Of a stretch of 64,000 nucleotides of DNA, positions 1-64,000 are shown one piece after another. Origin of the DNA: Polytrichum commune. Lineage: Eukaryota; Streptophyta; Polytrichopsida; Polytrichales; Polytrichaceae. Each line of letters opens with the position of its first letter. The first letter of the stretch is position 1. The notes beneath the pieces were generated by a model. That model was not told the origin of the DNA, did no database searches, and saw only the letters and a list, made by a program, of their open reading frames with translations. The stretch is from positions 25,223,501 through 25,287,500 of the forward strand of contig OX485805.1 in assembly GCA_950295325.1 (NCBI GenBank), given 5' to 3'. Both the position numbers and the translations under genes were made by a program.

Positions 1-62
1 CCTCAACGTACATGAGTATTGGCTCAAACAAATAAAGGTTCAATGAACCAATATGTTTAAGG

Positions 63-73
63 TTTACGGACGC
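63..73. repeat. Left half of an interrupted type-2 palindrome
   Basis: The 11 bases TTTACGGACGC are the left half of the palindrome that recurs around 35-40 kb. The right half, GCGTCCGTAAA, lies at 7126-7136 beyond retroelement TE1. Removing TE1 and one copy of its target duplication GACGC rejoins a perfect 22-bp palindrome. The ~60 bases to the left show no gene. Confidence 0.9.
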
Positions 74-1045
74 TGTCGCGCACCTCTCCATGAGGAGTGC
101 CGAAACACCATGGGCACAAGGGGGACCCCGGAGTGACACCCGGGACTTGTGGCGCCGTTGGTGAGAGGGCCCAAGTGATCCTAGTGTGGGTGAGGGCCCC
201 GGGCGTTGGGAACGCCTCCCACCCACGAAGACTAGGAGGCACAAGGGTAAGGCCATGAGCTATGCGTAGCTCATGGCGTGGTGATTCTAGAAAGCTCAAG
301 AACACCTCAATCGGAGATGTGAGCTAGGAGTTATGGCCATTTGAGTGGGGCGCTGTCCCGGGACAGCGCCCTGGTACAGCAGTGCCTGGGAGTGATTCCC
401 GGGACTGCCAAGGTTCAAACAGGCATAACTTCCTCAGTACTTGCGCGAATGGGGCAAGTGAGGAGTCCATCGGCATCTACGTGAAGCGTAGATGAGGATG
501 GAGTGGTTGGTTGTTATGATCAGACATCATACAAGGAAGTTATGATGGTCTGAAGCTGCTGGGGGGGTTCTAGGCCCAGCAGCTAAGGGAAAATGTCCAC
601 TTGGCCCCAACTCTTGGTAGAGAGACAAGAGGTTGGTTGGCGGTGGGGTAGGGGCTCCGTGTAGAGTCCTAGAGGCTTATATGGGTGAGGTGGTGTGGCC
701 TCACCCACCCGAGGCCGAACGGCAAGGCCTCCATGGGCTTTGGCCTATTGTGAGGCCATAGTTGCCTAGTATGCTTCGGGTTGTTGTAGTGTTGCTCCGG
801 CAATGCGATGATCAACATAGGATTGGACTTCCATGGATGGAAGTCCACATTGGGGAAATGGGTTACCAATTAAGGGGTGAGTCCCGAAAGCAAAGTAGGA
901 GGGTTGGTTCCCTCCTATGAACTATTAGTCCGGGGTAAGAGGAGCTAACCATTAGCATGGCGGAATGCGAATGGTTAGCGCTCGTAACCTTTGCTAGAAA
1001 CGAAAATTGGCAAGATTGTTAAGGGACCTAGCAAGGGTTGCGACA
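74..1045 (+). repeat. TE1 5' LTR
   Basis: This 972-bp long terminal repeat has terminal inverted hexamers TGTCGC/GCGACA. It is nearly identical to 6149-7120 and closely similar to both TE2 LTRs. A short perfect dyad (GGCGCTGTCCCGGGACAGCGCC split around CCCGGG) lies near 350-372. Confidence 0.95.
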
Positions 1046-1047
1046 CT

Positions 1048-1059
1048 TGGTATCAGAGC
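1048..1059 (+). other. TE1 primer-binding site (tRNA-iMet type)
   Basis: TGGTATCAGAGC lies two bases after the 5' LTR. It is the usual plant retrotransposon primer site, complementary to the 3' end of initiator tRNA-Met. TE2 has the same site at 18955-18966. Confidence 0.9.
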
Positions 1060-1689
1060 AGGGTTCCAATATTTGAGCTAGCACTTTGAGGGAGACATGG
1101 CTATCAAAAATGCGGGTTATGATGGTGAGCCCGGGGTTTCCAAAAGGTTGTGAGGCTCAAATTGGAACAAGGATCATGTGCAAGTGGATTTTGACCATAC
1201 CATTGATTCTAATGACAATGGTGGGCATGAGGGTGGATTCGGTGAGGAAAATGGAGGAATGCTTTGAAAAGGCTCCCGCAAACCTCGAAAAGTATTCGGG
1301 GGCTAGAATACCGAATGCACCCAAAACCTTGGAGGGCATTAATGTTGGATTGAAATTCCAATTCGAAATGCTTGGAAGGTATTGATGTTGGAATGAATTT
1401 GGTGCTAATGAGGCACCCGGGGCCTCTTAAGGCCTATGTGCGCTATTCAAACGCACAAATGAAGGATACACCTAAAACGGACGAGCTTTCTAAGAAATGC
1501 ATCCTTTAGGTGGGGTTTTAAAAGCGGGTGGTGGATGCCTTGTTTAAGTCCCTAAGGCTTCTTGAGGACATGGTGGGGACCATCAAGTTTGCAAGAGCAT
1601 TGAAGCCGATGGTCCCAAAGAGAAGTTTGGCGGCGCATCACCACAAGTGGCTTTAGCCAAAGTAGGTCCCAAAGAAATGAGTGCAAATT

Positions 1690-2035
1690 GTTTGGTCCAT
1701 TTTACTTAGGCAAAACATGTTGGTGCCGCGGACGGAATGTTGAAAGGTGGCTTTATGCTTCCAAAGCAAATCATACTTGTGCCGTGGACGGAATGTTGGG
1801 AGGTGGGTTTGTCCTACCAAGGCAATTCATGTTCGTGCCGTGGACGGAGTGTGGGAAGGTGGCTTTGTGCTACCAAGGCAAAACATGTTTGTTTTGCGGA
1901 CAAACTATTAGAAATTGGTTTTGTGGCACCAAACCAATTTGTCCCGCGGACGAAATGTTTAAAGTTGGCTTTGCGGACCAAGCCAAGCCAAGTTGCCGAG
2001 GACCAAATGTAAGACGATGGCATTGTGGCCAAGGC
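1690..2035 (+). repeat. Minisatellite in TE1 gag region
   Basis: About six imperfect tandem copies of a ~55-60 bp unit, each containing a form of GTGCCGCGGACGGAATGTT followed by a TGG/ACCAAG segment. The counterpart in TE2 is at about 19600-19880. It occupies the place expected for gag, and no intact gag frame is visible. Confidence 0.75.
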
Positions 2036-2163
2036 TAGTAGCCTTAAGCCAAGGCCAACTATTTTATATCTTGAGGCTCAAATGAATGGGACAAACGTCT
2101 AATGGGTTGACAAAGAGGCAAGCCATGCCTTCTTGAGCCCAAAACTCATAAGGGAGTTGGGGC

Positions 2164-2553
2164 TTGCCGATTGGTAGAGCGGGCAAGCCCACCAAGGTGC
2201 GGTTTGGAAAGGGCAAACCGCATGAGACAAAGGAGGCCGCGATGCATGTAACCTTTCAATGTGGGACATTGGATTTTTGTCAAAATTTCACACCAAGTGA
2301 AATAGATGAAATGCATGTCATTGTGAAGGCCGCCTACTTTGAAACTCACATGATAGATGTGAGGTGCAAGCCGGTGTGCTTGCGGTGCATTATGATGTGT
2401 CATAATGGCAAAGAATTGAAGTTCAAATTGACAAGGACTCCTATGGTAGGAGGACCCAACTTGAATTTGGTCTTAATGGATCAAATGGAAAATAGAAAAC
2501 ATAATGGTCGTGGTTCAATTAGAGCAACTCCAATGAACGTATGGGGAGGCTAG
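2164..2553 (+). pseudogene. TE1 protease-region remnant
   Basis: A 129-codon open stretch resembling the retropepsin and linker part of plant Ty3/gypsy polyproteins (a CGTLDF-like start, a KLTRTPMVGGP segment and a downstream MDQM). The Asp catalytic triplet is not recognisable. It is nearly identical to 20020-20409 in TE2. The continuation to about 2690 resembles the protease-RT linker, after which the RT palm is absent. Confidence 0.6.
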
Positions 2554-2691
2554 GAAAGATGGGCCTCCCCTAAACCACTTTGGTGGGATGTTGGGGAGAT
2601 ACAATGATGTATTCACCAATGTGTTGCCCAAAAGTTACCGCCAAGAAATGAAAATAACTTTGCTCAACAACATATTGAGTTCTAGAGGTAT

Positions 2692-3021
2692 GTGGTGACA
2701 AAGGAAGTTGGTGACAAACATGAAGAATATCAAGGCCATCCAAAAGGAGAATTGGTCCTTGACTCAAGAAAATGGCTTAGGTCATTTGTTGGCCTAGCCA
2801 ACTACTACCACCACTTCATTCGAGGTTTTTCTAAGGTTGCTAGGACCTTAGTCAATTTGTTGAAAAAATGGCTATCCCAAGAGTGGGATGAGCCTTGTCA
2901 CCAAGCCTTTGGGAAGCTCAAGAGCAAGTTCCCTTCACAAGATGTGGTTAAGTTTCCGGGTTTTCATAAGCATTTTGAGGTGCACATGGAGGCGAGTGAC
3001 TTTACCATTGGCGGATGTTGA
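2692..3021 (+). pseudogene. TE1 RT-connection/RNase H remnant
   Basis: Encodes LRSFVGLANYYHHFIRGFSK and then a segment ending HMEASDFTIGG. These are hallmark motifs of the connection and start of RNase H in Ty3/gypsy elements. The upstream RT catalytic region (YVDD-type motif) is missing. The frame stops at 3021. Confidence 0.85.
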
Positions 3022-3520
3022 TCCAAGATGGATGCCCATTGCATATGGGAGTATTAAGCTTAAAGGTTGTCAAACCTTGTGCGACCTATGAAAGAAATGG
3101 CTATCTCAAGAGTGGGATGAGCCTTGCCCCAAAGTCTTTGGGGAGCTTAATACAAAATTGTCTTTGACGCCCGTGCTCAAGTTCGCGGAGCTTGACAAAC
3201 CTTTTGAGGTGCATACGGGGGTGAATTACTTTGCCAATGGCGGATTGTTGATGTAAGATGGATGGCCATTGCATATGGGAGCATGAAGCTCGATGGTTGT
3301 CCGACTTGTGAAAGAAATGGCTATCCCAAGAGTGGGACTAACCTTGTCACCAAGTCTTTGGGGAGCTTAAGAGCAAGTTCTCTTCGCCGCCTGTGCTCAA
3401 GTTCGCGGAGCTTGACATACCTTTTGAGGTGCATACGGGGGTGAATGACTTTGCCAATGGCGGATTGTTAATGTAAGATGGATGGCCTTTGCATATGGGG
3501 GCTTGAGGCTCGATGGTTGT
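2865..3520 (+). repeat. Tandem triplication of the RNase H segment in TE1
   Basis: Three tandem copies of a ~223-bp segment start near 2868, 3092 and 3314. Each begins with a form of AATGGCTATCCCAAGAGTGG and ends in the GCATATGGGAGC stretch. TE2 shows the same expansion (copies near 20727, 20955 and 21190), so it predates the split of the two copies. Confidence 0.85.
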
Positions 3521-3913
3521 CAAAGAAGACAACCAACTCATGACAAAGAACTTCTTTGCCGTAGTGCATTGCTTGAAGATGTGGCGACACTATTTGGGGT
3601 CGCACAAAGCAAAGGTCTACATGGACAATGTGTCCTAAAAGTATTTTAACATATACAAGCGCAAGTGAGCGCCAAGTCATTGCGGTGGCATGATAGTTTG
3701 GCGCTTATGAAGGTGGATTTGATCCACAAACCGGACCATGAAAATGTGGTGCCGGATGCGCTAAGTAGACCGGATGAGTTCCAAGCAATGAGAACCATCC
3801 AAACCTTGTGGCTAATGTGTGCCGGCGAAGGAAACTTGTGATGCAAGATACGGGAGGGGTAAATTAACTACCCCGAGGCACAAAAACTTTTAGGTGAGCT
3901 TCGCAAGAGCAAG

Positions 3914-4870
3914 GTGCTCAAAGAGGTTAAGTTGGTGGACGGATTGTTCAAGTGCAAGCAAAGTCGGGTGTATGTGCCTCAAGGCAAGTTGAGGCTATCG
4001 GTTTTGAAGGAAAAATGTGATAGTCCTATTGCCGGCCATAGAGGAGAAAGAAAAAATCGCCATAGAATGGTGTCATGGAGGTACCATTGGCGGTGCATAA
4101 AGGAGGATATAACCCACTTTGTGAAGGCGTGAATAAAGTGCCAAGTGAACCGAGCCTCTTACCAAAAGCAAGGCGGTTTCTTGCAACCGTTGCTTATCCC
4201 GTCGGCGCCATGGCATAGTATGTGCATGGACTTGATCACAAGTTTGCCGGAGTCACATGGGTATGATGCCATCTTGTTGATGGTAGAGCGGTTTGCCAAG
4301 TTGGCACACATGGTGCTGATTGTGGGAACCGCCACCGCGTTGGAGACCGCATAGCCTTTTTTCAAAGGATGGTTGAGGCACCACGGGTTGCCAAGAGTGA
4401 TTGTGTGGGATCAAGATCCAAAGTTCACAAGTGCATTTTCAATGCATTTCTCTAAGGAGGTCGCAATGAAACTAAGGTTTAGCACGGCCTTGCATTCCCA
4501 AATATTTGGGAAAACGGAGCGTGTGAATGGAGTCTTGAAGCAATACTTGAGGAACTTGGTGGGGGCGGACCAAGGAGATTGGGCGGACTATGTGGGTCGA
4601 GCGGAGTGTAATTGCAATGTAGCCACGCACTTGGCTACCAAGGGGTGGTCTTTGGTGGTGGCTTATGGAGTGGATGCGCTCCAACCTATTAACCTAGCTC
4701 TCGAGGGGGCACATTCAACACTAGAGTTCAACCAAGATGGTGAGGACTTGGCCAAGGATGGTAAACAAGTCTTGGAGATGACCAAGTTGTTGGTGGAGAA
4801 AGCCCGAAGGTGCTACGGAGTGCAAATCAATGCCGGAAGACGCGAAGTGGAGTATGAGGTGGGCCAATAA
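3914..4870 (+). pseudogene. TE1 integrase remnant (three open pieces)
   Basis: Three in-order pieces: 3914-4132 (zinc-binding part, with the H-RGERK region before a TGA), 4145-4354 (start of the catalytic core with MDLITSLPES, ending in TAG) and 4373-4870 (VWDQDPKFTS followed by GKTERVNG, the second Asp and Glu regions of the DDE triad). The first two stops recur in TE2, so integrase was inactive before both copies moved. A chromatin-side HPTFHVS-like tail follows near 5010. Confidence 0.85.
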
Positions 4871-6148
4871 GGTGTTGTTGAATGTGGACAACTTCACCTT
4901 GCCCAAAGGCCTTACTTCAAAAGTTCATGTCCAAAATTGGAACTTCGTTTTCCATTGTGCAACAAGTGTTCAAGGACATGTATAAGTTGGAATTACCGCC
5001 GGACATCAAAGTGCATCCGACATTTCATGTCTCATTACGAAAGTCATTTTAGGACGACACCTTGTGGCCCGATCACAAGCAAGTGATTAGGCCACGTCCC
5101 GACCTTGTGGAGGTCACTTGGAACATGAGGTAGGAGGGCATCCTCAAGTGTAGGAAGCCCAAGTGAAAATGAAAAAAAAAATGTACAAATGAGTACTTGG
5201 TGAAATGGTGAGGATACCATGAGAAAGAAACCGCTTGGGTGGCGGCAAGAGACATGGTGAACACCAATGAATTGGTGAAGCACTTTGAAGAAACTAAGGC
5301 TAAGGATTCCAATAAAATGAAGCGTAGGCATTGATGAGGACATCAATCTCCTTTAGTGGGGGAGAGACGCTAGTAGCACACTTAGCTTCGAGGTTAATTG
5401 CTCCACGACATGAACTTGTTCTTTGGCTTGAGGGAATAAAATCCAAACTTTAGTGGTGCAAAGAGAAAAGTATGAGATGAGGTCCTAGTCTTGTACTTGT
5501 GCTTGGTTAATGGAAGAGGGGGAATAGACATGCCAAACTAGGTTGGGTAAGCCGAGTAATTGGGGGCCATGGCTTGGAGGGGCCTTGGATAAAACCAAGA
5601 AACTTCTTAATTGTGGGCTTGTCCGGGCGGGGACAAGGTGATGGCGCGTGCTCATAAAAGTGCTACCCGCAAGCTAACGAAAGTTGGCGCATGGGAGTCA
5701 TGAACCCATGTCTCGAAAGAGCAAAGTGGGAACCGAGTCGGGCGGGACTTGGCATCACCCCCGTGCGATCGAGGCGTGGCTTAACAATGGAAAGCCATCT
5801 CGGAGTTGCAACCGAGACAACTTAGTGGAAGCGTTGAGGTCTCGCCTAGATGTGTCACGTTAGGCTAGTGGAGCCTAACGGGGGAGGCCCCAAAGGAGGG
5901 GCAACCCAAGTGAGTCCCAAAGTAGGTGGGTCTAGTGTAGGTTAGGTCCTTGGAGGAGAGATCCAAGGTCGCTAACGGACCACCTAGGAACGACACCTTT
6001 GGGACTATGCCAAATTTGAAGATGCATTGTGGGGGTCGCGCCCTAAGGTAAACACAATGCCGCACCATAGAGGATGGCAACTTGAGAATTGGTGTGCCGA
6101 CTACGAGTATAGTCGATGAGGGCATCGACTCCGTTTGGTGGGGGTGAG

Positions 6149-7120
6149 TGTCGCGCACCTCTCCATGAGGAGTGCCGAAACACCATGGGCACAAGGGGGA
6201 CCCCGGAGTGACACCCGGGACTTGTGGCGCCGTTGGTGAGAGGGCCCAAGTGATCCTAGTGTGGGTGAGGGCCCCGGGCGTTGGGAACGCCTCCCACCCA
6301 CGAAGACTAGGAGGCACAAGGGTAAGGCCATGAGCTATGCGTAGCTCATGGCGTGGTGATTCTAGAAAGCTCAAGAACACCTCAATCGGAGGTGTGAGCT
6401 AGGAGTTATGGCCATTTGAGTGGGGCGCTGTCCCGGGACAGCGCCCTGGTACAGCAGTGCCTGGGAGTGATTCCCGGGACTGCCAAGGTTCAAACAGGCA
6501 TAACTTCCTCAGTACTTGCGCGAATGGGGCAAGTGAGGAGTCCATCGGCATCTACGTGAAGCGTAGATGAGGATGGAGTGGTTGGTTGTTATGATCAGAC
6601 ATCATACAAGGAAGTTATGATGGTCTGAAGCTGCTGGGGGGGTTCTAGGCCCAGCAGCTAAGGGAAAATGTCCACTTGGCCCCAACTCTTGGTAGAGAGA
6701 CAAGAGGTTGGTTGGCGGTGGGGTAGGGGCTCCGTGTAGAGTCCTAGAGGCTTATATGGGTGAGGTGGTGTGGCCTCACCCACCCGAGGCCGAACGGCAA
6801 GGCCTCCATGGGCTTTGGCCTATTGTGAGGCCATAGTTGCCTAGTATGCTTCGGGTTGTTGTAGTGTTGCTCCGGCAATGCGATGATCAACATAGGATTG
6901 GACTTCCATGGATGGAAGTCCACATTGGGGAAATGGGTTACCAATTAAGGGGTGAGTCCCGAAAGCAAAGTAGGAGGGTTGGTTCCCTCCTATGAACTAT
7001 TAGTCCGGGGTAAGAGGAGCTAACCATTAGCATGGCGGAATGCGAATGGTTAGCGCTCGTAACCTTTGCTAGAAACGAAAATTGGCAAGATTGTTAAGGG
7101 ACCTAGCAAGGGTTGCGACA
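6149..7120 (+). repeat. TE1 3' LTR
   Basis: A 972-bp direct repeat of 74-1045, preceded by a purine-rich stretch (GGTGGGGGTGAG) that can serve as the polypurine tract. Confidence 0.95.
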
Positions 7121-7136
7121 GACGCGCGTCCGTAAA
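7121..7136. repeat. Target duplication plus right half of type-2 palindrome
   Basis: GACGC (7121-7125) duplicates 69-73. GCGTCCGTAAA (7126-7136) completes the palindrome begun at 63-73. Confidence 0.9.
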
Positions 7137-8199
7137 TGTCCGTGATTTGCGGCGTTAAAATAGGATCATTGCACCAGAAAGGATAACTGTCCGATTTTTT
7201 TTTTTAAATCAGCACACTACAAGGAGAGTGCAACCCAAATACAAATTGTCTACCCTAATGGGCTCAGGATTTGGGGTTTAGGGTATAACAGGATCTTTAC
7301 CTGCACAAAATCTGTAGCAGGAGCACACTACAAGAGCGCAACCCACAGCTAAGATGCAAAAAGAGTCCCGACGGTGGGGGGTATCCCCTTAAGTACTGAT
7401 CGCTTTCCCTTGGATCCGTTTTCCAACATAGGATACCAGCCACCAACTATATCCTATAAATACAAACCTAGCATTACTACATTCCGTGTGCCAGCCTTAC
7501 AATGGAATGTGTATTCATGTGGACAACATGCATAGACCATGAGTCCACATAATGACAAAGAAAAATGCATCTATGTATTTGTGGTATACAACAAAGTAAA
7601 TTGGCTAATATTATATGAGCAATAAACATTGTTGAGGGGTGGTTTATAATATGAAGAGTACATTTTAAAAAACGTAGACAAAAAATTATAGAATCTTGTG
7701 AAAAATCAACCACCACAACAACAATAGTACATGGAGTATAAAAATACATGTAATCAAAATTAAATTAGCAACTACTTTATTGTTTTGCATACAATGTAAT
7801 GGTATTGACCATAATATCATGCTATCTTCTCTCATCTTGCATTTAATATTATAATTACATTGGCCACCGCCTTACCATCCAACATGTTTAATGTACCCAC
7901 CTATACACACCTATACATAATTGTATTGATATCTGATACACAAACTTTGATTACCGTAAGGCCATGATAGTAGCACATCTATTGTCCTAGGTAACATGGG
8001 TTGCATTCAATTCAATATTGTCAATTTTCTCTCTAAACCTTAGGGGCCCCTTCCGTACATCAACATTTACTTCAAAAAAACTAATTATACTAGCCTTCTT
8101 CATGTACTATACGTGAGGAAAAACATTTTTTAGTACCTCATGTACATTACCTACATTAATTAATACTCAAACAATACCAATTGTTGCTCCAAGTAACAT
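7137..8199. other. AT-rich intergenic DNA
   Basis: I see no supportable gene here. The stretch contains one telomere-like GGTTTAGGG run near 7275 and a poly-T run near 7195. Confidence 0.5.
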
Positions 8200-8229
8200 T
8201 AAACACTATATTCATTAAATTGAGACTTT
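8200..8229 (-). other. Conserved 3' motif shared by three genes (copy A)
   Basis: Read on the minus strand this is AAAGTCTCAATTTAA then TGAATATAGTGTTTA. It lies about 600 bp downstream of the minus-strand DUF7869 gene. The same motif occurs on the plus strand downstream of unit 1 (31528-31558) and unit 2 (53693-53723), always pointing away from the gene. An adjacent small hairpin, GAGACT/AGTCTC, is at 8222-8239. Confidence 0.7.
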
Positions 8230-8839
8230 CTATAGTCTCAAATTAATATATGGATCAAACAACATTCCGTGTTCCGAAACTATATTGCGAACAATCTCAA
8301 ATATATTATATGTTCTAATATCCCAAATCTATTATGTGTGGACATAAGCACATATGGTAGAGCACTCAACACCAACTTCATCAACAAAAACACTTTGGGT
8401 AGAGCACTCCAAACTAGTTTCACCCAAGAAACATATAAAATGATTTCTATTATTAGCATGGTCAATAAAATATAGACATTGCAACATACAAAGTGCATGC
8501 AATAAATGCATATTTCTTCAATGGAAAATTTAGTCCCAAACTTAATAAAAAAATGAACTTCACAATTGTATTGAAATATAGTAAATGGATATTGATCCAA
8601 CCCCAAACAATATAGCATTCGCAAGTTCTACCCAAACTTTGCCCCAAGTTTGAGGAGCACACATATGAGTAATATATATTCGTCAAATTACTGTTTACAC
8701 TATAATCATGCTAACACAATCCTACCAACTTCTCATTCAACGTGGGTTGCTTCTTCTACGATCCGAGCAAGGTTGTCTTTTGCAAAAGTTATGTACTTTG
8801 AGGGATGGACACTGATCCACTATGATTTTTCCGTGGTTT

Positions 8840-11800
8840 TCATGCTATGAATATGGAATCTGTATCTACCCAAGATGGACCGTGCTCAGAATCCACCTTC
8901 CACCGAAAGTTAGGGTTTGTATCCCAGCCTGTATAATGCCGAACAACATCTTCATTCCGTGTTGTCGGTCGGTAGTACTCTACTTGTATTTGTCGAAAAT
9001 GAGGGCTGGAAGTTACAAAATTTGGATTGGACAAAGCTCTTGCCACCCACACTGGCTTTGCATATGTCTCATCTCCAGGACGCAAAATGAGCATATAACC
9101 TTCATGGCAATCCACTGCAATGCGGAAAGATGGTGGCGGACGACTACTAGTAGGCCCCACGTAATGGTCGTCCACATCAAACTCCTCTCGAACCTCTCCA
9201 TTTCCCAAAAGACTAGCCTCCGAAGCTTGTACATTGACACGTGTTTGTGGCCAAAACCCATGCCTTAAAGTAAGGGGTGTATCTTGATGAAGGTTTGCCA
9301 AAGCGCCACGAACACGTGTCCAATATTGTATCCAACTTCCGTAACGAAGACAACACGATCCACCAACATCCGCTACCCTCAAACTCTCCCAATATTGTAT
9401 GAAGCCTGATATGCCTTTACAAATGTCCTCCAAATTCTTCATGGGTATTGGTTTGCAAGGCTTAGGCTCTCCGTCAGGCAACATCGTCCTTCCCTCCCCA
9501 TCAACACGCCATACAAGGAGACCCTCCGGCGGGCTCCAGTCTTGTGACGTGCACAACAACTTGTATTGCATGGCGGGGACACCATCGTCACGCACGTAGA
9601 ACCGAAATTGTTGTGCCTTCGTATGTCCGATCAATCGGTGAACTCCGCTTCGAATATACGGTTCTATAAATGCCTTGAAGTCGGAAACCTCCTCGATCAT
9701 ATGGGGGATGACGGGAATGTTCTCCAAATCCATGCACGACTTCATCAACAATGGGATTGTTGGAAAATCCTCCTCGCGCAATTTCATGCTCCACCGCCCA
9801 AAAGATGCATTGATATCGTTGTGCGTGTGGCCTACCAATAGAAAGGACACAAAAACCTCCTTGAAAATGCATTTCGCAACCAACAACGACCAATATGCAA
9901 AAACATATCTACTTTTATTGTCCTTCGTACAATTGTCCAATTGGACACGCAAAGTTGGGGGCAAATTCTTGGTTATCACATCTTCACTTGGTGGCTCCGG
10001 CAAGGAGTGCACGCATACATCTCTTCCATCCAAGACCGCTTCATATAGAGGTATTGATCCCGAGTTTTCAAATAACAATCTTGATGAATAGGACGGCGGT
10101 TTCTCCAAATCACGTAAAAGCTTTGCAAATGACCCTATCGTGTGGTTTGAATCCGCCGGATACAAATCAAGAGCATAATGAGCATACTTGACATCACCGT
10201 GTCCATGTGCAATCATCCCTGCAAAGCCAACCCAATGGTTTAATATTCAACTATAACACCAAAAAATTCACATGGTGTACATCTATGGCCCCAAGTACAA
10301 ACCTAAAAGCACAAATTTGTGTTTAGGTAATGCAATGCAATTGTTATCGAAATCACCTGTAACCGATACAAGAAGCTTAAAAAGGCCGTCCGTGGCTTTG
10401 ATTCGATTTGCAAAACATGGTGAGGCTGTTTTGGCATGGTCCATTTTGTCATGGATGATTGTAAGGACCTCCAAAGGCCTAGAGATGGACAAAGCTCTAT
10501 TTGTGTAGTAATCATTACGGTGTGCCTCTTGCATGTTCACATGCTTGAAATAGTTCATTTGATGTGCGGCATAGGACTCTGTCCCCATCGTGTGTGCATC
10601 TCGAAGGCGTTTCAACTTCTCGCATTTGGAACAACGGGCAAATTTGTCGCCTCGTCTTTTTGTGATGTATTCGCTAAAGTGAGATTTTTTTATTGCACTC
10701 AGTTTCGACAACGAAATAGGGTCCAACCCAGCCTTCTCGCCAACTGCGTTTACGTCCAACAATATGTCTTTCCATTTCGTGCCTATAGGAAGAACCTTCT
10801 CCAAAACCTTTTCACCGGTTGAGAGTGTGCGTGTTTTGTGCGGCATTGCATCGGCAAGGGGGACAATGATGGTTGCCAAAGTGGCTGTTGCTTGTCTCGT
10901 TGCTTCCCTTGGTTTCTTTAAGCCCGTATTCCCATGGTGACGGGACCGGCATCCTTCCTTGGCATACGCGGCTTGTCTATAAAATTCCGCTTTCGACACA
11001 CCGTGAATAGTATACCATGCCATACAACACACGTCTATGCTCTCAAGGGTGATGACCTTGCGACCCGCTCCGTTCACATGTATCGCCCTATGGACATCAA
11101 GCTTTTTGGTGGATCTTAGACGGAAATCTCCAAGCCACATTTCTTCGCGGATGGCCTTCAATTTATCCCTTGGGAACAATTGGCAACAACGATGTACACA
11201 ACAATCCTTTGTGGCAACTTCTCTAATAGACTCCTCACAGAGCAACCTTTGACGTTTACACTCATTTGCAGACGGAGTAGGACGTGCCAATGTATCGTAC
11301 TTCCGTAGGCCTTTGCGTGGCCGAATGTTTGCTTGGAGCTCCTGTTGGATTTGGATGTGTCGTCGCTCATGCTCATGCAAATTAACCCCATCAATTGTCA
11401 CATTCCTCAACGGCCACCTTCGCAACGAGAACCTATGAGTTGGATTCACTTCGGAATGTACAAGTGATTCCAATATAACAAGTCCAACGTCCTCGGTGCT
11501 AAGGGGGTTTTCATCAATGCAATCTTGTGGATGTGTGTTACGACAAATACCCTCCGCCACAGCAACTCCACTGTCATTAACAAGTACCACATCCAAATTC
11601 ACCCATGAAGCTCGTGAAAGCCCAGCACATTCCACAGTGGGGCAAGAAGGGGCAGATGGCGAAGAACTCCCCAAATGACCTTCATCTGCACTGTCACCAA
11701 AACTATCCTCCCCGACAATGTCTAGGTCATCCCCAGACGAAGAATGGGAGTTGCCCATGTCTTTAGAGAAGGCATCCCCTCTTCCACCAACTCCCTCCAT
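8840..11800 (-). CDS. DUF7869-type transposase-like protein, two coding exons
   Basis: Two open exons, 11800-10357 and 10218-8840, join across a 138-bp GT-AG intron into a 940-residue frame with no internal stop. The second exon holds the DUF7869 hallmarks as I recall them: QLDNCTKDNKSRYVFAYWSL near residues 535-555, then VGHTHNDI about 20 residues later. The first exon has an acidic Ser-rich start, a Cys/His cluster (CCVHRCC) in the first third, and KMDHAKTASP just before the splice. This family is widespread in eukaryotic genomes, often in mobile contexts, and is thought to have an RNase H-like core; its biochemistry is unproven. I chose ATG 11800 because a TGTGTAG acceptor lies just upstream, which makes the longer start at 11821 intronic. 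The palindrome array sits in the inferred leader intron, as in units 1 and 2. It appears intact. Confidence 0.8.
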
Positions 11801-11805
11801 TTCGC

Positions 11806-12714
11806 CTACACACATGCACATGAAACCTCAACAAACATGCACACCATGTAAGGGTTCAAAATAATCAAATATCGAAAAATGCAAGACATCATGATAAATG
11901 GGGACACCGAGGATAAAGACATTTGCAACACAACTACAATGTGAACTCCCAATACTTTGTGCAAGTTCCAAAAAATTTTTTGGGAGGGGGTTTGGGTCGA
12001 CCGACCCAAACCTTCTCATGGTCAACCTCCAGCCGGCCAAGATGGGGTTGGGGTTTGGGTCGGTCGACCCAAACATTGTATGTCAAGGGGTCGAGGGGTT
12101 TTGGTCAAGCCCGCCCACACTGGTCGAGGGGTTTGGGTCGACCGACCCAAACCTGATCACAGTCAGGTTGAACCCGCCCACACTAGTGGAGGGGTTTGGG
12201 TCGACCGACCCAAACCTGGTAAGGGTCAGGTTGAAACCCTCCCACACTAGTGGAGGGGTTTGGGTCGACCGACCCAAACCTGGTAAGGGTCAGGCTGAAA
12301 CCCGCCCACACTAGTGGAGGGGTTTCGGTCGACCGACCCAAACCTGGTTTAGGGTTTAGGGTTAAACCCACCCACACTAGTGGATGGGATTCGGTCGACC
12401 AACCCAAACCTGGTAAGGGTCAGGCTGAAACCCTCCCACACGAGTGGAGGGGTTTCGGTCGACCGACCCAAACCTGTGTAAGGGTCAGGCTGAAACCCAC
12501 CCACACTAGCGGAGGGGTTTGGGTCGACCGACCCAAACCTGATAAGAGTCACACTAAAACCCTCAAAATCCGGCGGATAATGCGGCGGATAATCCGAAAT
12601 CCCATATGATTTTGAGCTCATTGCAAAGTTCCCGGTGGGTTTCCATGCTGTGGATAGGTACTCATGAACTTGCATGCTGTGGATAAGTGCTAATGAACGG
12701 CAGCATGCACAAAC
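11806..12714 (-). other. Inferred 5' leader intron of the DUF7869 gene
   Basis: On the minus strand a CAAG|GTTTG donor at 12714 and a TGTGTAG acceptor at 11806 bracket the palindrome array. Units 1 and 2 also have a leader intron filled with palindromes that ends just before ATG. cDNA evidence is lacking. Confidence 0.55.
11989..12537. repeat. Type-1 palindrome array, 9 sites, ~64-bp period
   Basis: Sites start at 11991, 12054, 12132, 12195, 12259, 12323, 12389, 12453 and 12518. The consensus is TTTGGGTCGACCGACCCAAA, extended by GG and CC in the better copies. Seven consecutive sites are spaced 63-66 bp. The centre dinucleotide is AC (GT on the other strand) throughout. Three sites have decayed left arms (TTTCGGTCG or ATTCGGTCG). 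The spacers repeat too and hold a second dyad, CACTAGTG, flanked by CCTC and GAGG. Confidence 0.95.
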
Positions 12715-12802
12715 CTTGAAGTATAGCTCCGACTAAGAGTTCTCTCTACGAATTCAAGAGTGGGAGAAGAGCAAAAAAGGACAGAGTTTTGGGGGGTGCG
12801 TC

Positions 12803-12810
12803 CCTTTATA
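12803..12810 (-). promoter_or_regulatory. TATA box candidate for the DUF7869 gene
   Basis: TATAAAGG on the minus strand, about 90 bp upstream of the inferred leader-intron donor. This leaves room for a short untranslated first exon. Confidence 0.5.
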
Positions 12811-12984
12811 CTATCCACCTCCGTTTCTCCGACTTCCTCATTGGATGCCTTTTCCGCCTTGTTCTCCTGCAGAGGTTTTTTCAAACCTCCTGACATAATT
12901 CCCCGTTTTCTGTTTATAGTAGAAAATGCGCATCTATCAATGCCCCTCTCATACCCCAGCCGTCATATGACTTAGTCTATGATA

Positions 12985-15240
12985 TTTAATCTTTTTTTTT
13001 TGTCTTGTGTGGATATGACATACGCCGTTGGGAGGAAGGGTGGCGGCCACATTAATTTTTTCAAGTATCATCAAGGTATATTTTAACCAATATGTAGACC
13101 CAAACACAACTCCATTCAATGCTTTCAAGTGTAAACCTATTTAGGTGGGGTTTGGGCCATTTGGAGGCTGCAATTATGAGAGAGTTTCCAAGGCTTGAGG
13201 CCATTGTCATGATGAATAGAATTATTTATTTGTCTCCCCTAAACCCTAAACCCTAGAACCTTGCTCTATTATCTCGCATGCAAGAGTGGCAATGACGAAC
13301 GTATGTGGACGTTGTTAAGGGGATACTAACCACCAATGTCCCTTTTTAGTTCAATCTGTTAATGTTACTTGAATCCATCCTCAAGTTCACTTCAAGTTTA
13401 CTAATGTGTGAGAGCAAAACATCGAAGATTGGACCCTAAACCCTTATAACATCCACAACATGAAATACGCATTGACTAAATACAAAACCAATTAGGATAT
13501 CATGTTTAAACGTCCCATATAACATATTAACATGATCAAGATTGTATTTACTATGACCTTCCGATTAGACTCTTCTTCATATTATGCAAACAATATCTGT
13601 TATATCTTCCTCCATTATCTAATACACGTCGAGAGAACAATGAATAACAACATGATGTTGTGCTTCTCCGATTTACTTTTACATCACATTCCATATATTA
13701 AATACATCATGAACGATGGTTTATTAGGGACTAATATGTGATTCCCTAAAGTGAGCAAAACATCCAAAGTTGGACCCCTAGTCCCTATTAACATCCACAA
13801 TATTTCATGTTATTTGAATAAACACAAGACCAATCAATATATCGCGTTTAAACGTCTCAAATAAACACAAGATCGTCTTCACTATAACCTTCCTATAAGA
13901 CTCTTCTCACGAGTAAGACAATGTTATACATTGACATTGGATAGATTAATATGTTATAACCCTATCCCCTAAACCCTAAACCCTAAACCCTAAACACCAA
14001 AATTTAGTAGTGGTTCACTGATGCCCCCATATACAAACAACATCTATTTTAAACGTTCTTATTAAGTGTATCAAACACTAACTATCATATTGAGTGTAAT
14101 TATCATATTCATTGTAGTGACACTACAACACTTTCATTGACTAGATAAAACTAAATTGGATATATAGAGTTTGATACACTAAATATGAATGCATACACTA
14201 ATTACCAATATCCCTATGACAATATGTAAGGTTATATCTAAGGGATTTTATTCTACTTGGAGTCAAACATTGTGGTATAATTCAAACAATATATTGACAA
14301 AAGAGGTGCCAATATTATAAAACCTCATATACTAAAAGTCACTAAATATAATAGTTAATGCAATTATTTAGACCCTCACATGAGGACTTATATTTTGAAA
14401 ACAAGGAATTGATGCCATGACAAAGTTGAATATTTTGGTCAACTTTCAATTTGCGCTAATCAAAAGAACATATGTTGTTTGTAATGTGTGCACACAACAT
14501 TGCTCCATCCTCAAGCATGCAAGTGTGACATTAACCTACGTATGTGGAAGTCATTAATGGAACCATAAATCACAAATGACATTTGTGAGTTCATTCTTTC
14601 GTGAATTAGGATGTTCTGATGACAATATACATTTGTATTGAGAACTACAAGCACCAAGGCCCTGTCATTTGACGTGTGTGCCATTCATTTATGGTTTGTG
14701 GTGTTTAGGGTTTAGGGTTTAGGCATCATCGAACAAAAAACTAAATGTTTAAATGGCTTCATATGATATGTGAAGTCCATGGGGTTGAAGTAGATACATT
14801 TGTTATCATTTTGTTTCTACCATGTACTTCAAATTTGAGCTTCTAAGTACATATGTTAATGTTCACTCTAATGCTACTTGTTAGGGTATCCATTGTAGTC
14901 TAGAGCTTTGTCCTCTACCAACAACCATCATAGAAATTAGAATACATAACCCAATACCCTTAACCATGTGAACGGTTACCATATTTATATTATTGCACCG
15001 TGTAATTGCCTTTGAAGATTGCAATATAATTATGAATTACTCCTCTTAGATTTTGTAACACTCTCATATGATTCCATACGACTACATTATTGAAATACCA
15101 AAACAAATAATGGCTACGATGTTATCAATTATCAATTCCAATGGGCGATCATTCAATTCAACACCATTAAAATCAGAGTTCGCGATGGTGTAAATATTGT
15201 GCAACACCTTAGTCTATGTAGCTTTTTGAATGTTTTTGAA
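12985..15240. other. AT-rich intergenic DNA with telomere-type repeats
   Basis: No supportable gene. It holds interstitial telomere-type runs: CCCTAAACCCTAAACCC near 13238-13255, about four CCCTAAA units at 13967-13995, and GTTTAGGGTTTAGGG at 14703-14723. Confidence 0.6.
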
Positions 15241-15503
15241 TTGCCGGTAATGAATACCGGGTTAGAATGCCGGGGCCGGGCGGCCAAGAGAGGCGCCGAC
15301 CCTCCTATGTCCCGCCCCTAGAGGCAAGGACAATGCCGAAGGCAATGTCCATAGGGTGCCATGTGTCAACACCAGAAGCCGCGCGGGCAACCACCTCCAC
15401 CAAGGAGGTTTGGACACCTGGCAGGGTTTTGGCCCGCGAGGCTTCTGGGCCGTTGATGGGCGAGAAATCGCATGGCCAGGATTGTCTGAAGGGGAACCCC
15501 TTC

Positions 15504-16175
15504 AGCTCTCCCCTTCTCTCCCCTCCTCTTTCTCTCTTTCTCTCTTTCTCGCTCTCCTCTCCCTCCGCGCGAAGCGCCGCTATTGGAAACGCCGCCGCCG
15601 TTTTCCATAGCTACGCGCCAAACGCTTCTTTTGTGTTTTTTTTTTTTGCGCTTGGACGCGCCGCTTTCCTCATTGTCTTTCTCTTCACTTCTACCTTCTC
15701 ATTCTTCTTCTCCATCTCTCTGGTGCTTTTCCTCCTCTTCTCGGATGATATGCTTACTCTCTCTTCTTGGTCCAGAGTGCACGCATTGAGTGAGTTTAGA
15801 GCGGATTAGTTGAGCGTCTTTCTTGTTGTAGAGTGGTAGCAGTGAGTGACATCATACTTTTGTTGTTGTTGTGAGTGATTTCAGGTTGTTATTAGTAGTG
15901 ATCAGAAGGCTTGCAAGAATGAAGGTGTTTGTGAGAGGGTTTCAGAGTGCTTGTGAGATTCATAGTGTTTTTTAGGTGTTTCTGAGTGTTGATTTTTAGT
16001 GATATCACAGATTCTCTGGATTCTGGTTATAAGAATTAGCTTGTAAGAGCAGCTTACAAGAGTTTCTGGATTCTGGTTATAAGAATCAGCTTGTAAGAGC
16101 AGCTTACAAGAGTTTCTGGATTCTGGTTATAAGAATCAGTTTGTAAGAGCAGCTTACAAGAGTTTCAAACACAAG
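15504..16175 (+). promoter_or_regulatory. Unit 1 leader: TC-rich tract and untranslated first exon
   Basis: A GC-rich segment (15260-15480) gives way to a CT-rich tract (about 15505-15570) typical of plant 5' untranslated leaders. An untranslated exon then ends at a donor, ACAAG|GTATAT, at 16175/16176. The exact transcription start is not visible. Unit 2 has the same order: CT-rich tract, untranslated exon, donor, palindrome-filled intron, ATG. Confidence 0.55.
16017..16162 (+). repeat. Three 50-bp tandem repeats, each a hairpin, in the unit 1 leader
   Basis: Three copies at 50-bp period. Each carries CTTGTAAG-AGCAG-CTTACAAG (stems at 16040-16060, 16090-16110 and 16140-16160; the last has one changed base). 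In a transcript each would form an 8-bp stem with a 5-base loop just before the leader-intron donor. Confidence 0.8.
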
Positions 16176-16966
16176 GTATATCATTTCACTCTACACAATT
16201 TGCTTTAGTTCCTTTACGATCATGTTTCATATACAATGCATTGTATATGATGTTTAAACATTAAACATGCCTCTGGAAACTGAGTAGTTTCGGGAGGCGA
16301 CCCAAACCCCAATTTAAAATGTAACGAAACATTTAAAATCAGCTTGAAAATTGATTAAATGTTTGGGTCGAGCGACCCAAACATTGCAGCCTCATGTTTG
16401 GGTCGCTCGACCCAAACCCCAAAGGCTCATGTTTGGGTCGAGCGACCCAAACATGAGGCTGCAATGTTTGGGTCGCTCGACCCAAACCCCAATTCAAAAT
16501 ATAAAAAAACACTTGAAACCAGATTGAGAATTAATAAAATGTTTGGGTCGAGCGACCCAAACCCCAATTCAAAATATAAAAAACACTTGAAACCAAATTG
16601 AGAATTAATAAAATGTTTGGGTCGATCGACCCAAACCACAGAGCCTCATGTTTGGGTCGATCGACCCAAACCCCAGACCCTCATGTCCGGGTCGCTTGAC
16701 CCAAACCCCAATTTCAAATCTACTGAAACACTTGAAATCAACTTTAAAATTAATGAAATGTTTGGGTCGCTCGACCCAAATACTGTAGCCTCCACATTTA
16801 AAGAATACGAGCCACCAAGTGGTCAAGGTTTCGGTCGATCAACCCAAACCTTGAATTCGGGATGGCCAATAAAATACATCTGTTCCATTCCATCAAATGC
16901 TAAATGCATTGTGGACTACTTTAGGTCGATCGACCGAAACTAATAGTTTGCATTTTGGACTTTCAG
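16176..16966 (+). other. Unit 1 leader intron
   Basis: A 791-bp GT-AG intron whose acceptor (GACTTTCAG) directly abuts the ATG. It contains the palindrome cluster listed separately. Unit 2 shows the same acceptor-ATG fusion at 35982/35983. Confidence 0.65.
16288..16939. repeat. Type-1 palindrome cluster in unit 1 leader intron
   Basis: Good sites start at 16362, 16397, 16432, 16467, 16542, 16616, 16651 and 16761. Decayed sites are at 16288, 16686, 16829 and 16920. Centres are AG/CT in most and AT at 16616, 16651 and 16920. Sites from 16467 to about 16690 lie in ~74-bp repeats that include a CACTTGAAACCA segment. Positions 16362-16416 and 16432-16486 form a perfect 55-bp inverted repeat around a 15-bp loop, each arm holding two palindromes. 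Confidence 0.95.
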
Positions 16967-17978
16967 ATGGCCCCAAAGAAGAGACCCGGAGAAAGGTTTT
17001 TTATGCTCGCGCCAGACGCACTATGGCAAGAGTATGAAACTCCCCATGACGACTCATACGTGCCCAAGGATGGGCTCGTTCTTGCGTGGTCAGTTCAGGT
17101 TGTCAAGGGCTCCCAGTTCAAGCTCCTGTTCATGGTAAAAGTAGGGACCCACGAGAACCACACTTGGACAACGTTGACAGGATGGGAGGTTGCGTCCGTC
17201 CAAGCCCTCGGGGATTACGTGGACGTAATTCTGGAGAACTCCGCTGTGCAGAACGCCCACATGTTCATGCACCAGTTCTCCGAGTCATTCGACACCATAT
17301 ACGCCAAGGAGTCATGCGTGGAGCCTGAAACAATTAAACCGGAGACAATTTTCATCGATGGCAATGTAACCAACACGAAGGTTGCAAGTAGGTTTACAAA
17401 ATTGAAACAGGCTATCACGGTCCTCAACAAGGCACTGCAAAGTAAAGCCAAAACGCAGAAGCCTGTGAGGCGTAAGGCAACGGCGGAAGAAGACGCAGGG
17501 TCGTCCAGACCCCAAACTGTCAGGATACCGTGTCCGGTCCCTGCAGACTCCAGACGGCCTAGCACTACAGGAACGTCGGCTGACAGCGAGACGCCCACAC
17601 CGTCCGGAAGCCGGCAGACGACCCCATCGAAGAGGGCGAGAGAGTCCTCCGTCATGACTACCGAGCCAGTTTCCCCGGAGCTGCGGATGCCGAAACCTGG
17701 CCAAGAGGTGGATGCAGGCGAGATACAGAAAATCAATGATAACTTCGAGACGAAGTGCCTGCATTGCTTCTTCATGGGCAGGGATTTCAAGTTCGAGGTG
17801 AACATTGCACAGCGCTACCTTGTGCCACCTGAGAAGTGTGTCCGAGCCAAGGAGGACGCCTACGTCGACTGGATGGTCGCTCAGATCTTGGGAGGGCAAT
17901 TCAAAGACGATAGGCAGACAATTGTTGTCATGCCCCAAGGGCTGAAGAAAATGCCGACGCCTGAAATGTGGCCGACAA

Positions 17979-18952
17979 TGTCGCGCACCTCTCCATGAGG
18001 AGTGCCCGAAACACCATGGGCACAAGGGGGACCCCGGAGTGACACCCGGGACTTGTGGCGCCGTTGGTGAGAGGGCCCAAGTGATCCTAGTGTGGGCGAG
18101 GGCCCCGGGCGTTGGGAACGCCTCCCACCCACGAAGACTAGGAGGCACAAGGGCAAGGCCATGAGCTATGCGTAGCTCATGGCGTGGTGATTCTAGAATG
18201 CTCAAGAACACCTCAATCCGAGGTGTGAGCTAGGAGTTATGGCCATTTGAGTGGGGCGCTGTCCCGGGACAGCGCCCTGGTACAGCAGTGCCTGGGAGGG
18301 ATTCCCGGGACTGCCAAGGTTCAAACAGGCATAACTTCCTCAAGACTTGCTCGAATGGAGCAAGTGAGGAGTCCATCGGCATCTACGTGAAGCGTAGATG
18401 AGGATGGAGTGGTTGGTTGTTATGATCAGACATCATACAAGGAAGTTATGATGGTCTGAAGCTGCTGGGGGGTTCTAGGCCCAGCAGCTAAAGGAAAATG
18501 TCCACTTGGCCCCAACTCTTGGTAGGGAGACAAGAGGTTGGTTGACGGTGGGGTAGGGGCCCCGCGTGAAGTCCTAGAGGCTTATATGGGTGAGGTGGTG
18601 TGGCCTCACCCACCCGAGGCCGAACGGCAAGGCCTCCATGGGCATTGGCCCATTGTGAGGCCATAGTTGCCTAGTATGGTTCGGGTTGTTGTAGTGTTGC
18701 TCCGGCAACGCGATGATCAACATAGGATTGGACTTCCATGGATGGAAGTCCACATTGGGGAAATGGGTTACCGATTAAGGGGTGAGTCCCGAAAGCAAAG
18801 TAGGAGGGTTGGTTCCCTCCTATGAACTATTGGTCCGGGGTTAGAGGAGCTAACCATTAGCATGGCGGTATGCGAAGGGTTAGGCACTCGTAACCTTTGC
18901 TAGAATTGAAAATTGGCAAGATGGTCAAGGGGGGCTAGCAAGGGTTGCGACA
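17979..18952 (+). repeat. TE2 5' LTR
   Basis: 974 bp, TGTCGC...GCGACA. Followed by two bases and the TGGTATCAGAGC primer site. Confidence 0.95.
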
Positions 18953-20724
18953 CGTGGTATCAGAGCAGGGTTCCAAATTTTGAGCTCGCACTTTGAGGGA
19001 AACATGGCTATCAAAAAAATGCGGGTTGTGATGGTGAGCCCGTGGTTTCCAAAAGGTTGTGAGGCTTAGATTGGAACAAGGATCATGTGCAAGTGGAGTT
19101 TGACCATACCATTGGTTCTAATGACAATGGTGGGCACTAAGGTGGATTCGGTAAGGAAATTGAAGGAGTGCTTTGAAGAGGGCTCCCACAAACCTCCAAA
19201 AGTATTTGGGGCCTAGAATACCGAATGCACCTAAAACCTTGGAGGGTATTAATTTTGGATTGAAATTCCAATTTGAAATGCTTAAAAGGTGGTGATGTTG
19301 GAATTGGTGCAAATGAGGCACCCGGGGCCTCTTAAGGCCTATGTGCGCTATTCAAACGCACAAGTGAAGGATACACCTAAAATGGACGACCTTGTGAGAC
19401 ATGCATCGTTTTAGGTGGGAATTCAAAAGCGGGTGGTGAATTCCATGTCCGAGTCCCCAAAGCTTCTTGAGGACGTATCGGGAATCTTTAAGATTTGAAG
19501 AACATTGAAGTCGATGGTCCTAAAAAGAAGTTCGACGGCGTACCACCATGAAGTGGGTTTAGCCGAAAGAGGTCTCAAGGAAATGGGCATAAGTAGTGTG
19601 GCCGTTATACCAAGGCAAATCATGCTCGTTTCGCGGACACAATGTGGAAGGTGGCGTTGTGGTACCAAGCCAAATCATATTTGTGCCGTATGCGGAATGT
19701 TAGAAGTTGATTTTATGCTACTAATCCATATAATGTTTGGGCCGCGGACGGAATGTTACAATGTGAATTGGTGGTACCAAGCTAGAACATATTTGTGCCG
19801 CGGACGGGATGTTAAAAGTTGGCTTTGCGGACCAAGCCAAAACATATTGTTGCCGTGGACCGAATGTTAGACTATGGCTTTGTGGCCAAGGCTAATAGCC
19901 TTAAGCCAAGGCCAAGTCTTTTATACCTTGAGGCTCAAGTAATCGGAGATATGTCTCATGAGTTGACAAAGAGGCAATGGACTCTTTCATGAGCCCAAAG
20001 CTCATAAGGGGGTTGGGGCTTGTCGATGCATAGAGCGGGCAAGCCCACCAAGGTGCGGTTTGCAAAGGGCGAACCGCATGAAGCAAAGGAAGCCGCGATG
20101 CATGTAACCTTTCAATGTGGGACATTGGATTTTTGTCAAAATTTCACACCAAGTGAAATAGATGAAATGCATGTCATTGTGAAGGCCGCCTTCTTTGAAA
20201 CTCACCTGATAGATGTGAGGTGCAAGCCGGTGTGCTTGCGGTGCATTATGATGTGTTATAATGACAAAGAATTGAAGTTCAAATTGACAAGGACTCCTAT
20301 GGTAGGAGGATCTAAGTTGAATTTGGTCTTAATGGACCAAATGAAAAATAGAAAGCATAATGGACGTGGTTCAATTGGAGCAACTCCAAGGAACGTATGG
20401 GGAGGCTAGGAAAGATGGGCCTCCCCCAAACAACATTGGTGTGATGTTGGTGAGATACAAGGATGTATTCACCAATGTGTTGCCCAAAAAAAAATTGCCG
20501 CCAAGGAGTGAAAAATAACTTTGCTCAACAAGAGATTGAGTTCTAGAGGTATGTGGTGACAAAGGAAGTTGGTGGACGAACATGAAGAATGTCAAGGCAA
20601 TCCAAAAGGAGAATTGGCCCTTGATTCAAAAGGGCTTAGGTCATTTGTTGGCCTAGCCAATTAGTACCACAACTTCATTCGAGAGTTTTCTAAGGTTCCT
20701 AGGATCTTATTCAACTTATTGAGG

Positions 20725-21400
20725 AAAATGGCTATCCCAAGAGTGGGATGAGCCTTGTCACCAAGCCTTTGGGGGGCTCAAAAACAAGTTCTCTTCGCCG
20801 CCCGTGCTTAAGTTCGCGGACTTTAACAAACCTTTTGAGGTGCATATGGGGGCGAGTAATTTTACAATTGGCGGATGTTGATCCGAGATGGATGTCCATT
20901 GCATATGGGAGCATTAAGCTTAATGGTTGTCGAACCTAGTGCGATTTGTGAAAGAAAGGGCTATCCCAAGAGTGGGATGAGCCTTGTCCCCAAGTCTTTG
21001 GGGAGCTTAATACAAAGTTGTCTTTGCCACCCGTGTTCAAGTTCGCGGAGCTTGACAAACCTTTTGAGGTGCATACGGGGGGGGCGAGTGACTTTGCCAT
21101 TGGCGGATGGTTAACGTAAGATGGATGGCCATTGCATATGAGAGTGTTAAGCTTGATGGTTATCCGACCTTATCCGACTTGTGGAAGAATTGGCTATCCC
21201 AAGAGTGGGAGGAGCCTTGCCACCAAGTCTTTGGGGAGCTTGAGAGCAAGTTCTCTTAGACGCCCGTGCTCAAGTTCGCGGAGCTTGACAAACCTTTTGA
21301 GGTGCATACGGGGGTGAATGACTTTGCCAATGGCGGATTGTTGATTTAAGATGGATGGCCATTGCATATGGGAGCATGAAGCTCGATGGTTATCAAAGAA
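20725..21400 (+). repeat. RNase H-segment tandem repeats in TE2
   Basis: Copies start near 20727, 20955 and 21190 with a period of about 228-235 bp, parallel to 2865-3520 in TE1. Confidence 0.8.
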
Positions 21401-21784
21401 GACAACCAACTCATGCCAAACAACTTCTTTGCCGTAGTGCATTACTTGAAGATGTGGCGACACTATTTGGGGTCGCACAAAGCAAAGGTCTATATGGACA
21501 ATGGGTCCTAAAAGAATTTTGACATTCAAGCGCAAGTGAGCGCCAAGTCATTGCGGTGGCATGATAGTTTGGCGCTTATGAACGTGGATTTGATCCACAA
21601 ACCGGACCAAGGAAATGTGGTGCCGGATGCGCGAAGTAGACCGGAAGAGTTCCAAGCAATGAGAACCATCCAAACCTTGTGGCTAATGTGTGCCGGCAAA
21701 GGAAACTTGTGATGCAAGATACGGGAGGGGTAAATTAACTACCCCAAAGCACAAAAGCTTTTAGGTGAGCTTCGCAAGAGCAAG

Positions 21785-23002
21785 GTGCTCAAAGAGGTTA
21801 AGTTGGTGGACGGATTGTTCAAGTGCAAGCAAAGTTGGGTGTATGTGACACAAGGCAAGTTGAGGCTATCGGTTTTGAAGGAGGAATATGATAGTCTTAT
21901 TGCCGGCCATAGAGGAGAAAGAAAAAGCTGCCATAGAATGGTGTCAAAGAGGTACCATTGGCGGTGCATAAAAGAGAATATAACCCACTTTGTGAAGGCG
22001 TGAACAAAGTGCCAAGTGAACCGAGCCTCTTACCAAAAGCAAGGCGGTTTCTTGCAACCGTTGCCTATCCCGTCGGGGCCATGGCATACTATGTGCATGG
22101 ATTTGATCACAAGTTTGCCGGAGTCACATGGATATGATGCCATCTTGTTGATGGTAGAGCGGTTTGCCAAGTTGGCACACATGGTGCCGATTGTGGGAAC
22201 CCGCACCGCGTTGGAGACCGCATAGCCTTTTCTCAAAGGATGGTTGAGGCACCACGGGTTGCCAAGAGTGATTGTGTGGGATCAAGATCCAAAGTTCACA
22301 AGTGCATTTTCAATGCATTTCTCTAAGGAGGTCGGAATGAAACTAAGGTTTAGCACGGCCTTGCATTCCCAAATGGATGGGAAAACGGAGCGTGTGAATG
22401 GAGTCTTGAAGCAATACTTGAGGAACTTGGTGGGGGCGGACCAAGGAGATTGGGCGGACTATGTGGGTCGAGCGGAGTGTAATTGCAATGTAGCCACGCA
22501 CTTGGCTACCAAGGGGTGGTCTTTCGTGGTGGCTTATGGAGTGGATGCGCTCCAACCTATTAACCTAGCTCTCGAGGGGGCACATTCAACACTAGAGTTT
22601 AACCAAGATGGTGAGGACTTGGCCAAGGATCGTAAACAAGTCTTGGAGATGACCAAGTTGTTGGTGGAGAAAGCCCGAAGGTACTACGGAGTGCAAGTCA
22701 ATGCCGGAAGACGCGAAGTGGAGAATGAGGTGGGCCAAAAGGTGTTGTTGAATGTGAACAACTTCACCTAGCCGGAAGGCCTCACTCCAAAGTTCATGTC
22801 CAAAATTGGAGCTCCGTTTTCCATTGTGGAACAAGTGTTCAAGGACATATATAAGTTGGAATTACCGCCCAAGATCAAAGTGCATCCGACATTTCATGTC
22901 TCATTCCTAAAACCATTTAAGGACGACACCTTGTGGCCCGATCACAAGCAAGTGATTACGCCACCTCCCGACCTTGTGGACGTCATTTGGAACATGAGGT
23001 AG
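21785..23002 (+). pseudogene. TE2 integrase remnant
   Basis: Open pieces 21785-22003, 22016-22225, 22244-22771 and 22796-23002. The core keeps the WDQDPKFTS and HSQMDGKTERVNG motifs. A TGA (ending 22003) and a TAG (ending 22225) are shared with TE1. The last piece holds the SH3-like/tail region of gypsy integrase (HPTFHVSFLKP). Confidence 0.85.
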
Positions 23003-24007
23003 GAGGGCATCCTCAAGTGTAGGAAGCCCAAGTAAAAATGAAAGAAAATGTACAAAGGACTACTTGGTGAAATGGTGAGGATAGAATGAAGCCGTTTGGG
23101 TAGCGGCAAGAGACATGGTGAACACCAATGAATTGGTGAAGCACTTTGAAGAAACTAAGGCTAAGGATTCCAATAAAATGAAGCGTAGGCATTGATGAGG
23201 ACATCAATCTCCTTTAGTGGGGGAGAGACGCTAGTAGCACACTTAGCTTCGAGGTTAATTGCTCCACAACATGAACTTGTTCTTTGGCTTGAGGGAATAA
23301 AGTCCAAACTTTAGTGGTGCAAAGAGAAAAGTATGAGATGAGGTCCTAGTCTTGTACTTGTGCTTGGTTAATGGAAGAGGGGGAATAGACATGCCAAACT
23401 AGGTTGGGTAAGCCGAGTAATTGGGGGCCATGGCTTGGAGGGGCCTTGGATAAAACCAAGAAACCTCTTAGCAGTGGGCTTGTCCGGGCGGGGACAAGGT
23501 GATGGCGCGTGCTCATAAAAGTGCTACCCGCGAGCTAACGAGAGTTGGCGCATGGGAGTCATGAACCCATGTCTCGAAAGAGCAAAGTGGGAACCGAGTC
23601 GGGCGGGACTTGGCATCACCCCCGTGCGATCGAGGCGTGGCTTAACAATGGAAAGCCATCTCGGAGTTGCAACCGAGACAACTTAGTGGAAGCGTTGAGG
23701 TCTCGCCTAGATGTGTCATGTTAGGCTAGTGAAGCCTAATGGGGGAGGCCCCAAAGGAGGGGCAACCCAAGTGAGTCTCAAAGTAGGTGGGTCTATTGTA
23801 GGTTAGGTCCTTGGAGGAGTTCCAAGGTCGCTAACGGACCGCCTAGTAACGACACCTTTGGGACTATGCCAAATTTGAAGATGCATTGTGGGGGTCGCGC
23901 CCTAAGGTAAACACAATGCCGCACCATAGAGGATGGCAACTTGAGAATTGGTGTGCCGACTACGAGTATAGTCGATGAGGGCATCGACTCCGTTTGGTGG
24001 GGGTGAG

Positions 24008-24981
24008 TGTCGCGCACCTCTCCATGAGGAGTGCCCGAAACACCATGGGCACAAGGGGGACCCCGGAGTGACACCCGGGACTTGTGGCGCCGTTGGTGAG
24101 AGGGCCCAAGTGATCCTAGTGTGGGCGAGGGCCCCGGGCGTTGGGAACGCCTCCCACCCACGAAGACTAGGAGGCACAAGGGCAAGGCCATGAGCTATGC
24201 GTAGCTCATGGCGTGGTGATTCTAGAATGCTCAAGAACACCTCAATCCGAGGTGTGAGCTAGGAGTTATGGCCATTTGAGTGGGGCGCTGTCCCGGGACA
24301 GCGCCCTGGTACAGCAGTGCCTGGGAGGGATTCCCGGGACTGCCAAGGTTCAAACAGGCATAACTTCCTCAAGACTTGCTCGAATGGAGCAAGTGAGGAG
24401 TCCATCGGCATCTACGTGAAGCGTAGATGAGGATGGAGTGGTTGGTTGTTATGATCAGACATCATACAAGGAAGTTATGATGGTCTGAAGCTGCTGGGGG
24501 GTTCTAGGCCCAGCAGCTAAAGGAAAATGTCCACTTGGCCCCAACTCTTGGTAGGGAGACAAGAGGTTGGTTGACGGTGGGGTAGGGGCCCCGCGTGAAG
24601 TCCTAGAGGCTTATATGGGTGAGGTGGTGTGGCCTCACCCACCCGAGGCCGAACGGCAAGGCCTCCATGGGCATTGGCCCATTGTGAGGCCATAGTTGCC
24701 TAGTATGGTTCGGGTTGTTGTAGTGTTGCTCCGGCAACGCGATGATCAACATAGGATTGGACTTCCATGGATGGAAGTCCACATTGGGGAAATGGGTTAC
24801 CGATTAAGGGGTGAGTCCCGAAAGCAAAGTAGGAGGGTTGGTTCCCTCCTATGAACTATTGGTCCGGGGTTAGAGGAGCTAACCATTAGCATGGCGGTAT
24901 GCGAAGGGTTAGGCACTCGTAACCTTTGCTAGAATTGAAAATTGGCAAGATGGTCAAGGGGGGCTAGCAAGGGTTGCGACA
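24008..24981 (+). repeat. TE2 3' LTR
   Basis: A 974-bp repeat of 17979-18952. The purine-rich GGTGGGGGTGAG immediately before it is the likely polypurine tract. Confidence 0.95.
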
Positions 24982-25309
24982 GACAATATGCAAAGGGGAC
25001 TTATGGCTGATTGACGGCCAACACAGTGTGGAGGCCTCTAAAAAAATTCAGCTGATGACCGAGTGGGACGACCCCAACAACCAAAAGGAGAAGCTAAAGG
25101 TGTGGAAGGCATTGGTGGTTTGGTCTGACAACGAGACCGTACTAACCGACATCTCACGCTTCTTCAACATGGGGAACAAGAAGAGGGCGTACCAGACATC
25201 CTGGATTCGGAACATCATGGCCTCGAGGGAGGTGTGGGAGTTTTACGGCAGGCCTCCCAAGGAAAGGGAGAATGCTAAAGACAAGAACCCAAAATGGGAG
25301 GTGAGTATG

Positions 25310-25671
25310 TTTGGGTCGATCGACCCAAACTCTTGCATTGTTTACTTTTTTTCGTCAGGTTTATAGTTTGGGTCGATCGACCCAAACTATAATATTGTTT
25401 AGTTTTTTTCGTCAGGTTTATAGTTCGGGTCGATCGATCCAAACTATAACATTGTTTAGTTTTTTTCGTCAGGTTTATAGTTCGGGTCGATCGACCCAAA
25501 CTATAACATTGTTTACTTTTCTTCGTCAGGTTTATAGTTTGGGTCGATCGACCCAAACTCTTGCATTGTTTACTTTTTTTCGTCAGGTTTATAGTTTGGG
25601 TCCATCGACCCAAACTATAACATTGTTTACTTTTTTTCGTCAGGTTTATAGTTTGGGTCGATCGACCCAAA
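25310..25671. repeat. Seven type-1 palindromes at exactly 57-bp period in unit 1 intron 1
   Basis: Sites start at 25310, 25367, 25424, 25481, 25538, 25595 and 25652. All have centre AT (TTTGGGTCGATCGACCCAAA), with single arm changes in the copies at 25424, 25481 and 25595. The spacer is a T-rich repeat with TTCGTCAGGTTTATAG. The intron (25301-25719) consists almost entirely of this array; the matching unit 2 intron is 113 bp with a single palindrome. Confidence 0.97.
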
Positions 25672-25719
25672 CTCTTGCATTCACAGTTTTCTAACGTGTG
25701 TTATTTACTTCATGTGCAG

Positions 25720-27051
25720 GACTTCAAATACCAGATGATCAACAAATTCTCCTCGATTGACAACGTTTCCCACAAGCAGAAGAAGTACAACGAGCTAAGA
25801 GGAGAAATTTATTTGATCACGGCGTCTGACTCCGTGTGGGGAAGATGGAAGAGTGTTTTCGAGAAACACGAGACGGGGGACCTCATGGATCCCGACACCG
25901 GCATGCTCTTCAACCAGACTGCGCGCTTCAAGCAAATGAAGCCTATGGTGAGGGAGTTCTTCAGAGCTCTTCAAGGTCTCTCGGAGACAGAGATGGGAAA
26001 GGCGGCGTCCCACATCCTCCACGTGCAGCCGACGGCGAAGAGATGTTGGATTCACCCGAAGATCGTCTTCACGAAGCCAAAGATCTTCGTCCCTTTATGC
26101 TAGACCATGAAGGAATGGACGGAGAACAGGAAGAAGAAGACGACCATCGTCCAAGAGCTGCACAAGCTAGTGCCGGAGAAGAAGCTCATAGTGGATGGAG
26201 AGGTCGACGAGGCGCACTGGAGGGCATTCAAAGCCGACTACAAGTTCATCAGTGCGTCAATGGCGGCACTCATCAGGGAGGCGGGAGACGACTTCCTGAA
26301 GTCCAAGCTTGTGAAGGGGGGGAGGAACCGGGCGCTTCCCGAACACTCCGCGCGTGCCTTCTCCAACTTTATAAAGGAGAAGAAGATCGTCAGCTTCGAG
26401 GACGACGCCTACTTCAACTTGGTCACCCTCGAGCCCCTCAAGATCCAAGGATGGCCGGGCTCTGATGCCAGGAAGGCTATCAGGACAAAAGCTGGGGACC
26501 GCTTCCCCTTCGGAATGATAGACTTCAGGAACATCCCTGGAGCCTCATTCGAGGGGACAATGAGCACCCCATTATACAAGCCGTTCTTCACGAAGTTTGT
26601 GAATTACGGCAGCCCCAAATTCAGGGAGGTCGACGTCTGGCTGTGGATTGTCGAGGACAGGAGGGCAGAGCAGGTGTACGAGATCGTGCGGAAATTGCAG
26701 CCAGAGTACGCCGTCTCAAAATCTCACTACGTTGCTGCACCGGCGGAGGGGGCGTACAGCACGCTGAAAGACAAGAAGACGAAGATCGTCAACGTGCTGT
26801 GCTTGTACTTCGTGTACAAAGCTGAGCTGATTAAGGTGCCAAACCATCCCATAGCCAGGATGGAGAAGCTCTTCCAAGTCCAAGAAGGGTTGGGCTCCAG
26901 CAGAAGCTTGTACGACGAGGCGAAGTACGCCAACTATCCCGCGGATGAGTTGCGCATGGAGTTCTACCTGCGGATGATGAGGACCCTCACGAAGAGAGGG
27001 GACTGCATCTTCAACGTCTTCGGGGGCTCCAAACCGGTTTTTGCAGCCATG
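25720..27051 (+). pseudogene. Unit 1 exon 2: conserved middle region, one in-frame stop
   Basis: A 444-codon phase-0 exon between acceptor CATGTGCAG and donor CCATG|GTAAGC. I do not recognise a named domain. It aligns along its length with unit 2 exon 2: LITASDSVWGRW / LITATEETWAIW, VREFFRALQGL / LRELFRPLQGL, KEWTENRKKKT / KEWCEYRKKKT, VDVWLWIVEDR / PNVWLWIVDQE, CIFNVFGGSKPVFAAM / TVYNVFGGTKFVYAAL. A TAG at 26101-26103 interrupts the frame where unit 2 has Tyr (TAC). Apart from that stop the frame is open, so decay is recent or the stop is tolerated. Confidence 0.75.
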
Positions 27052-27086
27052 GTAAGCAAAAAACCCTGAAGAACCTATACGGACGG

Positions 27087-27178
27087 TTTGGGTCGAGCGA
27101 CCCAAACTATGGGCATAGTTAGTTTGGGTCGAGCGACCCAAACTATGGGCATAGTTAGTTTGGGTCGAGCGACCCAAA
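27087..27178. repeat. Three type-1 palindromes at 36-bp period in unit 1 intron 2
   Basis: Sites 27087-27106, 27123-27142 and 27159-27178, all with centre AG. They lie in the 210-bp GT-AG intron 27052-27261. Confidence 0.97.
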
Positions 27179-27261
27179 CTAACTATTCTTATTTTGTTTT
27201 GGATGTCATTTTTCATTATTTGTTCATTTGGTAATACTAAGTATTGATTTTGATTGTGCAG

Positions 27262-28725
27262 ATGTCTGGGTTGAACATCTACTCCTATGTGGAGGATGCC
27301 GATGTTCAATTCTACAGGACCCAGAAGGCGCTGGCCAAGAGAATGGACATCCTCGACTAGATACCCGGATCCTACCTCGAAGAGATCGTCGAGGGGGGCG
27401 AGAATCCTTTGGATATGGCGAGGCGAATCAACCCGGGTGAATTCGCCATGCGCGCCCCCGTTCAATTGCCAGAGCCGCTCATCGGGTTGCATCCGAGCAA
27501 TCCGTCAATGGGAGCAGGTGGCGATGTTGCGGATGAGGGGGAGGAGGGGGAGGAGGAGGAGGAAGCAGAGAAAGTGGAGGGGGAGGTGGAGGAAGGGGCA
27601 ACAGGATTCACTCAAGAATCCGAGGCCCCTCAGCGGAAGAAGGCCATGCGGGCTGCCACGCCGCAGAGCAAGCTAGTGCCTGTCCTCACGGTGGCCGACG
27701 CGAAGGACATGTATTCGAGGGACGCGACGGCCACCTTCAGGGAGCGGCGAATGCTGAAGGGGAAAAAATTATACAGCGATTATGCGGTGGAGGAGACGAT
27801 CGCCATAAGCTCCAAGGACGAGGACGACATGGAGCTCGCGAAGAGGCTGAGGTCGGATCCTGCCTCCCCCACAGCGTTCGCCGGGATGGTGAGGGTGAAA
27901 CCCGAGGTCCTCACCGTGGAGGAGGCCAACGCGAAGATGCTCCGGGACGAGGAGCAACGCGTCCGATTGCAGAAGGCCGCCGCCGAGGAGCCCTCGGTCC
28001 GCAACGAAGTCGCGGAGTTGAGGGCTCTCCTCTTGGAGCAGGAGCGGCAAAGGGCGATGGCCCAACCTCCGTCCCAAGCGGACCTGATCACGCAAGTGAT
28101 CCAGGGCATGCTGGCGCAGGGATTGGTGATGGCTCCCCCGAGTTCATTCCCTCACTTGCCCGTAGGCTTCCCTCCACAGGATATCCGCCCGCGGCCGGCG
28201 CCGCAGCAGTCCTTCAGCTTCGCGCATTTGCTGCAGCCGCACGCCCGCCCTTACGCGCCCGTCCAGCAGGTGGACGACCCCAACCTTTGGCGCGTCCCCG
28301 GAGCTTCCAGCCCGTTGGCACCCCCGCCGCTGTGGCCTCCCATCCTCTTGCCCCCACACCACCAACGGGACGACCCCCACATGTTTGGGTCGTCCGACCC
28401 AAACAGTGCCGACGTTGCAGCGTCCCAGAGCGACACTTGCCAAGCAGCAGGGTTTGGGTCGGCCGACCCAAACCCCGTCCCCGAGCAGACCCCGGTGGAC
28501 GAGCCCATGTTAGATGTTGAAGGCCCGCAAGGGCCTGGTGATACCTCTACTCCTAACCCAGTCGATGAACCAATGCATGATGCGCATGCGGAGGTTGGGT
28601 TGGGACAAAGGCCTGACAGTCAGCCTTTGCAGGAGCAGGTTGCGGCTGACGTTGTCGGCGGTGACAGAGGTGGGGCAGCGCACGCGGTGACGGCATCCAC
28701 GTCGTCAAGGCACGACCAAGGCGAG
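27262..28725 (+). pseudogene. Unit 1 exon 3: acidic, coiled-coil and Pro-rich region
   Basis: A 488-codon phase-0 exon from acceptor ATTGTGCAG to donor GGCGAG|GTAATG. It starts MSGLNIYSYVEDAD, matching MLGLQVNSFVEARD in unit 2. A TAG lies at 27358-27360. Then come a Glu-rich stretch (about 27530-27600), a DEDD patch, a charged helical segment likely to be a coiled coil (LTVEEANAKMLRDEEQR... to LLLEQERQR) and a Pro-rich tail. Two palindromes in the tail are read as FGSSDPN and FGSADPN. The composition suggests a flexible linker between the ParB-like and HAD parts. The exon is visibly GC-rich compared with its surroundings. Confidence 0.65.
28384..28472. repeat. Two type-1 palindromes inside coding exon 3 of unit 1
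   Basis: 28384-28403 (centre TC) and 28453-28472 (centre GC) are perfect copies of both arms lying in frame, encoding FGS-x-DPN. The type-1 palindrome contains no stop codon in any of its three frames. Confidence 0.95.
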
Positions 28726-28747
28726 GTAATGCACTGACCCCACTCAG

Positions 28748-28767
28748 TTTGGGTCGGTCGACCCAAA
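28748..28767. repeat. Type-1 palindrome in unit 1 intron 3
   Basis: A single perfect site with centre GT, 22 bases after the donor of the intron 28726-29243. Confidence 0.95.
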
Positions 28768-29243
28768 CTCCCTGGGTCTTTGTCTTCTTGCCTTGGTCGT
28801 GTCCCCTAGCTACCCTAAACTCACGCACACGTCGCCCCCCCCCCCGGCACTTGCACCCTTCGCCACATCCCCCCGACCATTCGTTCGTCCACATACCCCC
28901 CGGCTTGCGACGAAGTCTTCATCACGGCGGCCCGTCTCTTCAATTTTTGCTAGATGTAGAAGTAGGCTAGTTTGAACGCATCGTTCAACGCGGCTCCCCC
29001 CAATCAAGATGTACATAGAGCATTGTATACAATATAATCGCCATTTTTTACTCCTATATACTTGTATCCTGTGTTTGAATGTATGTTGTATGCTCTTGCC
29101 TCTCTTGTGTCCCTTGTTGCACCCCCTCCAAAATGAATCAAATGGTTTTGTGTTTGCACCGAGAACACTCGTTTCTTTAAATGCTTCGTTTGGACATAGC
29201 ATGACATAAGTCGCCCACCGTTTTCTCTCGATCGTATCCGCAG

Positions 29244-30056
29244 GGCTCGGAGCATAGCGTAGCGGCTCCCCGACGCTCTTCTCCAAGGAGCGGAGAGGGC
29301 AGCGCGGCAGCACCCCCGGTTTTACCCGCCCCGCCCCCGCGGCCGAAGAAACGATTCCTGGTGTTAGACCTGAACGGGGTCCTCGTCCAATACGTTCATT
29401 GCCCGAGGACCCCCACGGTGCCCTTTTGCAAGCCCGAGGATGCGAATTACGACGGCCCGCCCACGTTCATAAAGAGCAAGCTAGTTCACCTCCGCCCGTG
29501 GCTTCGGACCTTCCTCCAGATGGCCCAACAACGATGGTGGGTGGTCGTTTGGAGCTCCATGACGGCCGAGAACACCAATGCCGTCGTGGAGTTCATCTTC
29601 AAGGGCATCGAGCCCCACTGCATGGTCCTAGCACAGGAAGCCTGTAGAATATTGTACACACCGGACGACAAAGTCGTCAAAAAACCAAACAACCCCGCTT
29701 CCCCCCAATACCTCAAGGTCTTGAAGCCCATTTTTTGGGACCAGCGACCGTCCTTGATAGGCGTCCCCTACGACGTCCGTCCCACCCGGGAGAACACGCT
29801 CATGGTGGACGACAGCGCCGCAAAGAACATGTTGAACCCGACGGCCAACCTCATAGTTTGCCCTACGTGGACGGTTGAGAAGGTCCGGGACCGATTTTTG
29901 TTAGACCTTGCTAAATACCTCCAGGCGCTCTGCGGAAGCGGACTGCCCGTAAACAATTTTGTTAGGAACAATCCGATAGGCGAGAGATACTTGGATCCAC
30001 GAGACCATTTGTACAGAGAGTTGTTATCTCACGCGAAATTTAACAAGCTCATTTGA
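29244..30056 (+). CDS. Unit 1 exon 4: FCP1-like HAD phosphatase domain
   Basis: A phase-0 exon of 270 codons plus TGA, entered at ATCCGCAG. After a Pro/Ser-rich lead it encodes an FCP1/NIF-like HAD domain: motif I FLVLDLNGVLV (GAC at 29367), motif II VVVWSSM, a Lys region (PQYLKVLKPIFW) and motif IV LMVDDSAAKN. These enzymes remove phosphate from Ser/Thr, classically on the RNA polymerase II tail. Motif I has Asn where active members have the second Asp (DxD), as in some plant FCP1-homology proteins, so activity is uncertain. It ends AKFNKLI, matching AKLNKLI in unit 2. The open frame joins exon 3 in phase, so it is probably the C terminus of the ParB-like protein; a separate gene cannot be excluded. 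Confidence 0.75.
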   Translation, partial: GSEHSVAAPRRSSPRSGEGSAAAPPVLPAPPPRPKKRFLVLDLNGVLVQYVHCPRTPTVPFCKPEDANYDGPPTFIKSKLVHLRPWLRTFLQMAQQRWWVVVWSSMTAENTNAVVEFIFKGIEPHCMVLAQEACRILYTPDDKVVKKPNNPASPQYLKVLKPIFWDQRPSLIGVPYDVRPTRENTLMVDDSAAKNMLNPTANLIVCPTWTVEKVRDRFLLDLAKYLQALCGSGLPVNNFVRNNPIGERYLDPRDHLYRELLSHAKFNKLI

Positions 30057-30062
30057 GGCACT

Positions 30063-30136
30063 ACGTGTGTTTGTATGTGTATGTATGTATGCATGTATGT
30101 GTGTGTGTATGTATGTGTGTGTGTGTGCGCGCGCGC
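30063..30136. repeat. (GT)n/(GTAT)n microsatellite
   Basis: A TGTG/TATG-rich simple repeat ending in GCGCGCGC, just after the HAD stop codon. Confidence 0.9.
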
Positions 30137-30239
30137 CCGTTCATTTTGTGTAATATATGCTTCATATGTATCTTGATTTTCACGCGCTCTATCAAACCCT
30201 CCTCCCTTGGGTTTTGTTTCGTTTCCTTTTTTGCGCCAG

Positions 30240-31041
30240 CGTTTGGAGCCCTCGATTGACATCGTCAGCGAGTCAGAGTTGGGGAGCTTCTTCTACGAAA
30301 CCGTTTACGACGCCGCGTCAACCATTGACTACTCCAAGGAGCCTCTTGACGCCGGCGTCGTCGATAGCCCCCCACCCAAGCAAATCTTCCGGCGATCTCT
30401 GTCCCCGTCGCCGCTCAAGGGCATAAATCGCAAATGCGTCCGGACGTCCCCCTCTCGGCCCGGCGGCAGTAGTACACCTCAACGGCGGCTGCGGATGGAC
30501 GCTCGGCCTACGAAGAGCGGCACCCTTCCTATTCCTTTGCGGGACGCATTGCCCCTCCTCGCCGACTCCGACGGGAACGCCCCCGGTGACAAGGTGAACC
30601 CCCCCCCCCTTCACATGGTTAACCGCGCATTACAATCATCCCGCACTTAAAAAATGAACGTGTGACACGTTTGGGTCTTCCTCCCTAAACTAACACATGT
30701 GGTCTTGCATTGACGCGTTGCAGGTTGCTCCCTCCCGTAAACCTATGCGGTCTAGTATGTCCGTCGAGTTGGAGCGTTTCTACTCCATGACCAGAAATGC
30801 AAGACAGTCCACTTCATCGTATTCGAATTCTTCGTCGTATAATTCAGGCGGCCGACGGAATCCAAAATGTGTTATTGATGGCGGTCACCCCAAGAATGGC
30901 TATAGTCGCGGGGCGGAGATTTTCAGGAATGTTGAAGCAATGCGAGCAAAAGAAGCCGCAGCAAAAGAAAAAGAGGCAAAAGCAAAAGAGGCAAAAGAAA
31001 AAAAAGCAAAAGAGATAGAGGCAGTCTCCGAGGCTACATAG
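30240..31041 (+). CDS. Unit 1 exons 5-6: conserved Ser/Pro-rich and Lys-rich C-terminal part
   Basis: Two phase-0 exons, 30240-30593 (from GCGCCAG, donor GACAAG|GTGAAC) and 30724-31041 (acceptor CGTTGCAG, ends TAG). Shared with unit 2 are DYSK...VVDSPPPK, then SPSPL, then RRLRMD / RRLCMD, and in the last exon GYSRGAEIFRNVEAM / GYSRGPEIFRAMEAM followed by a Lys/Ala/Glu tail. The function is unknown; the Ser-Pro pairs could be phosphorylated. The preceding exon ends in a stop in both units, so these exons are either a second small gene or are reached by alternative splicing that skips exon 4. Phase 0 permits that. Confidence 0.6.
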
Positions 31042-31194
31042 GCCATAGTAGGTGTAGGGTTTTGGACCATAGGCAATATGATTTTGGGTCGCACTATCCA
31101 ATGGATGTGTGGTGTTAGCATGCTATGCATTTTACGTGCCATACTTTGTATGTTTTTCTTCTTGCAATAATATAAGTGTCACATGATTTTGCCT

Positions 31195-31410
31195 TCAATA
31201 TTGTCTAAGGTTTGGAGTGCCTTATTGTGTGCATTAATATGAATGTTTTAAGATTTCCCCTTCAATAAGATCTATGGTTTGGAGTGCCCTACCTAAACCA
31301 TACATTACAAGCTCTCATATTTTGTGTGCATTAATATGAATGTTTTAAGATGTCCCCTTCAATTTGGTCTAAGGTTTCGATTGCCCACCCTAAACCATCA
31401 CAAATATGAG
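31195..31410 (+). repeat. Tandem ~120-bp duplication downstream of unit 1
   Basis: Two imperfect copies share TCTAAGGTTTGGAGTGCC-type and GTGCATTAATATGAATGTTT segments. Confidence 0.7.
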
Positions 31411-31527
31411 TTATTAATGGGGTTCTTGGTCTAAACAACCGCTTCAAAGTGTTCGCATCTTACAACTTTCACCAATATGTGTTCCATTTATCCTTGTTCT
31501 TATTTCTATGAATGTCTCAAAATGCCC

Positions 31528-31558
31528 AAAAAGTCTCAATTTAACGAATATAGTGTTA
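31528..31558 (+). other. Conserved 3' motif (copy B)
   Basis: AAAAAGTCTCAATTTAAC then GAATATAGTGTTA, 487 bp after the last unit 1 codon. Similarity to copies A and C stops right after GTGTTA. In copy B a different repeat (31559-31700, ending in CCCTAAA units) begins directly at that point. Confidence 0.75.
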
Positions 31559-31975
31559 TTATTAGCCCCAAAAAACATAATGGAGAGAAAGGAAGGGTAG
31601 GGTATCCACATAGTACTAAGGCAAGCAATATTAAGTTGGTGACGCAAGGGGGATACTCAAATGCGTTCGTACGTGGTACCCTAAACCCTAAACCCTATAA
31701 CCACCCAACCCTAAACAAGCATGTGGACATATAGGGGTGCAAGCATGGTTAACTGAACAACTCCTGATACAGGTCAAGGCTTAAATGGAAAGTAATTCAA
31801 AACAAGCAAGCAAACAATTATACCAATTGTTGTTCTACGTAACACTATTAACCCATAAAATATAATGGACAGAAAGGGAGGGTAGGGTATCCAAATAGTA
31901 CTAAGGCAAGCAATATTAAGTCGGTGACACAAGGGGGATACCCTAAACCCTAAACCCTAAACCCTATAAACGACT
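31559..31975. repeat. Direct repeat ending in telomere-type units
   Basis: 31559-31700 and about 31848-31975 share ATAATGG-GAGAAAGG, GGGTAGGGTATCC and TAGTACTAAGGCAAGCAAT. Both end in runs of CCCTAAA (two to four units). Confidence 0.8.
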
Positions 31976-33880
31976 CCCCACTCATGTCAAGGCCCAAAAT
32001 TATCTAAAATAAAACCATAAACATTTCAAAAGTCAAGCAAATTTATGTTCACAAATTATACTTCAAGACAGTAAGTGGTGAAAAAGTAGGTGACATAGAA
32101 CAAAGATTTATCAAATTGTCAATGGCAATCCTAATTACCCTATATGCGTAACCTTACCTTTCATTTTTTTAATCTTTATTTGGTTGGGTAAAATATACCC
32201 TTTAGAGGCAAGTACAAGATTTAGCCGGGACTTGTTATCCTTTGATGTGACCTCAAGTTTATAATGAAATGAAGGGATACAATATGAAAACAATTAAGCC
32301 TTCAAAACATTTAAGATCATCAAAGTTATGTTCTGAGTCATATTTATCCATTTGCTTTAAACCTTTACTTTTGAAGATAGGTTTTGAACATCATTAACAC
32401 AACCATACATGTCACCATCATGGAAACAAAACTCCAATATAAACAACAATTTGCTACTACTTATAGGCGATAATACAAGCTCTTGCCTAGGTTTGGAAGG
32501 ATTGGATGAATCCTGAAGGTTGTTTAATGTACAAGAGGGATGTAAATTCAACAGCTACCCATGCCTTTTGTTTTAATGCAAGCTTAGACCTATGTGCAGA
32601 GGGATTGAATTAACCCCTAACGTTGTTTAAGATTTTATAAGCATTTGATCTTAACCCATATTATCTCGATGTTTGGTTTTGTTAATTGTGTTTCAAATGT
32701 GCATAATTTAAATATCATTATTTATAATGATATTCGCATAAAAGCATCCCACGTGTCGAACTTCAATAAAGTTTTCAAGTTGCTATTGATAGTATAATTT
32801 AGGGTTGAAAATCCCCTTACACAAATTATTGCGATAATTGAGGGATTCATAAGGGTGTAGGGGCAACGTTTCATGAGAATTTGTGGCCAATGGGTAATGC
32901 AATTGTCCCAATTGCATTTGAATCCCACCTTTGTGAAAAAAAAATTATACTTAACTTAATCAAGAAGACATCCTTTATATTCAATATTATTACTATTCTT
33001 AAAATATAAAGTCCCCTCCATACTTGCTACACTAGAAATGGTATAATTTAGTTTCATTCATTGTTTGGAGTTACAAAAGGCTTTATCTTTTTATTATTGA
33101 TGTTATTTAATTGATGCCAATGACATAATATACAATGAATAGTTAATATAGCAATCCATAATTCTAAATATTAAGCAATACTACTTATAATAGTTAGTGT
33201 ACTAGTAATTTAAAGCCCGCTTACCTTCATATTACAACAAGTCCAGAAAGAAAATCTTACACTTGAGTTACTCAACCTCAACCTATACTTCAGAATTATG
33301 TTTACTATTGGGCCTAGATGGTTATTATACATTGAGCATTGAGATTCTTTTATTTTTGGTCAGCAATTGTTTTTGGTATACGTTCTTGGACTCAAACAAC
33401 ATACAGTCCATCCTCTATAAATGTTAGGCTCTAGAATATAATGTTCCTAACATTTATTGTGAGTTGACATTGTAACAATTATAAAGGGAGCTTTTTGAAT
33501 GCTTAACAAATTTCATTCATTACAATTATGAAGGGAGAGTTTTGCAAAATTATCAAACATAAAATATGTGTATCAATCACAATATAACCCATATTAATAA
33601 TTTGATCACAAATTTGGTTGCTTTTGCCACTTTGGAAGGTTGTGACTCAATGTAATGGATGTCATCTCACAATATTGGATGTAGTTCGTAGGTTAACATT
33701 TATAAGTGGCAAATTAACAAAGAGGGGAATAAATTATTCTTAACATTTAACAAAGTTAACATTCTAGTTAGCAATATGAGAGGAGTACGAATTTGTTAAC
33801 AAATATAATTATGAGTTAACATGTGGAAGTGTGACATTTATCGAGGGTGGACTCTAGCACTCTAATATAGACCAATAGAC
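31976..33880. other. AT-rich intergenic DNA
   Basis: No supportable gene or RNA is visible. Confidence 0.5.
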
Positions 33881-33884
33881 ATAT

Positions 33885-34900
33885 GCCACGTAAGGGGAAC
33901 GCGTGGCCTTTGGGCGCGGGGTGATGGGACGTCTAGGTCGGGGCGTTTGAGAGGGAGTGGATGCAACGTTTTGGGTTTAGGGTTTCGTGCATTCGCCCTT
34001 GCCCTTTTTGCTTTCACCCTTTCACCCTTTCCTCCTTTCGCTCCTTTCCTCCTCCTGCATTCCTTTGTTGCTCGCCCTTGCTCCTCGCCCTTGCTGGTCC
34101 TCCTTCTCCTCCTTCTCCTCCTCCTCATTCTCCTTCTCCTTCATTCTCATCCTCAATCTCCTTCTCCTTCATTCTCCTCCTCAATCTCCTTCTACTTGAT
34201 GTTTCTCCTCATTCTCCTCCTCCTTCTACTTGTTGTTTCTCATCCTTCTCCTCTTACTTGCTGTTTCTCCTCTTTCTCCTTCTTGCTCTTGATTTGTTGC
34301 TTTGTGTCTTAGTTCCATAAGAGCACCAGGAGCTCTAGCCAGGTGTTTTTTTCTTTCCTTCACTCCAAGATGTGCTGTTCCAGGTGCTTATTAGGTGATT
34401 TCAGTGTATGTTTTGATGCACAAGAGGAGGATTGTAAAGGTGCAAGCTATGTAGATGGTTTAGGGTTTCTAAGATAATGTATGTGAAGAAATCTGAGTAT
34501 GTTTGTGAAGAAATTGAGTAGTTTTTTGCTTGCAGTCTCATTAGGACATAATTGGAGTAGTTTCAGTTGTTGCAAGGGTTTTAGGGTTGGAGTAGTTTTA
34601 GTTGTTTCAGATTGCTCTTCCCTTCATATTGTAATTGTCTTCACTTCACTTCACTTCACTTTGTCCAAGTTCTAAGAAGTTTTGCTTTGTTCACTTCAAT
34701 CTGATGTCAATGTTGAATCCAGTTCAATCTTTGTAGTAGGGGTTTTTTTGTGGGTTTGATGCATTTTAGGAGCAACACAAAGGTTAGTTGATTCTTGAAT
34801 GTGCACATTGCATTAGCAGAGGTTTCTAACTTCAATTTTATTGTTAATTTGCAGTCTCTCCTAGCTACAGCTGTGGTTTAGGAGCAAACATTGTACAAAG
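33885..34900 (+). promoter_or_regulatory. Unit 2 promoter and untranslated leader
   Basis: A short GC-rich stretch (33890-33960) is followed by a long CT-rich tract (about 34015-34290, CTCCTTCTC repeats) and an untranslated exon ending at the strong donor ACAAAG|GTAAGTG at 34900/34901. A (CTTCA)n run is at 34633-34660. The organisation mirrors unit 1. Confidence 0.55.
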
Positions 34901-35982
34901 GTAAGTGTTTCCTACAACATTGCAATTCTGAAATGATACATTCTTCTTAGTTTGGAGTGTAGAATCTGCTATTGCAATGCAACACCTCATACATTCTAAT
35001 TTGGAGTGCAAATCCATGTTGCATTCCAAGTTAAGATGAACATTGCACATGAATGGAATGCACAGACAAAGTTCTTCCGAAAATTTCGGAACAATATCCA
35101 AAAACACATTAACAATAATTGTACAAAGTAATTAAATTCACAGTAATTAAAGAATGGTCTGAACTTTACGGATGCGCGTCCGTAAACTTCAGGGAACCCT
35201 GGGAATAAGCATCGCAAATTGTGTGAAAACATTAATAATAATTGTGAGAAGTAATTAAATTCACAGTAATTACAAAATGGACTGAAGTTTACGGACGCGC
35301 GTCCGTAAACTTCAGGGATCCCTGGGAATAAGCATCGCAAATTGTGTGAACACATTAACAATAATTGTGCAAAGTAATTAAAATCACAGTAATGCCTGAA
35401 GTTTACGGACGCGCGTCCGTAAACTTCAGGGAACCCTGGGAATAAGCATCGCAAATTGTAGAGATATTTAAAAATAACTATTTAAAAACTTGAGATATAC
35501 AAATACACTTGAGATATATAAATACACTTGAAATATACTTGAAATATAATACATGATACATGTGCAGAGTTTACGGACGCGCGTCCGTAAACTAGGCAGA
35601 GAAGACATGAGAATCTCATAACATAATATATGTCATGGGTTTTCAAAATAAATTCTACAAAATATACAAGTTCTACAAGACAAAACAAACTTATTTTCCA
35701 AAAATTTACGGACGCACGTCCGTAAAAAGGGCTACCTAAGAATAAAAAACCTATTATATTCCAAAATATTGAAACAGACACTTTTGGATGATATATCCGC
35801 ATGAGTTTACGGACGCGTGTCCGTAAACTCTGCCCATATATCGTGTAAGATTTCTTTTCATAAAATATCTCAAGATTACGGACATGTACTATAGGGTGCG
35901 CATAGGTTTACGACCGCGCGTTCGTAAAATAGGCTCTGCATCCCTTGACCTTAATATTGATTTATATATTCCACATTTGCAG
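34901..35982 (+). other. Unit 2 leader intron
   Basis: A 1,082-bp GT-AG intron. Its acceptor CATTTGCAG directly abuts the ATG at 35983. It contains the type-2 palindrome cluster. Confidence 0.65.
35165..35928. repeat. Type-2 palindrome cluster in unit 2 leader intron
   Basis: Sites start at 35165, 35288, 35402, 35570, 35705, 35806 and 35907; the last is decayed. Arms are TTTACGGACG and CGTCCGTAAA around a 2-bp centre, usually CG. The first three lie in ~115-123 bp tandem repeats, and two of them extend to perfect palindromes of 34 bp (35282-35315) and 36 bp (35395-35430). A half site is near 35875. Confidence 0.95.
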
Positions 35983-37272
35983 ATGGAATCTACAAAAAGA
36001 TCAGCTATTGATATATTCGCAGAGCTTCTCCATCCTCCGCTTCCAGACGCCATCAAAGATATCAGCCACAACGACCATTACAAGCCACGCGATGACATTG
36101 TAGATAACTGGACAGTTATTGTAGAAAAAGATGAAAATGACATATTTGTCCTTAGATTTGCTTATCAAATTAAAGCAGATATAGATGAATCCGAGAAGTG
36201 GATCAAGGTTAAAACTTGGACAGTAGAGTGTGGGGTAGCCCAAGGTGATTATGTTGTCATTGACCTTGAAAAGAAAAATGATAGGATCACATTTATTTTG
36301 CACGAGTTGTACCATCCGTTCAACAAAAATGAATGTGAGAATGCCAACCCAGATGCGTCTTGCTTCAATCTACAGAATGAATTCCAAGACTATGCATGCA
36401 ATGCGCCCTGGACGGGTAAACGGCTTGGACGTCTTTTGAACAATGTGACAAGAATAAATGTGGCATTACTCGAAGCCAAGAAAGAAAATGAGAAAAAAAA
36501 ACCAGTTCCTGAACGACCTAAACGTGTTCCTAAACACGTGCCAGAAGCCTCCAGACCCTCACAGAGTGGAGCATCAAGATGGAGCAAGCAGGCCAGTAAA
36601 CGCTCCCACTCACAGATGGAGTCATCTGGGCTAACAGAGGGTCTAGATGTGAGTTCTACTCTTACAGTCGCCCCACTTCTCAAGAAAGGACAACGCCCGG
36701 ACGCCGAACTATCCACAAAGATTTTCCAAGAGTTCGACGAGAAGACAAAGGGCTGCTGGCCGCTTGGCAGATATTTCACGTTTGATGTGGATGTCTACAA
36801 ATGCCACAAGGGCACGGAGAGTATGAATACTCGTGCCAAATAAGAGAGCGGGGTGTGGTGGCAAATGAATAACATTATGAACAACCCCAAGTTTGATAGG
36901 CAAACGATATGTGTGACACCAAAGGATCATGTGGTTGAAGTCACAATGCAAAATTGGCCAATTCTCAAAGATGGAGAGTTCTACATAGTCGACGGCCAAC
37001 ATAGCGTGATGGCTGCAAAAACTCTCCTCGAGGACGATGAGTGGAAGAGCCCTTTGAAAGAGACAATCCGATACTGGAAGGCATTCGTCGTCCATTCCAA
37101 AGACTCGAACCAGCTCATCACAATATCTGTCTTCATGAACCAAGGGAATAAAGTGAGGCAGTTCGAGGCTTCATGGGCTGCCAACATCGTGGCTGGAAGG
37201 ACCTTGTGGGTGGAGTACGATTGTCCCCCAAAAGAAAGGGAGAATGCAGTCATCAAGAATCCCAAATGGCAT
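35983..37272 (+). pseudogene. Unit 2 exon 1: ParB/Srx-like domain, one in-frame stop
   Basis: A 430-codon exon from the ATG after the leader intron to the phase-0 donor TGGCAT|GTATGT. The N-terminal region parallels unit 1 (GDYVVIDLE), followed by a Ser/Lys/Pro linker and then YIVDGQHSVMAAK at residues ~335-347, the same DGQHS signature as unit 1. Further conserved runs are MNQGNKVRQFEASW and PPKERENAVIKNPKW. A TAA at 36841-36843 breaks the frame upstream of the signature. Protein similarity to unit 1 is clear but moderate, and base composition is much less GC-rich, so the duplication is old. Confidence 0.7.
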
Positions 37273-37289
37273 GTATGTCTCTGTATAAT

Positions 37290-37311
37290 TTTACGGACGC
37301 GCGTCCGTAAA
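37290..37311. repeat. Type-2 palindrome in unit 2 intron 1
   Basis: A perfect 22-bp site in the 113-bp intron 37273-37385. Unit 1 has seven type-1 sites in the equivalent intron. Confidence 0.95.
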
Positions 37312-37385
37312 CCTCTTCCTTCTTCCCATTCTTTAATTCCTTCAATTTAAACTCTGCTGACTTCTTGAAATGCATGGCTTTGCAG

Positions 37386-38704
37386 ACATTCAGCAATGCC
37401 ATCTTGATAAAGTTCTCCAGCATTGACATTAAGACGAGCGGCATGAAGACGGTGCAAGAGCTGAAGGGGGAACTTAAGCTCATCACTGCCACAGAAGAGA
37501 CATGGGCAATTTGGTTGCGCCTATTCGATGCCCACAACAACGGAGACCTTATCAACCCGGATGCTGAAAACACGTACAAGATCGACTCGAAGGTTAAAGT
37601 GCCACCTATCCTGAGAGAGTTATTTCGTCCCCTCCAAGGATTGCTCGACTCCGAGCTTTACAGAGCGGCACAACACATCCTGTTGGAGACTCCCAGGAGG
37701 ACACTGCCCTACCCCAAAATCTTCCTAAAGAGGCCGAAGCACATGAAGCCTTCTACGTACCACATTAAGGAATGGTGCGAATATAGGAAGAAGAAGACCA
37801 TGGCTATAAGGGAGATTAGCAAGATGTTGCCCTCCCACAACCTCACTAATACAGATGGTGAGATAATGTGGAAAAACTGGAGGACGCTCAAGGAGGAATA
37901 CCACATCAATGGGGTCTCCATGCGATCATTGATAAGAGGCGCATCTCCCTTCCTAGCCCAAAGATCTAGGAGGAACGAGAAGAAAGGGTCTATCGACGAA
38001 AGAGAGACAGCGTTGTACGTGCATTTTCTTGACAGAAAAAAAAAAGCAAAATTCGGAGGGGTAGCAAGATTCTGCACAGTGACATCGGCCTTGAAGTTTG
38101 GCACATGGGACACCCATGCTTCAAGAGCCTCTGTGAGAGATGACCCCCGGGGTTGTTCGTTCGCAATCTTTGATTTCCGTGCATTTCCCGGATCTTGGAG
38201 ACAAAACGTTGGCGGGACCGCTTTCTATGACAACTTCTTCAAGGCCTTCAAGAGCTATCGGTCGCCTGCCCTCTTCGAGCCAAATGTGTGGCTCTGGATT
38301 GTAGATCAAGAGAGGTCCGCATCGATCGTCCAGCTGTACACATCGACGACGAACCTCCAATACGATCTTTACCACAGCACATACATCCCCGCGAAGACGG
38401 AAGGGATCAGTGTTATTGAAGAGGCAAGAGGAGTGCAGCAGGCCGGGCTGTGGCACTTTATTTCTTGACACACAAGTCTTCACCAAGTGGGCGGATGCCT
38501 ATCAAAGCGCAGAACGTGTTCAAGAAAGTATACTCGTTGCCACCACCACACCCCAAGGAGCTTGTCGCGGAGACTATGTATGCAATCTACCCGGCGTACG
38601 AGCTCCGAATGGATTTTTATATTGGAGTCTTGAAGGCTGTGACTGTGATGAGTGAAACAGTTTACAACGTCTTCGGAGGCACCAAATTTGTTTATGCGGC
38701 ATTG
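37386..38704 (+). pseudogene. Unit 2 exon 2: conserved middle region with a frameshift
   Basis: Entered at GGCTTTGCAG and left at GCATTG|GTAAGT. The length, 1,319 bases, is one short of a multiple of three. The frame runs to a TGA at 38466-38468 and resumes in another frame (ALYFLTHK..., matching LCLYFVYK in unit 1), placing a one-base indel near 38410-38450. Conserved blocks are those listed for unit 1 exon 2. The domain is unrecognised. Confidence 0.75.
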
Positions 38705-38750
38705 GTAAGTACTTGTATGCACCTCTTTCCATGCTCCATGTGAATTGAAA

Positions 38751-38820
38751 TTTACGGCCGCGCGTCCGTAACATTGTCCACCATATATGCAGTGCAAATT
38801 TACGGCCGCGCGTCCGTAAA
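38751..38820. repeat. Two type-2 palindromes in unit 2 intron 2
   Basis: Sites at about 38751-38772 and 38799-38820, both with left arm TTTACGGCCG (one shared change) and the usual right arm; the first has lost an A at its end. The intron is 38705-38901. Confidence 0.9.
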
Positions 38821-38901
38821 TTACACTGCTTCATGTTTATATTTGTCCTGATACTTGCTCGCAACAATGGAATGACTAGAATTTTCCTTGTTTTGGTGCA
38901 G

Positions 38902-40344
38902 ATGCTTGGGTTGCAGGTAAATTCGTTTGTGGAGGCTCGCGACATGGATGAGGCGAATACTCATAGGGTTCTTGCCTCCAAAATGGATATCGAAGACATC
39001 ATCGATGTCCTTACCCCCCATCCTGTGGTGCCTCTTGCCTCAAGAGAAGAGGGAACTCCTGCGACGGAGTGGGACAGTGACGGAGACCAAGAGCCCGTGT
39101 CCCCAAGAGAGCAGCCCGCTAGACAAGATCACGTACCCGGCCTTGTTCGTGATCCTGTTCATCCTCATCAATTTGTCTTGGGCGAAGACCGCATGGATAC
39201 AGAGGAGGCGCATGAAGACTTCACTCCAATAAGGGTCCATCCTACCCCTATTCCCTCTCCCTTTGGGACTCCTACTTCTCGAGTTGGGTTTCCTTCCACT
39301 GCGGGTCCATCGCGTGTTGCTGGGCTTATAGCAGAGAAAGATGTGGACGTTGCGACAGAAGTCGGATGCACAACCTCATCTGGAGGAGGCTCTGAACAGG
39401 CAGAGCTACCACCTATGGAGGGTAGAGATGTGATAGAGTTGATTTTGAGGCCGGATATCGCCTCATACCGTGAGAGTCGTCGACAGAGGAAGAAGACTCC
39501 TTACAACGAGTACCCTGAAGGCGCCGTCTTGGAACTCTCTGATGAAGACGAGGATGAGGTTAGGATGTACAATGCCCTCTCTGCGTTGCCTTCTGAACCT
39601 GGCAAGGTGAAGAAAGAGCCGATGTCTGTGGCCGAATTGGACGAGAAACTGGAGAAGAGAATGAAGGAAGAGCTTGACCAACGGCTTCGAGAAGCTAACG
39701 AGGAGCACGCCAAAAAGATGGCCGCCATCCAAGCTGAGATGGAGGAGGCTAGGTTGGAGTCTGCTCGAAGGCACGCCGATCTCATGGCTCAAAATCAACA
39801 ATTCTTGGCCCAGAGCCAACAATTTATGAGCCTCATGCAGAGCTTGCAAGCAAGACCCCCAGTAATGTATGCAGCTCCCGAAGCCGGCATGTCGATGCCT
39901 CCCACTCTCATGCGGCCTCCGTCTAGTAGCCATACGGTGTACATACCAGAGCATGCTTATCCAGCCCCCGCCTTGTATGTCCCGCCCTCTCCCCAGGTTG
40001 CTGCCACCCCAGAGCCCTCCTCTCATACGGTACGAGAGGAGGAGAGACCTGCACGTTATACGGCAGGTGCTCACGAGAAAGGCACCATTGAAGACAACAC
40101 AACCATTGGCAGCCAAGAAGATGAAACTATGCGGGGCAGCCAAGAAGATGAAGCTATGCGGGGCAGCCAAGACGCCACAGATGAAGATCAACCTTATGTC
40201 GACACCCAGGGGTCGCAAGCGGCTGGAGGCGCCTTGGTGGTGGAGGATAGCTTGCACAATTATGCGGACGCGCGTCCGGAACGTGTGCCCACGATGGGGC
40301 CTGGTGAGCCAGGCACTGCTGGTGAGGGCCTCGCCGCTGAAGAT
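38902..40344 (+). CDS. Unit 2 exon 3: acidic, coiled-coil, Pro-rich region
   Basis: A 481-codon phase-0 exon from acceptor TTGGTGCAG to donor GAAGAT|GTAATC, open throughout. It starts MLGLQVNSFVEARDMDEAN. It contains a DEDEDE patch, a strong coiled-coil candidate (LDEKLEKRMKEELDQRLREA onward), a Gln-rich segment (QNQQFLAQSQQF) and a Pro/Ser-rich tail with short GSQEDE repeats. It corresponds to unit 1 exon 3 in position, phase and composition rather than detailed sequence. One type-2 palindrome derivative is read in frame near the end (ADARPE). Confidence 0.7.
40261..40282. repeat. Type-2 palindrome derivative inside coding exon 3 of unit 2
   Basis: The core GCGGACGCGCGTCCG is kept while both ends are changed. 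In this frame a canonical site would end in TAA; here that codon is GAA. Confidence 0.85.
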
Positions 40345-40372
40345 GTAATCCACCTTTGAGCTTGCCTCCCAC

Positions 40373-40394
40373 GTTACGGACGCGCGTCCGAAAC
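40373..40394. repeat. Type-2 palindrome in unit 2 intron 3
   Basis: A near-perfect site (outer bases changed), 29 bases after the donor of intron 40345-40684, the same place as the single type-1 site in unit 1 intron 3. Confidence 0.9.
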
Positions 40395-40684
40395 TTCCTT
40401 GTCTGCCAACTTCGTGGCGTGTGTATATTGTCGAGTTCGATGCTCGACTTCGCCCGGCGGGTGGATGCAATTTTGCTAGCATAGATTCAATTAGTTTTAG
40501 AGGAGACCTTTTGTGACAATGTAAATTATTCGCGAAATGTATTAAACCAAGCACATTAATACAAATTTTTTGAACTGGGTATTCGTATTCTTTTTGCCTT
40601 ATATTTGTTTGTTGAGTTTGTGCATGCTTGTCAATTGGTTTTCATGGGTAGTACCATTCACCTAGATAGTATTTTCCATCACAG

Positions 40685-41452
40685 GGTCCGTCGGAGATAT
40701 GTCGCAACCCCGCTGAAAGACCAAGCCGGCCCATGAGGAAACCGTTCATAATATTTGACCTCAATGGGGTGCTTTGTCATTCCATGCATATCTCCAATAG
40801 TGCATCGAAGGGTCCCTTCCGTAGTCCACAAGACATGGATTACGGCGGGCAGTTCGATACTCTCATTAACAAGAAGGTTGTACGGGCCCGGCCGGGGTTG
40901 AGGTGCTTCCTTCGTGATGTCCTTGGCTTGGCCCATGTCATCATCTGGAGCTCTATGCTCATGGACAACACGAAGGCCATCGTCGGTTTCCTTTTCCGAG
41001 AACTCACAATGCCATGCTTGCTTCTCGGTCAAGAACACTGCAATGACCTTTATGACCGTAGCGGCAACATTGTACCCAAGGTCGGAGGAGGCCGAGGGCC
41101 TCAATTCCTAAAGGTATTGAGGAAGAACCTTTGGGTGGGCGTCCCTATGTTGGAGGGGGTGCCCCACGGTTGTTGGCCCACCCCAGAGAACACGCTCCTC
41201 ATTGACGACAGCCCGGCAAAGAGTATTCTCAATCCCCCGGGCAGTTGCATATTCCCGGATCCTTGGGAGAGTGATAGAAATGACAACTTTCTAGAGAATG
41301 AACTAGGACCCTACATTAGGAGGCTTGCCTATCACCCCGGAAGTGTCCCGGATTTTGTCCTCTCCAACCCCATTGGCAATAGGCCTCTAGGCCCAAGAGA
41401 TGAGGAATTTAGGAGGTTGTACGGCTATGCCAAACTCAATAAATTAATATGA
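40685..41452 (+). CDS. Unit 2 exon 4: FCP1-like HAD phosphatase domain
   Basis: A phase-0 exon of 255 codons plus TGA, entered at CCATCACAG. HAD motifs: FIIFDLNGVLC (GAC at 40757), HVIIWSSM, PQFLKVLRKNLW and LLIDDSPAKS. It ends AKLNKLI. Motif I again has Asn in place of the second Asp. It joins in frame to exon 3, so the predicted protein fuses an N-terminal ParB-like part to a C-terminal HAD part, as in unit 1. No stop or frameshift falls within this exon; the broken parts are exons 1 and 2. Confidence 0.75.
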   Translation, partial: GPSEICRNPAERPSRPMRKPFIIFDLNGVLCHSMHISNSASKGPFRSPQDMDYGGQFDTLINKKVVRARPGLRCFLRDVLGLAHVIIWSSMLMDNTKAIVGFLFRELTMPCLLLGQEHCNDLYDRSGNIVPKVGGGRGPQFLKVLRKNLWVGVPMLEGVPHGCWPTPENTLLIDDSPAKSILNPPGSCIFPDPWESDRNDNFLENELGPYIRRLAYHPGSVPDFVLSNPIGNRPLGPRDEEFRRLYGYAKLNKLI

Positions 41453-41843
41453 GAACTGATTTTTGGGTTTGTACTTGGACTCTCCATGTTTATATCTAAC
41501 ATTTCTCCCCCTATTTTGTAAATGTATTTTTGTGTCTTAGTTGCCTCACCAAGCATCCCAAAGTCTCGTCGATGGCATGTGTGCATCTAAACCGGGCCCT
41601 AGCTCCCCTTCCATTGGTGTGACCGACATTTCAATGCCTTCACTATTTCAATTTTCAGCCGTTGATGCCGCCTCTGTTGTTGATTACTCCAAAGACTCGG
41701 GGTTTGAAGACGGAGTTGTCGATAGCCCTCCTCCAAAGGTTGCAAAACTCAATTACGCTCCATCTCCATCTCCATCTCCCCTCCGCAATGAGAAGCACGT
41801 TCGAAACCCGCGGTCGATCAGACGCCTTTGTATGGATGAACCC

Positions 41844-44100
41844 TGTGAGCCCAAAAGGGTGCCCACATTTAGTCTTAGACCCTTGAAACGTTAGTTGATG
41901 CACTTTGAAGTAGCATGTTACTTCACAAAAATATAAAAAGAGTGAAATGTTAGTCTTAGAAGTACCATGTTGTAAGAGGCTAGGATGTGAGTTGTTATTG
42001 TGTTTTTACCTTCGGAAGGATTTGAATGAATGAGGATAGGTAAGGAGAACTTGGATTGAGTAGTTAGTGAGTAGGCTAGTACAAATGGATGGAGACAACC
42101 AAAGTGACTCAAGAGGCAAGTGCTTTCGAATTGGGATGAATGGAGGATCACATGGAGCGCACAAGTGGACCACCTCATCATGGCCACTTAATGGGGAAGG
42201 CCCAAGGAAGAATGCAAGGTGGAGGATAAGCAAATTCTCAAAGCACCAATCAAATCACGAGTTAAGCATCGTGGTTTGAATTAAGTGGTGAGCGACGATT
42301 TGGAAAAGTAAGGGGAGAAAGTTATGGCGGCGGAAAGCGAAGGAGGCTAAGTTTGGGTTGAAGCATCCCAAGTTTGGTAAAGTGTGGTAGATAGAAAGCC
42401 AAGGCTAGTTAAATGTTCGAATTAGGATCCTTGTTGATCATTTGAGGGAGGAAGGCTTAGAAGATAGGATTGGCGCCTACTAAGTAGGAGGAAATCTCAA
42501 GGGCTTATCGTGAGCCTTGAGGGTGCTCACCCCCTCAAGCTTACTATATAATCCCTCATTCTTCCCTCACTCATCCTCTCTTTCCTTTGTGCTCCAAGGC
42601 ACCCCACGAGTTATAAGTGTGGGTGTGGGAAGCCATATTGGAGCACATGTGTGTGCTTAGTTTTTAGTTTGAGAGCCAAGGCTTGTTAGCCTTGAAGAGG
42701 GCTTGACCTCTTGGTAGAATTAGTGTTGACGTGAAGGATTTTAAAGTTAATTCATGATTCCAATTTGTGGTACTTAAAGTTCATGTTTTGAATACACGTG
42801 GTTGCAAGTTCCATGTTTAAGAGTTGAGCACTTGATGTTGTGATGAGTGCAAAAATATACTTGTGTGGATTAGTTAGTCTTAGTGAAGTTAGGAAATTCT
42901 CTCTCCCCCTCTCCTCTCTAGGATTTTAGGATTTTAGGATTAGAGAAGAATTGTGTGATTAGAAAGGGGTTGTTAGTAGAATTAGGGAAATTAGGTAGGA
43001 AGATTAGTTAAGGGCTTGAATAATTAGTGAGGTAGTTGGGGATTACAACTACAAAGTTGTGGGTTCATGAAGGAGCTGGGTTTATGAAGGAGCTGGGTTT
43101 GTTTAGTTAGAAAGTAAAGAGCTGGGTTTATGAAGGACCTGGGTTTGTTTAGTTAGAAGCTAAGGAGCTGGGTTCATGAAGGAGCTGGGTTTGTTTAGTT
43201 AGAAAGTAAAGAGCTGGGTTTATGAAGGACCTGGGTTTGTTTAGTTAGAAGCTAAGGAGCTGGGTTCATGAAGGAGCTGGGTTTATGAAGGAGCTGGGTT
43301 TGTTTAGTTAGAAGCCAAGAAGCTGGGTTTATGAAGGAGCTGGGTTTATGAAGGAGCTAGGTTTATGTAATTAGAAAGTAAAGAGATGGGTTCATGAAGG
43401 AGCTTAGTAGATAGCCTACCTAATTAGCTCATAGACAAGTAGTTAGTTACATTATGCTAGTTAGTGTTATGTGTGGCTTTCACAAGTAAATGTATTTGAG
43501 ATTGACTATAGAGAATAGTGTTTTTTTTAACACTTGCATCCTCTCTTTAAAAATAAACCACGTGCACAACTTAATGGAGAATGTGGAGCACTCTCGCGAT
43601 GGCAAGACAAAGGAAGCAAAGACCAAAGGTGCGAGGGAGAGATTGACATAAGTCACATAAGTATTTCTTAATACTTAAAGGCTTATGTACGGTATGGAGA
43701 CACCAAGTGAGACCTTTTATAGTAGCGATACGGAATACACAAGTGATAGTTCAAGTGGTAGTATAGAGTCAACGGCACGGACTCCATTTAGGAGAGGAAT
43801 ATCCTTAAGGGCTTGTGTAGCTAAAGCAGCCGGATGGACGTTAGAAGCAAACAAAGACAAAATAGCACCCGAGCATAAGGAGGTTAAAATAACATAGTTG
43901 ACTTGTGCATTCTCCACATACGTATTGAAATCGTACATTGAGTTGTTAAAAGTGAAATTCCAGTTAAATCCAAGACCACTTGAAGGGTGAACCTTGCACT
44001 ATGGACTCATCCAAGTCCAAATCCAATACCGCGGAGGAATGTGAGCCCAAACCCACTACTCGGACTACGGACGCTTAAGGGTGGGGGGTTTGGCCTCACA
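41844..44100 (+). repeat. TE3 5' LTR (2,257 bp)
   Basis: Contains a tandem repeat at about 43065-43410 built from GGAGCTGGGTTTATGAA and TTTAGTTAGAAGCTAAG segments. It is longer than the 3' LTR, which lacks several repeat copies and the stretch after them. Confidence 0.93.
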
Positions 44101-45009
44101 TAATTGGTGCGTCCGCCGGGAGCGAAGCGGAAGGTAATTACAAGACTTGGAGGCGACTAGGAGACTTGGAGGCAACTAGGAAAAATTGGAGACACAAACT
44201 TGAGAGAAGGGAAGGAGCACCCGAAACTCGGTAAGTATTCTCTCTTTGGGTTACATTTGAATTCATTGTATTTCAACTATTCCTTGGAATGAATTGCATT
44301 GTTAATTACGCAAATTCATTTTTGAGGAAGGAGCGCGGCGAAGGTACGTCCTCAACCTTTTTGGGGATTTGCTAAGAACTTAAAAGGAACCTATAACCGA
44401 GTAGCTCATTAAAACATTAGAGGGTAAATTCACCTTAGGACATTGAACTTTGACACTCACCTCGGGGTGAGTCTCAAAGTTTTGGGAGTTGTCATTTCAT
44501 GCTCTAGATTAAATTAATATTTCACAAAGTTTATGGTGTTGTTACATTGAGTCACGATTGAGGGGAGTGCTAACTCACAGGGGGGTGCGATTGCTCAAGG
44601 TATGTTTATTTCTTCAAAGTGAACTCATTAACTAATTAAGGAATGCCTTTTGTACTCGTGATTGTTGTTATCCGTTGTAGAGGGTAATTCCCGAATTGTG
44701 GATGGTGTGAGAAGTTGAAGGGTGAAGCCTCGACTTTTAACATAATCTACTCGGAAGGTCACCCCCTCAGAATCGGTATTGTGGTGAGTGTTAATTTGCG
44801 GGAAGGTGCGGAGGTGATGCTCCGACTTAACCAAAAAATTAACATGAACATGCCTATCCCCTATTGGGATTCTTTCACCTAAGTGGGCTTGCAGGTTCTT
44901 TTCCTCACCTCCTAAAAAAATTATAACCACACCAAGACAAGTGAAAATATTAAGAGGGGAATTGCTAGGATTATGTGTGGTCAAGTGAGGGTCGATCGAT
45001 TCTTATGGA
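44101..45009 (+). other. TE3 primer site and untranslated leader
   Basis: A TGG-initiated primer-site candidate (TGGTGCGTCCGCCGGGAG) begins four bases after the LTR; I could not assign the tRNA with confidence. The ~900-bp leader to the gag start shows no gene. Confidence 0.6.
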
Positions 45010-48000
45010 ATGCAAGGTAGGACTCGCTCACAAAAACCAAGTTTGATAGTAGGACTAGAGAAATCTACTCGAAAGAGGCGGTCCTCTAAAATCAGTGATA
45101 GATTAGAACAAGATAACGTTAGAATAGAGAGTTGTTTGAACGTCGAACCTAGGACTAGGTCAATTCTAGACACCTTAGAACTTGGAGCTCAACTTGAAGA
45201 GGAGATCACTCCCTCCAAATTGAGTGGTGAAACTTCTTCGGAAAATTACACACTTAGAGAAGAATTCCCGGTAGAAGTTGATAGGGGATTGTTGAATAGT
45301 TCACCGGTCACCATGGCCGAGGAACGGGGGATGGATCCACCACCCATACCCCCAATTCCGCCCATACCTCCTATACCTCCAATAGACCCATTGGTTAGGC
45401 CAAGAGGCCTACCAATTGTGGTTCCACAAAATTTAGCGGCGATGGATATGCCATCTCATCTCCCTAAATTTTATGGGACCAAGGATGAGGACCCCTCTCG
45501 GCACATGGAACGGTATATCGAACGGTTGGCTAGCTTCCTCATAACCGACCCGGGTTATTGGTTAGTGTGGTTTCCTACCACTCTAGAGGGGGAAGCCTAT
45601 GAATGGTATCGGGATCATGCCGAGGGACATTTTAGGGGATGGGAACAATTACAAAGGGAGTTTCTTAACGAATTTAGGCCGGAAGTGGGTCAAAGTACCG
45701 CATTAAGGGCATTGTCGTCATTGAAGCAAGGAAGGGAGGAAGAAATTTCGGCTTACATTAGGAGGTTTGATTTAGTGTGCACTAGATTTGTGGGTACCAT
45801 GCTCAACGACGACACGCTAAAGCAATTTTTCATTCAAGGGTTTTTTAAGTCCGGAACTATTAGGGGTGTTCTAGAAAGGAATCCCTTGACCTTGGCGGAT
45901 GCCAAGCGTGCGGCTAGAGATATTGAAAACTTGGATAAAGATCACGAAAGGCTATGGAGAAGGGAGGATGAATTGATCCCACAATTCATCCCCATACGCC
46001 CTAGGGTGGTAGCGGTAGAACCCGCTAAGTATGAGAACCAAATTCCATATGCCATTGTGGACACCGGTCCCCGACCTTTAGCGGTTAGGGAACCGGCACC
46101 TCTTTTGGCACTACCGGCCCCTAGAACGGATCCACACTTGGAGGAGGTTGAGAGAAGACTAGGTGCTAGCCAACTAGGATTCCAAGAGGCTATGATAAAA
46201 CAAATGCAAAGCCTCACGGATCAAATGTCATTAATGATCCGGAGTCAACAACCGGGGCCTCCACCCCCGGTTGAGTCGGGTAGGCATTCTTCCGGATTAT
46301 GGTGTGTCCAATGTGGCCAACCGGGCCACACGCGTCAATTTTGTAGAAGTGGACAAAACCGTGACCAAAGAGGAAACGGTAACCCACCTCAACAAAATCA
46401 ACGAGGTCAAGCGCCACCTCACTATGGAAATGGAAGCAATAGAGGACCACAACCTAGAGGGCAAGGTGGCCAAAATTTAGAGAAGAAGGAATTTCATCCC
46501 TTTTGTGGAAGGTGGCACGCTCAAGGACAATGTTGGTCCGAAGGTCAAGAGTTTAATTGTAGCAATTGTGGAGGAAGTCATCCCTCGGATACGTGTCGCC
46601 AACCGGACAAAATAATTAATGTCCCTTACCCGGTGGCTAATCCACAACAACAAGCAAGGGATAATATGCGAGGTGCTAGGCCACAAGGAGTACCGGCCAA
46701 TGAACTTAGGCCACCTAACTTATACTATGACCATAGTAATGCTAGGCAAACTTTTCATCCACCGGCGGGCTTGCAAACTACAACCGGTTACATTCCAATA
46801 CAAAATAGACAAGGAGTTCCACCTAATGGTAGTAACGGGAGACAAGCGCCTCCAACGGATCCGGGACCATCTAACTCCCAAGATGTTAGGTTCATGGATG
46901 GAGTGTTGGAGGCCACATGTGATGACATGCTTCCTCTCCCAACGAGAATTGGAGAGGAGCAAAGTCAATGGCCTCCTCACACCAATGCTATTACATATGA
47001 GTTAGTGAAGGGTAAGGGTGTGGTTGAAGAAGCACCTGCACTAGCGGTAACTACTAGGGCTAGGAGAGGGGATGCCCCGTTGGAGGTAGGAATAGGAGAG
47101 CAAGGAAATTACTCTTCGGATGAAGAGATTAATCTCTCCGAGTTGGATAGGGTAGCTAGAAGAGCTACTAAGGATGTGGAGAGGGAAAATATAATTTTAC
47201 AAGATAGGGAGAGGACTAATGCGGTACATGACTTGGATAATAGCGATGTGGGTGAATGGGAAGGACCGGGGGTTCCCGTAGACGAATTCGACGTAGTGGG
47301 TAATTCTAAGGTGGAAAGATCTACCGGGTACGACTTGTGGGCGGACCTTAGTACACTCAAGGCGGATATTACTTTCGGCCAACTATTGGAAATTTCACCC
47401 ACGGCAAGGAAAACATTAAAGGAGGGAATGCCGGTACACAAGAGGATGAGGAAGGTGAAAGCTAAAATAGCCGCTAGGATCCAATCACAAGGTGGAAGAG
47501 ACGTGAAAGCTATAGAAATAGAAGTTGTTATAGTAGATAAGGTGGTTCCTAATGTGCTAGTCGACGGAGGGAGTAGTCTAAATATACTACCGGAGGATAC
47601 TATGAAAAAATTGGGACTTGGACTCACGGGGCCTTCACCTTTGGTCATAAATATGGCAAATCAAAGTTCGACTACGCCTTTGGGGATGATCAAGGATTGT
47701 AGAATGACTACGGGAGGTGAGGAGTACTTGGTCACCTTCCATGTCATTAAAATGCACTCCAACAAGGACACCTTCCCCATTTTGCTAGGTAGGCCTTGGT
47801 TGCGGATGGCGAATGCTATGGTCAATTGGGGTGGACCTAAACCATCCATCACTTATGGTCCGGAGGGTAATAGGGTCATAGTGTCCATTGGTTCATTAGA
47901 AGGATGGATGAAGAAGGAGATGTATTTGCCATTGGAGAAGGAAATTGATGACTTAAACGAGAATGAGATTGGCAAGGCATTGGTGGGAGTCGTCCATCCC

Positions 48001-51000
48001 GAAGGTCAAAGGGTTGTTATAGATTCGGGCTCGGGAAGTCTAGGTCCTAATTTTTACAATTATGGGGATAATGGGGATTATGCCCAATGGCTAAGGGAGT
48101 ACCCCGAGTCCGAGGTTGATGTAATGGTTACATTTCACCAAGTAGGCTTAGGGAGTGAATTTCCTAGTGTTAGTTTAGGAGAGGGCTCATTGTTGGAGCC
48201 ATGTGAGGTGCTCACCGAGGAAGAGTGGGTTAGCGGTGGGTTAACACCTTGGGTAGATGACGTGGAAGAGGGTGAGGTTAGTTTAATTCATGTAGATGGG
48301 ACTCAAGAGGAGGATGTGATTATTGAGTCATCGAAATTGGAGGAGCCTTTACATTTCAAGACCACGTCTACGGGGATAGTTGTAGGTCAAGATGTGAAAG
48401 ATTACCCCAATATGCCTTCCGATTGGTATCGGAACAAAGAGGAACAAGCACATGTGTCGGAAGCGGATTGGCGGTACGTGGATGTGAAATTAAAGAATGG
48501 AAAAACCCGACAAATGAAGATGGGCTCCAAATTGGGGGAGAAAGAGGTTAGGGAGTATAGCAATTTGGTGGATGAGTTTAGTGATACTTTTGCATGGTCC
48601 TACGATGAGCTTAAGGGAATTCCTAGGGAAATGGTAGAGCACCGGATTCCTTTAATTCCGGGGGCGAGGCCAATTAGACAAAAGGAGAGGAGGATGAATC
48701 CTCAATTGCAATTGTTGGTGAAAGCGGAATTGGAAAGGTTATTGAAGGCCGGGTTTATCAAGCCGGTGGAAATCACGGATTGGGTTTCTCCTATGGTCTT
48801 AGTAAAGAAAAAAAATGGGAAATTAAGGGTTTGTGTCGACTATAGGAAATTGAATTCGTGCACACAAAAGGATCACTTCCCCTTACCTTTTATCACCTTG
48901 TTGCTTGAGGAGGTTGGAGGTCATTCGCGATATACCTTTATGGATGGGTATGCGGGTTATAATCAAATTTCCATAGCCCTCCAAGATATCCATAAAACGG
49001 CTTTTACTACACCTTGGGGTACTTTTGTGTGGGTAGTGATGCCATTTGGGTTATGTAATGCCCCGGCTACTTTCCAACGATTAGTAATGTATATCTTCAC
49101 CGACTTGTTGTTCAAATCCATGACCGTCTTTGTGGACGATTTTAGCACACAAAGTAATGTGGATGATCACCTACATTGTGTTAGGGAGGCATTGGTTAGG
49201 TGTAGGAAGATGAGGTTAGCATTGAACCCGGATAAGACATTTTTGGGAGTGAATAAGGGAGTGTTGTTGGGTTATGTTGTTAGTGAGAAAGGTAGAGAAC
49301 CCGATCCGGATAAGATTGCGGCCATAAGCGACTTGGCAACTCCAACCAATTCCAAGGGGATCTCTAAGTTGTTAGGACATGTGGGATGGTACCGGGAACT
49401 TATTCCTAATTTTTCAAAGATAGCGGTGCCCATTACCCATTTGCTCAAAAAGGATGTCAAATTCGAGTGGACGGATGCTTGTCAAAAAGCCTTTGAGGAA
49501 TTGCGGGATAGGTTGAGCACCTATCCGGTGTTGATACCACCCAATTGGGGTAAACCTTTTCACGTCTATTGTGATGCTAGTAATGTGGCAATAGGGAGTG
49601 CGCTTTGTCAAGCAACGGGAGAAAAAGAGAAGGATCAACCTATAGCTTATGCGAGTAAGCAATTGACCCCCGCCGAAAGAAACTACTCTACAACGGAGAG
49701 GGAGTGCCTAGCCATGGTGTTTTCCGTTAAAAAGTTTAGGCATTACCTCATGTGCAACCCGGTTGTATTTTTTGTTGACCACATGGCTATCAAGTATCTA
49801 ATTAACAAGGCGGAGTTAAGTGGTAGGTTAGCTAGGTGGGTTTTGTTATTAGAAGAATTCGACTACACGGTGGAATATAAACCGGGTCGTATGCATTTAC
49901 AAGCGGACCACTTGTCTAGGTTGTCGGAGGAGATAGGAAAAAATCCGGTAAATGATATGTTAGTAGATGATAGCCTCTTTGTGGTCACTTCTACACCGGA
50001 GTGGTATGCGGGCATAGTGGAATTTCTAACAACCCACAAGTTGCCCAAAGAGTGGACAAAAGAAGAGAGAAGGAAGGTGAGGGTAAATAGTAGGCAATTT
50101 GTTGTAGTGGGCCATAGGTTGTTTAGAAGGGGGTCCGATGGTATTTTACGACGATGCGTGTCAAAAACGGAGGTTGAAGCGATTTTAATCGCTTGCCACG
50201 ATAGCGCTTGCGGCGGTCACTTCTCGGGTCAACTCACCGGGCAAAAAATACTTAGAGCGGGCTACTTTTGGCCTACACTATTTAAGGACGCCCATGACTA
50301 TGTAAGGAAATGCGACGCTTGCCAACGGTATGCCCGAGACGACCTTAGAATGGAGATGCCTTTACATGTATCATTACCCTTAATTCCTTTCGAAAAATGG
50401 GGCATCGACTATGTGGGTGAGGTCCATCCCCAATCTTCAAAAGGAATGAAATATATTGTGGTGGCAACCGAGTACCTCACCAAGTGGGCGGAAGCCAAAG
50501 CGGTGAAGACCGACACGGCGGAACACGCGGCAACATTTATGTACGAAAACATAATTTCGCGGTTCGGGGTGCCGAAGATCCTAGTAAGCGATAGGGGTAC
50601 TCACTTTTTGAATGACTTGATTCGAGAGATGACAGAGAAATTTAAAATTGATCACCGGAAGACTACTCCCTACCACCCACAAACCAATGGACAAACGGAA
50701 AGGGTTAACGGAATTTTGGTGAGTATACTACGCAAGACGGTTATAGACTCGAAGCGGGATTGGGATACGAAACTAACGGCGGCACTTTGGGCATACCGTA
50801 CAACCTATAAGGTAACTACGCGTGCTACACCATTTTCCTTAGTCTATGGTCTTGAAGCGACACTACCAATCGAATATGAAGTCGAGTCACTTAGGGTGGC
50901 CGTGAGTACGAGACTTACCGAAAGTCAATCCTTACGAAATCGACTCACCGATTTGGAAGCACTTGACGAAGGGAGGAGAATGGCGGCTCAACATATTGAG

Positions 51001-51249
51001 GCAATCCAAAGAAGGAGAAAGATTACTTTCGACAAACGACATAAGAGAAGGGCCCTAACACCGGGAATGATGGTCATGATTCAAGACGCACGAAAGCTTG
51101 AATTTCCGGCGAAATTCGATGCGGTATGGTTAGGACCTTACCTTGTCTATGAGGTCTTTCCTAATAATTCAATTCAATTGGAAACGTTGAATGGTGAGCT
51201 CTTTCCTACCCGTACATCGGGAAGTAGATGTAAGGAGTACCGAGCTTGA
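45010..51249 (+). CDS. gag-pol: TE3 gag-pol polyprotein (2,079 residues)
   Basis: A single open frame covering the whole replication set. The gag capsid-like domain is at ~150-300, after an N-terminal extension with a PPIPPIPP run. A CCHC zinc knuckle (CVQCGQPGHTRQFC) lies at ~432-445, with a second Cys/His knuckle (CSNCGGSHPSDTC) near 517. The aspartic protease signature LVDGGSSLNILP is at ~850. Reverse transcriptase runs ~1230-1450, with catalytic FVDDF near 1374. RNase H starts near 1517 (YCDASNVAIGS). The integrase HHCC zinc finger is at ~1730-1780, and the DDE core has WGIDYVGE near 1797, VSDRGTHF near 1859 and PQTNGQTERVNG near 1890. All catalytic motifs I could check are present, so the element may be autonomous. 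The start Met at 45010 is the first in frame. It acts in cytoplasmic particles and then integrates in the nucleus. Confidence 0.95.
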   Translation: MQGRTRSQKPSLIVGLEKSTRKRRSSKISDRLEQDNVRIESCLNVEPRTRSILDTLELGAQLEEEITPSKLSGETSSENYTLREEFPVEVDRGLLNSSPVTMAEERGMDPPPIPPIPPIPPIPPIDPLVRPRGLPIVVPQNLAAMDMPSHLPKFYGTKDEDPSRHMERYIERLASFLITDPGYWLVWFPTTLEGEAYEWYRDHAEGHFRGWEQLQREFLNEFRPEVGQSTALRALSSLKQGREEEISAYIRRFDLVCTRFVGTMLNDDTLKQFFIQGFFKSGTIRGVLERNPLTLADAKRAARDIENLDKDHERLWRREDELIPQFIPIRPRVVAVEPAKYENQIPYAIVDTGPRPLAVREPAPLLALPAPRTDPHLEEVERRLGASQLGFQEAMIKQMQSLTDQMSLMIRSQQPGPPPPVESGRHSSGLWCVQCGQPGHTRQFCRSGQNRDQRGNGNPPQQNQRGQAPPHYGNGSNRGPQPRGQGGQNLEKKEFHPFCGRWHAQGQCWSEGQEFNCSNCGGSHPSDTCRQPDKIINVPYPVANPQQQARDNMRGARPQGVPANELRPPNLYYDHSNARQTFHPPAGLQTTTGYIPIQNRQGVPPNGSNGRQAPPTDPGPSNSQDVRFMDGVLEATCDDMLPLPTRIGEEQSQWPPHTNAITYELVKGKGVVEEAPALAVTTRARRGDAPLEVGIGEQGNYSSDEEINLSELDRVARRATKDVERENIILQDRERTNAVHDLDNSDVGEWEGPGVPVDEFDVVGNSKVERSTGYDLWADLSTLKADITFGQLLEISPTARKTLKEGMPVHKRMRKVKAKIAARIQSQGGRDVKAIEIEVVIVDKVVPNVLVDGGSSLNILPEDTMKKLGLGLTGPSPLVINMANQSSTTPLGMIKDCRMTTGGEEYLVTFHVIKMHSNKDTFPILLGRPWLRMANAMVNWGGPKPSITYGPEGNRVIVSIGSLEGWMKKEMYLPLEKEIDDLNENEIGKALVGVVHPEGQRVVIDSGSGSLGPNFYNYGDNGDYAQWLREYPESEVDVMVTFHQVGLGSEFPSVSLGEGSLLEPCEVLTEEEWVSGGLTPWVDDVEEGEVSLIHVDGTQEEDVIIESSKLEEPLHFKTTSTGIVVGQDVKDYPNMPSDWYRNKEEQAHVSEADWRYVDVKLKNGKTRQMKMGSKLGEKEVREYSNLVDEFSDTFAWSYDELKGIPREMVEHRIPLIPGARPIRQKERRMNPQLQLLVKAELERLLKAGFIKPVEITDWVSPMVLVKKKNGKLRVCVDYRKLNSCTQKDHFPLPFITLLLEEVGGHSRYTFMDGYAGYNQISIALQDIHKTAFTTPWGTFVWVVMPFGLCNAPATFQRLVMYIFTDLLFKSMTVFVDDFSTQSNVDDHLHCVREALVRCRKMRLALNPDKTFLGVNKGVLLGYVVSEKGREPDPDKIAAISDLATPTNSKGISKLLGHVGWYRELIPNFSKIAVPITHLLKKDVKFEWTDACQKAFEELRDRLSTYPVLIPPNWGKPFHVYCDASNVAIGSALCQATGEKEKDQPIAYASKQLTPAERNYSTTERECLAMVFSVKKFRHYLMCNPVVFFVDHMAIKYLINKAELSGRLARWVLLLEEFDYTVEYKPGRMHLQADHLSRLSEEIGKNPVNDMLVDDSLFVVTSTPEWYAGIVEFLTTHKLPKEWTKEERRKVRVNSRQFVVVGHRLFRRGSDGILRRCVSKTEVEAILIACHDSACGGHFSGQLTGQKILRAGYFWPTLFKDAHDYVRKCDACQRYARDDLRMEMPLHVSLPLIPFEKWGIDYVGEVHPQSSKGMKYIVVATEYLTKWAEAKAVKTDTAEHAATFMYENIISRFGVPKILVSDRGTHFLNDLIREMTEKFKIDHRKTTPYHPQTNGQTERVNGILVSILRKTVIDSKRDWDTKLTAALWAYRTTYKVTTRATPFSLVYGLEATLPIEYEVESLRVAVSTRLTESQSLRNRLTDLEALDEGRRMAAQHIEAIQRRRKITFDKRHKRRALTPGMMVMIQDARKLEFPAKFDAVWLGPYLVYEVFPNNSIQLETLNGELFPTRTSGSRCKEYRA

Positions 51250-51310
51250 CTAGGCAACTTACCCTTGGAGCAAGAGATGTTTGGATTCATCCCCCGATGG
51301 TCGCCAATTA

Positions 51311-52826
51311 TGTGAGCCCAAAAGGGTGCCCACATTTAGTCTTAGACCCTTGAAACGTTAGTTGATGCACTTTGAAGTAGCATGTTACTTCACAAAAATA
51401 TAAAAAGAGTGAAATGTTAGTCTTAGAAGTACCATGTTGTAAGAGGCTAGGATGTGAGTTGTTATTGTGTTTTTACCTTCGGAAGGATTTGAGTGAATGA
51501 GGATAGGTAAGGAGAACTTGGATTGAGTAGTTAGTGAGTAGGCTAGTACAAATGGATGGAGACAACCAAAGTGACTCAAGAGGCAAGTGCTTTCGAATTG
51601 GGATGAATGGAGGATCACATGGAGCGCACAAGTGGACCACCTCATCATGGCCACTTAATGGGGAAGGCCCAAGGAAGAATGCAAGGTGGAGGATAAGCAA
51701 ATTCTCAAAGCACCAATCAAATCACGAGTTAAGCATCGTGGTTTGAATTAAGTGGTGAGCGACGATTTGGAAAAGTAAGGGGAGAAAGTTATGGCGGCGG
51801 AAAGCGAAGGAGGCTAAGTTTGGGTTGAAGCATCCCAAGTTTGGTAAAGTGTGGTAGATAGAAAGCCAAGGCTAGTTAAATGTTCGAATTAGGATCCTTG
51901 TTGATCATTTGAGGGAGGAAGGCTTAGAAGATAGGATTGGCGCCTACTAAGTAGGAGGAAATCTCAAGGGCTTATCGTGAGCCTTGAGGGTGCTCACCCC
52001 CTCAAGCTTACTATATAATCCCTCATTCTTCCCTCACTCATCCTCTCTTTCCTTTGTGCTCCAAGGCACCCCACGAGTTATAAGTGTGGGTGTGGGAAGC
52101 CATATTGGAGCACATGTGTGTGCTTAGTTTTTAGTTTGAGAGCCAAGGCTTGTTAGCCTTGAAGAGGGCTTGACCTCTTGGTAGAATTAGTGTTGACGTG
52201 AAGGATTTTAAAGTTAATTCATGATTCCAATTTGTGGTACTTTAAGTTCATGTTTTGAATACACGTGGTTGCAAGTTCCATGTTTAAGAGTTGAGCACTT
52301 GATGTTGTGATGAGTGCAAAAATATACTTGTGTGGATTAGTTAGTCTTAGTGAAGTTAGGAAATTCTCTCTCCCCCTCTCCTCTCTAGGATTTTAGGATT
52401 TTAGGATTAGAGAAGAATTGTGTGATTAGAAAGGGGTTGTTAGTAGAATTAGGGAAATTAGGTAGGAAGATTAGTTAAGGGCTTGAATAATTAGTGAGGT
52501 AGTTGGGGATTACAACTACAAAGTTGTGGGTTCATGAAGGAGCTGGGTTTATGAAGGAGCTGGGTTTGTTTAGTTAGAAAGTAAAGAGCTGGGTTTATGA
52601 AGGACCTGGGTTTGTTTAGTTAGAAGCTAAGGAGCTGGGTTCATGAAGGAGCTGGGTTTATAAAGGAGCTGGGTTTATGAAGGAGCTAGTTAAATCCAAG
52701 ACCACTTGAAGGGTGAACCTTGCAGTATGGACTCATCCAAGTCCAAATCCAATATCGCGGAGGAATGTGAGCCCAAACCCACTACTCGGACTACGGATGC
52801 TTAAGGGTGGGGGGTTTGGCCTCACA
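51311..52826 (+). repeat. TE3 3' LTR (1,516 bp, internally deleted)
   Basis: Matches the 5' LTR but jumps at GGAGCTAG (52690) straight to TTAAATCCAAGACC, omitting about 600 bp present at 43370-43965, and has fewer tandem copies. Short AG microhomology at the joint fits a simple deletion. Confidence 0.93.
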
Positions 52827-53065
52827 AACCCCAAATTGATGTCCCGGCGTTTACGAGCGTCCCTGTTGTGCTTGTGGCCCCCCTCGATGTCCCAGAAGCT
52901 CAAACCACCACTCCGCAGGCCAAGGTGCCCAATTATTGGCATTCTCAAGTTTTTCCTTCATGATTTCCGTGTATTAGTGCATTTCATATTCTTGGGTTTT
53001 TCGGACTTCCATCCGTAACTTATACTAACCCACGTCATTATATGTATTTATGGTCATTGTTTCAG

Positions 53066-53413
53066 ACCCCAATACACATGAATGTGGGCCGTTCATCCTC
53101 GACTTCGTCATTGGATAGGCGAACACTGAAGACTGCTTCTTGCGAGTCTGATTGTTGTTTGGCCCTACGGAAGAGTGAAAGACATTCGGTTTCCCAAACG
53201 CATTCGTATTCCACTTATTCGGTAGGGGGTCGGCAAATATGGGCAAATGGCACATATTCGGGGTCGACAAATAAACAAGGTTACAGCCGCGGACCCGAGA
53301 TCTTTAGAGCCATGGAGGCCATGAAAGCAAAAGACCGTGAAACGGCAGTAAATGCTAATAATAGTATTGCAAAAACAAAAGTACTGAGTCGTAATCATGA
53401 TCCGAACGTATAG
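53066..53413 (+). CDS. Unit 2 exon 6: conserved C-terminal exon
   Basis: A phase-0 exon from acceptor TTGTTTCAG, 115 codons plus TAG. A Ser-rich start leads to GYSRGPEIFRAMEAMKAK, matching unit 1 GYSRGAEIFRNVEAMRAK. The tail is shorter and less Lys/Ala-rich than in unit 1. The function is unknown. Confidence 0.65.
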   Translation, partial: TPIHMNVGRSSSTSSLDRRTLKTASCESDCCLALRKSERHSVSQTHSYSTYSVGGRQIWANGTYSGSTNKQGYSRGPEIFRAMEAMKAKDRETAVNANNSIAKTKVLSRNHDPNV

Positions 53414-53692
53414 GCTATATTAACATACATGTAGTTGTGGAATTATGTTTCTAGGACTTTCGCCTAATATTGGATATTCCACTTGCATTTTGTACTTCAA
53501 CCCCTATTCAATAAATATAATATTGATTTTCCATATGCAAATGTTTTCATATATCCCATTTTCTTATTTTTATGTGTAGTTCCATGCATTTGAGTCTCTT
53601 ATTTGTTTCCAAAATTGGGAACATAGCATATTTTTAGTGTTTTCCTTCCTACAAATGTGAAAGCCACGTCCTTAAATAGTCTCAAAATCAAC

Positions 53693-53723
53693 AAAAAGTC
53701 TCCAATTAACGAATATAGTGTTA
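53693..53723 (+). other. Conserved 3' motif (copy C)
   Basis: AAAAAGTCTCCAATTAAC then GAATATAGTGTTA, 280 bp after the last unit 2 codon. An upstream AGTCTCAAAAT also matches copy B. Confidence 0.75.
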
Positions 53724-55676
53724 GATATGAAAGAGATGGCATTATGCAAAGAAGGTGCGAAGAATATGAAAATATAGGTGTTTCCTTGGAGGTGGGTTTG
53801 CGGGGGTGAGGACCATCTTGAGGTTGAAGGAGAGAAAGCCACTTCTCCAATGGCTAGCAATATATTAATATTTGAGATGTCATGATTGACATAACCTGTC
53901 ATTTCTCTTCCCAAGGCATTGGCCAATTTTTAACATTACTCCCCTTACCTCCCCCCTTACTACCTTCATGTCGCCTTTGGTTGTATTTTCCTTTTCCTTC
54001 TCCTACACTCTCACATCTCCCACCCCATTCACGATGTCATCATGTGGGGCCAAGTGGGGTGGTTGGAAGGTTTCATTTGGTTCTATACCCATGCAATTTG
54101 ACTAGTATTATTATTTTGATACCAATTTTGCTAGCTTATAATACCAGCATTCATGTTATGTGTTGATTACTTGCATTCATAAGTATACCAATGCAATAGT
54201 AGTACGAACCCACCATTAGTGTGATTGTGTGCCCTTTGTATTGTGTAAACATAATGTGCAGTTTGCATAATTTATTATCATGCATCAACATGTGTTAGGT
54301 CCAGGTAAAATGAACCTTATACGATACATATCTTAAATGAAAACACTTATGTTTTGAATGATGTGTGGTTACTTATCAATCTTATGAAACACGCCAAAAA
54401 CACACGCATTCAAAAATGGGACTGTATGCTAAATGTTGATTAACTATCATAAGTTAAATAGGTGGCATAATTAAGGAAAACTAAATGAGCACTTAACAAG
54501 AAGCAAGGTCTTCACTTTGACTTAGAATAAAATATGCATATGACCTCCATTTTCATATAAAGAAAAATCATATGACTTGAGTGTTTTGAGTCTTCAAGGG
54601 TTGATGTGAGAGCATTGAAGGTGTTTAGACTCCAAGAGCATCAAATAGACATTATTGCGGATGCGGCTTGGATTCACTAATCGTCACATAATTAACAACC
54701 AATATGAGATGTGGACAAGTCATATAATCATCTCATAGATTTAAAACCTCATAAAAAATCCAAATCATCCATAACAATACGCAAGGTCCTTTAATTGTTC
54801 CATGGGCCCAACAAATCTGCACATAAAATTTGGGTACAAACAACTAGGATGTTGGAATTTGTAGCCGGCCAGATTGAAGTTGAGTCTCCCTACAATACAC
54901 TACTCAAAACTAGGAAAAAGAACATATAGAGGGTTTTGAATAATATCATGACTCCTAGAATTGAACAAGTCGTACACCATAGGCTGATAGCATGTTGGGC
55001 AACAAATAAATCAAAAAGTCAAGCCCAATGTTTTTTGAAATGAATGAGTCAAATGGCCTAAAGGGAAGGAAAATAATCATTAAGAAAGTCAAAATATTAG
55101 TAAAATTCTCAATACTCAATACTTTCTCAAATTTTTGAATGGGAGGGAGCATATGATGGATTTATCTCTGCCTCTTAGCTAAGTTTGTAAATTTCTAAGC
55201 ATGAGCACTCAACAATAAAAAACATTGCTCACAACCTTGATGAGCACACTAAGTGGACTTAACCTAAACCCTAAAGGTTAACATCACGTACTTAACCGCC
55301 ATGAATGAATAAATAAGTTACAATACATCCTACGGTAGTTTAAGCAAGTCGTAGCTTAATTCTCGGAGAAGTGAGCTAATCGGGAAAGGAAGAGGGGGAG
55401 GACAATAATACAACACTTCAAAATGAAAACCATTTAAGACTCATTTGTCTTAGCTACCCAATCAACAATAGTTGGTCAAGTTGATGTGAATGTCACCTCG
55501 GCAATATTTTATTCTATATCACATTTTTCAAGTACCTAGTGTAAGTATGTGGTTTGTAGTCATCCAAGCTTGGAAGATGTGCAATTATAATGGGCAATAT
55601 AGCCATAAAGAGTCAAGATGGGTACAATAGTAAAGAGCCTATAATTCACTACAACTAAATTGAGAGATGGTTGAGA
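53724..55676. other. AT-rich intergenic DNA
   Basis: No supportable gene. One CCTAAACCCTAAA run is near 55264. Confidence 0.5.
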
Positions 55677-55681
55677 TTCTT

Positions 55682-57092
55682 TATGAGCCCAAAATGAGTG
55701 CTCATATTTGTTTTATGGTTAGAATTTATTTAGAATTGCATTTGGAGTGTTATTGAAACAATCAAAAGTATAAAAAGAGTGAGGTTTGGTGTGGTTTATG
55801 TTTTAGGCTTTAAGCCTATTTTGTGTGGTTAAGTAGAAGATTAATGATATTAGGGAGTGTACGTTGTGATTAAGTGAGTAGTGGTTGATGAAGCAAGAGG
55901 AAGGTCCTTGGATTTAAATGTTTGAATTAGAACATGCTCTTGTTGGTTTAAAGGGTGAAGGTTTAGTGGATAGGATAAGGTCCTACTAAGTAGGAGAAGG
56001 TCAAGGGGCTTGTGGTCTTGGGTGCCCTCTCCCCCTCCTCCTCTTCTCTCTTCATTCTCTCCTCTCCCTCTCCTCTTACTCTCTCTCTCCTCTAGAACTT
56101 CTTGAGCTCTTAGGATTAGGAAAAAAATGTGTGAATTAGGTGAGGATATGTTAGGGAATTAGTGAAGTTAATTAGCGGAATTAGTTAGGGCTTAGTGTGA
56201 TTATCTAGTAAAGTGTGAATTAGCTCAAGGGTGTTGGTTCGGCAGCTAGTTAGTGATGGTTTTGAAGCTAAGTAGCTGGGACTACGGTAATTGGGACTGA
56301 ATGTAAGCAGCTGGGCCACTGTATTTGGAGCTGAAGCTAAGCAGCTGGGACTACGGTATTTGGGACTGGTTGTAAGCAGTTGGGCCACTGTATTTGGAGC
56401 GGAAGCTAAGCAGTTGGGACTACGGTATTTGGGACTGACTGTAAGTAGCTGGGACTACGGTATTTGGGGCTGAAGCTAAGCAGCTGGGCCATTGTATTTG
56501 GAGTTGAAGCTAAGCAGCTGGGACTACAGTATTTGGGACTGACTGTAAGCAGCTGGGCCACTGTATTTGGAGCTGAAGCTGAGCAGCTGGGCCTACTGTA
56601 TTTGGAGCTGAAGCTAAGCAGCTGGGACTACGGTATTTGGGACTGAATGTAAGCAACTGGGCCTACTGTATTTGGAGCTGAATGTAAGCAAATGTCTAAG
56701 GCATTGAGACTACAATGGTATGAAGGGAGGAGGAGCCCAAGAGTGGTATATTAGATTAGGTTGTAGTTAGTTAATAACGATATCACCTAATGCTAATTAG
56801 GTAATTAGCCATTAGCAAGTTAGTTGACCACAAGGCATTATAAGGTGATATTAGGGGTTGGACTTGTAGTTGAGTTGTTTGGATTGTAATCAAGCACGTT
56901 AAGGGTGCCATGATAGGGAAGAGTGTTTCTTAATACTTGTAATCTTGTTATGGAATAAATTGGTGTGTACGGATTGATGAGAGATGTGGTGAGTTTTCAC
57001 GAAGTTGGTAAGAGGGAGTTATGTGAACCGAATGTGATATCCATTCCCACACCCGGACTAGGACGCTTAAGGGTGTGTGGTTTGGCCTCACA
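55682..57092 (+). mobile_element. Solo LTR related to TE3
   Basis: 1,411 bp, beginning TATGAGCCCAAAA (one base off the TE3 start) and ending TTTGGCCTCACA, flanked by TTCTT on both sides (55677-55681 and 57093-57097). With no internal region, it fits recombination between two LTRs. It has its own tandem repeat (about 56265-56700, built from GCAGCTGGGACTACGGTATT). Confidence 0.9.
56265..56700 (+). repeat. Tandem repeats inside the solo LTR
   Basis: About a dozen ~35-bp units alternate GCAGCTGGGACTACGGTATT and GCAGCTGGGCCACTGTATTT, each followed by GGAGCTGAAGCTAA or GGGACTGACTGTAA. Confidence 0.85.
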
Positions 57093-57148
57093 TTCTTGAA
57101 CCATTTTATATCATATTTTAGCATTAATGCCACACCCTCAACTATCTT

Positions 57149-58494
57149 CACGGGGGGATCACATCCTCTTACATTTTGTAACCACGTGCGATAATGGGGT
57201 ATTTAATGGGGGGGTATTTATGCACCTCTCAGTATTTTTTCCCTCCCTATTTGTAGATATAAAGTTGATTTGACATATTTTTAAGCACCCTATGTTCATT
57301 TGTAATTTTTTGGAGAGACCAATTTCTAGCATCATATTTTTTAATAAACTGTACAAGTACCAAATAATGAACATAATACTATAGCATTGCAAAATCAACT
57401 ATGTGAGCAACAAACGTTCCATACCATCCATCTTGTCATTTAATCGGTTTCAATTAGTTATACCAATGCTAAAGCATTTAAAGTACCATTCAATACACAA
57501 TCAATAACACTTGGAGTTTAGTTAAAAGATTACCAATAAACATGGAGATGACAAAATGTACAAGCTAACATAGACAAGTTGTAAATACGGATAGAACAAA
57601 ACAAGAAATATAATCAATTGTCATAAGACATGAAAATTTTGCATAATTATCTACTCCAAAACAAAAGATTGCATTCAATTGAAAAAACTAAATACACAAA
57701 TTGAAAACATTTACTTTAATTGTGTTCACAAACACATTCAACCTTGTACCAAATATTTACAATGTGAAGGGTTAGGATATAACTATGCACCCTCCAATAC
57801 ATGTCAAGGTACATATTAATATCCTCTCTTATGTCATGATAAGACAAAAAATTTGGAGAGGTTTAACATCAATGATGACAAAGAACTAAAACTAATTGTT
57901 GGCATGAGACGGACATACCTCACGAGAGTGGAGCAAGCTGAATCTTTGGCGCTTGTGAAACACCATGTGTGAATGTTGTGAATGCTATGGAGCAAAGAAG
58001 AAAGCTCCAAAAAATGTGTCTTACCTACCGCCTTTGTGCCACGCTTCACCAATGCAAGACCTCCTACCCAAACGCTTCACCGCCTTCACACCACTATGCT
58101 TGTCCAAACCCTAAGCAAACCCAAGGGCCGTTGAGAAGTCACAACATTCCTTCCCCCAAAAAAATCCACAACGTTTCCCTCCAAACTAACGCGTTTCATT
58201 CAAATTTGGACAGAATTACACAATTCTTCATCCAAGTAGTCTAACTCATAATTATTCTATTGATTCTACTACACACATTTGGGAGGATCCAATATCTATA
58301 ATCCTTTTTTTTTCTACTGATTACTAAAATGGAAGAATTATTCACCGCCTTATTTTACATATAAACATGTAGGGGACATATTTCCAAAGCTATGGTAGAT
58401 CTAATGAATGTATAAATTTTACCCTCGACGAATTAAATTGACCCTATTTTTTATCTCACGTGGTTTCTAAAATTCCGATAGTCACCTCTCCGTG
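57149..58494. mobile_element. Non-autonomous DNA transposon, 8-bp target duplication
   Basis: Begins CACGGGGGGATCACATCC and ends CACCTCTCCGTG, flanked by ACTATCTT (57141-57148 and 58495-58502). The sub-terminal ACCACGTGCGATAA is mirrored near the other end as TTATCTCACGTGGT. The 1,346-bp interior is AT-rich and has no transposase. An 8-bp duplication is typical of hAT-type transposons. It is related to 63428-63837. Confidence 0.85.
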
Positions 58495-58502
58495 ACTATC
58501 TT

Positions 58503-59985
58503 CGATTGGTAGAAGGAGATTCGCAGTTTAATTTTTTTCAAGAATTGAGTGAACGAAATGTGGCCTCTTTGTAGTGAATGTGGTGACGTCGTAGTCCTTT
58601 AGAGGCTCCAAACTTTAGGATTCAGGTTCGTATTTTATTTCACAACATATTTAGCATTAAAATATTATTGGAGCCTCAATCCCTATGGAACCAACTAGCT
58701 TGGACCCATAGCCCAACTCCATATGGCCACCACCCCCTTGTGTACCCTCCATATGCATGTATGCCCATGCTTGTTAGCCCCTCATGATCCACCACATTTC
58801 CCTGCCATATCTATGCCACCTCCCCTAGGTTTCTCCCACCTTTCCTTCTTGTAGTCCCCCCCACAGTTCCACATTTGTATTCTCTTTCATTTGTCACATG
58901 TTTATTTAGGGGAGAATCTTTGGCTTGTGACCCTTTTTTCTTTGGAAACATTTTGGTTTTTTAGGCAAGAACAATAAGGGACGGCACGGTGACAGCCACC
59001 ACCACCACGCCCTGAGCTACATCTGGTTACAAATGAACCAATTCAGTTTGACAAATAACTGGTCAAATTAAAGACTTCAGGAAAATTACTGATTGATTTA
59101 AAGGAATTTGCAAAGTATTTCCCATTTTAATAAAGAAAAACCAAAAGATGTCAACAAGTAATTGGTTTCTATTGGAAACAATAGGATCTCAACCGATTAT
59201 TCTCAAAATCCTCCCCGAACACTAGTCAATGTAACCTTTTTAGGCCCACACCATTTAATATAATTATAAATTAATATTGTTTCTAAGAACATGAAGTATT
59301 GTGAGTTGAAAAACCTTTTATCAATATCATACTAAAAGTATCAAAGGTTCTTAACATATTCTTATCTGGCACTTGAATTTCATTCATATATTGGTTTGTA
59401 AGCGACCTCAAATTTTCAAGCCACGCATAAAATATAGCGGGTCAAGGTATTTTCTACCCACACTAACTTTCAACACATATTAGTAGGTGTAAAAATTGGT
59501 TTACCTACAAATGCTAGGTGTATACATTATTAATTGTAAACATTAACATTAACTTATGCCATGCTCGCACTTACTGGTGGGCATAGCCAACAGATAGCTC
59601 CCAACGGTACATGGCACTTTTATGTTTGCTTTTAGCTAGCGAATGCTCAAGACTCGAGTACATCTCATCTAGTCACTAGCTGAAAATCACGAAAAAATGA
59701 CCCATATTGGTGGGAGTTGTCCACGGACTATGCCCACCAGTTAGTGTGGACGGAACTTTATGTTGTAAAAATTTCTTTCATCTTGCCTTATGGTAAGAGG
59801 AACTTTCACCACCAATATATAGTGAAAATGTGAATAAGGATGTGTAAAATAGGTTGGAGGGAAATCATTCGAATGATCATTCTACATTCTCTATTGCCAC
59901 CCTATATTTTTTTCAATTTCAAAGGGCAAAGCCAGCCTCTTTAAACCCAACCTCAATTTAAGTTCCACGTGTTGCTCCTACCCCC
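58503..59985. other. AT-rich intergenic DNA
   Basis: I see no supportable gene in this stretch. Confidence 0.5.
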
Positions 59986-59994
59986 AAAGGTATT

Positions 59995-60440
59995 TACTGC
60001 AGCCCTCGCATTGAGGCGCTGCAGAGTGGCGTCAGAGCGGAATAAGGAGGGTGGTCACCGTTCAGAGTGACCTGCCTGCCCGCGTGATGCCGGACCTGCC
60101 CCGGCCCGGGATGGAGCGCCACCCTGGCATCCGCGTGGCCCACCTCCAGGCTGTCCGCCACGTCGCAGGTCCAGATCCGCTGCTGTCCGCCCGCCCCCCG
60201 AGGTAACAGGGTCCTCGTAGCACATGCCATGCCCATACCATGACGACCATGGACATCACCCGCCATCCATCCATCCATGGCGGCAACCTAAGCGCCCTCG
60301 GGGAGTGCGCTCTCCATACCCTGCTTTTCAAAACCTCATTCAAGCAGCCGTCATGATTGTGCAGATACCTGCTGATGCAGTAGAGAGTCCACATTTCTGG
60401 TGCTACGGAAGGTGTTGTAGGAAGCGATGACATTGCAGAT
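59995..60440. other. GC-rich island without a clear gene
   Basis: A sharply GC- and CpG-rich block in AT-rich surroundings. Open frames exist on both strands but none resembles a known protein. Confidence 0.5.
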
Positions 60441-60599
60441 GCTATAGGGGCAAGATCAGGTCATGGAGCGCTTGTTTCCATACATTCATTGGTTCGTTGT
60501 TAATTGTAACATGTGCATTTCGCAAGCAGTTTGCATTTACACAGCAATGGAGTTTAGCATCATGTAGTAATGCGAAGGGCACCTTTAGGGAAGGTATAC

Positions 60600-60906
60600 G
60601 GCTGTGATGATCGTGGTTGCCTCTCAGTCCTCACAAGGCGCTCCCAAGACCCCTCAGTGATCGCGGTTTCGACGTTTGTGAGGGGATCTGCATTTTCCCC
60701 CCACATGGCGCTCCCAATCACCCTCAAACCTCGCGGTTTCCACGTTTCTGATTGGATCTGCATTTTTCTCCCACACGGCGCTCCCAATTAGCCTTAGTGA
60801 TCGCGGTTTCCACGTTTCTGATTGGATCTGCATTTTCCTCCCACACGGCACTCCCAATCAGCCTCAGTGATCGCGGTTTCCACGTTTCTGATTGGATCTG
60901 CATTTT
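60600..60906. repeat. Four-copy ~70-bp minisatellite
   Basis: Copies are centred on GCGGTTTC at about 60662, 60731, 60802 and 60871, each followed by CACGTTTCTGATTGGATCTG or a variant and then CACACGGCGCTCCCAATCA. Confidence 0.9.
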
Positions 60907-61146
60907 GTAACCTACTCATGTACTATTTACTCCAGTTTTAGGCCTCAACCCACTGTCTCCTTTCTAGTGATGCCACTGCCACAATGATGTTCTCATGCTA
61001 TGTCCGCAACATCATGTCGTAACGATAGTTGTGCTTTTAGTCCAATGTTTTGTTCAGTTTTGCAACGATGGCGGTGATGGGCCACATTACAGCATCAACA
61101 TAAGTTTTGGTAATGTGGATATGGTCATCAAAGCTACAGGGCTTCA

Positions 61147-63999
61147 ATGGGACCTTCTGTAACAGACGCCGTTGTTCACTCATGTGATGGATTGCATACC
61201 CAATTGCATTGTCTTCAAAACGGAAAGCATGGCGCGGAACAATCACATGACCTGATGCAGATCGTGCAACCGTCATATGAATCTACATACCAGGAGGTAC
61301 ACAAGCAGGACTTGGAACGCCTCCGCAGTTGCGTCCAGAAACCTGAAGCAGGAACGTTCATGCATACTGATCTACTGTGGGCAAGCCACATCCGGGTGAA
61401 AGGGAGGAGGTCCGATCCGAGAATTCCCGCTTCAGTTTCGGTTGCTTACATACCATGGGGTCGAGTCCAAGATTTTGTGAAAGGCGAGGAGGCTCGCACT
61501 GACGGTCCCTGCAAATTTGTTTGCCAGGGCACAACATCCAACAAAGAGGGGGAACTCATGTTCCCCCGCTGGAATAGCTACTCTGTCGTCATCAGGTTTC
61601 TTTGTAACATGCCCGATGACCAACATTGTGCATTTTGCAATGTTACAAGATTCAAACAAGTTCGTTCCTTGTTACAAATTACTCTTTCAATTGCAATTTT
61701 TGTTGACCCCATCCCTAAAGTGCAGGTATCATTGCCAGTATGGACCAAACGACAATGCATCGAACATACCAGTGGTTACAAAGAACATGTACCAGAAGAA
61801 ACGGAAGCTCGATGCGAAAGGCAAATATGTTCCAAATGGAAAGGGTCACACGGGGCCACGCACATCCGCAAGGATGCGAGGATCGGGGCAACGAAGGGGG
61901 TGCCAGATTAATTTTGTTGTCAAGCGATTGTACTTAGAGCCTTCAATTGCAGAAATAACGTACCACGATATGAATCATGTGAACCTCAAAGGTTTTTTCT
62001 GTCATGGTTCTACAAAAACGGGCCATAAGAGCAGATTCTCCAGCCACCTCTCGCAAGAAGTTTGGGAGTTCATCATAACCCACTTGCGCTTGGGTTTGTC
62101 TATCCCACAAATAATGGCCAAACACAGGAAACACTTCTTGGAGGTATGTGAAAGAGGGGAGGAACTAACCCGGGACCTATTCATATGTGACCAAGACATT
62201 CATAACGTCGCTGGTCGCCTTGCAATAGAAACCTACAAACGCGACAACAATGACGCCAAATCTGTGCGCATGTGGGTGCAAGAACATCCCCACCTCGTCT
62301 TCTACTACAAAGAGTCGGGCATACATGTGCGTGGAGCAATAACACGTGATAACATTCCATTCACAATAGGAATCCAGACATCTTGGCAACAAGATATGAT
62401 GCTCAAGCACGGGCACAAAAAGGCAGTGTCCATTGATGCAACGTTCGCAACCAATGAGAACAAGGTTTGTTGTCTTTGTGGTCCCTAACTGGGCATGTTA
62501 CAGAGCATGGAAGACCATGTGTTCTGCCGGGATGGATGTTACAAAAGTGTACATTGTAACTTGCATGGTTCTGCCAAAATCTAATGTTATTTTGCTGGGG
62601 TTATTGTTGCAGTTTTCATTGTATACCTTGATGGTTTTCGATGACTGGTTAAACGGAGTGCCCGTCGCGTACATCATTACCTCTAGTTCAAAGCAACCTG
62701 ATCTTGAACCATGGATGAGGGCGCTCGCGAATAAAATGTTGTCGGTGCAAGAAGATTGGATGCCGAATGCATTCATTACAGATTGTGCACAGGCAGAGAT
62801 TGGAGGGTTGCAGAGTGTATGACCTGGAGTGAAAGTGTTTTTGTGCCTCTGGCATGTCCGTTGTGCCTGGTTGAAACAAGCTGTAGCAAAAATTAAAGAC
62901 CATGCGGTCCGGGCTGGTGTGCTGAAGGGATTGGGCCGTATTATGTACGACACTAAGTGCCCTGAGGGAGATGAGATGGGGCCTTGGGCTATTCGCCAAT
63001 TGAATGCTCTTATGGAAAGTTTTCCCATTGTGAGCAGTTTTTGGGCTTACTTTGACAAACAATGGGCAGACAAGACCCATATGTGGGTCGTGGGGCATCG
63101 TAACCTACCATATGCTGGGCAAGATACAAATGCAGCAATTGAAAGTTACCACTCCAACCTTAAAGCCACTTTGCGTGCCTCAAAAGGGAGAGCCCATGGA
63201 CGTCGTTTAGACTGGGTCATATACGAGTTGACAGAGGAGATTCTATCCCATTATTGGTACCAAGCTATGAGGAAACAACATGGGTTTGTCCCCAACTTTC
63301 AAACAAGAGCAGTTTGTGATTAACGCAGTGTTGAAAGCGAGAGAAATTCCTGATTCTTGTGTTACTCTACCCATTGCGGATGACGGACCAACGTTGGTGA
63401 CATCCAAGAGCAACGCTGCAAAATTGTCACGGGGGGTGCACTTCATTGTCAAGTTGAACACCACGTGCGATAAAACAAAATCTACTTTTTACATAAAGCA
63501 TCACCAAAATGGTTCAAAAGTTTATGATTTTTTTTTCACGAGTAGATATACATAGTATCTATTACATAGTAAAAATTGGTAACCAAATTTGATGATTTGT
63601 TTTTTTTATAAAACATACCGTTTCTAACTAGAATGACGCAACATTGAACTAAACAAATTACTACAAAAAATGAAGATGACTAAAAATTTCAAAAAAATAT
63701 ACAAAAGATATTATCAATGCTTATGTGTATGTAGAAAAAATATCATAATTTTAAAAATTATCTATGGCATGTAATATAGGGTAGCAAACTTTTATCGCAC
63801 GTGGTTATGAAATGTAAGGGGGTGTGATCCCCCCGTGAAAATTGTACTCTGTGTACAACCCAGACTGCGAGTGGGGATGTTGTGATTGCTTGTGGGCACT
63901 GAAGGGGAACATATGTAAACACCAGATTAAGGTCCTCATGATGCTGCATCCTAGCCTTGCAGAAGGTACAATTACACGTTACTGTGGATCCCTTGCAGG
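61147..63999 (+). pseudogene. Mutator-like (MULE) transposase, broken, runs off the right edge
   Basis: Exons 61147-61595, 61726-62464 and 62613 onward join across two GT-AG introns (130 and 148 bp). The N-terminal zinc-binding/FAR1-like part reads IPWGRVQDFVKGEEAR, then GQRRGCQINFVVKRLYLEP. The MULE catalytic core has KAVSIDATFATNENK (first Asp), TLMVFDDWLNGVPVAY and AFITDCAQAEIGG (second Asp), then FLCLWHVRCAW and DTNAAIESYH. The SWIM zinc finger near the edge reads CEWGCCDC then NICKHQ. The frame is broken by a TGA at 62820-62822, a one-base shift near 63290 and the 410-bp insertion 63428-63837; without the insertion the frame continues directly into the SWIM finger. The true N terminus is uncertain. 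Terminal inverted repeats were not found. Confidence 0.85.
63428..63837. mobile_element. 410-bp non-autonomous DNA transposon inside the MULE gene
   Basis: Starts CACGGGGGGTGCAC and ends GTGATCCCCCCGTG, flanked by AAAATTGT (63420-63427 and 63838-63845). The sub-terminal ACCACGTGCGATAA/TTATCGCACGTGGT pair matches 57149-58494. The interior is AT-rich with no gene. Confidence 0.92.
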
Positions 64000-64000
64000 C

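Follow-up and report, generated by a model that had tools for sequence, protein, structure and literature searches.

The best overall explanation for the palindromes described here, to which we give a probability of roughly 60%, is that they mark transposon subfamilies in which a ParB-like protein and a palindrome are matched to one another. The window, i.e. the whole stretch of 64,000 nucleotides of Polytrichum commune DNA that was analysed, contains two such units. Both are, with near certainty, subfamilies of a single large DNA transposon with terminal inverted repeats (TIRs). The sequence-only reading had taken them for paralogues, each diverging with its own site. The congruence of gene and site survives, but the units are mobile-element subfamilies and not host paralogues, because each is a copy from a DNA transposon family with a high copy number, and they are nested, with the unit-1 element sitting inside the unit-2 element. 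The parts of the two elements are as follows, with the strand given where one applies.

8202-31557, plus strand: complete DNA transposon of unit 1 (type A), having both its ends, as seen from its TIRs, a 4-bp duplication (ATTA) and the empty site in a related copy
8202-8229, plus strand: left TIR of unit 1, matching 31530-31557 in inverted orientation at 27/28 positions
31530-31557, minus strand: right TIR of unit 1, pairing with 8202-8229
17979-24981: LTR retroelement inside unit-1 exon 1, with an LTR pair and target duplication GACAA
31558-53722, plus strand: right part of the unit-2 element (type B)

A gypsy element interrupts this right part at about 41844-52826. Further left, 7118-8201 corresponds to a left part of the unit-2 element, whose left end was not located in the window. 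An identical terminus is shared by both ends of the copies c1 and c2 and by the right end of unit 2. The empty site is seen in c1, and there is a target-site duplication of 4 bp in all three complete copies examined (ATTA, CTCA and AGGT). The window copies of both units are disrupted by stops or insertions. Their genes are listed below; the exon borders of the ParB-like genes were placed by eye.

8840-11827, minus strand: DUF7869 gene in two pieces (11827-10283 and 10246-8840), divergent from the ParB-like gene
16967-28737, plus strand: unit-1 ParB-like gene (exon 1, 16967-17978 and 24987-25300, split by the retroelement; exon 2, 25720-27051; exon 3, 27262-28737)
29244-30056, plus strand: first part of the NIF/FCP1-type phosphatase gene of unit 1 (PF03031, E 5.2e-15)
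35983-40359, plus strand: unit-2 ParB-like gene (exon 1, 35983-37272; exon 2, 37386-38707; exon 3, 38902-40359)
40685-41452, plus strand: first part of the NIF/FCP1-type phosphatase gene of unit 2 (PF03031, E 2.6e-12), with later exons at 52827-53413, past the gypsy insertion

In-frame stops interrupt the unit-1 ParB-like gene at 26101 and 27358, and the unit-2 gene has a stop at 36841 in exon 1 and a frame change near 38440-38470 in exon 2. The second DUF7869 piece matches PF25273 (E 1.6e-40), and a sequence search with the DUF7869 protein gave no PDB relative; we regard this protein as the likely transposase. No MULE domain was found in the element pieces scanned. Structure prediction of the ParB-like protein, run without exons 2 and 3, gives the DGQHS region (located in exon 1 of unit 2) the predicted ParB/sulfiredoxin fold of the N-terminal ParB domain, in line with the resemblance first noticed by eye. 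The box II GERRxRA motif of canonical ParB contacts CTP. A canonical (CTPase) box II was considered for the present protein and rejected: the arginine motif is replaced by DGQHS in 50 of the 54 rows with letters at that position (3 of 57 rows are gapped), and a profile comparison with classical GERR-type ParB shows no match (0.3%).

The palindromes fall into two types, distributed over the units as follows.

11989-12540: upstream array of nine type A palindromes, spacing 63-78 bp
16360-16942: leader-intron cluster of 11 type A palindromes
25309-25672: intron 1 array of seven type A palindromes, period 57
27086-27179: intron 2 array of three type A palindromes, period 36
28383-28473: two type A palindromes within coding exon 3, in frame and translated as FGSxDPN
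28747-28768: type A palindrome directly 3' of the exon-3 stop
35165-35928: leader-intron cluster of seven type B palindromes
37290-37311: type B palindrome in intron 1
38751-38820: two type B palindromes in intron 2
40261-40282: degenerate type B palindrome (4 mismatches) within coding exon 3
40373-40394: type B palindrome (3 mismatches) directly 3' of the exon-3 stop

At up to 4 mismatches, the type A (unit 1) palindrome has 34 places in the window, of which 33 form arrays spanning 11990-28768 (23 exact) and the 34th, at 30669, is a weak match. For type B there are 14 such places, 12 of them within 35165-40394 (5 exact); the others are a half site at 7115, interrupted by a retroelement, and a weak match at 52998. 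The sequence-only reading had counted some two dozen 20-bp palindromes in unit 1 and about a dozen of a different kind in unit 2. The palindromes are there in both units, but the type A site is 22 bp long (10+2+10), with a free 2-bp centre. That reading had also kept the two types apart, and at the same threshold the unit-2 gene is free of type A sites and unit 1 is free of type B sites. Matching places are confirmed: both units have sites in the leader intron, in introns 1 and 2, within coding exon 3 and directly behind the exon-3 stop. The array at 11989-12540, which it had assigned to the leader intron, actually sits between the divergent DUF7869 gene and the unit-1 ParB-like gene; the leader-intron cluster is that at 16360-16942. 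With arms of at least 9 and one mismatch allowed, the window contains 68 palindromes, compared to 3-9 in five order-2 Markov sequences, and the reversed pattern gave 0 matches across 408 Mb for type A and type B alike.

Palindrome type tracks the ParB-like protein clade beyond units 1 and 2, and sites recur in matching places among elements whose proteins are only 26-47% identical. The phosphatase diverges almost as much as the ParB-like protein (40%), and since the genes within an element have a common past, a different element protein as reader would be compatible with this congruence. The pairing of site and protein is not strictly one to one. In the type B copy c1, the B arm is found in 13 of the 15 listed sites, with TTTACGAACG or TATACGAACG in the other two; one copy of 75% identity has both TTTACGGACG and TTTACGGCCG; and at 10 of 29 genomic type B loci there is no exact type B site within the 4-kb stretch. 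Where palindromes were decoded from protein tails, some bases were left open; 150 of 218 proteins yielded no site by this route, and the counts refer to typed rows. An abundance of palindromes far from such genes was looked for and not seen in the part checked: of the first 50 listed type B sites, 47 have a scored gene copy no more than 10 kb away, the check being confined to these 50, with 1,097 others and nearly all type A sites outside it. Overall, the earlier interpretation is partly supported.

From these data we think it quite likely that the ParB-like protein is the reader of the palindromes. A ParB/sulfiredoxin-fold protein, most likely dimeric, would recognise its own subfamily's 22-bp palindrome, which is scattered from the upstream region through the introns and exon 3 to the 3' end. 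At the splitting of a subfamily, protein and palindrome would shift jointly, while the ends and the DUF7869 protein would stay alike. The most likely role of the ParB-like protein would be that of an element-specific chromatin or transcription factor, which may act in trans to keep active every copy whose palindrome matches (anti-silencing); the FCP1-like phosphatase may assist it at RNA polymerase II. That the effect is anti-silencing or activation, and neither repression nor copy control, we propose only tentatively, at a little under even odds. An unlikely but bolder version is a transposon-borne eukaryotic system resembling ParB-parS, in which the ParB-fold protein would nucleate on subfamily palindromes and spread along the 17-kb element; the element-wide nucleoprotein domain would mark ‘self’ copies genome-wide, and the CTD-type phosphatase would act there. 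If true, a natural set of co-evolved protein-site pairs would split a single genome into transposon clans that are blind to one another.

The ParB-like protein might instead read the palindromes as a repressor or copy-number control, like KorB or Noc. We hold this to be improbable: a promoter repressor would not need dozens of sites per element that reach as far as exon 3 and the 3' end, and the elements have grown to hundreds of copies, with 1077 candidate copies, although neither point is decisive.

There is a still smaller chance that the palindromes are subterminal and internal binding sites of the putative DUF7869 transposase, with the ParB-like protein doing something else. The DUF7869 gene adjoins the upstream array, and plant transposons with repeated subterminal sites bound by element proteins do exist, as in Spm with TnpA. 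However, TIRs and DUF7869 proteins (64-65% identical between type A and type B elements) are common to elements with differing palindromes, whereas the ParB-like protein diverged alongside the palindromes. Moreover, 24 of the 33 unit-1 sites lie in or just past the ParB-like gene, distant from the element ends.

An action in RNA, as splicing hairpins or as double-stranded RNA features in a silencing conflict, is very improbable. Palindromes do sit inside transcribed regions, and a comparison of c1 with c2 shows an excess of CpG transitions, as expected if the elements are methylated: of the 49 differences, 12 fall in the 1253 CpG columns and 37 in the 15953 others. However, one array lies upstream, probably outside transcripts; fixed arms with a free centre are typical of a dimeric DNA site; and a hairpin would permit compensatory variation in the arms, which are nearly fixed within each type. 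Least credible of all are functionless parasitic or drifting repeats, spread via tandem duplication and gene conversion: the arrays do expand by tandem duplication, as local periods are regular (57, 36 and 63-64 bp) and centre dinucleotides are local, and exon 3 arms are conserved no better than the remaining exons (17/20 compared to 4083/4767), but the matching places persist despite such divergent proteins, the exon 3 sites are in frame, and noncoding arms are 95.7% conserved compared to 81.3% for other noncoding columns, a comparison in which global alignment can favour repeats.

How the specificity of a DNA-binding protein can change jointly with that of its many sites has long been asked and, to our knowledge, natural series of matched protein-site pairs are rare. 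In the present case, a single genome together with many public contigs offers at least five arm types and the corresponding proteins, whose reading frames are often open, so that specificity-determining residues should be readable from sequence and testable by simple swaps. If borne out, the matched-pair explanation would put a ParB-fold protein at work inside a eukaryotic transposon, and would represent a second, apparently independent VANC-like strategy of element-specific self-recognition.

Several known systems bear comparison. Unlike bacterial ParB-parS, Noc-NBS and KorB-operator systems, the present one is a eukaryotic transposon with introns; the box II arginines are replaced (DGQHS), no helix-turn-helix was identified (helices at 388-421 are of low confidence, and exon 2 lies outside the structure prediction), and Pfam scans of 19 window pieces showed no ParA or P-loop family. 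The ParB-like partition proteins of phages with a DGQHR motif (PHROG 1033; e.g. Staphylococcus phage 85) read SFYIIDGQHR where the present protein reads EFYIVDGQHS, with a PHROG 1033 profile match of 96.3% probability across 21 columns, but the likeness is confined to the motif, which has H-R there and H-S here. Maize Spm/En TnpA is a transposon-encoded DNA-binding protein with subterminal 12-bp repeats, linked to demethylation. The present element is similar in encoding a candidate DNA-binding protein with many short sites on the element, but the protein is different, TnpA sites are subterminal, and TnpA represents a single family, unlike the series of diverged pairs here.

VANDALs are MULEs, and MULE target duplications are of 9 bp, unlike the 4-bp duplications of the present element with its DUF7869 gene; we know of no ParB fold in VANC. 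According to two studies (PMC5735166, PMC10398659), VANC proteins and their motif arrays belong to VANDAL transposons of Arabidopsis, the VANC21 motif is a 9-mer (YAGTATTAY) in contrast to the 22-bp free-centre palindrome here, and anti-silencing is demonstrated for VANC, whereas for the present element it is proposed. The two systems are alike in having an element-encoded factor and family-specific short motifs in tandem arrays, within noncoding regions of the same DNA transposon, and in both the motifs differ between related families, with motif and protein diverging together.

The sequence-only reading had taken the two units for paralogues of a gene family, but they are instead copies of transposons, as seen from inverted repeats, 4-bp duplications and an empty site. 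Between two type B elements outside the window, c1 (17,328 bp, contig C6) and c2 (17,227 bp, contig C7), 49 of 17,206 gapless columns differ. Both have sharp ends, with the left terminus AACACTATATTCGTTAATTGGAGACTTT and a right terminus matching its inverse at 27 of 28 positions; the flanking duplications are CTCA and AGGT. Unit 1, a type A element, is complete, with inverted repeats (27/28) and the duplication ATTA, and its empty site is visible in c1, which shows that it jumped into the type B element of unit 2. The element genes run, from left to right, DUF7869 gene, upstream palindrome array, a stretch of several kb with no clear gene, three-exon ParB-like gene and phosphatase, the last being present in both subfamilies and in c1.

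Features of the two elements in the window
8202-31557, complete type A element (unit 1)
8840-11827, minus strand, DUF7869 gene (PF25273, E 1.6e-40), adjoining the upstream array
17979-24981, LTR retroelement in unit-1 exon 1, duplication GACAA
29244-30056 and 40685-41452, NIF/FCP1-type phosphatase, with further exons (PF03031, E 5.2e-15 and 2.6e-12)
about 41844-52826, gypsy element in unit 2

Neither copy in the window is intact. Unit 1 is interrupted by the retroelement and has stops at 26101 and 27358; unit 2 has a stop at 36841 and shifts frame near 38440-38470. In c1 all three genes are open, exon by exon. Because DUF7869 is conserved and the element carries inverted repeats, we infer that it is the putative transposase, and a PF25273 protein within such an element points to DUF7869 as a possible family of transposases. 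The gypsy-type polyprotein inside the unit-2 element runs for 2086 residues without a stop (44989-51249), with short tandem repeats in the gypsy terminal region near 43053-43425. Short interstitial repeats of CCCTAAA, the plant-type telomere motif, lie within or next to the elements (13950-14011, 14689-14723 and 31676-31985). Open frames at 61114-63323, which we take to resemble a MULE/SWIM-type transposase, were scanned against Pfam in three pieces, none of which matched a family at E 0.01.

The unit-specific palindrome arrays were borne out, although the unit-1 palindrome is not 20 bp long: types A and B share a 10+2+10 architecture. A window search gave 33 type A copies (23 exact) of GTTTGGGTCG-NN-CGACCCAAAC at 11990-28768 and 12 type B copies (5 exact) of TTTACGGACG-NN-CGTCCGTAAA at 35165-40394, with three further matches, weak or cut, outside both arrays. 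The window holds 68 palindromes whose arms reach 9 bases or more with one mismatch tolerated; the counts for five order-2 Markov sequences are 3-9. The type A arms vary little, unlike the centre (AT 11, AC 8, AG 6, CT 4, GT 2, TC 2 and GC 1 among 34 listed). As had been claimed, the sites lie at corresponding positions in both units: in the leader intron, in introns 1 and 2 and within coding exon 3. A further shared position is immediately past the exon-3 stop. The ParB-like genes share 25-50% identity across aligned pieces. Within exon 3, type A copies translate in frame as FGSxDPN. In the degenerate unit-1 palindromes at 12388, 16685 and 16828, CG has become CA or TG, the outcome expected when methylated CpG decays. 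At 7115-7136 a type B palindrome belonging to the unit-2 element is seemingly cut by a retroelement, so that a half site is left.

Across 408 Mb (64 contigs) of this genome there are 9,231 exact type A and 1,147 exact type B copies, and none of either pattern read backwards. The exon-2 proteins have at least 126 (unit 1; 126 of 1077 candidates scored) and at least 114 (unit 2; 113 of 1077) genomic matches; those listed are distributed across seven large contigs, about four in five lacking an internal stop. In the part of the type B list that was covered, palindromes were not found in numbers far from such genes: of the first 50 distinct sites (C1, 25.42-37.10 Mb), 47 have a scored gene copy no more than 10 kb away and the other three form one cluster without a scored gene, 113 of 1077 candidates having been scored. 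All six scored gene copies on C1 below 37.12 Mb have a palindrome cluster. Type A sites listed in the first 2.2 Mb of C1 form six clusters, one with a scored gene.

Three protein searches of public contig collections (ena, jgi, lgn, ncbi, src) listed 218 relatives, most of them on contigs a few kb long, the named ones being 'hypothetical protein' and some possibly from the species of the window itself. Many of their reading frames extend into introns, so the palindromes are legible in the translated tails. There, NTTNNGNNCG-NN-CGNNCNNAAN matched 49 times among the first 99 proteins, 39 of which had a match, and 39 times among the next 119, of which 29 had a match; the shuffled means were 1.05 and 0.55.

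Palindrome arms by type
A: GTTTGGGTCG
A1: GTTTCGGGCG
A2: GTTTGGGCCG
B: TTTACGGACG
B1: TTTACGGCCG
C: TTTACGAACG

Fifteen proteins could be assigned only as 'B or C', and one, P0098, has type A plus a one-base variant. On trees built with tails removed (exon 2, 72 rows, 32 typed; exon 1, 57 rows, 23 typed, 22 in the coarse count), A/B/C changes number two on each, the minimum possible. Over all types, the exon-1 tree needs 6 changes (minimum 6; shuffled mean 11.5; equally low in 0 of 200) and the exon-2 tree 6 (minimum 5), these being quick trees on which near-copies aid clustering of any label. Judging from these sequences, the ParB-like protein and the palindrome change together. Genomic DNA bears this out: a 52%-identical genomic copy (L047, L048) has three type C sites, each one base off, which places all three main types in one genome; an 85%-identical type A copy has six type A sites. 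That each gene has its own diverged site holds in that type tracks protein on the trees, but B and B1 stand side by side in one 75%-identical copy, and type B copies include C-like sites, so one protein may read neighbouring types. Ten of 29 genomic type B loci lack an exact site within their 4 kb of sequence.

Type A and type B elements have inverted repeats in common and share 64-65% identity in DUF7869, against 26-47% in the ParB-like exons and 40% in the phosphatase; the ends and DUF7869 thus stay static while palindrome and ParB-like protein shift. This divergence, together with the predicted fold, favours the ParB-like protein as the palindrome reader, short of proof. Between unit 2 and c1, noncoding arms agree at 200 of the 209 columns that align (11 do not), and other noncoding sequence at 1272 of 1564 (200 do not align); exon-3 arms (17/20) are kept no better than exons (4083/4767).

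These results are best explained by an element-encoded factor that would recognise its own subfamily. The ParB-like protein may instead act in repression or copy control. Between c1 and c2, CpG transitions are in excess: 12 of the 49 differences fall in 1253 CpG columns and 37 in the 15,953 others. Methylation of the elements would be expected to have this effect; in pooled older copies the excess is slight (0.058 vs 0.043). The bolder case for the element-encoded factor would be a ParB-parS-like system, with a ParB-fold protein nucleating on subfamily palindromes and spreading along the element to mark self copies. We found no published description of a 17-kb element that combines a ParB-fold factor and long palindromes with phosphatase and DUF7869 genes. 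Self-recognition by element-encoded factors is already known, and the nearest known case is VANC in VANDAL elements. In VANDAL21, VANC21 binds YAGTATTAY within noncoding regions, where it brings about methylation loss, VANC6 has targets that differ from those of VANC21, and VANC target repeats diverge rapidly (PMC5735166, PMC10398659).
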